From positions 1 through 50,048 of the forward strand of contig CACWTR010000015.1 in NCBI GenBank assembly GCA_902763865.1: 50,048 nt of DNA, in the 5' to 3' direction. The position numbers and the translations under genes were made by a program. This DNA is from an uncultured Bacteroidales bacterium (GTDB lineage Bacteria > Bacteroidota > Bacteroidia > Bacteroidales > Bacteroidaceae). The notes under the pieces are model-generated. The model was not told the DNA's origin and searched no databases. It was given only the letters and a program-made list of their open reading frames with translations. Below are positions 1-50,048 of this stretch, in pieces; the first letter of the stretch is position 1, and each line of letters opens with the position of its first letter.

Positions 1-2
1 TG

Positions 3-473
3 GAGAAAGAAATTTCGAACTTACAGTCACAGGCTGGTGCGGAGGTTATCGACACACTCTTCCTCAGCAACGACCACGAAGGGCATATTTGGTGGACGGA
101 CATAGACAGTCGCTGCCCCACTCGAGCCAGTCTTGTTCGCGCTTCATCATCAGAGAAAAATTTTGCCTCACTTCACCGACGCATTCGCAAGTCCATTGAT
201 AATATTGTGAACTATCAAGCATGGACAGACGATGACACCGACGAAGACAGACGAATCTTCCTCAGTTGGACTGACGAACAGCAGCGGCTTCATGCCTACG
301 TCATCTACTTTATGACAGCTACTCACCATCTCATCATTGAACGGGCTGACGGTGAGGAGCCTGGCAGCATCTGCATCCCTCACTACAAGCAGAAGTGGTT
401 CAAAAGTCTATCTCGACGGGGCCAAGGAGTCCGTAGGGACGGAGGGGCTGGTCGGCAGCAGGGCCGGAGATGA
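3..473 (+). CDS. 3' part of an unrecognised protein gene (cut by window edge)
   Basis: An open frame enters from the left edge and runs about 156 codons to a TGA at 471-473. The translation has protein-like composition (acidic, with a Trp-rich stretch near LFLSNDHEGHIWWTD and another near LSWTDEQQRLHAYVIYF), but I do not recognise the family. The last 24 or so codons lie antisense to the end of the GH106 gene and look like reading-frame noise (RRGQGVRRDGGAGRQQGRR), so the original C-terminus may have been lost or extended. There is no signal of a mobile element at the junction. The call as a real gene rests on the uninterrupted frame and its contrast with the random-looking tail; the function is unknown. 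Confidence 0.5.
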   Translation, partial: EKEISNLQSQAGAEVIDTLFLSNDHEGHIWWTDIDSRCPTRASLVRASSSEKNFASLHRRIRKSIDNIVNYQAWTDDDTDEDRRIFLSWTDEQQRLHAYVIYFMTATHHLIIERADGEEPGSICIPHYKQKWFKSLSRRGQGVRRDGGAGRQQGRR

Positions 474-3400
474 CCCACGTGCGCCGCTCGTCGGGCGGCT
501 GGGCTGCATCGAAAATGAGCCGGTTCAGCCAGGTGCCGGTGACGCTGACCGTAAGCGTGTTGGAGCCGCGACGCAGATAGGGGGCGATGTCGGTCTGATA
601 GGGCGCTGCCCATAGCGTATCGACCACCTGACCGTTCAGGCTGACGACGGCAATGTCCTTCACCTCGCCAAGTCGGAGCAGGCAGGGACGGCCTCGCCTG
701 CGGCGGGAGAGGCGAAGGACGGTCTCGTAGGTGGCTGTTCCCGAGAAGGCGCGTCCCTCGTCGGTGAGCGGCAGGTCCTTCCAGGGTGCCAGCGTCGTCA
801 GCTGAAGCGGACGGTCGATGCCCCAGCCTTCGGGGAAGGTGAGGGTCCAGGATTCCGGCTGGGTGGTCGCAGTCCCGGAGGCGACGGGATGCGGGGAAGC
901 GGCCCGCTTGTCATGACGGAACACCAGGAAGAGCATTTCGCCCTGCCGGAGCTGAAGGCGGACACGGGTGTAGTCGCCGTCGGGCCGGGCATCGGCCAGC
1001 CGGATGCTGCCATCGACGGGGTTCCAGAGCTCGGCACGCCCTTGGCTGCGGACGGACACTTCGCCACTGAAGGATTGCTCCTGAAGAGGGCACATCATGT
1101 ACCAGTCTGCACCGTCGGCATGGCGATGCAGCCAGCGGAGGGAGGCGGTCTTCACGTCGGGGGACAGCCCCAGCTCCAGGAGCGACTGCCCCAGGAGGCG
1201 GATAGGCACGTCGCGCACGATGTGCAGCCCCCGGCTCTCCATCTCCTGCAGCAGGGCAACGGTCCGGGGAAGGAGACGGCGCGTCTGGGGAACCCATAGG
1301 ACATCGTAGGCAATGCCTTCGGGGGTGACGAAGCGTCCGTCCCGTGCCGTAATCCTGCCCAGCAGGGCATCGGTATTGCAGTAGTCAAACGCATAGCCCT
1401 CGGGGAAAGGGGCGTACTGGTCGGGCTTCTGCTCTATCTCGTCGCCAATGTACCAGAGGACCGTGCTGACGGGCTGTCCGCGCTCGAGCATGAAAGCGCA
1501 TCGGGCCAGGTAGGTGTTGAAGCTCTGCATGAAGGGCCACCACGTCTGTTTGCGTAGGAAGGGCGTACCGATAGCACCTCCGAAGGACGTGCCGGGGAAG
1601 TAGCGGTCGGCATCGGGATTGTGGGTGTAGGTGTGGAAGACGGTATGGGTGACGCCCTCGGCCATGTTCTGATTGGCTACTTCGCGCAAGGCACTCAGCG
1701 TCTCGTCCCATGTCAGATGGAAGGAGGTAAAGGATTCTGCCGACACGCGAGGCTTGCCATACATCCGTGCTGCTGAAGCTGTTAGGCGTATTGGCTTGTA
1801 GTTGTGATTCGCGAGCCAGTGGCTGAACGGCTGCCAGTATTCGGTCATGGGGACATCGGCATACTTGTAGTATTCCATCGGGTCGGCGGGGAAGATGTCG
1901 CCGGCTGCCGTCTCGTAGCTGACAGTCATGCCTTTCTCGTGAGCCAGGCGGGACATGAGGCCATAGAAGTTATCGGTGAAGAGCTCGCTGATGGTGCGGC
2001 GCCAGTCGGAGAGGAAACGGCTTGTCTGATTCCTGTCGCCGATGACCCAGCCGAAGATGGCAGGCATCCAGCGGACCATGTCATAGCTGCGGCGACGGCG
2101 GAACTCGCGAGCCATGTGGCGCGTCCAAGTCTGCGATGAGCACTCCCAACTGTCCATCAGCATGTTATCGACCAGTCCCTTCAGCGGTCCGTCGGTCAGC
2201 CTGCCGATATAGCTTTGGAACTGATAGGCAACAAAAGCCGAGTCGAGCTTGTTGACCTCCCATCCTGTTGCCTCGGCGGGTGCCGGACCGTTGCGTCGCC
2301 CGGTGTTGACATGCCCGATGCGCAGCACTGTCCATCGTCCATCGGGAAGCGAGCAGCACAGTCGTCCGTCGGGCTGCATCCGGTCCGTCAGGTCAATGAT
2401 GTCCGACTGACGAATGAAGCCGCTGCCGTCTTCGTTCATGTTCTCGGGCAGAGGCAGAAGCCAGCGCGACGTCCAGCCGGCCTCCATCTCCCAGTTGTGG
2501 CCTCGCGTGGCAGTGGAGAAGCGCAGGCGCGAGAGCTGCATTGGATGCCGGTTCGTGATTTCCAGGATATACTCGCCTCCTTCCGCCTGGTCGGGAAGGG
2601 AGAAGGTCATCGTCTTCTCCGTGTCCTGCCAGTTAGCATGCGGGAAGTCGGTGTCGAGCAGAACGGTTTGAAGGGGAGTCGTGATGCGCAGGTGAATGTC
2701 CGGCTGGACGCAGAACTCATGGTTGAAGCGGTCAATGGGGTTGAACTCAACGGAACGCACCTTGGCCGAGCCTTTTGTCTTGATACGGACGCGATGAACA
2801 GCCTCTCCCCGCTCCCCCGTAACGGGGAGAGCTTCGGTTCGAGCGGTTTCTATCGGCTCGAGCGTGAAGTTGAAGCCACGCTCGCCCCCCAGAAGCCTCT
2901 GCCATTCTTCCTGATGTTCGTCTGCCTCCACCTCTTCGATGCCGCAGTACTTGCCTGTGTCGCCCGCTGGAGTAGGGAATGCCAGCACGACGATGTCGCG
3001 CCAGTCGCGCCATTCCTCCTTCTGCGGAACAGGCAGTCCGACGTCTATCTCTCCGCCGTCGGTGTCCGTACGGGAATAGCTCAGATGGCGCATAGCCTGC
3101 TCGGGTTTAATCCACGGGCCGCCGCTCATGGCCCATCCCGGACAGGTCTGCAGGCTGAAGCGCAGCCCGAGGCGGTGAGCCTCTTCTGCCGTGTGACGGA
3201 CCAGCGATTCCCATTCGGGACTCAGACAATCGACATGCTCTTCCGTGCCGGGCCATTCCGCAGGTTCACCCACTTGGCCGTGGAAGAACTGGACGCCCTG
3301 GATGCCGGACGCAGCGATAGCCTCCAAGTCCTGCGTAATACCTTCGCGCCGGATATTGCTGCCCAGGAAGTGAAACCACGTCTCGGGATAGAATATGCGG

Positions 3401-3552
3401 GCAGGATGCAGGAAGGACTTGCTGTCTGCCTTGGAGAAAGGCCTTCGCAGCCCAGCCGTATCGGGCACACAGGGCACGCCTGCATGCAGCAAGGCACTGC
3501 ACCAGGCAGCGCTTGCCACAAGAAGCATCCGCAGGAAGCTGACACTCTTCAT
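400..3552 (-). CDS. Secreted GH106-type alpha-L-rhamnosidase
   Basis: About 1050 residues, the usual size for GH106 enzymes, which remove alpha-L-rhamnose from plant glycans such as rhamnogalacturonan. The start chosen (ATG at 3552) gives a signal peptide, MKSVSFLRMLLVASAAWCSA; a longer upstream frame only runs antisense-like into ackA. Family features seen: the N-terminal EGITQDLEAIAASGIQGVQ segment, the LQTCPGWAMSGGPWIKPEQ block, and a C-terminal galactose-binding-like fold with SLNGQVVDTLWAAPYQTDI and GSNTLTVSVTGTWLNRLI. The product probably acts in the periplasm or at the outer membrane. It follows ackA by 29 bp and may share its transcript. No SusC/SusD pair is adjacent in the window, so it is not obviously in a polysaccharide utilisation locus. 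Its 3' end overlaps the left-edge gene by 74 bp, tail to tail. Confidence 0.85.
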   Translation of the reverse strand: MKSVSFLRMLLVASAAWCSALLHAGVPCVPDTAGLRRPFSKADSKSFLHPARIFYPETWFHFLGSNIRREGITQDLEAIAASGIQGVQFFHGQVGEPAEWPGTEEHVDCLSPEWESLVRHTAEEAHRLGLRFSLQTCPGWAMSGGPWIKPEQAMRHLSYSRTDTDGGEIDVGLPVPQKEEWRDWRDIVVLAFPTPAGDTGKYCGIEEVEADEHQEEWQRLLGGERGFNFTLEPIETARTEALPVTGERGEAVHRVRIKTKGSAKVRSVEFNPIDRFNHEFCVQPDIHLRITTPLQTVLLDTDFPHANWQDTEKTMTFSLPDQAEGGEYILEITNRHPMQLSRLRFSTATRGHNWEMEAGWTSRWLLPLPENMNEDGSGFIRQSDIIDLTDRMQPDGRLCCSLPDGRWTVLRIGHVNTGRRNGPAPAEATGWEVNKLDSAFVAYQFQSYIGRLTDGPLKGLVDNMLMDSWECSSQTWTRHMAREFRRRRSYDMVRWMPAIFGWVIGDRNQTSRFLSDWRRTISELFTDNFYGLMSRLAHEKGMTVSYETAAGDIFPADPMEYYKYADVPMTEYWQPFSHWLANHNYKPIRLTASAARMYGKPRVSAESFTSFHLTWDETLSALREVANQNMAEGVTHTVFHTYTHNPDADRYFPGTSFGGAIGTPFLRKQTWWPFMQSFNTYLARCAFMLERGQPVSTVLWYIGDEIEQKPDQYAPFPEGYAFDYCNTDALLGRITARDGRFVTPEGIAYDVLWVPQTRRLLPRTVALLQEMESRGLHIVRDVPIRLLGQSLLELGLSPDVKTASLRWLHRHADGADWYMMCPLQEQSFSGEVSVRSQGRAELWNPVDGSIRLADARPDGDYTRVRLQLRQGEMLFLVFRHDKRAASPHPVASGTATTQPESWTLTFPEGWGIDRPLQLTTLAPWKDLPLTDEGRAFSGTATYETVLRLSRRRRGRPCLLRLGEVKDIAVVSLNGQVVDTLWAAPYQTDIAPYLRRGSNTLTVSVTGTWLNRLIFDAAQPPDERRTWVISGPAADQPLRPYGLLGPVEIDF

Positions 3553-3581
3553 CTGCACAGGGGTGGATTGGTAGGTAGCGT

Positions 3582-4772
3582 TCAGCAGAGTGCCTGCGTG
3601 TCGAGGGCTATCATGAGTTCCTCGTCGGTGGGGATGCAGCAGACGGTGACAGGGCTGTCGTCGGTGCTGAGGACGGCTTCCGTGGCGCGGCAGCTGCGGT
3701 TCCTCGTCTGGTCCATCTTGACACCCATGTACTCGAGGCCACTGGTGGCTCCTTCGCGCACTTCCCACTGGTTCTCGCCTGCTCCGCCGGTGAAGAGGAT
3801 GATATCGACGCCCCCCATTGCAGCGGCGTATGCGCCGATGTACTTCTTGATGCGGTAGGTGTACATTTCCTTGGCGAGACGTGCCTTGTCGTTGCCCGAG
3901 GCGATGCCGGCCAGGATATCGCGGAAGTCGCTGCTCAGCTCGCTCACGCCTGCCAGTCCCGACTTCTTGTTCAGCAGGTCGGAGAGGCCGTGGGTGTCGA
4001 GCTGGAGCTTGTCCATGAGGAAGGTGACAGCACCGGCATCGATGTCGCCGCTGCGGGTGCCCATGATGAGTCCCTCGAGGGGCGTAAGTCCCATAGAGGT
4101 GTCAACGCACTTGCCGTACTTGACGGCTGCAATGGAGGCTCCGTTGCCGATGTGACAGGTGATGATGCGTTTCTCCTCGGCCTTGACGCCAAGGAATTCG
4201 CAGACACGCTGGCTGACGTAGCGGTGACTCGTGCCGTGGAATCCGTAGCGACGTACGCCGTACTTCTTGTAGAGCTCGTAGGGCAGAGCATACATATAGG
4301 CGTAGTCGGGCATGGTCTGGTGGAAGGCGGTGTCGAAGACTCCCACCTGCGGGATGTCGGGCAGGAGGGCTTTCACGGCGTTCACGCCCTTGATGTTGGC
4401 CGGGTTGTGGAGCGGGGCCAGGTCGTTGCAGGCGGCGAAGGCTTCCATGACTTCGGGGGTGAGGCGCACCGATTGGTTGAAACGCTCGCCACCGTGCACC
4501 ATGCGATGGCCGACGGCATCCAATTCATTGAGACTGCCGAGCACGGCATAGGGGCCACTGGTCAGCACCTCAAAGATGAACTGTACGCCGGCGGTGTGCT
4601 CATCGACGGGACGCTGCATCTTGTGCTTCTCGCCGTTCAGCTTGATAGTAATAAACGAATCGGGCAGCCCAATCTTTTCGATGCCGCCGCTGGTAATGAC
4701 CGACCGGTCATCCATGTCGTAAAGTGCATATTTAATGGAACTGCTGCCGCAGTTGAGAACAAGTATCTTCAT
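3582..4772 (-). CDS. ackA: Acetate kinase
   Basis: A 396-residue cytoplasmic enzyme that makes ATP and acetate from acetyl phosphate and ADP. The start at 4772 gives the canonical beginning MKILVLNCGSSSIKYALYD; an ATG 15 bp upstream would add MLKCQ and is less likely. Motifs seen: NCGSSSIK at the N-terminus, GHRMVHGGERF, the HIGNGAS phosphate-binding turn and TGGAGEN near the C-terminus. The gene lies directly downstream of pta, 80 bp away, giving the standard acetate-forming pathway from acetyl-CoA. The gap between them holds only AT-rich microrepeats. Length and motifs are normal for the family. Confidence 0.97.
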   Translation of the reverse strand: MKILVLNCGSSSIKYALYDMDDRSVITSGGIEKIGLPDSFITIKLNGEKHKMQRPVDEHTAGVQFIFEVLTSGPYAVLGSLNELDAVGHRMVHGGERFNQSVRLTPEVMEAFAACNDLAPLHNPANIKGVNAVKALLPDIPQVGVFDTAFHQTMPDYAYMYALPYELYKKYGVRRYGFHGTSHRYVSQRVCEFLGVKAEEKRIITCHIGNGASIAAVKYGKCVDTSMGLTPLEGLIMGTRSGDIDAGAVTFLMDKLQLDTHGLSDLLNKKSGLAGVSELSSDFRDILAGIASGNDKARLAKEMYTYRIKKYIGAYAAAMGGVDIILFTGGAGENQWEVREGATSGLEYMGVKMDQTRNRSCRATEAVLSTDDSPVTVCCIPTDEELMIALDTQALC

Positions 4773-4852
4773 TTGACATTTTAACAATTTGACAATTATT
4801 CAATTTGAGAATTTAACGATTTGACAATTATACGATTCGACAATTCCTCCCC
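4773..4852. repeat. AT-rich microrepeats between ackA and pta
   Basis: The 80-bp gap consists largely of imperfect copies of TTTGACAATT and variants (TTTGACATT, TTTGACAATTAT, TTTGAGAATT, GATTTGACAATTAT, GATTCGACAATT) at intervals of roughly 8 to 18 bp. Similar ATG- or TAG-rich microrepeats occupy other gaps in the window (26036-26105 and 31975-32071). No promoter or terminator is obvious inside. Confidence 0.7.
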
Positions 4853-5860
4853 TTACTTTGCATCTTGTGCTTGGCAGGAGGTGATGGCTATCATCTTGTA
4901 GATGTCATCGACGGAGCAGCCGCGGCTGAGGTCGTTGACGGGACGTGCTATGCCCTGCAGGATGGGGCCGATGGCTTCGGCTCCGGCCAGGCGCTGCACA
5001 AGTTTGTAGCCAATGTTGCCCACTTCGAGGCAGGGCACGACCAGCACGTTGGCACGACCAGCGATGTGGCTGCCGGGGGCTTTCTTGGCTCCTACGCTTG
5101 GCACGAGGGCTGCATCAGCCTGCAACTCACCGTCAATCTGGAGCGTGGGGTCCATCTCCTTTGCGCGTCGGGTTGCCTCGACCACCTTATCCACGACCTC
5201 GTGGCTGGCGCTGCCCTTGGTGCTGAAACTGAGCATTGCCACGCGAGGCTCGCTGAAACCGGCTACGCTGCGGGCCGTCTGAGCCGTGCAGACTGCTATC
5301 TGTGCCAGCTGGTTGGCATCGGGCATCGGGGTGACAGCCACATCGCCCATGACGAGCACACCTTCCTCGCCATACTCCTTGGCCGGAGTTATCATCAGCA
5401 TTGCGCCGCTGACACAGCTGACGCCCGGTGCACACTTGATAATCTGAAGGGCAGGGCGGAGAGTGTCGCCCGTAGTGGAGAGCGCACCGGAGATTTGTCC
5501 GTCGGCATCGCCGTTCTTGATGATGAGGCAACCGTAATAGAGGGGATCGGACACCTTGGCGCGAGCTTCTTCTTCGGTCATGCCTTTGTTCTTGCGCAGG
5601 TTGTAGAGAAGTTGCACGTATGTCTCTGTTTTCTCGCTCGTCCGGGGATCGATGATGGTGGCTTTGTCAATGTTCTTGAGCCCAAGCTTTTCGGCAAGGG
5701 CGAAGATGTCGTTTTTTGAACCGATGAGGATGATGTCGGCCAGGTCGTCGGCCAGTGCCATGTCGGCAGCCGTCAAGGTTCGCTCTTCAAGGCTCTCCGG
5801 CAGCACAATGCGTTGCTTGCAGGACTTGGCCCGAGCGATGATTTGTTCCATTAGTGACAT
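4853..5860 (-). CDS. pta: Phosphate acetyltransferase
   Basis: A 335-residue short-form Pta, which converts acetyl-CoA and phosphate to acetyl phosphate and CoA in the cytoplasm. The protein starts MSLMEQIIARAKSCKQRIVL and shows the family blocks RIVLPESLEERTLTAADMA, DGQISGALSTTGDTLRPAL and GSHIAGRANVLVVPCLEVGN. It lacks the N-terminal regulatory extension of the long enterobacterial form. ackA follows it on the same strand. The 89-bp gap upstream, after cdaA, shows no good TAnnTTTG element, so transcription may continue from folP-cdaA. Confidence 0.96.
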   Translation of the reverse strand: MSLMEQIIARAKSCKQRIVLPESLEERTLTAADMALADDLADIILIGSKNDIFALAEKLGLKNIDKATIIDPRTSEKTETYVQLLYNLRKNKGMTEEEARAKVSDPLYYGCLIIKNGDADGQISGALSTTGDTLRPALQIIKCAPGVSCVSGAMLMITPAKEYGEEGVLVMGDVAVTPMPDANQLAQIAVCTAQTARSVAGFSEPRVAMLSFSTKGSASHEVVDKVVEATRRAKEMDPTLQIDGELQADAALVPSVGAKKAPGSHIAGRANVLVVPCLEVGNIGYKLVQRLAGAEAIGPILQGIARPVNDLSRGCSVDDIYKMIAITSCQAQDAK

Positions 5861-5949
5861 GATGGTGTTTGTTAGTGTTGTGATTGTTGTATAGAGATTA
5901 ATTATTCTTTCTTCAATGATTTTGTGGAAAGCTTCGCGCCGGAAAAGGC

Positions 5950-6729
5950 TCAGAACTTTCCCTTCATGAGCAGCGTCTCGAGTTCTTCGGCTGTGATATG
6001 GGCGCGAAGCATGTCAGCGTATGCCGCACTGATGTTGCCGGTTTCCTCGCTGACAACGATAGCCAAAGCATCGGTCTCCTTGCTGATGCCCTTTGCGGCA
6101 CGATGTCGGAGTCCAAATTCTTTGGGGATGTCGAGGTCGTGACTGATAGGCAGGATGCAGGCTGCTGCGGCTATCCTGCCTTTTGCCACAATCATGGCAC
6201 CGTCGTGAAGCGGACTGTTCTTGAAGAAGATATTTTCGATGAGTCGCTGGGTTATCTTGCCATCGACCTCTTCTCCGGTACGGATGAACTCGCCTAAGGG
6301 AAGGTCGTTCTGCAGCACGATGAGCGCTCCGACCCGTTGCTTGCTCATGTTCATGCATGCCATCACGATAGGGAAGATGGTTTCGCGTTCATATCGGAAC
6401 TCGCCGGTCTGCTTGTGCTTATCCAGACGGAAGAAGCGGAGGAAACGATGGGCTTGCTCTCTGGCTCCAAGATTGTAGAAGAAGCGACGGATGTCTTCCT
6501 GGAAGAGGATGATGATGGCAAGGACGCCTACACTGACCAGCTGGTCGAGGATTCCACCAAGCAGTTTCATCTCCAACACCTTGCTGATAATAATCCAGCC
6601 GCTGATGAAAAGCAGTACACCATAGAAGATGTTCACAGAGCGCGACTGCTTCATCAGCTTATAGCAGTAGAAAAGCACGACCGCTACAAGAAAGATGTCT
6701 ATTATGTCCTTGAAGCTAATGTTTGGCAC
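5950..6729 (-). CDS. cdaA: Diadenylate cyclase (c-di-AMP synthase)
   Basis: A 259-residue membrane-anchored cyclase that joins two ATP to make c-di-AMP, a second messenger for osmotic and cell-wall control. There are three hydrophobic segments in the first 80 residues (about 10-24, 34-50 and 63-77), then the DAC domain with the catalytic DGA at residues 176-178 and RHRAA at 208-212. Both diagnostic motifs are intact. It starts 6 bp after the folP stop, an arrangement consistent with one operon. In Firmicutes cdaA sits with a YbbR-type regulator; no such gene is next to it here. Confidence 0.95.
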   Translation of the reverse strand: MPNISFKDIIDIFLVAVVLFYCYKLMKQSRSVNIFYGVLLFISGWIIISKVLEMKLLGGILDQLVSVGVLAIIILFQEDIRRFFYNLGAREQAHRFLRFFRLDKHKQTGEFRYERETIFPIVMACMNMSKQRVGALIVLQNDLPLGEFIRTGEEVDGKITQRLIENIFFKNSPLHDGAMIVAKGRIAAAACILPISHDLDIPKEFGLRHRAAKGISKETDALAIVVSEETGNISAAYADMLRAHITAEELETLLMKGKF

Positions 6730-6735
6730 CTTGGG

Positions 6736-7563
6736 TTAGTTCTTAATAAATAAGTTTAGAATTTGGATACACTCCCTTGCCTCCTTCACCTCGTGGACCC
6801 TAAGAATATGTGCACCCTTCTGCAAGGCAATAGTATGAAGCACCGTCGTACCGTTGAGGGCTTCGTCGGGCGTAGTCCCCAGCAATTTGTATATCATGCT
6901 CTTGTGACTAACTCCGACAAGCAGGGGCAGATGAAATTCGTGGAGGACATCCAGGTTCCGCATGAGGATGTAGTTCTGCTCGAGTGTCTTGTTGAAACCA
7001 AATCCAGGGTCGAGGATAATGTCGCAGACGCCCATTTCGTGGAGTGCCTCGATGTTGCTTCCCATGTCTCTGAAGAACTGTGCCATGTAGGCAGCGTCGT
7101 CCGTGTGGGGAATAGGAGCATTGTGCGTCAGGACGTAGGGCACACCAAGTTTGGCAACTGTTGCAAACATATTGCAGTCCAGAGTGCCTCCGCTGATGTC
7201 GTTGACAATCTGTACGCCGAATTCCTCGACACACATTCGAGCCACATCTGCCCTGAACGTATCAACACTGACGATGCTTTGGGGGGCTTCTCTACGGACA
7301 ACGGCCAGTGCCGCGCGAAGCCTCTGCATCTCTTCCTTCTCGTCCGGCGGCGTGTAGCCGGGACGTGTGGAACAGGCACCGACGTCCAGTATCGCAGCAC
7401 CCTCGGAAAGCATCTGGCGGGTACGCATACGTATGGAGTCGGCTCCTTCGTGGTGCTGATAGAAGGAGTCGGGGGTGGCGTTGAGGATGCCCATGACGAT
7501 TGGACTGTCCAGCGTAAGCAATTCGCCGCCGATGTTAATGCTGTATGTTGATGCTGTCTGCAC
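6736..7563 (-). CDS. folP: Dihydropteroate synthase
   Basis: A 275-residue folate enzyme that condenses p-aminobenzoate with dihydropterin pyrophosphate; target of sulfonamides. Motifs seen: MGILNATPDSF (loop 1), NDISGG, DPGFGFNKT, VGVSHKSMI and a terminal RVHEV. The start at 7563 has a -7-type promoter element 20 bp upstream (7584-7591). It is the first gene of the leftward folP-cdaA cluster and is divergent from the OmpA-family gene at 7792. Confidence 0.97.
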   Translation of the reverse strand: MQTASTYSINIGGELLTLDSPIVMGILNATPDSFYQHHEGADSIRMRTRQMLSEGAAILDVGACSTRPGYTPPDEKEEMQRLRAALAVVRREAPQSIVSVDTFRADVARMCVEEFGVQIVNDISGGTLDCNMFATVAKLGVPYVLTHNAPIPHTDDAAYMAQFFRDMGSNIEALHEMGVCDIILDPGFGFNKTLEQNYILMRNLDVLHEFHLPLLVGVSHKSMIYKLLGTTPDEALNGTTVLHTIALQKGAHILRVHEVKEARECIQILNLFIKN

Positions 7564-7583
7564 CTTTTGTCTGAAAAGTCAGG

Positions 7584-7591
7584 CAAAGGTA
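7584..7591 (-). promoter_or_regulatory. Probable folP promoter (-7 element)
   Basis: On the minus strand this reads TACCTTTG, matching the Bacteroidetes TAnnTTTG -7 element, about 20 nt ahead of the folP start codon. No good TTTG is found at the usual 19-21 bp upstream; the region there is very AT-rich. Confidence 0.55.
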
Positions 7592-7728
7592 CTAATTATA
7601 ATTTATAATAATGTATAGGAATCCAAAGAAAAAGTGACAAAAGGACGTTTTTGTAACGGAAAGTAGCGAAAGCTCGCATATAAACAATACGTGAACAGCA
7701 ACCAGAAGGAATGTTTTGAAGAAGAATG

Positions 7729-7760
7729 TTTGGCTGTTTCACAAAAAAATCATACCTTTG
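7729..7760 (+). promoter_or_regulatory. Promoter of the OmpA/ABC importer operon
   Basis: TTTG at 7729-7732, a 20-bp spacer, then TACCTTTG at 7753-7760: a full match to the Bacteroidetes primary sigma-factor consensus. The start codon of the first gene is 31 bp further on. No cobalamin riboswitch or clear Fur-like palindrome was seen in the short leader. Confidence 0.8.
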
Positions 7761-7791
7761 TCGCAATTAAGCGTTAAAACAAATAACAGAT

Positions 7792-8928
7792 ATGAACCGA
7801 ATCAAGCAATTTTATGCCGTCCTCCTTGCAATGCTTAGCCTTGCAGCAACGGCAAATGCACAAGATGAGAGCAAGAGGACAGTCAACTACCCGCAAATCT
7901 TTGTCGGTGTGCATGGTGGCGCACAGACCACGCTGACCGACTACAACAATTGGCAGCTGGTTACTCCGGTCACGAGTCTCAGCGTCGGCTCGTTCTTCAC
8001 ACCCGTTGTCGGTGCACGTCTGAACGTGGGCGGCATCTGGAACAAGGGCGGATACTACGATGCGACAGACGACTTCAAGTACAAATACAAGTTCCTAACG
8101 ACCGACTTGGACTTGATGTTTAATCTCGTCACTCTCTTTGGCAAGAAGAGTTACTACCCCATGAACGTCTATTTGATTGGTGGCTTCGGCTTCAACTATG
8201 CATGGGACAACGGAGAAGCCTTTGCCCGCAAGGACGACAAGCTGCCCCTTGCCTACGAGTATGACCGCTTCAGCCACAACGCAAGAGTTGGCTTGCAGTT
8301 CGACTATAACGTCTCAAAACACGTGGGAATTAACCTGGAAGTCACTGCAAACAACCTGAGTGACCGCTACAACAGCAAGATAAACGGGAAAGGCGACTGG
8401 CAGATCATGGCCCAGCTCGGTGTGGCCTACAAATTTGCAGCCAAGAAAGCGAAGAAAGTCGTAGAGGAAGAAGAAGTATGGGAAACACGCATGGACACGA
8501 TCTGGTACGACGATGCTGTCTTCACGCCTCGCGTCGAGGACGGCAAGGCAGCATGGAATGTCTTCTACAAGATTCGTGAGAGTGACTTCGAGGCAGACGA
8601 ACAACTGGCTGCAATCGGTGCATTCCTGAAGAACCATCGCGAGTGCACGGTCGATGTCAAGTCCTATGCCGACGTCGAAACGGGCAACCCCAAGATCAAC
8701 ATGGAATACTCCCGCCAGCGTTGCGAGAAAGCTGTCAAGGCTCTGACCGATGCAGGGGTACCGTCTTCCTCGATTACATCGAGTTACTATGGCGACACCA
8801 TACAGCCTTTTGCCGATAATGACATGAACCGAGTCACCATCATTGTGGCAACGGGACTGAAGGACATCAACCAAAAGGACATGGTGAAGAAGTTCAGGAC
8901 CAAGGAAGTGCGCTACAGAGTGAGATGA
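7792..8928 (+). CDS. OmpA-family outer-membrane protein
   Basis: A 378-residue exported protein. Residues 1-23 are a signal peptide ending ANAQ. An aromatic-rich beta-barrel region follows (about residues 30-215, with GVHGGAQTTLTDYNNWQ and YPMNVYLIGGFGFNYAWDN), then an OmpA-like peptidoglycan-binding domain from about residue 255 to 370 (EYSRQRCEKAVKALTDAGV, DMNRVTIIV). The last four bases overlap the start codon of the next gene (ATGA), so it is translationally coupled to the substrate-binding lipoprotein. That coupling suggests, by inference only, a role in envelope anchoring or as a porin-like partner for the importer; it is not a TonB-dependent receptor. Confidence 0.85.
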   Translation: MNRIKQFYAVLLAMLSLAATANAQDESKRTVNYPQIFVGVHGGAQTTLTDYNNWQLVTPVTSLSVGSFFTPVVGARLNVGGIWNKGGYYDATDDFKYKYKFLTTDLDLMFNLVTLFGKKSYYPMNVYLIGGFGFNYAWDNGEAFARKDDKLPLAYEYDRFSHNARVGLQFDYNVSKHVGINLEVTANNLSDRYNSKINGKGDWQIMAQLGVAYKFAAKKAKKVVEEEEVWETRMDTIWYDDAVFTPRVEDGKAAWNVFYKIRESDFEADEQLAAIGAFLKNHRECTVDVKSYADVETGNPKINMEYSRQRCEKAVKALTDAGVPSSSITSSYYGDTIQPFADNDMNRVTIIVATGLKDINQKDMVKKFRTKEVRYRVR

Positions 8929-9998
8929 GAAGGTTGAAGCTTCCTCTCGTTGCTCTGCTCTTTCCCCTCGCCCTGCTGATGGCATGCAGCGGCAACCGTT
9001 CAGAAGGTAGCTCGGGTCAGGGCGACACACTCCTCTTCCGACACGCCAGGAACCTGACCGTTGTCACCTATCCAGACCGTATGGAAGTGACAATGCGCAA
9101 TCCGTGGGACACGACAGGCATCCTGGGGAGCTATCGTCTGAGTACTCCCATTCGCAATGCTGCCGTCTTTGGCAGTGTCCACTGTGCTTTATTTCACGAA
9201 CTTGGTGCCGACGATGCAGTCGGCGGTATCTGCGACTTGGAATACATCAATCAGCCAGAGTACAAAGAGGGTGTTGCCAAGGGACGCATTGCCAACTTGG
9301 GCAACAGCCTGCAACCCAACATTGAGCAAATCATCAACCTGAACCCCGATGCCTTGCTGCCAAGTCCCTTCGAGAACAGCGGCGGATTGGGGCGCGTCGA
9401 GAGGCTGGGCATCCCTGTCATCTGGTGTGCCGACTACATGGAGAGCACGCCCCTTGCCCGTGCCGAATGGATTCGTTTCTATGGCCGCCTTGTCGGAAAG
9501 GCAGAGCGCGCGGACAGCATATTCGATGCTGTCGAGAAGCGCTACCAAGACTTGTGTTCCAAGGTACGCAACACCAAGTCGAGGCCCCGACTTCTACCCG
9601 AAATGCCTTGGAGCGGCCAATGGACGCTGCCCGGTTCCGGCAGCTCTTCTGCCAAGCTTTACGCCGATGCCGGAGCCGAGTACCTCTTTGCCTATCTTGA
9701 GGGAAGCGGAGGCATCCCGCTTAGTACGGAGAAGGTGGTGGATAAGGCTGTCAATGCCGACATTTGGCTCATCAAGCATCATGGCAAGCTTGACCGGCGT
9801 CAAATGGTTGCCGACACGCCACTCCTGGCCAACATCAAGGCTCCCATCTGGTGGTGCGACACATCGGTTTCGTTCATCTACGAAGAGACGCCCTTTCATC
9901 CCGAAAGGCTGCTGGAGAGCCTTATTACCATTCTGCATCCCGAGTTGGATGTGGATGCAACATACAACTATTTCAAGCTCCTGACTGTTGAAGACTGA
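8925..9998 (+). CDS. ABC importer substrate-binding lipoprotein (iron/cobalamin type)
   Basis: A 357-residue protein with a lipoprotein signal (lipobox LLMAC, Cys at about residue 21), so it should be tethered to a membrane facing the periplasm. The fold is the Peripla_BP_2/TroA-like type: GSVHCALFHELGADDAVGGI, NLNPDALLPSPFENSG, VERLGIPVIW and the long central helix around the segment RFYGRLVGKAERADSIFD. It binds a chelated metal or cobalamin-like ligand and feeds the permease that begins 3 bp downstream. The sequence does not say which ligand: there is no TonB receptor, cobalamin riboswitch or siderophore gene nearby. Confidence 0.88.
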   Translation: MRRLKLPLVALLFPLALLMACSGNRSEGSSGQGDTLLFRHARNLTVVTYPDRMEVTMRNPWDTTGILGSYRLSTPIRNAAVFGSVHCALFHELGADDAVGGICDLEYINQPEYKEGVAKGRIANLGNSLQPNIEQIINLNPDALLPSPFENSGGLGRVERLGIPVIWCADYMESTPLARAEWIRFYGRLVGKAERADSIFDAVEKRYQDLCSKVRNTKSRPRLLPEMPWSGQWTLPGSGSSSAKLYADAGAEYLFAYLEGSGGIPLSTEKVVDKAVNADIWLIKHHGKLDRRQMVADTPLLANIKAPIWWCDTSVSFIYEETPFHPERLLESLITILHPELDVDATYNYFKLLTVED

Positions 9999-10001
9999 CC
10001 T

Positions 10002-11021
10002 ATGAACTATAAGCTGAAGCTCCTGACCGTCCTGCTTGCCCTGCTTGCTGTTGCAAACGTGTTGTGGGGGTCGCTGGATATTCCTGTCCGCGATGTCTGG
10101 CACATCCTTTGCGGCGGTGAAGTGGAGGACCACCCGGCCTGGAGCATTATCGTGCTTCAGGGCAGGTTGCCACAGATGCTGACAGCCTTGCTGACAGGAA
10201 TGGCCTTGGGCACTTGCGGCCTATTGCTTCAGACGGCTTTCCGCAATCCACTGGCAGGACCTTCCATTCTGGGCATCGACTCGGGTGCCAATCTTGGTGT
10301 TGCCATCGTCCTGCTCCTGCTGGGCGGAACGGCTTCCATCGGCAGCCTGACAATCGGAGGCCATTTGCTTGTCATCGTGGCGGCAATGGCCGGTGCCTTG
10401 TCCATCATGTCCCTGCTCATAATACTTGGCAGACTGCTTCACAGCGGGGTCATGTTGCTCATTACCGGTGTCATCATCAGCTATGTGACAGGCAGCATCA
10501 TCCAGCTGCTCAACTATTCTGCTACGGAGCAGGGTGTCTTCAGTTTCGTCATGTGGGGCATGGGCAACTTCGCTTCTGTGGGTCCGGAGCGGCTGCCCGT
10601 CTTCTGCATTCTCTGTGTGCTCGGTCTGCTGCTTGCCTTGTTGCTCATCAAGCCTCTCGATGCCTTGCTTCTCGGCGACCGCTATGCCGAGAACCTTGGC
10701 GTCAGGATAGGCCGCGTCCGCCAATTGCTGCTGCTCGTTACGGGTCTTCTCACGGCCACGACGACAGCCTTCTGCGGCCCCATCTCGTTTATCGGACTGG
10801 CAGTGCCTCACCTTGCCCGCCTGACACTTGGCACGTCCAGTCACCGAACCCTGATGCCTGCCACGATGCTCATCGGAGCTAATCTGGCGCTGGCCTGCAA
10901 CTTGCTGAGTACACTGCCTCGCGACGGCAGTCTCATTCCCATAAGTGTCATCACGCCCCTCATCGGTGCCCCTGTCGTGCTCCACGTCATGCTGGGACAA
11001 AACCGGAATACAGGCATCTGA
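10002..11021 (+). CDS. ABC importer permease (FecCD family)
   Basis: A 339-residue polytopic inner-membrane protein with about ten hydrophobic segments. Family features include LPQMLTALLTGMALGTCGLLL near the N-terminus, the segment FRNPLAGPSILGIDSGANLG, and the cytoplasmic coupling region FCGPISFIGLAVPHLARL close to the C-terminus. It forms the transmembrane channel with the ATPase at 11054 and receives substrate from the lipoprotein just upstream. Length is typical for BtuC/FhuB-half/FecCD proteins. Confidence 0.94.
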   Translation: MNYKLKLLTVLLALLAVANVLWGSLDIPVRDVWHILCGGEVEDHPAWSIIVLQGRLPQMLTALLTGMALGTCGLLLQTAFRNPLAGPSILGIDSGANLGVAIVLLLLGGTASIGSLTIGGHLLVIVAAMAGALSIMSLLIILGRLLHSGVMLLITGVIISYVTGSIIQLLNYSATEQGVFSFVMWGMGNFASVGPERLPVFCILCVLGLLLALLLIKPLDALLLGDRYAENLGVRIGRVRQLLLLVTGLLTATTTAFCGPISFIGLAVPHLARLTLGTSSHRTLMPATMLIGANLALACNLLSTLPRDGSLIPISVITPLIGAPVVLHVMLGQNRNTGI

Positions 11022-11053
11022 AAACTAACAACTAAACACCAGGAAGACTTAAA

Positions 11054-11806
11054 GTGATAGAACTGCAGCACCTTACAATCGGTTACGGCAACAGGGCCGT
11101 CCTGACGGACATAAACCAAACTATTCCGGACGGTCAGATGATTTGCCTGCTTGGAGCAAACGGCGTTGGCAAGAGTACCTTGCTTCGCACGCTTTCCGGC
11201 TTCATCCCCCCGCTGTCGGGCAAAGTGTTGCTTCAGGGCCGCGAGCTGTCGTCCCTTTCCCTGTCCGAACTGAGCCGTTCTGTCTCCGTGGTGCTGACGG
11301 AACGCGTTGAGGTGCCGAACATGAAGGTTGTAGATCTTGTCGGAATGGGGCGCTCACCCTATACTGGTTTCTTCGGCACGCTCAGCAGCGAGGACCGGGA
11401 TATCGTAGGCAAGGCTATCGAAATGGCAGGTATTGCATCCCTGGCTGGCAGAACCACGGACACGCTATCGGATGGCGAGAGGCAGAAAGCGATGCTTGCC
11501 AAGGCTTTGGCTCAGCAGACACAAGTCATCCTGCTCGACGAGCCGACGGCCTTCCTCGACTTCCACGCGAAGGCCAATACGCTCCGTCTGCTTTCGCAGC
11601 TCGCACACGAGACGGGCAAGAGCATCTTCCTGAGCACTCACGACGTGGAGATGGCACTTCGCTTGAGCGACATTCTCTGGATAGTCCTTGAAGGTCGCAT
11701 CCTGTCCGGCACAACGGACTCACTTACTCAGGACGGCACGCTGAAGCGGTTCCTGGAACCATTCGAGTTGTCGGACCTCCAGACAAGCCATATCCAAGGC
11801 TCGTGA
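11054..11806 (+). CDS. ABC importer ATP-binding protein (FecE/BtuD type)
   Basis: A 250-residue ATPase. Walker A is GANGVGKST (residues 34-42), the signature is LSDGERQK, Walker B is VILLDEPTAFLD and the H-loop is LSTHD, all intact. The start is a GTG at 11054 with a purine-rich AGGAAG about 8 bp upstream; no ATG is available before the conserved IELQHLTIGYGN. The TGA stop (11804-11806) lies within the first unit of the 22-bp repeat array that separates this gene from the convergent YggS gene. It powers the importer with the two preceding genes. Confidence 0.94.
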   Translation: MIELQHLTIGYGNRAVLTDINQTIPDGQMICLLGANGVGKSTLLRTLSGFIPPLSGKVLLQGRELSSLSLSELSRSVSVVLTERVEVPNMKVVDLVGMGRSPYTGFFGTLSSEDRDIVGKAIEMAGIASLAGRTTDTLSDGERQKAMLAKALAQQTQVILLDEPTAFLDFHAKANTLRLLSQLAHETGKSIFLSTHDVEMALRLSDILWIVLEGRILSGTTDSLTQDGTLKRFLEPFELSDLQTSHIQGS

Positions 11807-11929
11807 GTCAAACGAAATAAGCTCACGAGTCGATTGCGATAAGCTCGTGAGTCGATTGCGATAAGTTCACGAGTCGTGGGCGATAAGCTCGTGAGTCGTG
11901 AGCGATAAGATCGTGAGCTTATTTCTGAT
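11798..11929. repeat. 22-bp tandem array A, between two convergent genes
   Basis: Six consecutive units of exactly 22 bp. Starts: 11798, 11820, 11842, 11864, 11886 and 11908. Each has an 8-bp core two bases in (CTCGTGAG, CTCACGAG, CTCGTGAG, TTCACGAG, CTCGTGAG, ATCGTGAG) followed by a linker of the type TCGATTGCGATAAG. The cores mostly alternate between the two strand orientations of the same octamer, and neighbouring copies could pair as 8-bp stems. The array starts inside the end of the ATPase gene and ends inside the end of the YggS gene: the first core contains the TGA of one gene and the last unit contains the TAA of the other. It is one of four related arrays in the window. Confidence 0.9.
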
Positions 11930-12584
11930 AGTTCCTTTCCCCGAAGATAAGACTTCCTATGCGGACCAGCGTAGCACCGTGGCGGACGGCGATGGGGTAG
12001 TCGTGGCTCATGCCCCAGGAACAGGTCGTCCATTTGCCATTTAGCCATTTACTGTTTATCAGTTCAAACAACTCTCGGGCTTGTTCGAACTCACGGGCTA
12101 TCTGGGTTTCGTCGTCGGTGTTCGTTGCCATACACATCAGGCCGCAGATGTTGACGTTCTGGTATTGCTGCCAGGTGCCGTCCTTCATGAAGGCGAGCAG
12201 CTCGTCGGGGCTGAAGCCGTACTTAGTCTCTTCCTGGGCCACGTGCACTTCGAGCAGGACGGGAATCGTGCGGTTGCAGCGCTTTGCCTGCTTGTCAATC
12301 TCGCGAATCAGGTGTTCGGAATCGACAGCATGAATGAGGCTGACGAAGGGGGCAATGTACTTCACCTTGTTCGTCTGGAGGTGGCCGATGAAGTGCCACT
12401 CGATGTCCTTTGGCAGTTCCTCGTACTTGCTGACCAACTCCTGAACATGACTCTCTCCGAAAATGCGCTGTCCGCCGTCGTAAGCTTCGCGGATAAGCGA
12501 GGCGGGATGAAACTTGCTGACAGCAACGAGGCGGACGCCTTCCGGCAAGGTCTTTTTGATTTCGTTTATTCTTTCGCTTACCAT
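11919..12584 (-). CDS. YggS-family pyridoxal phosphate homeostasis protein
   Basis: A 221-residue single-domain PLP-binding protein of the YggS/PROSC family, which buffers vitamin B6 and has no known catalytic reaction. The PLP lysine is in VRLVAVSKFHP, and FGESHVQELVSKYEEL, WHFIGHLQTNKVKYI, GLMCMA, WGMSHDYPIAV and LVRIGSLIFGERNY are all family blocks. An odd feature is the stretch NSKWLNGKWTTCSWGMS: its DNA (12030-12053) contains three near copies of TAAATGG, the same microrepeat that fills a non-coding gap at about 32 kb. The stop codon lies in the last unit of repeat array A. Confidence 0.93.
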   Translation of the reverse strand: MVSERINEIKKTLPEGVRLVAVSKFHPASLIREAYDGGQRIFGESHVQELVSKYEELPKDIEWHFIGHLQTNKVKYIAPFVSLIHAVDSEHLIREIDKQAKRCNRTIPVLLEVHVAQEETKYGFSPDELLAFMKDGTWQQYQNVNICGLMCMATNTDDETQIAREFEQARELFELINSKWLNGKWTTCSWGMSHDYPIAVRHGATLVRIGSLIFGERNYQK

Positions 12585-12599
12585 ATTCTTAACTTAAAG

Positions 12600-12797
12600 C
12601 ACGGATTACTTCCAACAACGGATTATTTTCTACAACGGATTGCACGGATTTGACGGATTAGACCGAGGATTTATATATGCTATAAAAATCTGTTTAATCC
12701 GTTCAATCCGTTCAATCCGTTGTGTTATATAATTATGTCAATCGTAATCTTCGTAATTTTGCTATTCGTCCAATCCGTGGTTGAATGTAATCCGTTT
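12600..12797. repeat. Inverted cluster of ACGGATT / AATCCGT heptamers
   Basis: The gap between the YggS gene and the DUF4494 gene holds five copies of ACGGATT on the left (12601-12660) and five copies of AATCCGT, its reverse complement, on the right (12696-12797). The AT-rich centre at 12661-12695 has no copies. Three of the right-hand copies are in tandem at a 10-bp step. The last copy runs up to the DUF4494 stop codon. The whole could fold as an imperfect long hairpin. Function unknown; the symmetry is directly visible. Confidence 0.8.
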
Positions 12798-13242
12798 ATT
12801 CTTCGTCTGCCTTGAACTTGAAGACGTCGATGATGGCCGTCTCTGCTATGGAGACAATGACCCATTCTCCGAGCGTACCCTTCATTCCTTCGTCGAGCCT
12901 TGTGAGGGCACGATGCAGCTCATTTGCCTGGACGAGAACTGTCTGCACGGTCCGTTTCTCCACGCCGCTCTTCTCGTCGAGGGTGATGAAGGCCACGCGA
13001 GCCTTGAACCATCGGTCATCGTTCAGGTCGTCGCTGTCGAAGAGCTCGGAGATGCGTGCACGCTTGATGTCGGTCACCAAGAATTCGCCCGACATGAAGG
13101 GCGTTATCTCCTCGATGAAGCGCTTCTCTGCCTCCGTGAAGCTGAGGGCGTCAACCAAATATGTCTCTGTGGTCTTCTTGATGAGACCGTTCTCCAAGGT
13201 CTTGTCGTAGCGGACCTTGCATTCAAACCATTCGCTTTGCAT
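12796..13242 (-). CDS. DUF4494 domain protein
   Basis: A 148-residue soluble protein of a conserved Bacteroidetes family of unknown function (DUF4494). It starts MQSEWFECKVRYDKTLENG and contains TETYLVDALSFTEAEKRFIEE and FKARVAFITLDEKSGVEKR, typical of the family. No signal peptide or membrane segment is present. A probable -7 element lies 34 bp upstream, and repeat array B lies beyond that. Nothing about the neighbours points to a function. Confidence 0.85.
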   Translation of the reverse strand: MQSEWFECKVRYDKTLENGLIKKTTETYLVDALSFTEAEKRFIEEITPFMSGEFLVTDIKRARISELFDSDDLNDDRWFKARVAFITLDEKSGVEKRTVQTVLVQANELHRALTRLDEGMKGTLGEWVIVSIAETAIIDVFKFKADEE

Positions 13243-13276
13243 TTCTGTATAAGTTGTATTGTGTGTTTACAAAGTA

Positions 13277-13284
13277 CAAAGTTA
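13277..13284 (-). promoter_or_regulatory. Probable DUF4494 promoter (-7 element)
   Basis: Reads TAACTTTG on the minus strand, 34 nt before the start codon at 13242. The -33 position (about 13304-13307) reads TATG, a weak match to TTTG. The segment from 13329 to 13344 further upstream closely matches one upstream of the GSCFA gene. Confidence 0.5.
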
Positions 13285-13413
13285 CGGCTTTTTTCTCGGT
13301 TGACATAGCGTTTTCAAGAAGTTTTTGCCTTAATTTGAGACAAATTGTACAAGTTATACGAGGGATATCAAAATGAAGGACAAGAAAACACTATGCCTCG
13401 TGTTGCTTTTTAC

Positions 13414-13523
13414 CTCACGAGTCATAGCCGTTTGACTCACGAGTCATAGCCGTTTGACTCACGAGTCGTAGCCGTTTACCTCACGAGTCGTAGCCGTTTG
13501 ACTCACGAGGGAAAACCATATAC
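13414..13523. repeat. 22-bp tandem array B
   Basis: Five 22-bp units starting at 13414, 13436, 13458, 13480 and 13502. Each begins with the core CTCACGAG followed by TCATAGCCGTTTGA or a close variant; the last unit keeps only the core. All five cores have the same orientation on the plus strand. Looser relatives occur at the edges (CCTCGTGTT near 13396 and GTCACGTT at 13524). The array lies downstream of ygiQ and upstream of the DUF4494 promoter. Read on the minus strand, the linker (GGCTATGA) resembles the GGCCATAA of arrays C and D. Confidence 0.9.
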
Positions 13524-13597
13524 GTCACGTTGTGTTTCGCTTCACTCCGTTTTACGCGTCGTCAAGATGCGTTAGGCTGATGACTGCATCCCAGTTC

Positions 13598-15475
13598 CTA
13601 ACTCAGCTTTCGCAGGATATCCTGTCTGCCGATGCTGCGCAGGTAGTGTTCTATCTGGCGGCGTTCTTCGGGTTTGTACCAGAAGAAGAACATGCGTTGC
13701 TGCTGCTTCTCTTCAGGGGTCTTGGCGCTAAAGACGGGCTCTAACGTATAGGGGTTGTAGCCTGTGGCCCAGCAGGTTGTAGCCATCGTCAAGGGGGTGG
13801 GAGTGAAGTCCTGCACTTGCTCCAGATGGAAGTCCATTTGTTTTGTCTGGATGGCGAGCTGAGCCATGTCGAGGGCGGTGCAGGCAGGATGGCTCGAGAT
13901 GAAGTAGGGAATGATTTGCTGGCGGAGTCCCGCGCGTCGGCATGTAGCGTCGAAGATGCTCTTGAACTGCCTGAAGAGGCTGAACGAGGGCTTGCGCATG
14001 AGGTTGAGCACCGTGTCGCTCGTATGTTCGGGTGCCACCTTGAGCCTGCCGCTGACGTGACGGGTGATGAGTTCCTGCGTGTATTCCTTTGTAGCACGGT
14101 TGAGAGTCTCATCCCTCCAGTCGTGCAGGAGCATGTCGTAGCGTATGCCGCTGCCAATGAAGCTCTTCTTGATGCCCGGCAGCTTATCTACCGCCCTGTA
14201 GATGTCGAGCAAGGGACGGTGGTCGCCGTTCAGGTTGGGGCAGATGGCTGGATGAATGCACGAAGGCCGTTTGCACTTCTCGCACGGTTCGTGCCGTTTG
14301 CCTTGCATGCGGTACATGTTGGCGCTCGGCCCGCCCAGGTCGCTCAGGTAGCCTTTGAAGTCGGGCATTTGCGTAATGGCCTTTACCTCGCGGAGGATGC
14401 TCTCCTTCGAGCGGCTCACGATGAACTTACCCTGGTGAGCGCTGATGGTGCAGAAGGCACAGCCGCCGAAGCAGCCACGATGGAGTGTGACGCTGAACTT
14501 TATCATCTCGTAGGCCGGGATGCGCTTGCCCTTGTACTTAGGGTGCGGCAGTCGCGTGTAGGGCAAGTCGAAGCTCTGGTCGAGCTCTTCGGAGGTGAGG
14601 GGCGGGTAGGGGGGATTGACCATTGTCCACCTGCCTTTGACCATTTGCAGAAGGCGATGGGCGTGCATCCTGTTGCTTTCTTCCTCGATGTGGCGGAAAT
14701 TCTCGGCGTGCAGGCGAGGCTCTCGCAAACAATCCTCGTAGCTGTGGAGCACGATGTCGTCGGCCTTGATGCCTCCCGGTACCTCGTTCTTGCCGAGGAG
14801 CCATGCGCTTTGCGGCAAGTCCTTTGCCACGTCCCGAAGCACCTGGCGTGTGATGCAGGCCTCGCCGTTCTCGTCGTAGTGGAGCAGGGGGTGAGCATCG
14901 CCGATGGCATCGACAAGAAGACGGACCAGTTCCAGCGTCGGCTTCTCGCCCATGCCGTAGGTGATGAGGTCAGCGTCGCAGTCTGCAAGGATGCTTGGGC
15001 GAAAGCGCTCCTGCCAGTAGTCGTAGTGCATGACGCGGCGAAGGCTTGCCTCAATGCCGCCCAGGACGATAGGAACGTCGGGGTAGAGCTTCCGCAGAAT
15101 GTCGGTATAGACGATGGTAGGGTACTCGGGGCGCAGGTCGTGGCGTCCGTCGGGGCTATAGGCATCCTCGCTGCGGAGGCGACGGGCTGCTGTGTATTTG
15201 TTGACCATCGAGTCCATGCAGCCTGGCGAGATGCCGAAGAAGAGGCGCGGACGGCCCAGCTTCCTGAAATCGCGATAGTCGCCGTGCCAGTCCGGTTGCG
15301 GAACGATGCAGACGCGCAACCCTTCAGCCTCCAGCAAGCGCCCTATGACGGCAGCACCGAAGGCAGGGTGATCCACATAGGCATCGCCCGAGAAGAGAAT
15401 CACGTCGGCCTGTTCCCAGCCGCGCAACTCCATTTCCTTCCGGGTCGTAGGCAACCAGTCGCTCTTAGAGTTCAT
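13598..15475 (-). CDS. YgiQ-family radical SAM protein
   Basis: A 625-residue cytoplasmic protein of the YgiQ radical SAM family; the substrate is not established for the family. The cluster-binding motif CFGGCAFC places cysteines at about residues 335, 339 and 342. The N-terminal region (LFSGDAYVDHPAFGAAVIGR, VLGGIEASLRRVMHYDYW) is the cobalamin-binding-like domain usual for this family, and CEKCKRPSCIHPAICPN adds a second cysteine cluster. Its first 11 bases overlap the end of the small gene at 15465-15761, so the two are probably co-translated. Confidence 0.93.
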   Translation of the reverse strand: MNSKSDWLPTTRKEMELRGWEQADVILFSGDAYVDHPAFGAAVIGRLLEAEGLRVCIVPQPDWHGDYRDFRKLGRPRLFFGISPGCMDSMVNKYTAARRLRSEDAYSPDGRHDLRPEYPTIVYTDILRKLYPDVPIVLGGIEASLRRVMHYDYWQERFRPSILADCDADLITYGMGEKPTLELVRLLVDAIGDAHPLLHYDENGEACITRQVLRDVAKDLPQSAWLLGKNEVPGGIKADDIVLHSYEDCLREPRLHAENFRHIEEESNRMHAHRLLQMVKGRWTMVNPPYPPLTSEELDQSFDLPYTRLPHPKYKGKRIPAYEMIKFSVTLHRGCFGGCAFCTISAHQGKFIVSRSKESILREVKAITQMPDFKGYLSDLGGPSANMYRMQGKRHEPCEKCKRPSCIHPAICPNLNGDHRPLLDIYRAVDKLPGIKKSFIGSGIRYDMLLHDWRDETLNRATKEYTQELITRHVSGRLKVAPEHTSDTVLNLMRKPSFSLFRQFKSIFDATCRRAGLRQQIIPYFISSHPACTALDMAQLAIQTKQMDFHLEQVQDFTPTPLTMATTCWATGYNPYTLEPVFSAKTPEEKQQQRMFFFWYKPEERRQIEHYLRSIGRQDILRKLS

Positions 15476-15761
15476 TCTTCTCCCAGTCGATATAGAGCAG
15501 GATGAGCTGATGCAAGCCGAATGCTTTCATGTCGGGATGGAAGAGAATGTGTTCGCACAGGTCTATCAGCTCGGGGTCGGTACTGCCGGAAGAGAGCATG
15601 GAACGCACATTCAGCCGCAGCTTCTCCAGTACGGTTTCCTCTACGATGCCGTTGCTGTCGAGCAGGTCAGAGAAAAGGGAATAGCGCCTGATGGTGTTCA
15701 AGTGGGCTTCGCTGACAGAAAGTTTGCGCGAGCCTTTCATGTTGCATAATATGGTAAACAT
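15465..15761 (-). CDS. Small protein of unknown function upstream of ygiQ
   Basis: A 98-residue protein, or 91 if the inner ATG at 15740 (MKGSRKLSVSEAHLNTI) is used. I do not recognise a domain. It is predicted to be soluble and helical, rich in Leu and Glu, with SSGSTDPELIDLCEHILFHP in the middle. It overlaps ygiQ by 11 bp and follows the golvesin/FN3 gene by 30 bp, so it lies within an operon-like run. The overlap supports translation. Confidence 0.6.
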   Translation of the reverse strand: MFTILCNMKGSRKLSVSEAHLNTIRRYSLFSDLLDSNGIVEETVLEKLRLNVRSMLSSGSTDPELIDLCEHILFHPDMKAFGLHQLILLYIDWEKNEL

Positions 15762-15791
15762 CTTTGTGAATATGATTGTTTTAGTATGAAT

Positions 15792-18700
15792 TTACTTCCC
15801 CAGCAGATAGTCAACGGCAATGCCGAGGATGCCTCGCCGCACCTCGTCGTCCTTGATGCATTCCAGGGGGAAGCCGAATGCCATAACACGATAGCCGGGG
15901 CCAGGATAGGCGATAGCAGCAGAGTAGCCTCCGGACTTGTAAGCCATCGTGCTGAAAGAACCGCCGACGGGCTCGATGACATCGCTTTGACGAATCCAGT
16001 AGTTCTGCTCACTCGGACGGCTGTAGATGTCGGCAGTACTGTTCAGTCCCTGCACGGTGCAAATGCTGTCGGTCGGGACGGAAACCGTGAAGCGATACTT
16101 CAGCTTGTCGGCAATGAAACCGTCCTCTCCGGCATTGTGGGCGTCGCTGCCGATGAAAGCACCGCTCACTATGATGGACGTGCCCTGCAACGTCAGCTGG
16201 GAAATAGCGGAAAGCATCTCGGGGGTGAAAGCTTTGCGACGAGTCAGGGAATAGCCGTCATCCTTCTGTGCTCCGAGGATGAAGTCGGCAATGTTATAGC
16301 TCCTGAGGTCAAGGCTGGCCAGTTGCGCGGGATTGGTGCTGCTGATGTTGCAGTCGGGATGCTTTGCAAGGATATCCATAGCACCAAGAACACTGTAGTT
16401 GTGAGTGTTGCCGGCCAGGATCATACCTTCCCATTCGTCGCTGCTCACGCCCATGCCATCGCCCGTCTCCTTGCCGTACTTACTCTTGTCGAAACTCAGT
16501 TGGCGACCACAGTAGCCGGGCGACTTCACGTCGATGACACCCGGGTCGCGGTCGAAGTCGAATCCGCTATTCAGCTCGTTGTCAAATGGGAGAGGGCCTG
16601 CCATCCTCTGGAAGGCATCGACCATCAGAATGGAAGGAGCACCGGGATTGGCCGAGAAAGCTGCACACACCTCGTCGCTTGGCAGGCTCTGGCCTCCCTC
16701 GTTGACTGCTGCTACACGGAAGCTGTAAAGAACACCAGCTTCGGCTTGCATCTGATAAGTGCAGTTGTCCCCGCCTACGTAGTGCCCGTTGTCGAAGTCC
16801 TCGCCTGCCTTTTTCGTATAGACTACGTAGCCATCGGGCTTCGCGGTGGGTTCCGAAACGTCCAGCCTCGGCGTCCAATGCAGGGTGATTTCATTCTTAT
16901 CCCTGTTCGCTTCGGCAGAAATGCCGGCAACGGGCAACGGCTGGACAACGTAGTCCTTCCCGCCGTGTATGGTGGAGAGGAAACGAAGGATGCCCTTATA
17001 GATGGAGCGGGCCATGAGGAACTTGAACCAGGGGTCGTGTCCGAGGCACATGTCTGCCCAATTCTGGTGACTAAGCATCTCAAGCAGGACGGCAGGACAC
17101 TGCGGGTCGCGACTCTCGCCATAATTGCGGTCGTAGAGGTCGCGCCGGTTCCAGAAGCCAAGTTCGCGCGACAGGTCGGCGTTGATTTGTGTCATCACGA
17201 GGTCTGCCAGGTCGCGGCTCACCAGCCTGGAGAGACCCGTAGCCGTCTTTCCCTCGTAGAAGCCTGTCGTATAGATACCAAGCGAGCCGACCAGTGTGTT
17301 GTCCGTCCGGAAGCCGGCATCGCTGTGCACTGCCATATACATCTCGATGGGAACATTGAGTCCGCTGTCGCCCCTCAGATAATTGGAACCCTTCGTCAGG
17401 TAGTTGATAGTAAAGGGGCGCGTGTTGACGTCGTCCCTGCCGTCATCGTTGCCTCGCGGGGAATAGACGCTGTCCGGCATTCCGTACCATTGTGCTGAAT
17501 AGCGTGCTGCCTCAAGGAATCGGGGCAAGTCGCTACCAATGGGCAGTGACATCGTCGAGTCGCCGCGAACGATGTTGCCCATGCCGCCACCCAAGCGGAC
17601 TGCATCTGCCGTGACGACACCTTTGTAGTTGCTCAGGTTGTTCAGGATGATGCAGTTGTCCTCGCTCAATCCTTTGGTGAAATGGAATGTGCCGAGATAG
17701 ACCCATGTGCCGCCGCCCATCTGCTGGTTGACCTTGAAAGTAGTCGAGACGCCACTATGCTTGACCGTATAGTTGGCATCGGGAATGCTGTTCGGCACCG
17801 TCTGGTAGGAAACATAGACGGCATAGTCGTCCTCGACAAGCACGTCGGGAATCCAGACGACATCGCTCGTCATCCTCTTGTCGTGTGTGGCTTCGGTCAT
17901 CTGGAAGGTTCCCATGCGGAAAGGATTCTCGCCGTTCTCGTAGCCTTCATGCCGGTGTGCAAAGCCGACACCGCCATAGAGCCAATGGTACTTACTGATG
18001 CGCTCTTCGTAGCGACTGCCGTCCATGATGAAGTCATTGTCGATGATGATTTCCTGCTTCTGCCAGTCGCGTTCTCTCGGAGTGAAGACAACAGCTCCGG
18101 CATTCTGGAGCATCGGTATAAGATAAGGTACGACAAAAGTCTGGGTGAACATGTCCTCGGTGGTACAGAAGAGGCGCGGACGCTGCCACACCCATTCCTG
18201 CTTGGCATGATTGTAGTATTTGCCGTGGCTTTGGCAAATGCCGAGATGCCTGCCCTGTAGGCCTTTCTTGATGGTATAAGGCAGACTCGCAGGTGTCACC
18301 CAGGGATTGCCCTTGTAGAGTTCACGTCTATAGACACGTGCCGTGTCGCTTCCGTCCAGCATACTTGTCGGAATGAGATGCTCGATTGGAGATCCTGCGG
18401 CAAAGATGCTCACGTCGTATGTGTTGTAAGGCATTGGCAGGAGACGCTTCACCTCTGCATAGAGGTCTCCGACGATGAGCGGCGTGAGGGGCTGAGCGAT
18501 AAAATTGTCACTCAGCACGATGGTCATGTGCTTTGTCTGGGCATCGGTCCGAATGTCCTCAACATTTATCTTGCCGAGGTTGGGGAACAATGGATTGGTA
18601 TATGTCGAAAAGTATTGGCGAAGGTTTGCAATGCCGTTGTCCTGGGCGAGTGCCGCGGGACATTGAGTCGTGAGAAGGAAGAGAAGAAGGAGGTGAAGAA

Positions 18701-18812
18701 GAAGTCCTTCTCTCCAGGCTTTCCGTTTCGTGGTGTGACGTTGGGAAGATACGATGGGATTGAAGTTCTTGATAAGGTTACGTAGAGAGTTATTCATTTT
18801 TGTATTGTTCAT
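15792..18812 (-). CDS. Large secreted protein with golvesin-like and fibronectin III domains, amidase-like core
   Basis: About 1006 residues from the ATG at 18812 (a GTG three codons upstream is also open). A long, basic N-terminal stretch precedes a hydrophobic segment ending in AALAQD, an export signal. At about residues 330-420 a golvesin C-terminal-like domain is visible (YAVYVSYQTVPNSIPDANYT, GTWVYLGTFHF, VVTADAVRLGGGMGNI). The next region (MYMAVHSDAGFRT, SRLVSRDLADLVMTQINADL, CPAVLLEMLSHQNWADM) resembles the Amidase_3 fold of N-acetylmuramoyl-L-alanine amidases. A fibronectin type III domain follows (ITLHWTPRLD, AGVLYSFRVAAVNEGGQS), and the last 250 residues are unassigned. Related Bacteroidetes proteins are often named xanthan lyase, which the sequence does not support. 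Probably acts on the cell surface or peptidoglycan. Confidence 0.7.
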   Translation of the reverse strand: MNNTKMNNSLRNLIKNFNPIVSSQRHTTKRKAWREGLLLHLLLLFLLTTQCPAALAQDNGIANLRQYFSTYTNPLFPNLGKINVEDIRTDAQTKHMTIVLSDNFIAQPLTPLIVGDLYAEVKRLLPMPYNTYDVSIFAAGSPIEHLIPTSMLDGSDTARVYRRELYKGNPWVTPASLPYTIKKGLQGRHLGICQSHGKYYNHAKQEWVWQRPRLFCTTEDMFTQTFVVPYLIPMLQNAGAVVFTPRERDWQKQEIIIDNDFIMDGSRYEERISKYHWLYGGVGFAHRHEGYENGENPFRMGTFQMTEATHDKRMTSDVVWIPDVLVEDDYAVYVSYQTVPNSIPDANYTVKHSGVSTTFKVNQQMGGGTWVYLGTFHFTKGLSEDNCIILNNLSNYKGVVTADAVRLGGGMGNIVRGDSTMSLPIGSDLPRFLEAARYSAQWYGMPDSVYSPRGNDDGRDDVNTRPFTINYLTKGSNYLRGDSGLNVPIEMYMAVHSDAGFRTDNTLVGSLGIYTTGFYEGKTATGLSRLVSRDLADLVMTQINADLSRELGFWNRRDLYDRNYGESRDPQCPAVLLEMLSHQNWADMCLGHDPWFKFLMARSIYKGILRFLSTIHGGKDYVVQPLPVAGISAEANRDKNEITLHWTPRLDVSEPTAKPDGYVVYTKKAGEDFDNGHYVGGDNCTYQMQAEAGVLYSFRVAAVNEGGQSLPSDEVCAAFSANPGAPSILMVDAFQRMAGPLPFDNELNSGFDFDRDPGVIDVKSPGYCGRQLSFDKSKYGKETGDGMGVSSDEWEGMILAGNTHNYSVLGAMDILAKHPDCNISSTNPAQLASLDLRSYNIADFILGAQKDDGYSLTRRKAFTPEMLSAISQLTLQGTSIIVSGAFIGSDAHNAGEDGFIADKLKYRFTVSVPTDSICTVQGLNSTADIYSRPSEQNYWIRQSDVIEPVGGSFSTMAYKSGGYSAAIAYPGPGYRVMAFGFPLECIKDDEVRRGILGIAVDYLLGK

Positions 18813-18830
18813 TGTGTCCACCTAAAAGTT

Positions 18831-18850
18831 ACTCCCCTGTGCGGGGGAGT
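18831..18850 (-). terminator. Possible terminator hairpin after the acyltransferase gene
   Basis: A perfect 7-bp stem, ACTCCCC / GGGGAGT, with a 6-nt loop. On the minus strand it is followed by AACTTTT, a short and weak U-tract. It lies between the acyltransferase stop (18874) and the start of the golvesin/FN3 gene (18812), so it may weaken read-through into that gene. Confidence 0.35.
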
Positions 18851-18873
18851 GAACGCGAGACTTGTGTTATGAG

Positions 18874-19419
18874 TTATACCTTGAATTGATTGGGGTGCAG
18901 TCCTTTGAAATTAGCGAAGTATTCCTTGATTTCCTTCATCTGTGAATCGATGTCGCCATTGGGGATAATGGTCTTGGTGCAGACAATTTTCCGCTCGGCA
19001 TAGTCCAGCCCATAGAGCAGGATGGGTATCTCTGCTTTCAGGGCAATGTAGTAGAAACCTTTCTTCCAGTCGGCTTGCGCTTTGCGGGTGCCTTCCGGCG
19101 TGATACAGAGACGGAATGTGTCGGCTTCCTTGGCCTGTTCCGCAATAATGTCTGTCGAGTGCATCCGCTTTGTCCGATACACGGGGATGCCGCCGAGCCT
19201 TCTCATCAGGATGCCGACAGGGAAGAAGAACCACTCCTTCTTCATCAAGAAGTCGCAGTGGAAGTTCTTGGCCCGGCTGTAGATGTTGCCGACAATGAAG
19301 TCCCAGTTGCTTGTGTGAGGTGCAAGAGCAATGATGCATTTCTCGGGCATCGGTTCCGTTATGACCTCAGTGAAATGGAACCATCCGAAGAGAATTTTGT
19401 TACAGAGGGATTTCAACAT
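18874..19419 (-). CDS. PlsC-like 1-acyl-glycerol-3-phosphate acyltransferase family protein
   Basis: A 181-residue member of the PlsC/LPLAT acyltransferase superfamily, which moves acyl chains onto lysophospholipids or related lipids at the inner membrane. The catalytic HX4D motif is APHTSNWDF, and the second block ITPEGTRK corresponds to the substrate-binding EGTR motif. The protein is short for PlsC but typical of the small Bacteroidetes form. Its start overlaps the stop of the small gene upstream by 7 bp. Substrate not predictable from sequence. Confidence 0.85.
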   Translation of the reverse strand: MLKSLCNKILFGWFHFTEVITEPMPEKCIIALAPHTSNWDFIVGNIYSRAKNFHCDFLMKKEWFFFPVGILMRRLGGIPVYRTKRMHSTDIIAEQAKEADTFRLCITPEGTRKAQADWKKGFYYIALKAEIPILLYGLDYAERKIVCTKTIIPNGDIDSQMKEIKEYFANFKGLHPNQFKV

Positions 19420-19679
19420 AGATTCTGAATCTGGTCAATAATCTCATCCGTACGTTTCTGCATGTCCTCCTTCATCTTTTTGAAGAACAACTGGGTACTG
19501 CCAGGCTCTACATGTGAGATGCGGCAAATCATGTCGTTCTGCATCTTGACAATGCCGAGGATGACATTCTCCACATCCTGCGTGTTGCCTCTCTTCGAGT
19601 ACTGTGCTGAAGCAATACATTCTGCCAGCAGTTCGCCGCACAGATAGTTGATGTGTTTTTTCAGGTTCTTTCGTTTCAT
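19413..19679 (-). CDS. Small helical protein of unknown function upstream of the acyltransferase
   Basis: An 88-residue, mostly helical and basic protein (MKRKNLKKHINYLCGELLAE ... KKMKEDMQKRTDEIIDQIQN), not recognised. The overlap of 7 bp with the acyltransferase gene and a strong promoter directly upstream (19713-19744) support a real first gene of the leftward operon. No signal peptide or membrane segment. The function is unknown. Confidence 0.7.
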   Translation of the reverse strand: MKRKNLKKHINYLCGELLAECIASAQYSKRGNTQDVENVILGIVKMQNDMICRISHVEPGSTQLFFKKMKEDMQKRTDEIIDQIQNLC

Positions 19680-19712
19680 CTATATATATTATATAAGGTA
19701 TGTTTAGAGTGA

Positions 19713-19744
19713 CAAAGATACGACTTTTTCTTTGATTTGTCAAA
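19713..19744 (-). promoter_or_regulatory. Promoter of the small gene/acyltransferase operon
   Basis: On the minus strand TTTG (19741-19744), a 20-bp spacer, then TATCTTTG (19713-19720): a full match to the Bacteroidetes consensus, 33 nt before the start codon at 19679. It is divergent from the pfp promoter. Confidence 0.8.
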
Positions 19745-19814
19745 CGAATGTGGCAAAAGTTTCTTCTTTTTTCTATTTTTTACTTTGATGGGCTGCATTC
19801 CCGATGTAATTTCG

Positions 19815-19822
19815 TATCTTTG
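19815..19822 (+). promoter_or_regulatory. Probable pfp promoter (-7 element)
   Basis: TATCTTTG, 45 nt before the pfp start codon at 19868. A TTTG lies at 19784-19787, but the 27-bp spacing is longer than usual, so the -33 element is uncertain. Confidence 0.6.
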
Positions 19823-19867
19823 TGCCCGAAATTAAACAAAGTATGTAAATTTATTAAACCAAGAATC

Positions 19868-21517
19868 ATGAAGAAAAGTGCACTTCAGGTGGCTCGTGCC
19901 GCCTATCAGCCCAAGCTCCCCAAGGCCCTGCAGGGTCCGGTTGTTGCCGTAGAAGGCGCGCCCACCCAGAGCGTCGGCAATCAAGATGAAATCAAGGCTA
20001 TGTTCCCCAACACCTACGGTATGCCAGTCATTACCTTTGAGGCAGGCGAGCAGAAGGCTCTCGAGCCGTTCAATGTCGGCATCATCCTCAGCGGCGGACA
20101 GGCTCCTGGCGGACACAATGTCATCAGTGGACTCTATGACGGTGTGAAATCCCTCAACAAGCAGAGCAAGCTCTATGGCTTCCTGATGGGTCCCGGCGGA
20201 CTGGTTGACCACAAGTACGTCGAGTTCACCGACGAGTTCATCGACGAGTATCGCAACACTGGCGGCTTCGACATCATCGGTTCCGGACGCACGAAGCTGG
20301 AGAAGGAAGCTCAGTTCGAGAGCGGCATCGAGATTCTCCGCAAGCTCGGCATCAAGGCCCTTGTCATCATCGGTGGCGACGACAGCAACACCAACGCATG
20401 CGTCCTGGCCGAGTACTATGCTGCCAAGCAGTACGGTGTACAAGTCATCGGTTGCCCCAAGACCATCGACGGTGACTTGAAGAACGACCAGATTGAGACA
20501 AGCTTCGGCTTCGACACTGCCTGCAAGACCTACAGCGAACTCATCGGCAATATCCAGCGCGACTGCAACAGTGCCCGCAAGTACTGGCACTTCATCAAGC
20601 TGATGGGCCGCTCGGCCAGCCACATTGCCCTGGAATGTGCCCTGCAGACACAGCCCAACGCTTGTCTCATCAGCGAAGAAGTCGAGCAGAAAGCCATGAG
20701 CCTGGACGACGTTGTCACTTACCTGGCAAAAATTGTGGCTGACCGCGCTGCTGAAGGCAACAACTTCGGTACAGTTCTCATTCCCGAGGGCTTGATCGAG
20801 TTCATTCCAGCCATCAAGAAACTCATTGCCGAGCTGAACGAAGTGCTGACCGACCCCGCAACGGGCGAGAGCCGTGTCTTCGAGAGCAAGGATGCACAGG
20901 TGGCATTTGTCAAGAGTCATATCGCTCCGGAGAACCTCGCAGTACTGGAAAGCCTGCCAAAGGATGTGGAGCGCCAGCTTTGCCTCGACCGCGACCCTCA
21001 CGGCAACGTACAGGTCAGCCTCATCGAAACCGAGAAGCTGCTTAGTGCTATGGTAGCCATGAAGCTCGAGGCTTGGAAGAAGGAAGGCAAGTACAATGGC
21101 AAGTTCTCTGCACAGCACCACTTCTTCGGCTACGAAGGTCGCTGCGCTGCTCCCAGCAACTATGATGCCGACTACTGCTACAGCCTCGGTTACAACGCAA
21201 GCCGCCTGATTGCCAACGGCAAGACTGGCTATATGAGTGTCATCAAGAACACAACAGCTCCGGCTGCAGAATGGATAGCCGGCGGTGTGCCCATTACGAT
21301 GATGATGAACATGGAGCGCCGCAACGGTGCCATGAAGCCTGTCATCCGCAAGGCCCTCGTTGAACTCGACGGCGCACCCTTCAAGTACTTTGCAAGCAAG
21401 CGTGAGGAATGGGCAAAGAACACGTGCTATGTCTATCCCGGCCCCATCCAGTACTGGGGACCGAGCGAAGTCTGCGACCAGTGCACGAAGACACTTGCCC
21501 TGGAGCAAGCTAAATAA
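19868..21517 (+). CDS. pfp: Pyrophosphate-dependent 6-phosphofructokinase
   Basis: A 549-residue cytoplasmic enzyme that reversibly phosphorylates fructose 6-phosphate with pyrophosphate. The GGDDSNT motif, with Asp in place of the Gly of ATP-dependent enzymes, marks the PPi type. GGQAPGGHNVISGL, GCPKTIDGDLKN and FDTACKTYSELIGNIQRD are the other substrate-binding blocks. The long form (about 550 residues) is typical of Bacteroidetes and plants. The start chosen, MKKSALQVARAAYQ, follows the promoter; the frame is open further upstream but would place the promoter inside the gene. Confidence 0.97.
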   Translation: MKKSALQVARAAYQPKLPKALQGPVVAVEGAPTQSVGNQDEIKAMFPNTYGMPVITFEAGEQKALEPFNVGIILSGGQAPGGHNVISGLYDGVKSLNKQSKLYGFLMGPGGLVDHKYVEFTDEFIDEYRNTGGFDIIGSGRTKLEKEAQFESGIEILRKLGIKALVIIGGDDSNTNACVLAEYYAAKQYGVQVIGCPKTIDGDLKNDQIETSFGFDTACKTYSELIGNIQRDCNSARKYWHFIKLMGRSASHIALECALQTQPNACLISEEVEQKAMSLDDVVTYLAKIVADRAAEGNNFGTVLIPEGLIEFIPAIKKLIAELNEVLTDPATGESRVFESKDAQVAFVKSHIAPENLAVLESLPKDVERQLCLDRDPHGNVQVSLIETEKLLSAMVAMKLEAWKKEGKYNGKFSAQHHFFGYEGRCAAPSNYDADYCYSLGYNASRLIANGKTGYMSVIKNTTAPAAEWIAGGVPITMMMNMERRNGAMKPVIRKALVELDGAPFKYFASKREEWAKNTCYVYPGPIQYWGPSEVCDQCTKTLALEQAK

Positions 21518-21578
21518 ATGATGCTATGGAGGACGTGTCGAGACGAAACAGGAAGGCACATCCTCACTTGACTGTTCA

Positions 21579-22454
21579 ATGAAGGCAAAGACTACCTCTC
21601 CTACCAGGAAACCGAAGAAAGGTTCTTCCCCCAAAAAGGGAAAGAAGGCGACGAGGAAGTCTTTGTCTTCATTCTTTTTATTCCGCAGGTTTCCCGTCTG
21701 GCTTCTTCTGTTGGGCGGCCTGCTTGTCACAGCTGCCTACGTAGCCTTCTTCTATTATGTCTTTGTCAATCCTTTCAGCTTCCGTTGGCGTGCCATCTAT
21801 GGTGAGCCGGCCTATCCGGAAGGCTTTGAGGTGAGGGGAATTGACATCAGCCATTATCAGGACCGAATCGACTGGAATGAGTTGAAGAGTGCATCCATTG
21901 GCGACGCACCTGTCAGCTTTGTCTTTATCAAGGCCACGGAAGGCGAGAAGCTGTGTGACGACAGTTTCGAGAAGAACTTTTCCAACGCAAAGGAAAGCGG
22001 CTTAATCCGAGGTGCTTATCACTTCTTTGTTCCTGGCGCTGATCCACGGAGGCAGGCAGACTTCTTCCTGAGGGTTGCACACCTTGAGCCTGGCGACTTG
22101 CCTCCCGTTCTTGACATCGAGAAGCAAGGCAACCTGACTCCAATCCAATTGCAGCACGACATCAAGGTGTGGCTCGACGAGGTGGAAGCAGCCTACGGAG
22201 TCAAGCCCATCCTATATACCGGCTATAAGTTCAAACTTGACTACCTCAACTCTCCTGAGTTCGATGCCTATCCCTATTGGATTGCCCATTACTATGTCGA
22301 GCAACTGAAGTATCAGGGACGTTGGGCCTTTTGGCAGCACACCGATTGCGGCAGGGTGTCGGGCATAAAAGGCTTTGTCGATTGCAACATCTTCAATGGC
22401 ACCCTCTATGACCTGCAGATGCTTACTCTCCCGGATAGAGAGGAGCAACCTTAA
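21579..22454 (+). CDS. Membrane-anchored GH25 lysozyme (muramidase)
   Basis: A 291-residue protein with a very basic N-terminus (Lys/Arg-rich residues 1-36), one membrane segment at about residues 40-64 (VWLLLLGGLLVTAAYVAFFY), and a GH25 catalytic domain. The domain begins GIDISHYQDRIDW and holds the catalytic DIE in PPVLDIEKQGN, plus the terminal FVDCNIFNG. GH25 enzymes cut the MurNAc-GlcNAc bond of peptidoglycan, so the product probably works in the periplasm on the cell's own wall. It follows pfp by 61 bp; its last 32 bp overlap the end of the convergent beta-helix gene. Confidence 0.92.
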   Translation: MKAKTTSPTRKPKKGSSPKKGKKATRKSLSSFFLFRRFPVWLLLLGGLLVTAAYVAFFYYVFVNPFSFRWRAIYGEPAYPEGFEVRGIDISHYQDRIDWNELKSASIGDAPVSFVFIKATEGEKLCDDSFEKNFSNAKESGLIRGAYHFFVPGADPRRQADFFLRVAHLEPGDLPPVLDIEKQGNLTPIQLQHDIKVWLDEVEAAYGVKPILYTGYKFKLDYLNSPEFDAYPYWIAHYYVEQLKYQGRWAFWQHTDCGRVSGIKGFVDCNIFNGTLYDLQMLTLPDREEQP

Positions 22455-23661
22455 GTGGCTGGTTATTACAATCGAAGCATCCTATTGCCTGTATCTTTGA
22501 TTCGGGTGTGAAGTGCAGTGGCGTCTCGGCCTTATAGCCTTGCATTCTGCAGCCAATCAGTGAGACGGTTGCACTGCCGTTCACGGTCAGGAAGTCCCAC
22601 GAAGCACCAAGAGTGGTGAGTGCGGCGTTCTTACCCGAAAAGCCCTCCACGTTTGTGAGTGAAGTGTGGCCTTTTCCTTCGATGAGGATGGGGTGTACAT
22701 CCTCCAGTCTTTCGCCTGCATTGGCAATGATGGAGCCTTGTGCTATCTGCCAGTTGCGGTTCGTCCATTGGCTTCCCGTCTTGTGGATGCCGATGCTTAC
22801 ACAGTCGAAGTTAAAGTTTGTGAGCTGGCCGTACGTCTCGTTCCCCAAGTAGATTCCCCCATAGACTCCGAAGGTGAAGAGGTCCATGAGTACGGCGTTG
22901 TCCGTGTGGTCTATCCAGTAGGTATAGGTCTTTCGGCGCACGACGGAGTCGATGACGGCGGGCCGGAATGAGCGTCCGAACTCCCTCATGTTTGCAGGGT
23001 TGACGTGACAGTGCAGGATGCGCGGCACGTCGTAGCAGCGGTCTATGGCAATAAACTGACCGCTCAGCGGATACCCGTAGCAGTGTTCGAAAAGTATCTG
23101 TTCGCAGATGTTGGGCGCGGCAGCCCTGAAGTCCATCGTCATGTATTCGCCGTAGAATGTGAGCTGGCTGAGTGTGACGCCTTCCACCTTCTCGTCTTGC
23201 GACATGCAGATGGTGGGAGGGTAGGCAATGATGGCCTCGGGGTCGGTCCATGCTTGTTCGGGATAATAGAACTGGATGCCGCGTACCTGTGTGGCCGACT
23301 CTACGGTGAGAAAGGGTTGGCTACGGTCTGTGATGACAAACAGCGAGCCAGTTGGTCCGGAGCGGTCCGGCAGGGCTGTCCCTCTGCCTGTCGGACCGTG
23401 AGCCCCCAACAAGGTGACGTTTCGGCGCAGCCGTATGCCGCCCTCGACGGGATATCCGCCTTCTGCCGGTTCCAGGAAGAGGACGCCGCCTCGCGGACTC
23501 ATGCTGTCGATTGCAGCCTGCAGGTTTCGACGGTTCTCCTGCGGCGTGTTGCCAGGCCGGACACCGACAGCTTGCACAGAGAGGAATCCCTGGGCGTTAG
23601 CAGCAAGGACGGACAGGAACAGGAGCAAGAAGGACAGCAGGCAGGAATGTGTTCTGTTCAT
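22423..23661 (-). CDS. Secreted right-handed beta-helix (pectate-lyase-like) protein
   Basis: About 412 residues with a signal peptide (SFLLLFLSVLAANAQ). The mature N-terminus DSMSPRGGVLFLEPAEGGY resembles the Pectate_lyase_3 beta-helix start, which arranges a long parallel beta coil for binding or cleaving polysaccharide. Residues in the coil include GIQFYYPEQAW and GGIYLGNETYGQLTNFNFD. I see no clear catalytic lyase triad, so the activity is not fixed. The start at 23661 lies 8 bp after the murF-alr stop, suggesting co-transcription; longer upstream frames lie antisense to that gene's end. The 3' end overlaps the GH25 gene. Confidence 0.75.
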   Translation of the reverse strand: MNRTHSCLLSFLLLFLSVLAANAQGFLSVQAVGVRPGNTPQENRRNLQAAIDSMSPRGGVLFLEPAEGGYPVEGGIRLRRNVTLLGAHGPTGRGTALPDRSGPTGSLFVITDRSQPFLTVESATQVRGIQFYYPEQAWTDPEAIIAYPPTICMSQDEKVEGVTLSQLTFYGEYMTMDFRAAAPNICEQILFEHCYGYPLSGQFIAIDRCYDVPRILHCHVNPANMREFGRSFRPAVIDSVVRRKTYTYWIDHTDNAVLMDLFTFGVYGGIYLGNETYGQLTNFNFDCVSIGIHKTGSQWTNRNWQIAQGSIIANAGERLEDVHPILIEGKGHTSLTNVEGFSGKNAALTTLGASWDFLTVNGSATVSLIGCRMQGYKAETPLHFTPESKIQAIGCFDCNNQPLKVAPLYPGE

Positions 23662-23669
23662 GACGGAGG

Positions 23670-26033
23670 CTATTTGTCTTCGAAATAGATGTGCTTTACT
23701 CTCGGGGCGATGCCGGTCAGCACCTCGTATGGAATCGTACCACAGCGGTCCGCGAGTTCCGAGGGTGCGAGGCCGTCGCCGAAGATGGTAGCGAGGTCGC
23801 CTTCGTTGCAGGGAATGTCCGTAACGTCTATCATGCATACATCCATACAGATGTTGCCTACGTAGTCGGCTTTCCTGCCCCCGACGAGGCAGTAGCCCTT
23901 CCTGTTCCCGAGCAGTCGGTTCAGGCCGTCGGCATAGCCGATAGGCAGGGTGGCGATGCGGCTGTCCCGTTCCAGCACGGTTCGGCGGCTGTAGCCCACG
24001 CTCTCACCCGCCTTGACATCGTGGATTTGCAGGATTGTCGTGCGCAGGGTGCTGACGTTGTTGATGGTGCGGCCCGTATAGCTGTCGATGCCGTAGAGCC
24101 CAAGTCCGAGCCTGACCATCTCGAGGTGCCTTTCGGGGAAACGCTCGATGCCGGCACTGTTGCAGATGTGGCGCAGGATGGGGTGGGGGAAAGCTTCCTG
24201 AAGCTGCCCGGCAGCTGCAAGGAAAGTTTGATACTGCTTCTCGGAGAACTCGTCGAAGTCGTCGGAGTCGCTGCCCACGAAATGCGAGAAGACGGAGCGC
24301 GGGATGAGGGCCGTCTGCCTCTTGAGCCGCTCGATGAGCTGAGGAATGTCATTGGCCGGATCGAAGCCGAGACGGTGCATTCCGGTGTCGAGCTTGATAT
24401 GGACGGGGAAGTTCGTGATGCCTTCGTGCTCGGCAGCCGAGATGAGGGCATCGAGCAGACGGAAGCTGTAGATTTCAGGCTCCAGGTTATACTGGAAGAG
24501 GGCGCTGAAGCTGCTCATCTCCGGATTCATGACCATGATGCCTTGTGTGATTCCCTTCTCGCGCAGGGTGACACCTTCGTCGGCCACAGCCACAGCGAGG
24601 TAATCGACGTTGTGGTCCTGCAGGGTCTTTGCCACTTCGACAGCTCCGGCTCCGTAAGCATCGGCCTTGACCATGCAGACCATCTTTGTTTCGGGCTTCA
24701 TGAAGGAGCGGTAGTGATTGAGGTTCTTCACGATTGAGCTGAGGTTGACTTCGAGGATGGTCTCGTGCACTTTCTTTTCCAGGCGGTCGGTGATGCGCTC
24801 GAAGTGGAACTTTCGTGCGCCCTTGACGAGGATGAGCTGATGCTCGAGCGAAGAGAGAATATCGTCCTGCAACAGCGCATCCGTGTTGGCAAAGAAGCGG
24901 CATCGGATGGGCAGTCCTGCAAAGCAGTTCATGTGGGCCGATATGACGCCTCCCACGGCCAGCAGGTTGTTCACTCCCCGCTGCTCTATCAGGTCGGCCA
25001 GCTGAGTGTAGAGGCTGTGTGGCTCTACGCCGCTTTGCAGGATGTCGCTCAGGATGAGAGTGCGCTGCCGGCCTTCCTTTTCGGGGCGTCGGTTCATGAA
25101 GTCGAGTGCTATGTCCAGGCTGCTAAGGTCGCTGTTGTAAGAGTCGTTGATGAGGGTGCAGTCGTTTTGTCCGTCCTTCACCTCCAGTCGCATTGCCACG
25201 GGTTCCAGGGCACGCAGACGTTCCTCGATGGTGTCGTCGTCGAGCCCCATTTCCCTGCATGCAGCGCGGCAAAGCGCTTCGTTGTCCTCGTAGGCATTTC
25301 CCGTCGTGGGGCAAGGAATGAGTCTTCCCTTCAGCCGGGCTTTCCGGATGCAGTCCTTTATCACCGAATCGCCGGCGGGATAGATGACGACCTTAGCGTT
25401 CTTCATCAGCAGAAGCTTCTCCATGCATTTCTCTTCGTAGGTGGAGAAGTTCTCCTGGTGCGCTCCGCCCAGGCAGGTGAAGATGCCGATTGTAGGCCGG
25501 ATGATGCGCTCGAGGGCTGCCATTTCGTTCCTTTGCGAGATGGCGGCCTCGAAGATGCCGACCTGTGTCTTGTCCCAGAGCCCCCAGACGGAGAGGGGCA
25601 CTCCCGTCTGCGAGTTGTAGCTGCGCGGACTGCGGGTAACGGTGAAGTCGGGTGCCAGGAGCTGGTAGAGCCATTCCTTGACGACGGTCTTGCCGTTGCT
25701 GCCGGTTATGCCGATGACGGGGATGTCGAAGCGGGAGCGGTGCCAAGCGGCGAGGGATTGGAGCGCGAACAGCGTGTTCTGCACCTTGAGGAAGTCGGCT
25801 TCGGGGAAGTCTCCTTCTACGTCTTCGCTCACCACGAAGGCACGTACGCCTCGCTGGTAGAGGTCGGCAATGTAGAGGTGACCGTTGCCCACATCTGTCT
25901 TTATGGCGAAGAAAAGAGTCGATTCGGGGTAGCAGAGGCTACGGCTGTCGGTCAGCAGCCAGTCTATTTCGCGACCGTGAAGACCATCGGCTTTGGCACC
26001 GATGAAAGATGCTATTTCGAGTGTAGTGTACAT
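23670..26033 (-). CDS. murF-alr: Bifunctional MurF ligase / alanine racemase
   Basis: A 787-residue fusion. Residues 1 to about 430 are UDP-MurNAc-tripeptide:D-Ala-D-Ala ligase (ATP-binding GSNGKT at residues 111-116, LINDSYNSDLSSLDIAL, LILSDILQSG). Residues about 435-787 are a fold-type III alanine racemase: the PLP lysine is about residue 456 in MVKADAYGAG, and RLGLGLYGIDSY and GYADGLNR follow. Together they make D-alanine and add the D-Ala-D-Ala dipeptide to the wall precursor. This fusion is characteristic of Bacteroidetes. It follows the GSCFA gene across a 90-bp repeat-rich gap and is followed closely by the beta-helix gene. Confidence 0.96.
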   Translation of the reverse strand: MYTTLEIASFIGAKADGLHGREIDWLLTDSRSLCYPESTLFFAIKTDVGNGHLYIADLYQRGVRAFVVSEDVEGDFPEADFLKVQNTLFALQSLAAWHRSRFDIPVIGITGSNGKTVVKEWLYQLLAPDFTVTRSPRSYNSQTGVPLSVWGLWDKTQVGIFEAAISQRNEMAALERIIRPTIGIFTCLGGAHQENFSTYEEKCMEKLLLMKNAKVVIYPAGDSVIKDCIRKARLKGRLIPCPTTGNAYEDNEALCRAACREMGLDDDTIEERLRALEPVAMRLEVKDGQNDCTLINDSYNSDLSSLDIALDFMNRRPEKEGRQRTLILSDILQSGVEPHSLYTQLADLIEQRGVNNLLAVGGVISAHMNCFAGLPIRCRFFANTDALLQDDILSSLEHQLILVKGARKFHFERITDRLEKKVHETILEVNLSSIVKNLNHYRSFMKPETKMVCMVKADAYGAGAVEVAKTLQDHNVDYLAVAVADEGVTLREKGITQGIMVMNPEMSSFSALFQYNLEPEIYSFRLLDALISAAEHEGITNFPVHIKLDTGMHRLGFDPANDIPQLIERLKRQTALIPRSVFSHFVGSDSDDFDEFSEKQYQTFLAAAGQLQEAFPHPILRHICNSAGIERFPERHLEMVRLGLGLYGIDSYTGRTINNVSTLRTTILQIHDVKAGESVGYSRRTVLERDSRIATLPIGYADGLNRLLGNRKGYCLVGGRKADYVGNICMDVCMIDVTDIPCNEGDLATIFGDGLAPSELADRCGTIPYEVLTGIAPRVKHIYFEDK

Positions 26034-26035
26034 TG

Positions 26036-26105
26036 TTAGTTTAGAGATGAGAGTTTAGAGTTTAGAGTTGTGAAAAGTTCAGTGTTGAGAGTTGTTTAGA
26101 GTTTA
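26036..26105. repeat. GAGTTTAGA microrepeats between the GSCFA gene and murF-alr
   Basis: Imperfect repeats of the type GAGTTTAGAGTTTAGAGTT and AGTTCAGTGTTGAGAGTTG fill most of this short gap. No promoter or terminator is evident. Same general class as the microrepeats at 4773-4852 and 31975-32071. Confidence 0.65.
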
Positions 26106-26123
26106 GGGGGTTATGGTCGTGTG

Positions 26124-26939
26124 TCATAGTATGAGCCAGGTTTCGGTCAGCCTGTGCCAGATGTAATCCACTGCTTCCGGCGCAGGGTGTATCATGTCCT
26201 CGGCATAGAAGCTGTAGTCGCGTAGCTCGTCGAGCAGGATTTCGTAGGCCGGGAAATAAGCGGCCTGCTCGGGGTGGAGCTTGCACACGCGGTCCGCGGC
26301 AAGCAGCAGGGTGGCCTTTGCCAACTGACTCCCGTGGAGGCCGTACTTCCTGTAGCGATAAGGGCTGACCGTGAAGACGACCTGCAGCTGAGGGCATTCC
26401 TCGGCCAGGAGGTGCAGGAGGCTGTCCAGCGTCTCGATGCAAGCCTCCAACGGGACTGTCACCTCCTCGAACACGCGTGCCGGCACTTTGTGGCAGTTAG
26501 CTACCGTCATACCGTTGTCGCGAAGCCGGTAGCAGACGTTTGTGCCGAGGGTGACGAACAGGTAGTCAGCTTGCCGCAGGGCATTGCCGAGCTGCGAGAA
26601 GGTGTCTTCTATCGTGCGGCGGAACCTCGCCTCGTCGGTGTCGCTGAGCAAGGTGTTGGCCCACCAGCACCGCCACTTGCCGTCGAACTGGAAGATGGAA
26701 TCCGTCTGCCCGATGTTGCCGCCTCGGAGGGCTTGCCTCACCTGTATGGCGATGCTTTCGGGGTTGTAGGCTGCACCGAGCGGATTGCAGAGGGAGTCGA
26801 TGCCTTCGCTGCGGAACCTTTCGCCCATGTACTGAGCGAAGCACGAACCAAGCAACACGAAGCGCTGGTCTCTCCGCATCGGCCTTGTCTGTTTCGCTAT
26901 CTCCACAGGGGTTCGCCTGTTTGTCTCCTCTGACGTCAT
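26124..26939 (-). CDS. GSCFA family protein
   Basis: A 271-residue protein named for the motif GSCFA, visible as VLLGSCFAQYMGERF near residue 30. The family is related to GDSL/SGNH-like hydrolases and is common in Bacteroidetes; the substrate is unknown. Also seen: the second family block YLFVTLGTNVCYRLRDN and a terminal YAEDMIHPAPEAVDYIW, which resembles the Asp-x-x-His block of SGNH enzymes. No signal peptide. The ATG at 26939 is chosen because a strong promoter (26967-26998) lies just upstream; the longer frame would place the promoter inside the gene. Confidence 0.82.
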   Translation of the reverse strand: MTSEETNRRTPVEIAKQTRPMRRDQRFVLLGSCFAQYMGERFRSEGIDSLCNPLGAAYNPESIAIQVRQALRGGNIGQTDSIFQFDGKWRCWWANTLLSDTDEARFRRTIEDTFSQLGNALRQADYLFVTLGTNVCYRLRDNGMTVANCHKVPARVFEEVTVPLEACIETLDSLLHLLAEECPQLQVVFTVSPYRYRKYGLHGSQLAKATLLLAADRVCKLHPEQAAYFPAYEILLDELRDYSFYAEDMIHPAPEAVDYIWHRLTETWLIL

Positions 26940-26966
26940 TCTGTCCTTGACCTTTAGATTATCGTG

Positions 26967-26998
26967 CAAAATTACTAATTTCAGCAATCAATTCCAAA
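26967..26998 (-). promoter_or_regulatory. GSCFA gene promoter
   Basis: On the minus strand TTTG (26995-26998), a 20-bp spacer and TAATTTTG (26967-26974), a full match to the Bacteroidetes consensus, 27 nt ahead of the start codon at 26939. Probably also serves murF-alr and the beta-helix gene. Confidence 0.8.
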
Positions 26999-27114
26999 CA
27001 AAACTCAGCAGAAAATGACCTTTGCCTCAAATTAAGCAGATGGACTGCATCCGAGAAGTTACCCGAGAAGTTATTACATCTTTTTCGCCCGAAAAAGGTC
27101 GTTTGGCATGACTC

Positions 27115-27224
27115 CACGTGTGCTTCGAAGCAGAAGCTCGCGACGTGTTGGCCATAACGTCGCGACGTGTTGGTCATAACCTCACGATCTTCTGTGCGGA
27201 ACGTCACGTTGAAAATACCCACAT
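27115..27224. repeat. 22-bp tandem array C, in a divergent promoter region
   Basis: Units at 22-bp steps start at 27115, 27137, 27159, 27181 and 27203. The two best are CTCGCGAC and GTCGCGAC cores, each followed by the linker GTGTTGGYCATAAC. The other three keep only parts (CTCACGAT, GTCACGTT, CACGTG). The linker GTTGGYCATAA is identical to that of array D read on the opposite strand. Array C lies between divergent promoters of the GSCFA and DMP19 genes, about 120 bp from the first and 255 bp from the second. Confidence 0.85.
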
Positions 27225-27479
27225 TTCTGTGCTTCTTTTAGCACTTGACGAGTCCTTACCGACACTATCACTGCACCTTCAGTGAATTTACAAACTTCCA
27301 ACCTACTGATAATCACCCGAAATTCGATTTAAGCGATTATTTCTGTTTCTGCCCTACATAGTCCGGCTCGGACGAAAATCTTGCCTCAGAAGAGAAGCGA
27401 CTGCGAAAACTTCTGACATTACGACTGTTTCTCGGGGCATCGCGGCATGTTTCCCGCGAAAACTTTTCCCTGTTTTCGC

Positions 27480-27510
27480 TTTGTTCTTATCGGATTAATC
27501 GCTACCTTTG
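27480..27510 (+). promoter_or_regulatory. Promoter of the DMP19-smpB operon
   Basis: TTTG at 27480-27483, a 19-bp spacer, TACCTTTG at 27503-27510; the start codon is 20 nt further on. It sets the start of the DMP19 gene at 27531 rather than an in-frame ATG at 27447. Confidence 0.8.
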
Positions 27511-27530
27511 TGGTCAAAAAACAAAAAGAA

Positions 27531-28034
27531 ATGGAAGTCAACGTACAGGAATCCGAGTTGAGGGAGGCGGCAGCGCAGGGAGCGGATGCGTTCCTCAGTT
27601 GCATCCACGACCGCATCTACGAGACAGCAGGCGGCGAAGTGTGTGCCGAGAACCTGCCGCTGCTCAATGGCGAACAGACCACTCTGCTGGCCTATTTCAT
27701 CCTGCGCCGGGAGGTGATGGACGGCGGCTTCGTTCAGCTCATCCATAACGGCTACGGCCCTTTCATCTTCCTGAATCCCTTCGCAAAAGCGTTGCGGCTA
27801 TGGGGAGCTCACGACATGAGCAAGCTCATCTACAAGGGACGGAAACTCTTCGAGCAGTACGGCGACCAACTGCAGACCGACTGCACGGACGAAGAGTTCA
27901 TGGCCCTCTTCGAGCAGTACCCCGAGTTCGACGACCTCGACGATGCCTTCATCGAGATGGAAGAGGAGACCACTGACTGCATCGCGCACTACGTGGATGA
28001 ACACATCGAACTGTTCGTAACTCCACAATCCTGA
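27531..28034 (+). CDS. DMP19 (DUF4375) family protein
   Basis: A 167-residue acidic, soluble protein. The segment AYFILRREVMDGGFVQLIHN and the following KALRLWGAHDMSKLIYKG fit the DMP19/DUF4375 fold, proposed from a viral homologue to mimic DNA by surface charge. The C-terminal third is rich in Glu and Asp (FEQYPEFDDLDDAFIEMEEE). Which role applies in this host is unknown. It is the first gene of an operon that continues with smpB 24 bp downstream. Confidence 0.7.
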   Translation: MEVNVQESELREAAAQGADAFLSCIHDRIYETAGGEVCAENLPLLNGEQTTLLAYFILRREVMDGGFVQLIHNGYGPFIFLNPFAKALRLWGAHDMSKLIYKGRKLFEQYGDQLQTDCTDEEFMALFEQYPEFDDLDDAFIEMEEETTDCIAHYVDEHIELFVTPQS

Positions 28035-28058
28035 CTTCATCCTTCACTCGCACAACCT

Positions 28059-28538
28059 ATGGCAAAGACACTGATTCCCAATAAGGGAAAAGACATAAAC
28101 ATCAAGAACAGACGGGCTGAGTTCGACTACCTGCTGCTGGACAAATACACGGCAGGCATCGTGCTGACCGGTACCGAGATAAAGAGCATCCGCAGGGGAA
28201 AGGCGAGCCTCGTGGACACCTACTGCTACATCATCGGCGGCGAGGTGTGGGTCAAGAACATGTACATTGCCCAGTACGAACAAGGCTCCTACAACAATCA
28301 CGTGGAGCGCCGCGACCGCAAGCTGCTGCTCAACCGCAGGGAAATACGCAAGATGCAGTCAGCCGTGAAAGCCCCGGGCTTCAGCATCGTCCCCACGCTT
28401 CTCTTTGTCGATGAGAACGGACGCGCCAAGCTCGACATACACGTCTGCCGCGGTAAGCGCCAGTACGACAAGCGCGAGACGCTCAAGGAAAAGGAAGACC
28501 GCCGGAACATTGACCGTCAGTTCAAGAAGAACTACTGA
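28059..28538 (+). CDS. smpB: SsrA-binding protein SmpB
   Basis: A 159-residue RNA-binding protein that delivers tmRNA to stalled ribosomes. Family blocks are present: [37 protein letters not shown], and the basic C-terminal tail ([19 protein letters not shown]). The length matches the family. It is followed 31 bp later by the DUF4301 gene. The ssrA gene is not in the window. Confidence 0.97.
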
Positions 28539-28569
28539 AAACCACAAATACATTAACACCTTTCATTAT

Positions 28570-30096
28570 ATGTTTACCCAAGAAGATATTCTGCAAATAG
28601 AGCAGAAAGGTATTAGCCAAGAACAGATAGAAGCGCAGCTGGAACACTTCCGCCAGGGGTTCCCCTTCCTCAGGCTGCAAGCTGCCGCTTCAGTTGGGAA
28701 GGGCATCATCGCCCCAACGGAAGACGAAGCCGAAGCCTGCATCCAGGCCTGGAACACCTATAAGAGTGAAGGGCACGTCATTACCAAGTTCGTGCCTGCC
28801 AGCGGTGCAGCAAGCCGCATGTTCAAGAATATGTTCGAGTTCCTCGATGCCGACTACGACGTACCGACTACGGACTTCGAGAAGATATTCTTTGCCCACA
28901 TCCACGCCTTCGCCTTTTTCGACGCCCTGAACGATGCCTGTTTCCTCAACGAGGGCAAGGGCGTCGATGCACTCATCGAGGAAGGCGACTACAAGGCCGT
29001 CGTGCGGGGCATGCTCGGCGAAGAGGGGCTCAACTACGGACAGCTCCCCAAGGGACTGCTCCAGTTCCACGCCTACGACGACTGCGCCAAGACTCCCGTA
29101 GAGGAACACCTGACGGAAGCCGCACTCTACGCCAGCAGCAGGGGAGAGGCTGAAGTACATTTCACCGTCAGCAGCGAACACCGGGAACTCTTCCGGCAAC
29201 TCATTGACCGCGTTCTGCCCGACGTGCAGGAGCGTTACAAGATAACCTGCAAGGTGAGCCTAAGCGAACAGAAGCCCAGCACGGATACCATCGCAGCAAA
29301 CATGGACAACACACCCTTCCGTACAGCCGACGGCAAGCTGCTCTTCCGCCCCGGCGGTCACGGCGCACTCATCCAGAACCTCAATGACCTGCAAAGCGAC
29401 ATCGTCTTCATCAAGAACATCGACAACGTCGTGCCAGACCGTCTGAAGCCCGACACCGTCTTCTGGAAACAGGTCCTCGCCGGCAAGCTCATCAAGGTGC
29501 AGAAACAGGTGTTCGCATACCTGCGTCTGCTCGACAGCGACAACTTCAGCCACGACGACCTGGAGGAAATCATCCGCTTCGTGCGCCACACGCTCTTCTG
29601 CGACATACCGGGACTGAAGAACATGGAGGACACAGAGCTCCGCATCTTCCTCCGCAAGAAGCTGAACCGCCCCATCCGCGTATGCGGCGTCGTGAAGAAC
29701 GTAGGCGAACCTGGCGGCGGTCCGTTCCTCGCCTACAATCCCGACGGCAGCATCTCTCTGCAGATACTCGAGAGCAGCCAGATAGACCGGAACAATCCGG
29801 AATACGTGAGGATGTTCACCGAAGGCACGCACTTTAACCCCGTCGATCTTGTCTGCGCCATCCGCAACTACAAAGGCGAGAAGTTCCGGCTGACCGACTT
29901 CACGGACCCGGCAACAGGCTTCATCTCCTACAAGAGCAAAGATGGCAAGGAACTGAAAGCTTTGGAACTGCCTGGACTATGGAACGGAGCAATGAGCGAC
30001 TGGAATACAATCATGGTCGAAGTACCCCTCTCGACCTTCAACCCCGTCAAGACTGTCAACGACCTGCTACGTCCTCAGCATCAGCCCGAATGTTGA
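28570..30096 (+). CDS. DUF4301 family protein
   Basis: A 508-residue soluble protein of a Bacteroidetes family of unknown function. The diagnostic block is KFVPASGAASRMFKNMF, with FRPGGHGALIQNLNDLQSD and GEPGGGPFLAYNPDGS further on, which look like a sugar-nucleotide-transferase-type nucleotide site; the activity is not established. The start at 28570 (MFTQEDILQIEQ) lies 31 bp after smpB; an upstream open frame runs inside smpB and was rejected. Its TGA overlaps the exonuclease start by 7 bp, so the two are probably translationally coupled. Confidence 0.78.
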   Translation: MFTQEDILQIEQKGISQEQIEAQLEHFRQGFPFLRLQAAASVGKGIIAPTEDEAEACIQAWNTYKSEGHVITKFVPASGAASRMFKNMFEFLDADYDVPTTDFEKIFFAHIHAFAFFDALNDACFLNEGKGVDALIEEGDYKAVVRGMLGEEGLNYGQLPKGLLQFHAYDDCAKTPVEEHLTEAALYASSRGEAEVHFTVSSEHRELFRQLIDRVLPDVQERYKITCKVSLSEQKPSTDTIAANMDNTPFRTADGKLLFRPGGHGALIQNLNDLQSDIVFIKNIDNVVPDRLKPDTVFWKQVLAGKLIKVQKQVFAYLRLLDSDNFSHDDLEEIIRFVRHTLFCDIPGLKNMEDTELRIFLRKKLNRPIRVCGVVKNVGEPGGGPFLAYNPDGSISLQILESSQIDRNNPEYVRMFTEGTHFNPVDLVCAIRNYKGEKFRLTDFTDPATGFISYKSKDGKELKALELPGLWNGAMSDWNTIMVEVPLSTFNPVKTVNDLLRPQHQPEC

Positions 30097-30731
30097 AACA
30101 GATATTTGACAGATATGACAAGCAACTTCTGGCTGCACTGCCTCGTGCACTCTTCGACGGACACATCGAAGTCATCGTCAGCGAGAGCGCCGCAGAGAAG
30201 GCCGTGAAGTTCCTCCTCGGTCAACCCCTCCTCGGGTTCGACACGGAGACGCGCCCCTCCTTCGTGCAAGGGAGGATGAACAAGGTGGCCCTGCTGCAAG
30301 TGTGCAGCGGAAGCCTCACGTCCGAGAAAGGCGAGACCTGTTTCCTCTTCCGCCTCAACAGGCTGGGACTCCCGCCCTGCATTGTCCGCCTGCTCGAAGA
30401 CAAGACGGTGACGAAGGTAGGACTCTCGTGGCACGACGACCAGCGCAGCCTCAACCAGCGCACGCATTTCGAGGCGGGCACGTTCATCGAACTGCAGGAC
30501 GTGGCTGCAAAGATGGGTATTCAGGACATGAGCCTCCAGAAGCTCTATGCAAACATCTTCGGGCAGAAGATAAGCAAAGGGCAGCAGCTCTCCAACTGGG
30601 AAGCAGACAACCTCAGCGAGGCTCAGCAGCTCTATGCCGCCACAGATGCCTGGGCCTGCGTCCGTCTCTACAAGGAGATGACCCGAATGCAACGGGAAGG
30701 ATACACTCTGGTAGTGAATAATGAATTGTGA
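30090..30731 (+). CDS. 3'-5' exonuclease domain protein
   Basis: A 213-residue DEDD-family nuclease of the WRN/RNase D type that removes nucleotides from 3' ends. Motif I is LLGFDTETRPSF, the second acidic motif is VGLSWHDDQRSL, and the third is YAATDAWACVRLY. The start ATG lies within the end of DUF4301. The last codons (NNEL) are almost repeated at the start of the next protein, because the DNA there has a short tandem duplication of the form AATAATGAA. The substrate, DNA or RNA, is not clear. Confidence 0.87.
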   Translation: MLKQIFDRYDKQLLAALPRALFDGHIEVIVSESAAEKAVKFLLGQPLLGFDTETRPSFVQGRMNKVALLQVCSGSLTSEKGETCFLFRLNRLGLPPCIVRLLEDKTVTKVGLSWHDDQRSLNQRTHFEAGTFIELQDVAAKMGIQDMSLQKLYANIFGQKISKGQQLSNWEADNLSEAQQLYAATDAWACVRLYKEMTRMQREGYTLVVNNEL

Positions 30732-30734
30732 ATT

Positions 30735-31961
30735 ATGAATAATGAACTGAAGAAGATAATACTTCGCAAAGGAAAGGAAGAAAGCCTCGGACGCTTCCAT
30801 CCCTGGATATTCAGCGGAGCCATCCATCACACGGAAGGTCCCGCGGCTCTTGAAGAGGGCGACACCGTGGAGGTGCTGGCTTCCGACGGACGCTTCCTCG
30901 CCATCGGACATTGGCAGGTGGGAAGCATCGCCGTCAGGGTCCTCACCTTCAAGCACCAGCCCATCAACCGCGCGTTTTGGCAGAAACGGCTCTCGGCAGC
31001 CCTTGATGTGCGCAAGACTATTGGAGTGGCTGACCAAGAAAGCTCCTGTGGCAAATCGCCCGCCGACAAGCGCAACGACATCTATCGTCTCGTGCACGGC
31101 GAAGGAGACAACCTGCCCGGACTTGTCATCGACATCTACGGCCCGACAGCAGTCATGCAGGCCCACAGCGTAGGGATGCACGTCTGCCGTGAAGAGATTG
31201 CGGCAGCCCTGCGGGAAGTGATGGGCGACAGGCTTCGTGCCATCTACTACAAGAGCGAGACGACTCTGCCCTTCAAGGCACAGCTCGGGCAGGAAAACGC
31301 CTTCCTCTGGGGCGAGACAGCAAACGATATCGCCCGTGAGAACGGCCTTGCCTTCCACATCGACTGGCTAAAGGGACAGAAGACCGGCTTCTTCGTCGAT
31401 CAACGCGACAACCGCTCCCTCGTCGAGCAGTACGCCAGAGGCCGCAATGTGCTCAACATGTTCTGCTATACCGGCGGATTCAGCGTCTATGCAATGCGGG
31501 GCGGAGCCAGGCTGGTCCATTCCGTTGACAGCAGTGCTAAGGCCATTGAGCTGGTCGAAGCCAACATGGAGCTTAACTTCCCCGGCGACACACGCCATAA
31601 GGCTTATGCCGAAGATGCCTTCCGCTTCATGGAACAGATGCAGGAGAAGTACAGCCTCATCATCCTCGACCCTCCGGCGTTTGCCAAACATAAAGATGCC
31701 CTCCGCAATGCTTTAAGGGGCTACACGAAACTCAACGCCAAAGCTTTCGAAAAGATACAGCCCGGCGGTATCCTCTTCACCTTCAGCTGCTCGCAAGCCG
31801 TCAACAAGGACCAGTTCCGAATGGCAGTCTTCACTGCCGCAGCAATGGCAAAGAGGAAAGTCCGCATCCTCCATCAGCTGCACCAGCCAGCCGACCATCC
31901 CGTCAACATCTACCATCCCGAAGGCGAATACCTGAAAGGACTGGTCCTCTACGTTGAATAG
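30735..31961 (+). CDS. RlmI-like 23S rRNA (cytosine) methyltransferase
   Basis: A 408-residue protein of the RlmI/class I SAM-dependent rRNA methyltransferase family. A PUA-type RNA-binding region spans about residues 5-75 (SLGRFHPWIFSGAI), an unusual EEHP-like linker follows, and the Rossmann methyltransferase has GFFVDQRDNRSLV, NVLNMFCYTGGFSVYAMRGG and the catalytic-site ILDPPAFAKHKDAL. Cytosine m5C at the site of E. coli RlmI is the expected target, by homology. It begins 3 bp after the exonuclease gene. Confidence 0.9.
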   Translation: MNNELKKIILRKGKEESLGRFHPWIFSGAIHHTEGPAALEEGDTVEVLASDGRFLAIGHWQVGSIAVRVLTFKHQPINRAFWQKRLSAALDVRKTIGVADQESSCGKSPADKRNDIYRLVHGEGDNLPGLVIDIYGPTAVMQAHSVGMHVCREEIAAALREVMGDRLRAIYYKSETTLPFKAQLGQENAFLWGETANDIARENGLAFHIDWLKGQKTGFFVDQRDNRSLVEQYARGRNVLNMFCYTGGFSVYAMRGGARLVHSVDSSAKAIELVEANMELNFPGDTRHKAYAEDAFRFMEQMQEKYSLIILDPPAFAKHKDALRNALRGYTKLNAKAFEKIQPGGILFTFSCSQAVNKDQFRMAVFTAAAMAKRKVRILHQLHQPADHPVNIYHPEGEYLKGLVLYVE

Positions 31962-31974
31962 CGTGGGAGACAAA

Positions 31975-32071
31975 TAGTAAATGGTAAATGATTAAATGGT
32001 AAATGGATAATACCAAATGGTAAATGGAGATAATACCAAATGGTAAATGGTAAATGATTAAATGGTAAATA
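31975..32071. repeat. TAAATGG microrepeats before the transporter gene
   Basis: About ten imperfect copies of TAAATGG or TAAATGA in 97 bp, including a larger duplicated block built on ATAATACCAAATGG. The array occupies the gap between the methyltransferase stop and the transporter start, and several ATGs in it compete as starts. No TAnnTTTG promoter is present. A smaller copy of the motif lies inside the YggS coding sequence. Confidence 0.75.
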
Positions 32072-32073
32072 TC

Positions 32074-33351
32074 ATGATGAATCTAAAGTTTCGCTTAACT
32101 CTCCTCAACTTCCTTGAGTTTGCAGTATGGGGAGCTTATCTGACCTCAATGGGCACCTACCTAGCCGGAGTAGGCTTGGGCTCCCATATCGGCTGGTTCT
32201 ATTCCGTGCAAGGCATCGTCAGCATCTTCATGCCGGCTCTGATGGGCATCCTGGCCGACCGCTGGATGGAAGGGCAGCGCGTATTGAGTCTCTGCCACGC
32301 GTTTGCCGGCCTCTTCATGATAGCTGCATCATTCTATGGCTATCAGGCAGGCGATGCCGTCCAGTTCAGCACGCTTTTCTCGCTTTACTCGCTCTCCGTC
32401 GCATTCTTCATGCCAACCATCGCTCTCAGCTATTCCGTAGCATACTCTGCACTGGAAAAGGCAGGGTTCGACACCGTCAAAGCCTTTCCGCCAATTCGCG
32501 TCTGGGGAACCGTCGGCTTCATCGTCACGATGTGGATTGTGGATCTTTGCGGGTTGCAGTCAACGCCGGGACAGTGGATGGTGAGCGGATGCCTGAGCCT
32601 GCTGATGGCTGCCTACGCGCTCACAATGCCTCGCATGCCTATCAATCAAGATGACAACAAGCAGAAAACTCTGTTTGAGGCACTTGGACTGAATGCGTTC
32701 AAGTTGTTCCTCAACCCTCGTATGGCAGTCTTTTTGGCCTTTGCGATGTTACTTGGCTTCTGCCTGCAAATCAGCAACGGCTATGCAAATCCTTTCATCA
32801 CCAGCTTCGGCAGCGTAGCGGAGTACCAGGACACCTTTGGCGTCCAGCATGCCAATATCCTCATTTCCCTCTCGCAGGTAAGTGAGACGCTTTGCATCCT
32901 GCTCATTCCTTTCTTGCTGTCGCGCTTCGGCATCAAGCGCGTAGTGCTGATTGCCTTGCTGGGATGGGTGCTGCGCTTTGCCTTCTTCGGAATGGGCAAC
33001 CCCGGCGACGGCGTCTGGCTTTTCCTGCTATCAATGATAGTCTATGGCGTCGCCTTCGACTTCTTCAACATCTCCGGCTCGCTCTTCATTAACCAGGAGA
33101 CCGACGAAAGCATCCGCTCGAGTGCTCAGGGGTTGTTCATGATGATGACAAACGGACTCGGTGCCTTCGTGGGAACGCTGGTGGCTCAAGAAGTCATCAA
33201 CAGCTATGTCTTCACGCCTCAGTCCCAGGGAGCAACAGGAGCCGAAATCATTGCCGGCTGGCAGACCAGCTGGTTCATCTTTGCAGGCTATGCTATGGTC
33301 GTTGCAATACTGTTCGCAATACTATTCAAGGATAAGAAGAAGGCGGCATGA
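32074..33351 (+). CDS. MFS nucleoside:H+ symporter (NupG-like)
   Basis: About 425 residues with twelve hydrophobic segments. It belongs to the nucleoside:H+ symporter family of the MFS (NupG/XapB type); FLEFAVWGAYLTSMGTYL at the N-terminus and AFPPIRVWGTVGFIV in the first half are typical blocks. It imports nucleosides across the inner membrane. Starts 32062 (GTG), 32074 or 32077 are all possible; 32074-32077 matches the conserved MNLKFRLTLLNF beginning. Its stop overlaps the rsmE start (ATGA). Confidence 0.9.
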   Translation: MMNLKFRLTLLNFLEFAVWGAYLTSMGTYLAGVGLGSHIGWFYSVQGIVSIFMPALMGILADRWMEGQRVLSLCHAFAGLFMIAASFYGYQAGDAVQFSTLFSLYSLSVAFFMPTIALSYSVAYSALEKAGFDTVKAFPPIRVWGTVGFIVTMWIVDLCGLQSTPGQWMVSGCLSLLMAAYALTMPRMPINQDDNKQKTLFEALGLNAFKLFLNPRMAVFLAFAMLLGFCLQISNGYANPFITSFGSVAEYQDTFGVQHANILISLSQVSETLCILLIPFLLSRFGIKRVVLIALLGWVLRFAFFGMGNPGDGVWLFLLSMIVYGVAFDFFNISGSLFINQETDESIRSSAQGLFMMMTNGLGAFVGTLVAQEVINSYVFTPQSQGATGAEIIAGWQTSWFIFAGYAMVVAILFAILFKDKKKAA

Positions 33352-34058
33352 AGGAAGAACGTTTCTTCTACGACCCGTTGCTCACCGGTGTGCTGCCTGC
33401 AGAAGAGGCACATCATGCCTCGAGAGTCCTGCGCCTTCAGTCGGGCGACGAGGTTCACCTCATCGACGGACGAGGCAACTTCTGTCGGGCAGAGCTGACG
33501 ATTGTCTCGAACCACAGGGTGCAATACCGCATCCTCGAGCGCGAACCGCAGCAACCGTCCTGGCAGGGATATTTGCATTTAGCCCTTGCACCGACCAAGA
33601 TGATGGAGCGCGTGGAGTGGTTTGCCGAGAAAGCTACAGAGATTGGGTTCGACGAACTGACTTTCCTCGACTGCCAGTTCAGCGAACGTCGGGTCGTAAA
33701 GGAGGAACGCATCGACAAGATACTCGTTTCAGCCATGAAGCAAAGCCACAAAGCCCGGAAGCCCGTCCTCAACGGAATGACAGACTTCGGACGCTTCGTC
33801 GGGCAGGAACGCGAAGGCGACAAGTTCATCTGTCACTGCCACGAGAGTTCTGTCGGTTCCCCTCTTCTCTTCGATGTCTTGCGTCCCGGCGTGCCTGCCA
33901 CCGTGCTCATTGGCCCCGAGGGAGACTTCAGTATCGACGAGGTGCAGTTAGCTTTGCAGAACAATTACAGGGAAGTATCGTTGGGGAAAAGCAGACTCCG
34001 GACGGAAACAGCAGCACTCGTTGCCGTCCACATGATGCATCTTAAGAATATATTATAA
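33348..34058 (+). CDS. rsmE: 16S rRNA (uracil-1498-N3) methyltransferase
   Basis: A 236-residue SPOUT-family methyltransferase that modifies U1498 of 16S rRNA. The knot region carries VLIGPEGDFSIDEV and SLGKSRLRTETAALVA, and the N-terminal PUA-like domain has HHASRVLRLQSGDEVHLIDG. Length and motifs are standard. It overlaps the upstream transporter by 4 bp and is followed by a DUF4836 gene 13 bp later. Confidence 0.96.
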   Translation: MKEERFFYDPLLTGVLPAEEAHHASRVLRLQSGDEVHLIDGRGNFCRAELTIVSNHRVQYRILEREPQQPSWQGYLHLALAPTKMMERVEWFAEKATEIGFDELTFLDCQFSERRVVKEERIDKILVSAMKQSHKARKPVLNGMTDFGRFVGQEREGDKFICHCHESSVGSPLLFDVLRPGVPATVLIGPEGDFSIDEVQLALQNNYREVSLGKSRLRTETAALVAVHMMHLKNIL

Positions 34059-34071
34059 TAATGTGTATATT

Positions 34072-35466
34072 ATGAGGAACAAGTATTTCATCGCACTTGC
34101 CTGTCTGCTGCTTGCCGGAATTACAGTTTGGTGGTTCCTGCGCGACAGCGACAAGGCTCGGAACATTCTGCCGCAAGAGGCGACGGCTGTAGCTGTGGTC
34201 GAGCCTTCCGAACTTCTGGATGGACTTGGCCTTGACCCGACCAAAGTAGGCAAGCTTGTCTTTAACATGGATGATGTAGCCAAAGGAATCGACCTCACGA
34301 AACCCGCCTATATCTTCATGACGAAGAGCGGCTTTTCGGGCATTACCCTGAATGTCCGCAATGAAGAAAAGCTCCTGAAGGTCTTCTCATCGCTTGGATT
34401 GGCAAATGAAGAGAAGAATGGCTTTCAATGGGTTGGGAGTAACGACATCGTCGGTTGCCTCGACAGCGACAAGATGTTGCTTTGCATAGCTGCGGAAGCA
34501 GAGCAGGATGCACTTAGGAATGACTTGGAAAGACTGATGAAGCAAAGTCGTCAGGACATGCCTCTGCTCGAAAGGGCCAACAGGCAAAAGGGGTTCCTTC
34601 GCCTGTGCGCTTCCCTGAGCAGTCTGCCCAAGAGCCAGCTGCCGCGGGGTTACGACGCTTCCGGTGCATTCGTCAGTGCAGCGATGGCAGTCGGGAATCA
34701 GGACATCACACTCTCCGCAAGGATTGAGGACGAGAACGGGAAGCCTTATTCCGGCAGACTTGCAGGAGAAGAGCTGCTGCAGCCCATACAAGGCTCAGTG
34801 CCGACGATTCTTCCCGACGATGCATTTGCTTGGTTCTGTCTGGGCATCAAAGGCGAGCAGTTGCTGAGAATCCTTCGCAGCCGCAGTCCGCAGCTAAGTT
34901 CAACACTGATGGCCCTGAATGTGGCTTTCTTCGATGCCGACTTACTGCTGAAAGCCATTGACGGCGATGTAATCTTTATGCTGCCAAAGGCCGACTTTAC
35001 CCAAAGAGAGATGCTTGTCACAGCTCACATCTCCAATTCCGATTTCTTGAAAGAAGCCAAAGATTGGAACACCACTTCTACTCAAGGCGGGATGAGCTTG
35101 CGGAAGAGAGGCGAGGCAGATGACTATGTCTTTACCTTCCGAAACGAGAAACTGTACTTTGGCGTCCGCGGGGAAATGCTTTACCTGTCATCCTCTGAGC
35201 GATTGGCCGACCGGATTCTTCAGGAGTCGGAACAAGGTTCGCTCCAGCCGATGGCGGCAGGCAAGTACTTGTGCGGGACGGTCGATGTAGGGAAGCTACT
35301 GAAAGACAACCCTGCCGCAACTCTTCTGCTGGCAGCAGTTCCGCCGGTTGCAAAAGCTGTCAGAGCTTTGGACAAGTTCGAGGTGACGTGTCCGACGTCT
35401 CAGAGCATCGAGTTGAGGCTGAAGACAAACGAGCCCGTCAAGGAAATTATGTCAAGCCTATGGTGA
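34072..35466 (+). CDS. DUF4836 family membrane-anchored protein
   Basis: A 464-residue protein of the Bacteroidetes DUF4836 family. Residues 5-19 form one hydrophobic segment (YFIALACLLLAGITVWWFL), a signal anchor; the rest is predicted to face the periplasm. Recurrent family features are the early EATAVAVVEPSELLDGLGLD and the central VAFFDADLLLKAIDGDVIF. The function is unknown. The ATG at 34072 is preferred over a GTG 9 bp upstream. It is 14 bp ahead of the ATPase gene in the same run. Confidence 0.72.
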   Translation: MRNKYFIALACLLLAGITVWWFLRDSDKARNILPQEATAVAVVEPSELLDGLGLDPTKVGKLVFNMDDVAKGIDLTKPAYIFMTKSGFSGITLNVRNEEKLLKVFSSLGLANEEKNGFQWVGSNDIVGCLDSDKMLLCIAAEAEQDALRNDLERLMKQSRQDMPLLERANRQKGFLRLCASLSSLPKSQLPRGYDASGAFVSAAMAVGNQDITLSARIEDENGKPYSGRLAGEELLQPIQGSVPTILPDDAFAWFCLGIKGEQLLRILRSRSPQLSSTLMALNVAFFDADLLLKAIDGDVIFMLPKADFTQREMLVTAHISNSDFLKEAKDWNTTSTQGGMSLRKRGEADDYVFTFRNEKLYFGVRGEMLYLSSSERLADRILQESEQGSLQPMAAGKYLCGTVDVGKLLKDNPAATLLLAAVPPVAKAVRALDKFEVTCPTSQSIELRLKTNEPVKEIMSSLW

Positions 35467-35480
35467 CAACTGACAGGAGA

Positions 35481-36125
35481 ATGAATGCAATAACACTCGA
35501 TAACATCTTGCCCCTGGTTTTTCTGAAGAGGACAGACATCCAGAGCGACATTTGGCGAAGACAGGTTACGCTGGAAAGGGGCAATACCTACCTCGTCGAA
35601 GCTGCCAGCGGAACGGGCAAAAGCTCACTCTGCAGCTTCATCATCGGCTATCGCAATGATTTCGACGGCACAATCCGCTTCGACAATCGCGACAGCCTTG
35701 AACTGAGGCCGGGGGAGTGGACGGAGCTTCGACAGCGACACATCAGCATGCTCTTCCAGGAGCTGCGCCTCTTCCCCGAACTCACGGCGATGGAAAACAT
35801 AGAAATAAAGAACACGCTGACCCGCTTCAAGGAGAAGAAGGAAATAGGACAGTGGTTCGAGGCACTCGGCATTGCCGACAAGATGCAGTCTCCCATCCGC
35901 CTGATGAGCTTCGGCCAGCAACAGCGCGTCGCCCTCATCCGCGCCCTTTGCCAGCCCTTTGACTTCCTCCTGGCCGACGAACCCATCTCGCACCTCGACG
36001 ATGCCTGTTCCGCTCAGATGGCCGCCATCATGCAGGAAGAGGCGCGAAGGCAGGGAGCCGCTATCGTCGTCACCAGTATTGGCAAGCACTTGCCCTTGTC
36101 CTACGATAATACATTCAGGCTATGA
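35481..36125 (+). CDS. ABC transporter ATP-binding protein with atypical motifs
   Basis: A 214-residue ATPase paired with the downstream permease. Walker A is AASGTGKSS (residues 41-49), the Q-loop is LFQ (residues 91-93) and Walker B is DFLLADEPISHLDD (from residue 161). The signature reads MSFGQQQR (residues 142-149) where LSGGQ is usual. The H-loop region is VVTSIGKHL, with Ser where a catalytic His is expected. Hydrolysis may be reduced or the protein may act mainly as a regulated clamp; that is inference. The start at 35481 follows the DUF4836 stop by 14 bp. It overlaps the permease gene (ATGA). Confidence 0.85.
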   Translation: MNAITLDNILPLVFLKRTDIQSDIWRRQVTLERGNTYLVEAASGTGKSSLCSFIIGYRNDFDGTIRFDNRDSLELRPGEWTELRQRHISMLFQELRLFPELTAMENIEIKNTLTRFKEKKEIGQWFEALGIADKMQSPIRLMSFGQQQRVALIRALCQPFDFLLADEPISHLDDACSAQMAAIMQEEARRQGAAIVVTSIGKHLPLSYDNTFRL

Positions 36126-37324
36126 GACTTGTATGGAAACTTCTGCGCCGGCACATCAGTCTGCCGCAGCTTGCCGGCTTCTTCTTTGCCAATTTGCTGG
36201 GGATGCTCATCGTGATGCTCAGTCTTCAGTTCTACCTCGACGTGAAGCCCGTACTCAGCGAGGAAGACGGCCTTATCCGCCCCGACTTCCTTATCTTGAA
36301 CAAACGCATCTCTGCCCTGAACACGATAGGACTCAATTCCGCAGGCACCTTCTCGGAAAGGGAGCTGGAAGAGCTGCGAAGCCAACCGTTTGCAAAGAGG
36401 GTAGGGACCTTCACGTCCAGCCAATACAAAGTCGGGTGCAGCTTCGGCCTTGAAGGGGTGGCGCAGATTGGAACGGAGATGTTCTTCGAGAGCGTGCCCG
36501 ATGCCTTTGTCGATGTCGATATGCAGAAGTGGCATTTCAGTCCGGGCGATGCTTTCGTGCCTATCATCCTGCCGCGCACCTATTTGGCTATCTACAACTT
36601 CGGCTTTGCCCAGAGCCAGAACCTGCCTAAGCTGTCCGAGGGAATTGTGGGGATGGTCGATATGACCGTCTCGATGCGGGGCAACGGCATGAACGAATAC
36701 ATGAAGGCACGCGTGGTAGGCTTCAGCTCGCGGCTCAACACCATCCTTGTGCCCGAGGACTTCATCCGCTGGAGCAACGCCCGCTATGCACCCGATGCCG
36801 ACACTTCGCCCACGCGCATCATTCTCGAAGTAACCAATCCTGCCGACGACGACATACTGAGCTACCTCAATGCTCACGGCTACGAGCAGGAAGTGGATAA
36901 GCTCGATGCCGGACGAATAACCTTCTTCCTCCGTATCACAGCCAGCATCGTAATGGCAGTCGGACTGCTCATCAGCCTGTTGAGCTTCTACATCCTCATG
37001 CTCAGCATCTACCTGCTCGTCGAGAAGAACTCCGAGAAGATGCGCACCCTTCTGCTCATTGGCTACAGCCCGGCTCGCGTGGCTCTGCCCTATCAGCTGC
37101 TCACTTCGGGCATGAATGCTGCCATCCTTCTGCTCGCCACAGCCGCACTGTGCGTCTCTCGCGCGTTCTACATGCAGAAGCTTCTGGCCGTATTCCCCCA
37201 GATGTCTGGCGGAAGCCTTCTCTGTGCGTTAGCTGTCGGCTGCTCGCTTTTCGCCTTCGTCAGCATCGTCAACATCATAATGATTCGTCACCGTATCAAC
37301 AGAATCTGGCAAAACAAAGACTAA
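36122..37324 (+). CDS. FtsX-like ABC transporter permease
   Basis: A 400-residue protein with one N-terminal membrane helix (about residues 15-38), a large extracytoplasmic domain (about 40-270), and three C-terminal helices (about 275-305, 325-350 and 362-385). This is the MacB/FtsX-type layout, used for mechanical transmission or export rather than classical channel transport. It is coupled to the atypical ATPase by a 4-bp overlap. Its TAA stop overlaps the start of the kinase fusion gene. The cargo or target is unknown. Confidence 0.83.
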   Translation: MRLVWKLLRRHISLPQLAGFFFANLLGMLIVMLSLQFYLDVKPVLSEEDGLIRPDFLILNKRISALNTIGLNSAGTFSERELEELRSQPFAKRVGTFTSSQYKVGCSFGLEGVAQIGTEMFFESVPDAFVDVDMQKWHFSPGDAFVPIILPRTYLAIYNFGFAQSQNLPKLSEGIVGMVDMTVSMRGNGMNEYMKARVVGFSSRLNTILVPEDFIRWSNARYAPDADTSPTRIILEVTNPADDDILSYLNAHGYEQEVDKLDAGRITFFLRITASIVMAVGLLISLLSFYILMLSIYLLVEKNSEKMRTLLLIGYSPARVALPYQLLTSGMNAAILLLATAALCVSRAFYMQKLLAVFPQMSGGSLLCALAVGCSLFAFVSIVNIIMIRHRINRIWQNKD

Positions 37325-39594
37325 TGGAAGAACTCAAGAGACTATACCGCGAAGCTACCGGACTCGAGGTGGCAAAAACCGAAGAACTGCCAGGAGCGGG
37401 GAGCAACCGCCACTATTACCGACTGCACGGAACGGACGGCAGCACCCTCATCGGAGCCATCGGAACCAGCCGCGACGAGAATCATGCCTTCTGCTACCTG
37501 GCAGCCCACTTTGTACGTGCCGGGCTGCCTGTACCGCAGGTGATAGCAGAGAGCAGGGACGGGCTGCGCTACCTGCAGACCGACCTCGGGGACCTCTCGC
37601 TCTTCGATGCCCTGAAGGGCGGACGCAAGGCTGGCGGACGTTACAACGCCCGTGAACGCGAATTGCTGCGCCGCACCATTGCTGCACTGCCTTCCTTCCA
37701 GATTCGCGGAGCTCGCGGCCTCGACTTCACCCATTGCTATCCGCAAGCCGCGCTCGACGAGACCAACGTCCTCTTCGACCTCAACTATTTCAAATACTGC
37801 TTCCTTAAAGCTACGGGGCTTGACTTTCACGAACTGAAGCTCGAAGCCTCCTTCCAGCTTCTGGCACGCGACATCGTCTCCATTCCTGCCAGCGCCTTCA
37901 TGTACCGCGATTTCCAGGCACGCAACGTCATGCTCGATGCCGAAGGGAATCCCTACTTCATAGACTTCCAGGGAGGACGTCGCGGCCCTGTCCAGTACGA
38001 TGTAGCCAGTTTCCTCTGGCAAGCCTCGGCACACTACCCGGGGAAGTTGCGCCGCCAGCTCATCGACATCTACCTGCAGAGCCTCAAGCAGTATCAGGAA
38101 GTCAACGAGAAGCAGTTCCGCGAAGGGCTGCAGCTCTGCGTACTCTTCCGACTGCTTCAGGTACTCGGTGCCTACGGTTTCCGCGGGTACTTCGAGCGCA
38201 AGCGGCACTTCCTCGACAGCATCCCGCCGGCAATGGACAACCTGCGCGAGCTGCTCAGCGAAGGCGGCTGCCCCTATCCCTACCTCAGCGAAGTGCTCTC
38301 GAAGCTCGTCTGCCTGCCGCAGTTCGCTCCGCAAAAGCCGGAACCGGTACGCCGTGCCGACGGCCTCCGCACTACCGACCTGAACCCCTACAGCGCTCAC
38401 CCGCAGGACGGACCGCCCACCTTCAGCCGCTACGACGGACGCGGCCCCCTCGTCGTGCGCATCTTCAGCTTCTCCTACCGGAAGGGTATTCCCGAGGACA
38501 CGAGCGGCAACGGCGGAGGCTACGTCTTCGACTGCCGCAGCACCCACAATCCCGGACGCTACGAACCCTACAAACAGCTGACCGGCCTCGACGAACCCGT
38601 CATCCGTTTCCTCGAAGACGACGGCGAAATCCTCACCTTCCTGGAGAGCGTCTATCGCCTGGCTGATGCCCACGTCCGTCGTTACATTCAGCGAGGCTTC
38701 ACCAGCCTCATGTTCAGCTTTGGCTGCACGGGAGGCCAGCACCGCAGCGTCTATAGCGCTCAGCACCTGGCGGAGCACATCCACTACAAGTTCGGCATCG
38801 AGGTTCACGTCTGCCACCGCGAGCAGGGTATCAGCAGCGTCTTTCCTGCCGCACGCGCCATGATATTCGCTGCCGGTCTGGGCACACGCCTCAAGCCTCT
38901 CACCGACACAATGCCCAAGGCCCTTGTTCCAGTCTGCGGCAAGCCCCTGCTGGAACACGTCCTCACGAAGCTCAAGCAGTCCGGCATCTACGATGTCGTC
39001 ATCAACGTCCACCACTTTGCCGACATGATAGAGGACTGGGTCAACCAGCATCCAATGGACATGAACATCTTCTTCAGCGACGAGCGCGACGGCCTGCTCG
39101 AGACAGGCGGCGGCATCAAGCACGCTGCACCTCTGCTGCGCGATGCTCTGGACGGCTTCCTCATCTGCAACGTCGATATTCTCAGCAATGCGGACCTCCG
39201 TGCCCTCTCCGAGGCCGGACGGAAGGGAGGAAACGCGGCCACACTGCTCGTCAGCGAGCGCGAGACGCAGCGCTACCTGCTCTTCGACGACGACATGCGG
39301 CTCGTGGGCTGGACCAATGTTGCTACGGGCGAGGTGCGCAGTCCCTATCCCGGCCTCGCGCCCCACCTTTACCGCCGCTACGCATTCGCCGGCATACACT
39401 ACATGAACCCACGGCTCTTCCGGTACTTCGACGAACAGCCCGACCGCTTCAGCATCATTGATTTCTATCTCTCCGTCTGTGACCGCGAACCCATCTACGG
39501 CCACCTCCAGCCTGGCCTCCGCCTCCTGGATGTCGGAAAGACTTCCACGCTCTCTGTCGCCGAATCTTTCCTCTCGGAGATAAAGGGGCAATGA
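37324..39594 (+). CDS. Three-domain fusion: AmgK-like sugar kinase, RapZ C-terminal domain, MurU-like nucleotidyltransferase
   Basis: About 756 residues in one uninterrupted frame. Residues 1 to about 330 are an aminoglycoside-phosphotransferase-fold kinase (YRDFQARNVMLD near residue 194, then IDFQGGRRGPVQYD). Residues about 374-505 are a RapZ C-terminal domain (FSFSYRKGIPED, GCTGGQHRSVY). From residue 513 a sugar-1-phosphate nucleotidyltransferase begins (MIFAAGLGTRLKPLTDTMP). In Pseudomonas, AmgK and MurU are separate enzymes of cell-wall recycling that convert MurNAc to UDP-MurNAc via MurNAc-1-phosphate; here both steps would be on one chain. The RapZ part may sense or bind a glucosamine phosphate. 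The assignment of substrate is inference. The start overlaps the permease stop (TAATG). Confidence 0.88.
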   Translation: MEELKRLYREATGLEVAKTEELPGAGSNRHYYRLHGTDGSTLIGAIGTSRDENHAFCYLAAHFVRAGLPVPQVIAESRDGLRYLQTDLGDLSLFDALKGGRKAGGRYNARERELLRRTIAALPSFQIRGARGLDFTHCYPQAALDETNVLFDLNYFKYCFLKATGLDFHELKLEASFQLLARDIVSIPASAFMYRDFQARNVMLDAEGNPYFIDFQGGRRGPVQYDVASFLWQASAHYPGKLRRQLIDIYLQSLKQYQEVNEKQFREGLQLCVLFRLLQVLGAYGFRGYFERKRHFLDSIPPAMDNLRELLSEGGCPYPYLSEVLSKLVCLPQFAPQKPEPVRRADGLRTTDLNPYSAHPQDGPPTFSRYDGRGPLVVRIFSFSYRKGIPEDTSGNGGGYVFDCRSTHNPGRYEPYKQLTGLDEPVIRFLEDDGEILTFLESVYRLADAHVRRYIQRGFTSLMFSFGCTGGQHRSVYSAQHLAEHIHYKFGIEVHVCHREQGISSVFPAARAMIFAAGLGTRLKPLTDTMPKALVPVCGKPLLEHVLTKLKQSGIYDVVINVHHFADMIEDWVNQHPMDMNIFFSDERDGLLETGGGIKHAAPLLRDALDGFLICNVDILSNADLRALSEAGRKGGNAATLLVSERETQRYLLFDDDMRLVGWTNVATGEVRSPYPGLAPHLYRRYAFAGIHYMNPRLFRYFDEQPDRFSIIDFYLSVCDREPIYGHLQPGLRLLDVGKTSTLSVAESFLSEIKGQ

Positions 39595-39634
39595 GACAGT
39601 CCGGCACCATCATCCTCTCGTCCATAGAAAAAAC

Positions 39635-39744
39635 GACTCGCGAGCTTATGACCAACGACTCACGAGCTTATGGCCAACGACTCGCGAGCTTATGACCAAC
39701 GACTCGTGAGCTTATGGCCAACGGCTCGTGGAGTCGGAAGTTCC
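39635..39744. repeat. 22-bp tandem array D
   Basis: Units at 39635, 39657, 39679 and 39701 are near-perfect 22-bp copies; a fifth at 39723 is degenerate. Each begins GACTCRCGAG or GACTCGTGAG followed by CTTATGRCCAAC. On the minus strand the linker reads GTTGGYCATAA, the same as in array C. The core centre varies as GC, AC, GC, GT. The array lies between the fusion gene stop (39594) and the OmpH-like gene promoter (39844). Confidence 0.92.
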
Positions 39745-39843
39745 GCCGTGCTGATATGTTAACCTGACTCCCCAAATGAGCCGGTTCGTCTAAAGAAAAC
39801 TTAAAATCCTCCTGAAAGTGAACTGTTATTCATGTATTTTGCT

Positions 39844-39851
39844 TATCTTTG
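39844..39851 (+). promoter_or_regulatory. Probable OmpH-like gene promoter (-7 element)
   Basis: TATCTTTG, 23 nt before the start codon at 39875. The -33 position reads about ACTG (39822-39825), a weak TTTG. Confidence 0.6.
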
Positions 39852-39874
39852 CAGACAAAAACACATATTAACCT

Positions 39875-40501
39875 ATGAAAAAGTACTTTACCTATGCAGC
39901 CTTAATAGCTGCAACAATGCTTGCCGCTGCCTGCGGCAACAAGAACGAAGAGGAAGCAACGAGCGAGAACGTTCCTGAAGAACCGACCACCGGCATCAGC
40001 ATTGCCTACGTCGAACTGGACACCCTGATGAGCCAGTACCAGCTCTACAAGGACTATAGCGAGGTGCTCACCCGCAAGGGTAACAACATCCAGAAGACGC
40101 TGGCACAGAAGCAGCGCACTCTGGGAAGCCATGCTGCCGCCGTACAGAAGAAGTACGAGAGCAACGGCTTCACCACCCGCGACGAGGTAGAACGCGCTCA
40201 GGCCTCGATAGAGAAAGAACAGCGCGACCTGGCAGAGCTGGCCGACCGCCTGCAGAATGATTTTGCTATGGAGCAGGCACGCATCAACGAAGAGGCTCGC
40301 GACAGCATACAGTCGTTCCTGCGCCGCTACAACAAGACAAAGAAGTACGACTACGTCCTGGTCAAGGCCGGCGACAATCTGCTTATTGCAAACCCGAAGT
40401 ACAACATCACAAACGATATCGTTAAAGGACTGAATAAACGATACAAGATTAAACCTGAAGTGGCTGAGCAGATTAAGAGCATAAAAGAAAGCGAGGATTA
40501 A
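39875..40501 (+). CDS. OmpH/Skp-like periplasmic lipoprotein
   Basis: A 208-residue protein with a lipobox (LAAAC, Cys at about residue 20), then a long charged helical region (about residues 60-150) like the OmpH/Skp chaperone coiled coil, and a YDYVLVKAGDNLLIANPKYNIT segment shared with the family. Skp-type proteins hold unfolded outer-membrane proteins in the periplasm; a lipid anchor is a variation. It has its own promoter. The neighbour, an HU-CCDC81/SPOR protein, has a separate promoter, so co-expression is not implied. Confidence 0.83.
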   Translation: MKKYFTYAALIAATMLAAACGNKNEEEATSENVPEEPTTGISIAYVELDTLMSQYQLYKDYSEVLTRKGNNIQKTLAQKQRTLGSHAAAVQKKYESNGFTTRDEVERAQASIEKEQRDLAELADRLQNDFAMEQARINEEARDSIQSFLRRYNKTKKYDYVLVKAGDNLLIANPKYNITNDIVKGLNKRYKIKPEVAEQIKSIKESED

Positions 40502-40542
40502 ACTTCTGCTTGAAAAATTGTTGATAACTTCCCTGCCAAAAA

Positions 40543-40574
40543 TTTGCGTCTTTCATGCTTTTCTCGTACCTTTG
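40543..40574 (+). promoter_or_regulatory. Promoter directly abutting the HU-CCDC81/SPOR start codon
   Basis: TTTG at 40543-40546, a 20-bp spacer, TACCTTTG at 40567-40574. The ATG of the next gene is at 40580, only 5 bp after the -7 element, so a transcript started at the normal distance would have almost no 5' leader. Confidence 0.8.
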
Positions 40575-40579
40575 CAGGC

Positions 40580-41641
40580 ATGATTGAACTTTCAACACAC
40601 ATTGAATATCTGCTCCTCTGCCGCGAGGAGGTGAGCGTGCCCGGGATTGGCACCTTCACTGTCAGGGAGATGAGCAGCCGCAGGGTAGATGACGAAGGTA
40701 TCTTTCTTCCTCCCTACCGCACAGTCTCCTTCCGATGGGACAGCAATGAGGCCGGCGAGGAATTCATAGCATCGCTCTCCAAGCTCCACGGCCTCTCGCT
40801 CCACGAAGCCCGCATCATGTGCGTGGAGTATGCCGACGAGCTTCAGCAGGCACTGGCCGACGAGGGCTCGTTCCCCATAGGGAGTATGGGCTACATGATT
40901 TCCGAACCGGAAGGCAGTCAGCCACGCTTCGTGCCGCAGCAGGCAGGCATCGCCTCGCCGACGTACTACGGGCTGGACGCGCTCCCCTTCGCCAAGCTGT
41001 CGGGCAACATACGCCAGGGGAGGGACAAGGAGCAGAAGAGAAGACGGACACGCGTGACAAGCTTCCATGCAGAGCCGGAGGCCATCGTCATCCGCATCAA
41101 CAGGCGCCTCTTCAACTACGTGACCGCCGTAGCAGCCTCCATCGTGCTCTTCTTCACCTTCACTTCGCCTTACGGCAATCCCACCATCGACGGAGAGAAC
41201 CGGAAAGCCGACACAGAACTGATGCTGGCCCCGAGGATCGTCAGCACGCCCAAAGTCACCCGGTCCTCCGAACCGAAGGTAGTCCCCGAGAAAGAAGTGA
41301 GCAGCGCCGCCCCCGAGTCCGAGGTCATGTCCGACACTCCGGCCCAGGCAGAGGCAGCAGACAGGGCAGAAGCTCAGGCATCTCCAGCAACGAAGCCATA
41401 CGTCATTGTGCTGGCAAGTGCCATCAGCAGGAAGAATGCCGTCAGCTTTGCCGACAAGCTGCAGCAGATGGGCTACGAGGCGATGGCTTGCGAGTGCGAC
41501 GGTATGGTGCGAGTAATCGTTCCCGGCTTTGCCACACAAGAAGATGCGTATGCCGAAATCCGACGTATGAAGGCTGCCGACAGCGACCTCTCAAACGCCT
41601 GGCCTTACCGCTTGAAGCAACAGCCGAAGAAGTTGGAGTAG
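40580..41641 (+). CDS. HU-CCDC81 / SPOR domain membrane protein
   Basis: A 353-residue protein. Residues 1-120 contain two CCDC81-like prokaryotic HU-related domains (LLLCREEVSVPGIGTFTVRE; then LPPYRTVSFRWDSNEAGEEF). One membrane helix lies at about residues 183-200 (NYVTAVAASIVLFFTF), and a SPOR domain near the C-terminus (PYVIVLASAISRKNAVSFAD) is expected to bind denuded septal peptidoglycan. The linker between them is Pro- and Ala-rich. This architecture is widespread in Bacteroidetes and its N-terminal part may bind DNA or protein in the cytoplasm; that is inference. The start at 40580 is the only one giving the conserved N-terminus. Confidence 0.87.
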   Translation: MIELSTHIEYLLLCREEVSVPGIGTFTVREMSSRRVDDEGIFLPPYRTVSFRWDSNEAGEEFIASLSKLHGLSLHEARIMCVEYADELQQALADEGSFPIGSMGYMISEPEGSQPRFVPQQAGIASPTYYGLDALPFAKLSGNIRQGRDKEQKRRRTRVTSFHAEPEAIVIRINRRLFNYVTAVAASIVLFFTFTSPYGNPTIDGENRKADTELMLAPRIVSTPKVTRSSEPKVVPEKEVSSAAPESEVMSDTPAQAEAADRAEAQASPATKPYVIVLASAISRKNAVSFADKLQQMGYEAMACECDGMVRVIVPGFATQEDAYAEIRRMKAADSDLSNAWPYRLKQQPKKLE

Positions 41642-41663
41642 GGAAGTTAAAGAAGTTGGAACT

Positions 41664-42158
41664 ATGAAGAAGATTCGTTGCCCCAAGTGCAACAGCTATA
41701 CGATTTTCGACGAGACGCGCTATGAGCCAGGCCAGCGTCTCGTCTTCGTCTGCGAGCAATGCAACAAGCAGTTCGCCATAAGGATAAATCCCGAGAGGCA
41801 GGCAGCGAGGAACATGGGGACCGTCATTGTCGTAGAGAATGCCTTCCACTTCCGTCAGGAGATACCGCTGGAGATGGGCGACAACGTGTTTGGACGTTTC
41901 GTGCGGGGCACCGGCATCAACAAGCCCATTGAGACCGTTGACCCCAGCGTCGATACACGTCACTGCATCATCCGTGTTCAGCGAGCTGGGAACGGCGAGC
42001 TGGAGTACATCCTGCGCGATGCCCCTTCCGGCACCGGCACGTTCTACATGAATCAGATACTGCGCAACCAGGACCGCATACGGCTCGCAGACGGTGCTGT
42101 CATCACCATCGGAGCAACAACGCTCATACTGAAAGCCACTCCCTCTGACCCTCAATGA
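41664..42158 (+). CDS. Zinc-ribbon and FHA domain protein
   Basis: A 164-residue soluble protein. Residues 1-40 form a zinc ribbon with two Cys pairs (CPKC, CEQC). Residues about 60-155 are an FHA phosphothreonine-binding domain: GDNVFGRFVRGTGINKPIET followed by DTRHCIIRV, the equivalent of the usual SRxH block with Thr in place of Ser, and a closing DGAVITIGATTLILK. A signalling adaptor is the usual role. It begins 22 bp after the HU-CCDC81/SPOR gene and overlaps the HAD gene by 4 bp (ATGA). Confidence 0.83.
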   Translation: MKKIRCPKCNSYTIFDETRYEPGQRLVFVCEQCNKQFAIRINPERQAARNMGTVIVVENAFHFRQEIPLEMGDNVFGRFVRGTGINKPIETVDPSVDTRHCIIRVQRAGNGELEYILRDAPSGTGTFYMNQILRNQDRIRLADGAVITIGATTLILKATPSDPQ

Positions 42159-42970
42159 AGCTACGCTATCTCGCCACTGACCTCGACGGCACGTTGCTCA
42201 CCTCGGCCAAGACCATCTCGCCCCGCAGCCGGGAGGTCCTCGCCCAAGCACAAAGAAGCGGAATGACCCTTATCCTTGCCAGTGGCCGACCGCTCTACAG
42301 CATCCTCCCTTTTGCCGAAGAGCTCGATATGCAGAAGTACCGCGGCTTCATCATCTCCTTCAACGGAAGCCTCGTCTGGGATTGTGCCGGGGGAAAGGCC
42401 ATCATGGAGCAGACCATTCCCCTCAGCCTGATTCCCGACCTCGTGGCTGCTGTCGGTGACGGGTTCCACATCCACGGATACAAGGGCAACAGCATCGTCG
42501 TTCAGGGCCAGCCCGACGAATGGTCGCACTACATTGCCCGGGCCAACAAGATGCCGCTGACGGAGACCGACGACTTCGTGAAGACCATCACCGAAGCGCA
42601 GCACAAATGCCTCGTCACTGGCTCTCCGCGAAGGCTCTGGCACCTGGAACGCCGGATAGGACGGCAGTTCGATGCCTCCCTGAGCATCTGCCGCAGCGAG
42701 CCTTTCCTGCTTGAAATCATGTCGAAGGGTATCGACAAGGCCAAGGCCCTCCGTTGGCTCCTGAACAGGGTGGGGGGCAGTCCCGAGGAGCTGATGTGCT
42801 GCGGCGACGGCTACAACGACCTCGGCATGATGCAGCTGGCTGCCGTTTCCTGTGCTACAGCGGGTGCAAGGAAGCCGGTCAAGAAGGCTGCCACTATCGT
42901 CACGCAAAGCAACGACCGCGACGGGGTTGCCGTCGCGGTCGCTGAATACTTTCCTTTTACTTCGTCATGA
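42155..42970 (+). CDS. Cof-type HAD-IIB phosphatase
   Basis: A 271-residue haloacid dehalogenase of subfamily IIB. Motif I is ATDLDGTLLTS at the N-terminus, motif II is LILASGR, motif III is around DKAKALRWLL, and motif IV is CGDGYNDLGMM. All catalytic residues are present. Such enzymes dephosphorylate sugar phosphates or flavin/PLP intermediates; specificity cannot be read from sequence. The gene overlaps the FHA gene at its start and the convergent DUF4923 gene by 14 bp at its end. Confidence 0.92.
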   Translation: MKLRYLATDLDGTLLTSAKTISPRSREVLAQAQRSGMTLILASGRPLYSILPFAEELDMQKYRGFIISFNGSLVWDCAGGKAIMEQTIPLSLIPDLVAAVGDGFHIHGYKGNSIVVQGQPDEWSHYIARANKMPLTETDDFVKTITEAQHKCLVTGSPRRLWHLERRIGRQFDASLSICRSEPFLLEIMSKGIDKAKALRWLLNRVGGSPEELMCCGDGYNDLGMMQLAAVSCATAGARKPVKKAATIVTQSNDRDGVAVAVAEYFPFTSS

Positions 42971-43601
42971 CCCATCCGAGCTTCAGGCCCGTGTAGCTCT
43001 GCAGGATGGACGAGAGGGAACCGGCTGTCTTGGCACTGATGGAAGTGGCAACGCTGAGAAGCTTGTCAGCCTCGAAGAGCATAAGGAGCTGTCCGCCCTG
43101 AACGGAAACGGTGCAGCTGAGCGAGGCCAGGCCGAGCACGCCGGTCAGCGTCATCTTGTTTGTGCTGGCATCGTAGGTGTAGGTCCCGGGCCACGATTTG
43201 TTTCCAAGGGCCAGGGTGCAGGAGTTGTCGGAGTTCAGCACCAGGGTCGAGCTGCCAGGCGTGAAGCCAAGTTTCTGCAGCTGAGTGCCGAGCTTCTGCT
43301 CCAGGTTGTTCGAGACCACCTGCCCGCCTATCTGCGAGAGGATGTTCTCGCTCTCGAAGACCACCTTGGGCCCCGAGTAGGTCCAGGTACCGGTGAGCGT
43401 CTGCTGCGATGTCGTGCCGCCCAGGATGCTGGAGAGCACCGTGCCGAGCAGTCCGCCGCCGGACTGTCCGAGGACACCCTCGATCACATTGCCCGTGGCA
43501 GCTGTGGTTGAGGTAGCAGTGGTGCCCGTCGTGCCGAGCCCGCAGGATGCGAGAGAAAGACTTGCAGCCAGGACGGCTGCGAAAGAGCGAATTGTTTTCA
43601 T
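42957..43601 (-). CDS. DUF4923 family lipoprotein
   Basis: A 214-residue lipoprotein (lipobox LASC, Cys at about residue 20) with a Gly/Thr-rich low-complexity stretch (residues 22-67) and a lipocalin-like C-terminal part (TLTGTWTYSGPKVVFESENIL, SCTLALGNKSWPGTYTYDAS). This matches the Bacteroidetes DUF4923 family, of unknown function. Its own promoter lies 55 bp upstream, and its 3' end overlaps the HAD gene. Confidence 0.78.
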   Translation of the reverse strand: MKTIRSFAAVLAASLSLASCGLGTTGTTATSTTAATGNVIEGVLGQSGGGLLGTVLSSILGGTTSQQTLTGTWTYSGPKVVFESENILSQIGGQVVSNNLEQKLGTQLQKLGFTPGSSTLVLNSDNSCTLALGNKSWPGTYTYDASTNKMTLTGVLGLASLSCTVSVQGGQLLMLFEADKLLSVATSISAKTAGSLSSILQSYTGLKLGWVMTK

Positions 43602-43656
43602 ATCTTTTTTGTGAATGTGTGTTGATGTTTGTTGCTTGTTCAGTCTAACGACGCTG

Positions 43657-43688
43657 CAAAGTTACGAAGTATTTCCGAACCCTGCAAG
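43657..43688 (-). promoter_or_regulatory. Probable DUF4923 promoter
   Basis: On the minus strand CTTG (43685-43688), a 20-bp spacer and TAACTTTG (43657-43664). The -33 element differs from TTTG by one base. The 55-nt leader to the start codon at 43601 shows no obvious structure. Confidence 0.6.
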
Positions 43689-43795
43689 ATATTCCTAAGG
43701 TTTTTCAGGTTTGAAGGATGTCGGAGAAGGGATAGCGGACAGACACAAATAGATGTTTTTTGTGCAAAAGAGGTGCATATTCGAGGAATTCTTTA

Positions 43796-43803
43796 TATCT
43801 TTG
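43796..43803 (+). promoter_or_regulatory. Probable promoter of the TPR/AraC gene (-7 element)
   Basis: TATCTTTG, 22 nt before the start codon at 43826. No TTTG is found at 19-21 bp upstream. Confidence 0.55.
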
Positions 43804-43825
43804 TGGTCGATTTAAGTCTTGTTCT

Positions 43826-45406
43826 ATGAAGAAATGCAGTTTAATGGGAAGTATAAGAACTCATTTGAGGCATATTGTTTGGTGTGCATCGATGATGCTG
43901 ATGTTGCTTCCGTGTAAAGCATTAGCCAACGATGAGGGCGACAATCTGGTGGCTCAGGCAGACAGCCTGTACGCCATGCAGCAATATAAGGAGGCACTGG
44001 CCGTAGCCCAAAAGGCACTGCCCTTGACACGAGGGACGGACAGCGAGGCCGATTGCCTGAACCTCCTGGCCATCATAAACATCCGCCTCTCCGACTACAT
44101 GGAGGCCGCTCGCTATGCCAAAGCGTGTTACGCTATCGACAAGGAGAGCGGCGACCCCGACATCATGTCGTCGAGTCTGAACACCCTGGCAGCCATCTAT
44201 ATGGGTGCCAATCAACCGAAGGAGGCCGAACAGTATGTGCTGAAGGGCATTGAGATGGCCGAGAAAGCAAGCAATCCCGGCAGGATGGCTGTGCTGCAGG
44301 CCATGGCGTCAGAAGTATATCATGCACAGGGCAACGACAAGGAGGCCCTTCCATATATAGAGAAAGCCTACGACCTCGACACGCAAATGGGCAACGAACA
44401 GCGCGCCATGGTGCGTCTGGCACAGAAGGCATCTGTCCTGATTGGCCTGCACAGGTATCAGGAGGCCGAGGAGACGCTGCAACATGTCATACCATACCTG
44501 CGGCAGACATCCGACCTCCATTCCCTGGGCATTGCACTCAACAAGATGGGCATGACCATACTCTCGCAGGACCGCGAGAAGGAAGCAGCCCTCTATTACC
44601 GGGAGGCAGCAAACATATTCCGACAAATGGGCGACCCCTACAACGAGGTTCAGGCGCAAAGAGGACTCTACGAGTGTCTCTGGAAGAATGAGCCTGCCGA
44701 GGCCAGGCGCAGCCTGAAGCGGTTTGAGACGCTGAAGGACTCTCTATATAATAATGTGTCGGCAGAGACGCTGGCCCGATACAATGCCGAATTCGGTAAT
44801 GAGTGGCTGAAGATAGAGAACCACGAGCAGCGACGTACCAAGATGTGGGTCATCCTTTTGGCATCCGTACTTGCCATGATGGTCCTTGTTGTCTGGTGGC
44901 TGATGCGGCGCAGGCAGCAGCGTCAGGCACGCATCAATGCCGAACTGAGCAGCCATATCAGCGAACTAAGCAGGAAATATGACTTGCTCAGCGAGCACTA
45001 CGACCACGCCATCGCATCGTCGGGAGAGCGCGACGAGAGCACCGAACTGACTGCCAGCGACAGGGAGTTCCTGGAACGTGCCATCAATACCGTCAACAAG
45101 CTAATCCACGAGGGTCAGCCCGACGCCAACCGGTTGGCGGAGCAAATGGGCATGAGCCTCTACCAACTTCGCCAAAGACTGACAAGCATCACCGGCGACA
45201 ATCCGCAGGAGTTCATCTCCGACATACGCATGCGCAAAGCCCGTCATCTGCTGGACAAGCATCCGGAAATGAACGTCTCGGAGATTGCCACGCTGTGTGC
45301 CTACAATGACACCCCCAACTTCACGCGAGCCTTCAAGAAAAACTTCGGCCTCACACCGACGCAGTATCTCGACCAGCGGAAGGAGTCGAAGTCCAAAGGC
45401 CTGTAG
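43826..45406 (+). CDS. Membrane-bound TPR and AraC-type HTH regulator
   Basis: A 526-residue protein. A signal-like N-terminus ends near residue 35, TPR-like repeats fill about residues 40-320 (YKEALAVAQKALPL, YMEAARYAKACYAID, PKEAEQYVLKGIEMA), one membrane helix is at about 342-364 (ILLASVLAMMVLVVWWLM), and an AraC-family DNA-binding domain occupies about 430-522 (ANRLAEQMGMSLYQLRQRL, ISDIRMRKARHLLDKHPEMN, FTRAFKKNFGLTPTQYL). The periplasmic TPR part probably senses a signal and the cytoplasmic part binds DNA, as in other Bacteroidetes one-protein regulators. A strong terminator follows. Targets are not known. Confidence 0.9.
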   Translation: MKKCSLMGSIRTHLRHIVWCASMMLMLLPCKALANDEGDNLVAQADSLYAMQQYKEALAVAQKALPLTRGTDSEADCLNLLAIINIRLSDYMEAARYAKACYAIDKESGDPDIMSSSLNTLAAIYMGANQPKEAEQYVLKGIEMAEKASNPGRMAVLQAMASEVYHAQGNDKEALPYIEKAYDLDTQMGNEQRAMVRLAQKASVLIGLHRYQEAEETLQHVIPYLRQTSDLHSLGIALNKMGMTILSQDREKEAALYYREAANIFRQMGDPYNEVQAQRGLYECLWKNEPAEARRSLKRFETLKDSLYNNVSAETLARYNAEFGNEWLKIENHEQRRTKMWVILLASVLAMMVLVVWWLMRRRQQRQARINAELSSHISELSRKYDLLSEHYDHAIASSGERDESTELTASDREFLERAINTVNKLIHEGQPDANRLAEQMGMSLYQLRQRLTSITGDNPQEFISDIRMRKARHLLDKHPEMNVSEIATLCAYNDTPNFTRAFKKNFGLTPTQYLDQRKESKSKGL

Positions 45407-45439
45407 CCAGCGGCGTTATCATCTGCTTTACATACAAGA

Positions 45440-45472
45440 AAAGCCCCCGAAACAAGCAATTTCGGGGGCTTT
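45440..45472 (+). terminator. Intrinsic terminator after the TPR/AraC gene
   Basis: A perfect 13-bp stem, AAAGCCCCCGAAA / TTTCGGGGGCTTT, with a 7-nt loop. It ends the regulator gene 34 bp after its stop codon, and the symmetric A and T tails could let it work in both directions. Confidence 0.88.
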
Positions 45473-45542
45473 CTCGTGTGGGACTGAATAAAATGATAAG
45501 ACTATTTAACGAAATGATAACGCTTGAACAGCCATTTCATCG

Positions 45543-45550
45543 TAACTTTG
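45543..45550 (+). promoter_or_regulatory. Probable promoter of the small gene and Ig-like gene (-7 element)
   Basis: TAACTTTG, 14 nt before the small-gene start at 45565. A CTTG lies upstream at 45523-45526, only 16 bp away, so the -33 match is weak. Lies after the strong terminator, as a new transcription unit would require. Confidence 0.5.
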
Positions 45551-45564
45551 CGGCAGGAATTTGC

Positions 45565-45756
45565 ATGAACCCTAACGCTTGCAGAATGGCAAAAACGAAA
45601 TATCAGGAGAGGGCTACCGACTATGCCCACGAGTACTTGGAACGGTTGCTCAAGATGGAGGACACCTGGGGCAAAGGCCCCGACAGCAGCAGGAACGAAC
45701 AGGCCGCGAAGAGACATTCGGAAGAGAGAACAGGAAAAAGCAACAATAATAAATAA
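45565..45756 (+). CDS. Small basic protein of unknown function
   Basis: A 63-residue, very charged protein (MNPNACRMAKTKYQERATDY ... HSEERTGKSNNNK). The start at 45565 has an AGGA 6 bp upstream and lies just after the promoter element; a second ATG at 45586 (MAKTKYQERATDYAHEYLER) would give 56 residues. It is 29 bp ahead of the large secreted protein gene. No domain recognised; it could be a leader peptide or a real small protein. Confidence 0.45.
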   Translation: MNPNACRMAKTKYQERATDYAHEYLERLLKMEDTWGKGPDSSRNEQAAKRHSEERTGKSNNNK

Positions 45757-45785
45757 TGTACTTAAACCTATTAATTGTTTCTATC

Positions 45786-48293
45786 ATGAAAATTCAAACA
45801 TTACCCATCAGATGGCTGGCTATTGCTCTTCTGTCAGCAGCAGTCATCCTTCCCCAGAGCCTTCGGGCACAGGACTTCACGCCCGACATGTTCCCCGGCC
45901 AGTCGCCGGACCGAACCAGCTTTGTCGTTTCGGCAACGGTCAACGTAGGCGACTTCGGCAAGTGTCCCAACACCAAGAGCTTCGTCACGGCCATCAGCTC
46001 TTCCGACGAGTCAGTTGTAAAGGTCTATAACGAGAACTACTACTCCGCAGTCCTCATGGTGGGAGTGGGCACTGCCGACGTAACCTACACGGAGACCATG
46101 TTTTCCGTTGGCGAAAATGGCATCATCAATCCTGACGGCCCTTCTACCACTCACACCATCCACTACACGGTGAAGGAGGGCATTCCTACGGCGTACTGGG
46201 AGTACCAGGGCGAGCCTGTCACGACATATCGTGTCGTTTGGCAGGGTCAGGACTGGGGTGCTGTCAGTTCCCCCGAGCCCAGAGTCATAGTAAAGGACTT
46301 GGCCACCGACAGGTATGGACAGCCTTACATGCAAGAGAAGTGGGTCGGCATGATGCAACTCAGCTTTGAGTCGTCCAACCCCGAGGTGGCTACGGTTTCT
46401 ATGCGTGGCGTCTCACCCGTCGGCTATGGCAAGGCCACCATTACCTGCACTTGGCCTGGCACAGTGCTCTGGGAACCGGTATCTATCTCTTACGAGGTGT
46501 CTGTCGAGGCACCAAAGCAGAATGTCTATGTGAACTTCTACCAGACCGAGGTGACAGGCTTCGTGGGCGAGTCGATGTCTGCCCTTCCGAATGTTCAGAT
46601 GCTCACCATCGATCGTTGGCAGTCGGAAAACCCGGAGGTGGCTTCTGTTGACGAGCAGACTGGCCAGGTAAGCTTCCTCTCGAAGGGCACGACACGCATC
46701 TTCGCCTATGTCAACGAAACGGAAGAGCACTATGCCGCCACGGGCTACTACACTGTTACCGTGAAGAAACGCACTCCGGAGTTCTCGTTCAGCGAGTCTG
46801 TTGCATACGGAGAGCCCAACGTGCCGTTTACGCATCCTGCGCTGAACAACCCCAACAACCTGCCCATTGACAAGTGGGGCTGCAGCGATACCAAAGTGGC
46901 TGAAATCGACGAGGCTACCGGAGAGGTGACGGTGAAGGCAGTCGGTGATGCCTTTATCTCCTGCGAGTCCTTCGGCAACGAGACTTACGAGGCAGCCACG
47001 GCAAGCTATATGCTGCACGTCACCAACATTGATGTCAGAGTGATGGGCATCGAAGTGACAAGCCTCAATGCTGACGACATCCTGGGCGACGGCTCGAAGA
47101 AAGTGACCTTCGACAAGCAGACACGCACGCTGACCCTGAACAACTGGATGGTCGATGCCACTGGCATAGGTGATCCGAATGTCAGGACACGTATCATCTG
47201 GAATCACAGCAAAGAGCCGCTTGTCATCAATCCCATAGGCGAATGTTCCATCATCAATGCCGACGGATGCATCGTCTCCATGTCGGGGGCACTCATCTTC
47301 ATGAGCGAAAGCAAAGACGGCAAACTGACGCTGACAGCCAACGAAACCACTCAGTCGATTGCAGTTCAGGCTAATGCCGTCAAAGTTCATGAGTGCGACG
47401 TCACGGCCATCGGCTCGGTGGTAGGCATGAAACTCGGCGAGCTCACCGTCTCCAGGCAGAGCCACATCTATGCGGAGGCTACAGGAGCCAACGCATACGC
47501 TGGCCTCGTGTGCAGCAAATTCGTGATAGCCGACGAGGGCATTCAAATTCTGACCCCCGGCGTACACTATGAGGTGTCTAAGAACGGATTCTTCGATGAT
47601 GAGAAGAACACGGTGGCATCGAAAGTGGTAGAGATAGGCAAGGTGCCTGTGACGGTGCCCGACAAGGAGGAGACAATCATACAGTTTAACCTGACATCGC
47701 CCGACGAAAGCGAATCCGTCGTGTTCAGCTCCTCAGCCAACGACACCTTCAACGAGGAAACAGGCCAGCTGGAAATCTCCACCTCGCTGACCGACGAGCA
47801 AGTGGCGACAGCCTTAGAGACGCTCATCCCGGGTTCCAGCGCCTGGATGGCCATGCTGCCCGGCTCATTGGTGCTCGACATCCCGAGCGGAAAGGGAACG
47901 ATTTTGGTCAACTGCCTGACACTTCCCGGCTACACGCTGAACATCATGATAGAAGGCCAGGGAACTGTCAGCATCACGCAGGCTACGTTTGATTGGGCAA
48001 TGGTTTCCTACGACGTTGCAACCCCGACACATGTTGTCATCTATCTCCATGCAATCTCTTCGTCCGTCCGTGCTTTAACAGCACCCTTGAAGGGTTCCCA
48101 GAACCCGGTCGGCGCCTACATCAAAGCCGTTGCAGTAACACCCGACGGCGTTGCTACGACCATAGACGTCATTGAACAGGAAACGCCTGGAGATGGCAAG
48201 AACCTGCCAAACGGTAAATACATGATGAACGGAAAACTCCGTATCGTTCGCAATGGTCATGTCTATGACGTGACGGGCATAGAGGTGAAGTGA
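45786..48293 (+). CDS. Secreted Ig-like (BIG2-type) repeat protein
   Basis: An 835-residue exported protein (signal peptide about residues 1-28, ending LRAQD). Four Ig-like units of the BIG2 type are visible by their NPEVATV-like signature: SSDESVVKVYNENYYSAVL, SSNPEVATVSMRGVSPVGYG, NPEVASVDEQTGQVSFLSKG and CSDTKVAEIDEATGEVTVKA. The second half (about residues 420-800) is beta-rich and unassigned. The C-terminus reads NGKYMMNGKLRIVRNGHVYD and ends TGIEVK, resembling a short motif at the ends of many Prevotella secreted proteins. Probably surface-exposed or secreted. The start at 45786 is chosen for the signal peptide; an ATG at 45756 adds ten residues. Confidence 0.83.
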   Translation: MKIQTLPIRWLAIALLSAAVILPQSLRAQDFTPDMFPGQSPDRTSFVVSATVNVGDFGKCPNTKSFVTAISSSDESVVKVYNENYYSAVLMVGVGTADVTYTETMFSVGENGIINPDGPSTTHTIHYTVKEGIPTAYWEYQGEPVTTYRVVWQGQDWGAVSSPEPRVIVKDLATDRYGQPYMQEKWVGMMQLSFESSNPEVATVSMRGVSPVGYGKATITCTWPGTVLWEPVSISYEVSVEAPKQNVYVNFYQTEVTGFVGESMSALPNVQMLTIDRWQSENPEVASVDEQTGQVSFLSKGTTRIFAYVNETEEHYAATGYYTVTVKKRTPEFSFSESVAYGEPNVPFTHPALNNPNNLPIDKWGCSDTKVAEIDEATGEVTVKAVGDAFISCESFGNETYEAATASYMLHVTNIDVRVMGIEVTSLNADDILGDGSKKVTFDKQTRTLTLNNWMVDATGIGDPNVRTRIIWNHSKEPLVINPIGECSIINADGCIVSMSGALIFMSESKDGKLTLTANETTQSIAVQANAVKVHECDVTAIGSVVGMKLGELTVSRQSHIYAEATGANAYAGLVCSKFVIADEGIQILTPGVHYEVSKNGFFDDEKNTVASKVVEIGKVPVTVPDKEETIIQFNLTSPDESESVVFSSSANDTFNEETGQLEISTSLTDEQVATALETLIPGSSAWMAMLPGSLVLDIPSGKGTILVNCLTLPGYTLNIMIEGQGTVSITQATFDWAMVSYDVATPTHVVIYLHAISSSVRALTAPLKGSQNPVGAYIKAVAVTPDGVATTIDVIEQETPGDGKNLPNGKYMMNGKLRIVRNGHVYDVTGIEVK

Positions 48294-48510
48294 GTCTCTA
48301 AACACTAAACTCTACGTGAGTTCGACGAAATTAAATCAGAAGAGAGTAAGTTGATTATCAAACACTTTGACATCCTGTATTGATGGTTTCTTGGGGAAGT
48401 AGCAGTAGGCAGCACTGCTCCTAACAGGTTGCCCGCTGCCAGTGGCACTACTGCCGATTTTGCAGCCCGCTACTTATTGAAGGCCAAGATTTTTTTGTAT
48501 AATTTTGCAC
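48294..48510. other. Gap with an inverted repeat, before the candidate small RNA
   Basis: No gene seen. An imperfect hairpin spans 48402-48454: outer arms GCAGTAG / CTACTGC, then CACTG / CAGTG inside. It has no U-tract, so it is not a normal terminator. The right end of the gap (48476-48507) is the promoter of the candidate RNA. Confidence 0.6.
48476..48507 (+). promoter_or_regulatory. Promoter of the candidate small RNA
   Basis: ATTG (48476-48479), a 20-bp spacer and TAATTTTG (48500-48507). The -7 element fits TAnnTTTG exactly and the -33 differs from TTTG by one base. No protein-coding frame follows in the next 160 bp. Confidence 0.7.
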
Positions 48511-48673
48511 CCACACTCGAGGAAACTCGGTGTGGGTTTCTTGTTTGCCCTTGACGCGGGTGGAGCCGAGACTTAAACCAATTGAGTAACAACAACATAT
48601 TTAAACAGGTCGATAAGGAGCGACCGGTTGAGTGAAAGAGCGAAGGAAGTCTTGCAAGAACTCGGCCTTTTTT
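48511..48673 (+). ncRNA. Candidate structured small RNA with terminator
   Basis: About 160 nt follow a good promoter with no coding frame. The 5' end folds as a helix (CCCACAC 48510-48516 with GTGTGGG 48530-48536; CGAG with CTCG; one bulged U; a GAAA tetraloop at 48522-48525). The 3' part forms a rod: GCCGAG 48565-48570 with CTCGGC 48661-48666, ACTT with AAGT, AACC with GGTT, and a GGTCG/CGACC hairpin with an ATAAGGAG loop. A run of six T at 48668-48673 follows the last arm, as in a terminator. Size and shape recall 6S RNA or the known Bacteroidales-1 RNA, but I cannot confirm identity. The U-tract ends at the stop of the convergent DUF6055 gene. Confidence 0.6.
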
Positions 48674-49944
48674 CATTCGTTGCCGACCCAGAATTCGTAG
48701 GGGAAGTCCTCCAACTCGGCCTTTGATGGCTCTGGATTGTCTTCTGTGGGCATCGGTATCTGATAGTGCTCCGTCGGGGCACCCATCACGATCAGATAGA
48801 GGTGTTTCAGCGTCTTACCCTCTGGCACCTCGAAACGCTCTGCATCGATGTCGCTGTATATCTCCTCGCCGTCGGTGGTGATACCCGTGAGAGCATGGAG
48901 ATTGCTCACGCCCCTGACGGCAATCCGGATAGGTCTCTGGATATCCACCAGACTGTCGAGGAGGATGGCGTTGAAACCGTATTCCTCTGGGAACTGCTTC
49001 GGACGGTATCCGCTGCCCACCTTCATCGATTGTTTCCCCGTGCCATGCACCTCCGTATTAAAGGTGCAGGCATACTTGCGGGTCTCCTTACGGGCATGTT
49101 TGAAGTCGAAGTTCACCAGGTGCTGGTAGCCGCGCAGCATCTCACGGTTGAACTCGTCCTGCGAGAGTCCGTAGAGCCGCTTGTAGGTCATGACGGGGTC
49201 CTCGCCTATCCTGCCTTGACGGTAAAGCTCTGCGATTGACTTTCTTCCGTGCAGGTCGCTCCACCATTGGATGACGAAGGGCGAGTGATAGATATTGTCG
49301 GGATGGAGATAGGCCTTGTGGGTGAGCTGCTTAAAGGCCTCGAAGTGGTAGTTCTCATCCGTCAGCCAGTCGGGGTTCACCTGCCAGAGCATCCACTGCG
49401 AGGTCATCTCGTAGAAACCGCTGCCGCCCCAGGCGTCGCCCACCGAGTCGGCAAGTATCTGGAGCTGGAAGGAGTGACCGAGTTCGTGGGCCATGCAGTT
49501 CATCTTCTGGTCCTGTATGCGGTTGGGGGCCACCCAGAGCGCACCGATGAAGTTGTCGTAGGTGCCACCATAGGCCGTACCCTCGAGCGAGTACATCACC
49601 ATCACCATCATCTTATACTGGTCGCATTTCGATCCTGGTAGCGAGAACTGAAGGGTGTCGCGGAAGAAGGTGTAGAACGACTGCACCCTGTCGCGCAGGT
49701 TCGCGAGGTTGAAGCCCATCGGTTTGCCTTCGAGCATGGGCGGATTGCTGGTATCAGGCCCGAAGCCGCGCTCCCACATCAGGATGAGGTCATCGGTCTC
49801 TATCGAGTGCTTCAGACTCCACTGCGAGGTGTCGGCCTGCAGATTCATCTTCCGCAGGTCCTCCGGGATATAGATCTTCTTGTTCTGTGCCTGCAGGCTC
49901 AAGCTCACCAAAGCGCCAGCCAGTAGTAATGCTGCTCTTTTCAT
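48673..49944 (-). CDS. Secreted DUF6055 zincin-like metallopeptidase
   Basis: A 423-residue exported protein (signal peptide about residues 1-20, LSLQAQ). A zinc-binding HELGH motif at residues 153-157 (CMAHELGHSFQLQILAD) marks a zincin fold; YGGTYDNFIGALWVAPNRIQ precedes it and GSGFYEMTSQWMLWQ follows, as in the DUF6055 family of Bacteroidetes. Peptidase activity is likely but not proven. The last 170 residues form a beta-rich C-terminal part. It is 12 bp downstream of the partial gene at the right edge and probably co-transcribed with it. Confidence 0.82.
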   Translation of the reverse strand: MKRAALLLAGALVSLSLQAQNKKIYIPEDLRKMNLQADTSQWSLKHSIETDDLILMWERGFGPDTSNPPMLEGKPMGFNLANLRDRVQSFYTFFRDTLQFSLPGSKCDQYKMMVMVMYSLEGTAYGGTYDNFIGALWVAPNRIQDQKMNCMAHELGHSFQLQILADSVGDAWGGSGFYEMTSQWMLWQVNPDWLTDENYHFEAFKQLTHKAYLHPDNIYHSPFVIQWWSDLHGRKSIAELYRQGRIGEDPVMTYKRLYGLSQDEFNREMLRGYQHLVNFDFKHARKETRKYACTFNTEVHGTGKQSMKVGSGYRPKQFPEEYGFNAILLDSLVDIQRPIRIAVRGVSNLHALTGITTDGEEIYSDIDAERFEVPEGKTLKHLYLIVMGAPTEHYQIPMPTEDNPEPSKAELEDFPYEFWVGNE

Positions 49945-49956
49945 ATCGATATCAAA

Positions 49957-50048
49957 TTAAAGTCCCATACTTTTTTGGAAGGCCAGTTGTGACGCATCAG
50001 GGTTTTCCACACAACGGATCATCCAGTTGGCCTTATCAATGCACAGTC
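49957..50048 (-). CDS. 3' end of a gene cut by the right edge
   Basis: An open frame on the minus strand enters from the right edge and ends at a TAA (49957-49959). The visible 29 residues end NPDASQLAFQKSMGL and look protein-like. Too short to identify. The stop lies 12 bp before the DUF6055 start codon, which suggests an operon. Confidence 0.5.
   Translation of the reverse strand, partial: LCIDKANWMIRCVENPDASQLAFQKSMGL

Follow-up and report, generated by a model that had tools for sequence, protein, structure and literature searches.

Short intergenic arrays at an exact 22-bp step in Bacteroidaceae as possible cooperative patches for fast-changing DNA-binding proteins

Short intergenic arrays in the genome of an uncultured Bacteroidales bacterium repeat a CTC-RY-GAG core at a strict 22-bp step, and genomes of the same bacterial family carry further arrays in which the step is kept and the letters differ. 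We tentatively favour the reading that these arrays are rows of dimer sites, comparable to iterons, that would serve fast-changing DNA-binding proteins as cooperative patches. A step that is constrained while the letters are free, in several genomes of one family, is unusual. The arrays may point to overlooked gut-bacterial DNA-binding proteins whose specificity shifts between close species, and array DNA would be a ready bait for finding them.

The window, a stretch of 50,048 nucleotides that is contig C15 of the assembly (2.91 Mb, 84% complete), holds 15 exact CTCRYGAG sequences against 6.4 expected, a number reached in 0 of 100 shuffles, and 13 of the 15 fall within arrays (A 4, B 5, D 4). 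The exact 22-bp period that a sequence-only reading of this DNA had claimed at four loci is recovered by TRF at arrays A, B, C and D, none of which has an assigned strand. Array A (11800-11917) comprises six cores at 22 bp, four of them exact and then the near cores TTCACGAG and ATCGTGAG, between convergent ABC-transporter and YggS-type genes (all gene calls come from a small home-made caller). Coding overlap had been proposed at both of its ends; the ABC-transporter gene (11054-11806) does have its stop codon inside the first core, whereas the far end only adjoins the 3' end of the YggS-type gene. Array B (13414-13509), in which five exact CTCACGAG cores follow one another every 22 bp, lies 88 bp after the stop of a YgiQ-type radical-SAM gene on the minus strand, enclosed in an element (13370-13553, likewise without an assigned strand) that has the ends AAAATGAAGGACAAGAAAACAC and ...CTCCGTTTT and belongs to the class II type described below. 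Array D (39637-39732), with four exact cores and CTCGTGGA at 22 bp, lies 42 bp after the stop of a RapZ_C/NTP-transferase gene on the plus strand. Array C (27137-27210), between divergent GSCFA and DMP19 genes, is a degenerate relative of A, B and D that has no exact core; its four degenerate cores, at 27137, 27159, 27181 and 27203, read CTCGCGAC, GTCGCGAC, CTCACGAT and GTCACGTT. The proposal that every unit carries CTCGTGAG, CTCACGAG or CTCGCGAG thus holds for most units of A, B and D, but fails in array C and at the near cores of A and D, while the linker sequence GTTGGYCATAA said to be common to C and D, and GCGATAAG in A, are both present. Rfam gave no match at the gathering score across the window. 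Positions 4771-4845, 12601-12721 and 31971-32070 contain separate repeats of intergenic type, with periods of 7-9 and 16 (ATTTGACA, AATCCGTTC, AAATGGT).

Genome-wide, CTCRYGAG-N14-CTCRYGAG pairs number 128 in 2.91 Mb, against 0 for the reversed control and about 0.01 expected by our own estimate from the information content of the pattern. At least 41 distinct arrays were examined with their surroundings, a lower bound with AC-GT-type pairs taken among the matches listed; the stretches were picked for holding arrays, and TRF overlooks diverged ones. Nearest-core spacing in these stretches was 22 bp in 127 cases, 44 in eight, and 66 and 47 in one each, where the value of 22 is partly selected, the stretches having been chosen by the 22-bp pattern, and the near-absence of other spacings is not. 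Linkers are locus-specific over the 41 arrays, which bears out the near-uniformity within a locus suggested from the window, and relatives also carry the pair pattern; the outcome named beforehand as speaking against a family, no more arrays or a freely varying spacing, did not occur. The exact triple pattern had no match among viruses in IMG/VR. Among the matches listed, CTCRYGAG triples at 22 bp appear also in Mumia quercus, Aeromicrobium and a Verrucomicrobia assembly (loci L055, L066, L069, L082; L071, L090; L031, L037, L040, L054, L107).

Core and linker change in different ways. We phased 44 TRF period-22 arrays to the core (eight further arrays without it were set aside), and in the resulting 126 neighbouring unit pairs, from stretches that had been chosen by the core, C3 and G6 showed no change, R4 and Y5 showed 39 transitions and no transversion, and core positions 1, 2, 7 and 8 varied in 4-6% of pairs, mostly by transversion, while linker positions changed in 5.6-31%. 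An RY step occupies the centre of phased CTCNNGAG in 165 of 165 units of the genome itself, 62 of 62 in Bacteroides ndongoniae and 94 of 95 in an uncultured Bacteroides (CASDXF), with unphased occurrences scattered, although part of the units behind these counts were selected by the RY pattern. The combination CTCATGAG is found in 0 of the 165 own phased cores, though A4 and T5 are individually common; it occurs in 6 of 62 cores of B. ndongoniae and 6 of 95 of CASDXF.

One way to read the 14-bp linker is as two five-base arms around a mostly G+C-rich four, which places a second centre 11 bp from the core centre. With one linker drawn per array, the central four are GGCC in 17 of 42 arrays, A stands at arm position 1 in none of 84 arms, and a pyrimidine stands at position 2 in 81 of 84. 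The arms are independent of one another: their complementarity (1.93 of 5) does not exceed the value after re-dealing arms among arrays (1.89), and coupled changes at symmetric positions in the own genome (3 against 4.2 expected) show no excess. In other family genomes double changes at symmetric positions are more frequent than independence predicts (45 against 23.8), but no more than 13 of these are complementary, about the chance level. Since the arms lack both complementarity and compensatory change, protein half-sites fit them better than nucleic-acid hairpins. Mean dyad symmetry of period-22 units has a z of 0.98 (sem 0.24, n=45) against 0.0 at period 21 (n=16), and a clear dyad is missing from many individual 22-bp units. 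Two classes can be told apart. Class I arrays, of the GGCC type, often have a stop codon within tens of bases of their start, and in two cases (array A of the window and L293) it lies inside the array itself; they have no shared ends. Class II arrays such as B, which by eye make up about 8 of 41, combine nearly palindromic linkers with AAAA- and TTTT-type element ends.

Across the family, the pair pattern occurs in 19 of 301 genomes, with 1 to 128 pairs each; carriers among the matches listed include B. ndongoniae (G149, 118 pairs), CASDXF, Bacteroides UBA939 and Mediterranea, and linker sequences vary from species to species. A close relative (L083, UBA3297; 88.7% over 2779 bp) has the contig C30 array in the corresponding position, with one unit bearing a different linker and one further base changed. 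Because the reversed control GAGYRCTC was strong in some other genomes (102 pairs in G019), a search for other cores was begun. In a TRF sample of 50 family stretches (918 kb, 26 genomes), intergenic arrays at periods 20, 21, 22, 23 and 24 numbered 2, 5, 25, 2 and 2; coding arrays at period 22 numbered 0, and the count at period 11 was 9. Twelve of the 50 stretches came from G149 and G069 and had been picked for core or control matches, and these two genomes supplied 9 of the 25 period-22 arrays, the other 16 coming from genomes not picked for core matches. The peak rests on 8 of the 26 genomes, those with at least one intergenic period-22 array, and most of these arrays carry sequences other than CTCRYGAG. 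Twenty stretches (335 kb) from other families of the order gave 2, 2 and 3 arrays at periods 21, 22 and 23. Side cases include a 10-unit 22-bp array of B. ndongoniae whose core, CTCRCAAG, is a variant of the main family (L340:5942-6166), a pair of 23-bp arrays that contain CTCACAAG, from a genome in a different family of this order (L216:8231-8298 and 9647-9736), and arrays at the half step of 11 bp in two family genomes, with 11.5 and 5.8 copies (L205:48-172 and L185:5690-5753).

Other letters recur at the same step. The four-base centres C-R-Y-G, G-Y-R-C and T-Y-R-A are conserved in phase in 14, 15 and 14 of 51 arrays, against column-shuffle values of 5.7, 5.5 and 6.3; of the remaining five among the eight tested centres, three were rarer than in shuffles and two as expected. 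B. ndongoniae alone holds at least five 22-bp sequence families by eye. A G060-type core was found in 0 of 158 genomes of the order, a sample to which G060 itself does not belong and which therefore has no positive control. The CTC arrays are one of several 22-bp families, in which letters differ between species and the step stays. In six of 29 congeners the YggS gene is followed by an array whose sequence is unrelated, at 22 bp in G344, G194, G343 (where the gene ends 63 bp before the array), G271 and G374 and at 44 bp in G408; since 22/44-bp arrays also occur at 13 of 60 similarly sized control loci, the shared place after YggS may reflect only their abundance.

We propose that the 22-bp unit could consist of two opposed 11-bp half-sites meeting at CTC-RY-GAG, with each core occupied by a dimer of a sequence-specific protein that binds double-stranded DNA. 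The spacing of two helical turns would set the dimers on one face, touching one another, and two to nine weak sites would together form one cooperative patch. Lying mostly between genes, and in the own genome often just past stop codons, such patches may organise, insulate or roadblock and leave promoters undisturbed. If specificity changed fast among species and a genome could have several such proteins, the step would be kept and the letters would change; rapid change of the core would then reflect fast-shifting specificity or exchange of the proteins. The cooperative dimer on one helix face suggested by the sequence-only reading is the best reading of the strict register, the invariant C3 and G6, the transition-only R4 and Y5 and the uncoupled, non-complementary arms, from which we infer a protein, its dimeric state and its cooperativity; nucleoid structure, local silencing and termination, as named by that reading, are candidate cellular roles. 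The average dyad symmetry of period-22 units and the family-level peak at 22 also favour the proposal. This analysis found no binding protein for the arrays, and a core that changes rapidly between species would be odd for a housekeeping DNA-binding protein, which counts against the proposal, as do the many single units that have no clear dyad, the excess of double changes in other family genomes and the weaker lean towards 3' ends in other species.

The strongest rival, though rather unlikely in our judgement, is that the arrays are selfish or neutral minisatellites, functionless products of short intergenic seeds expanded by tandem duplication, some of them on MITE-like elements. The near-uniform linkers of single arrays would be expected of such a process, as would the unit exchanged at the same place in the close relative; unit exchange implies tandem turnover, which by itself is enough to keep a period and so counts against a binding function. 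About half of 30 CASDXF arrays, judged by eye, have long common flanks of a MITE-like kind, and BrickBuilt of Porphyromonas gingivalis is such a minisatellite in the available text of PMC4596501. Expansion of this sort, however, leaves unexplained why C3 and G6 never change and R4 and Y5 change only by transition, and why sequences that are unrelated share a 22-bp step.

Placement bears on a second rival, quite unlikely on balance, in which the sites would work at 3' ends, either at the RNA level or as DNA hairpins, forming tandem hairpins or terminators. Same-strand genes flank 26 of the 41 arrays, convergent genes 9 and divergent genes 3; the other 3 have no called gene on one side. Of the 26 same-strand arrays, 20 are closer to the upstream 3' end (median distance 31.5 bp, against 164.5 bp; p 0.009 by sign test), and divergent sites are scarce (3/38 against about 33/128 other intergenic regions, p 0.02, the latter counts obtained by subtraction); both features suit action at 3' ends, as do the A- and T-tract ends of class II elements and, by eye, the inverted last units followed by T-runs in G194 and G271. 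The lean towards 3' ends is weaker in other species than in the own genome: 5 of 7 same-strand arrays in B. ndongoniae, where 6 of 18 placed arrays are divergent, 13 of 16 in CASDXF, where 8 of 30 arrays are unplaced, and 2 of 4 in Mediterranea/RGIG. Against hairpins or terminators, convergent sites are not clearly enriched relative to other intergenic regions (p 0.11), intrinsic terminators are no more frequent at array-bearing 3' ends (5/38 against 19/88), and the arms neither complement nor compensate one another, for which reason we reject RNA hairpins and cruciforms. Rho-type (rut) sites are rejected as well, the mRNA strand having no C excess of the kind they need (C 1294, G 1235), and so are stop-codon cassettes, given stops in all frames in 25 of 42 mRNA strands against 20.5 expected.

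It is improbable that the arrays work as Noc/SlmA-like sites for chromosome positioning, being dispersed, cooperative and kept clear of the terminus. The CTC arrays on contig C1 of B. ndongoniae are unevenly spread (P 0.0006): of 27, only 1 falls within the initial 0.9 Mb, which makes up 39% of the contig, and 19 fall at 1.74-2.17 Mb (the list used a restricted linker, the unrestricted list being in agreement as far as 1.74 Mb). Over 24 sampled stretches, the summed skew peaks, terminus-like, at 0.4-0.5 Mb, and seven 22-bp arrays of other families are present inside the gap. On C10 the skew changes sign, from negative at 0.2 Mb to positive at the array loci (0.38 to 0.96 Mb), as would be expected if an origin lay between. 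The gap, however, concerns one genome and its bounds were fixed after the data had been seen; C2 alone gives P 0.056, the contrast between families (0/7 against 4/13) is not significant (p 0.25), and the region also appears richer in atypical DNA. The near-absence of the CTC family around the inferred terminus of B. ndongoniae is thus a lead from a single genome. We would give just as little credence to the broader idea that two-turn arrays with fast-changing, mostly palindromic cores form a chromosome-organising code, in which several families would each have their own rapidly evolving dimeric protein and the main family would stay out of the terminus, like nucleoid-occlusion sites in other phyla.

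It is very doubtful that the arrays are cognate repeats of a Y1 HuH transposase (TnpAY1 subclass 1.2), as in REP/RAYT systems, and as a general partner this enzyme is rejected: although a strong Y1 match occurs in 8 of 11 family genomes with at least two CTC pairs compared with 31 of 290 others (Fisher p 5e-6, or 2.8e-5 when the own genome is left out), with the gene 183 bp from an array in G000 and 124 bp in G019, across the whole genus only 2 of 8 triple-array genomes have a match (29/139 overall), 22/44-bp arrays occur at 8/30 Y1 loci against 7/30 and 6/30 control loci (the own genome being in each set), the G000 gene is flanked by a different hairpin repeat, and G010, G060, G194 and G271 have 22-bp arrays and no Y1 match. 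The G000 locus (contig C4, L293:1280-2130) holds a Y1 HuH transposase-like gene at 1402-1857 on the minus strand with the subclass 1.2 motif, flanked by the hairpin repeats GCCCTGAAAGGGC and CCCAGGGCATCGCCCTGGG; the subclass, whose motif is Y-x-x-N-Q-x-x-H-H, is listed without a REP in the text available from PMC6006769. At three loci of the own genome (L124:12030-12335, L132:6008-6278 and L149:1-214), 22-bp arrays are adjoined by a repeat of roughly 215 bp that has an inverted-repeat structure; it matches others, and its hairpins are those of the Y1 locus.

The cooperative patches that we favour can be compared with several known systems. In plasmid iterons, direct repeats stand about two helical turns apart and one protein reads them from one face. 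The arrays share with iterons their equal repeats, here at 22 bp, but differ in being dozens of short arrays spread over the chromosome with a nearly palindromic unit, and the window genes scanned include no Rep gene beside the arrays. With Noc and SlmA sites, as far as the available text of PMC4117426 describes them, they have in common dispersed palindromic sites and, in one genome, a possible terminus gap; SlmA sites are richer near the origin in that source. Unlike those sites, the arrays are tandem, have species-specific letters and yielded no protein partner in this analysis. REP/BIME repeats with their RAYTs, in the accessible parts of PMC6006769 and PMC3733652, are likewise short, palindromic, intergenic and species-specific; the arrays depart from them in keeping an exact 22-bp tandem register, and most carriers in the genus have no cognate RAYT (2/8).

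In the open-access literature that we searched, subscription journals lying mostly outside our scope, we found no account of such arrays save for a remark in the available text of PMC4596501 that 22-nt repeats had been noted in P. gingivalis strain W83. BrickBuilt, reported there from P. gingivalis and P. gulae, has a 23-nt unit within a MITE that has a leader, a tail and IS5-like ends. It resembles our arrays as an intergenic tandem repeat of Bacteroidales, some of ours also lying within MITE-like elements, and element-like flanks surround some CASDXF and class II arrays. Set against BrickBuilt as that text portrays it, the arrays stand apart in their 22-bp unit, in their many sequence families and in mostly having no leader, tail or IS5-like ends.
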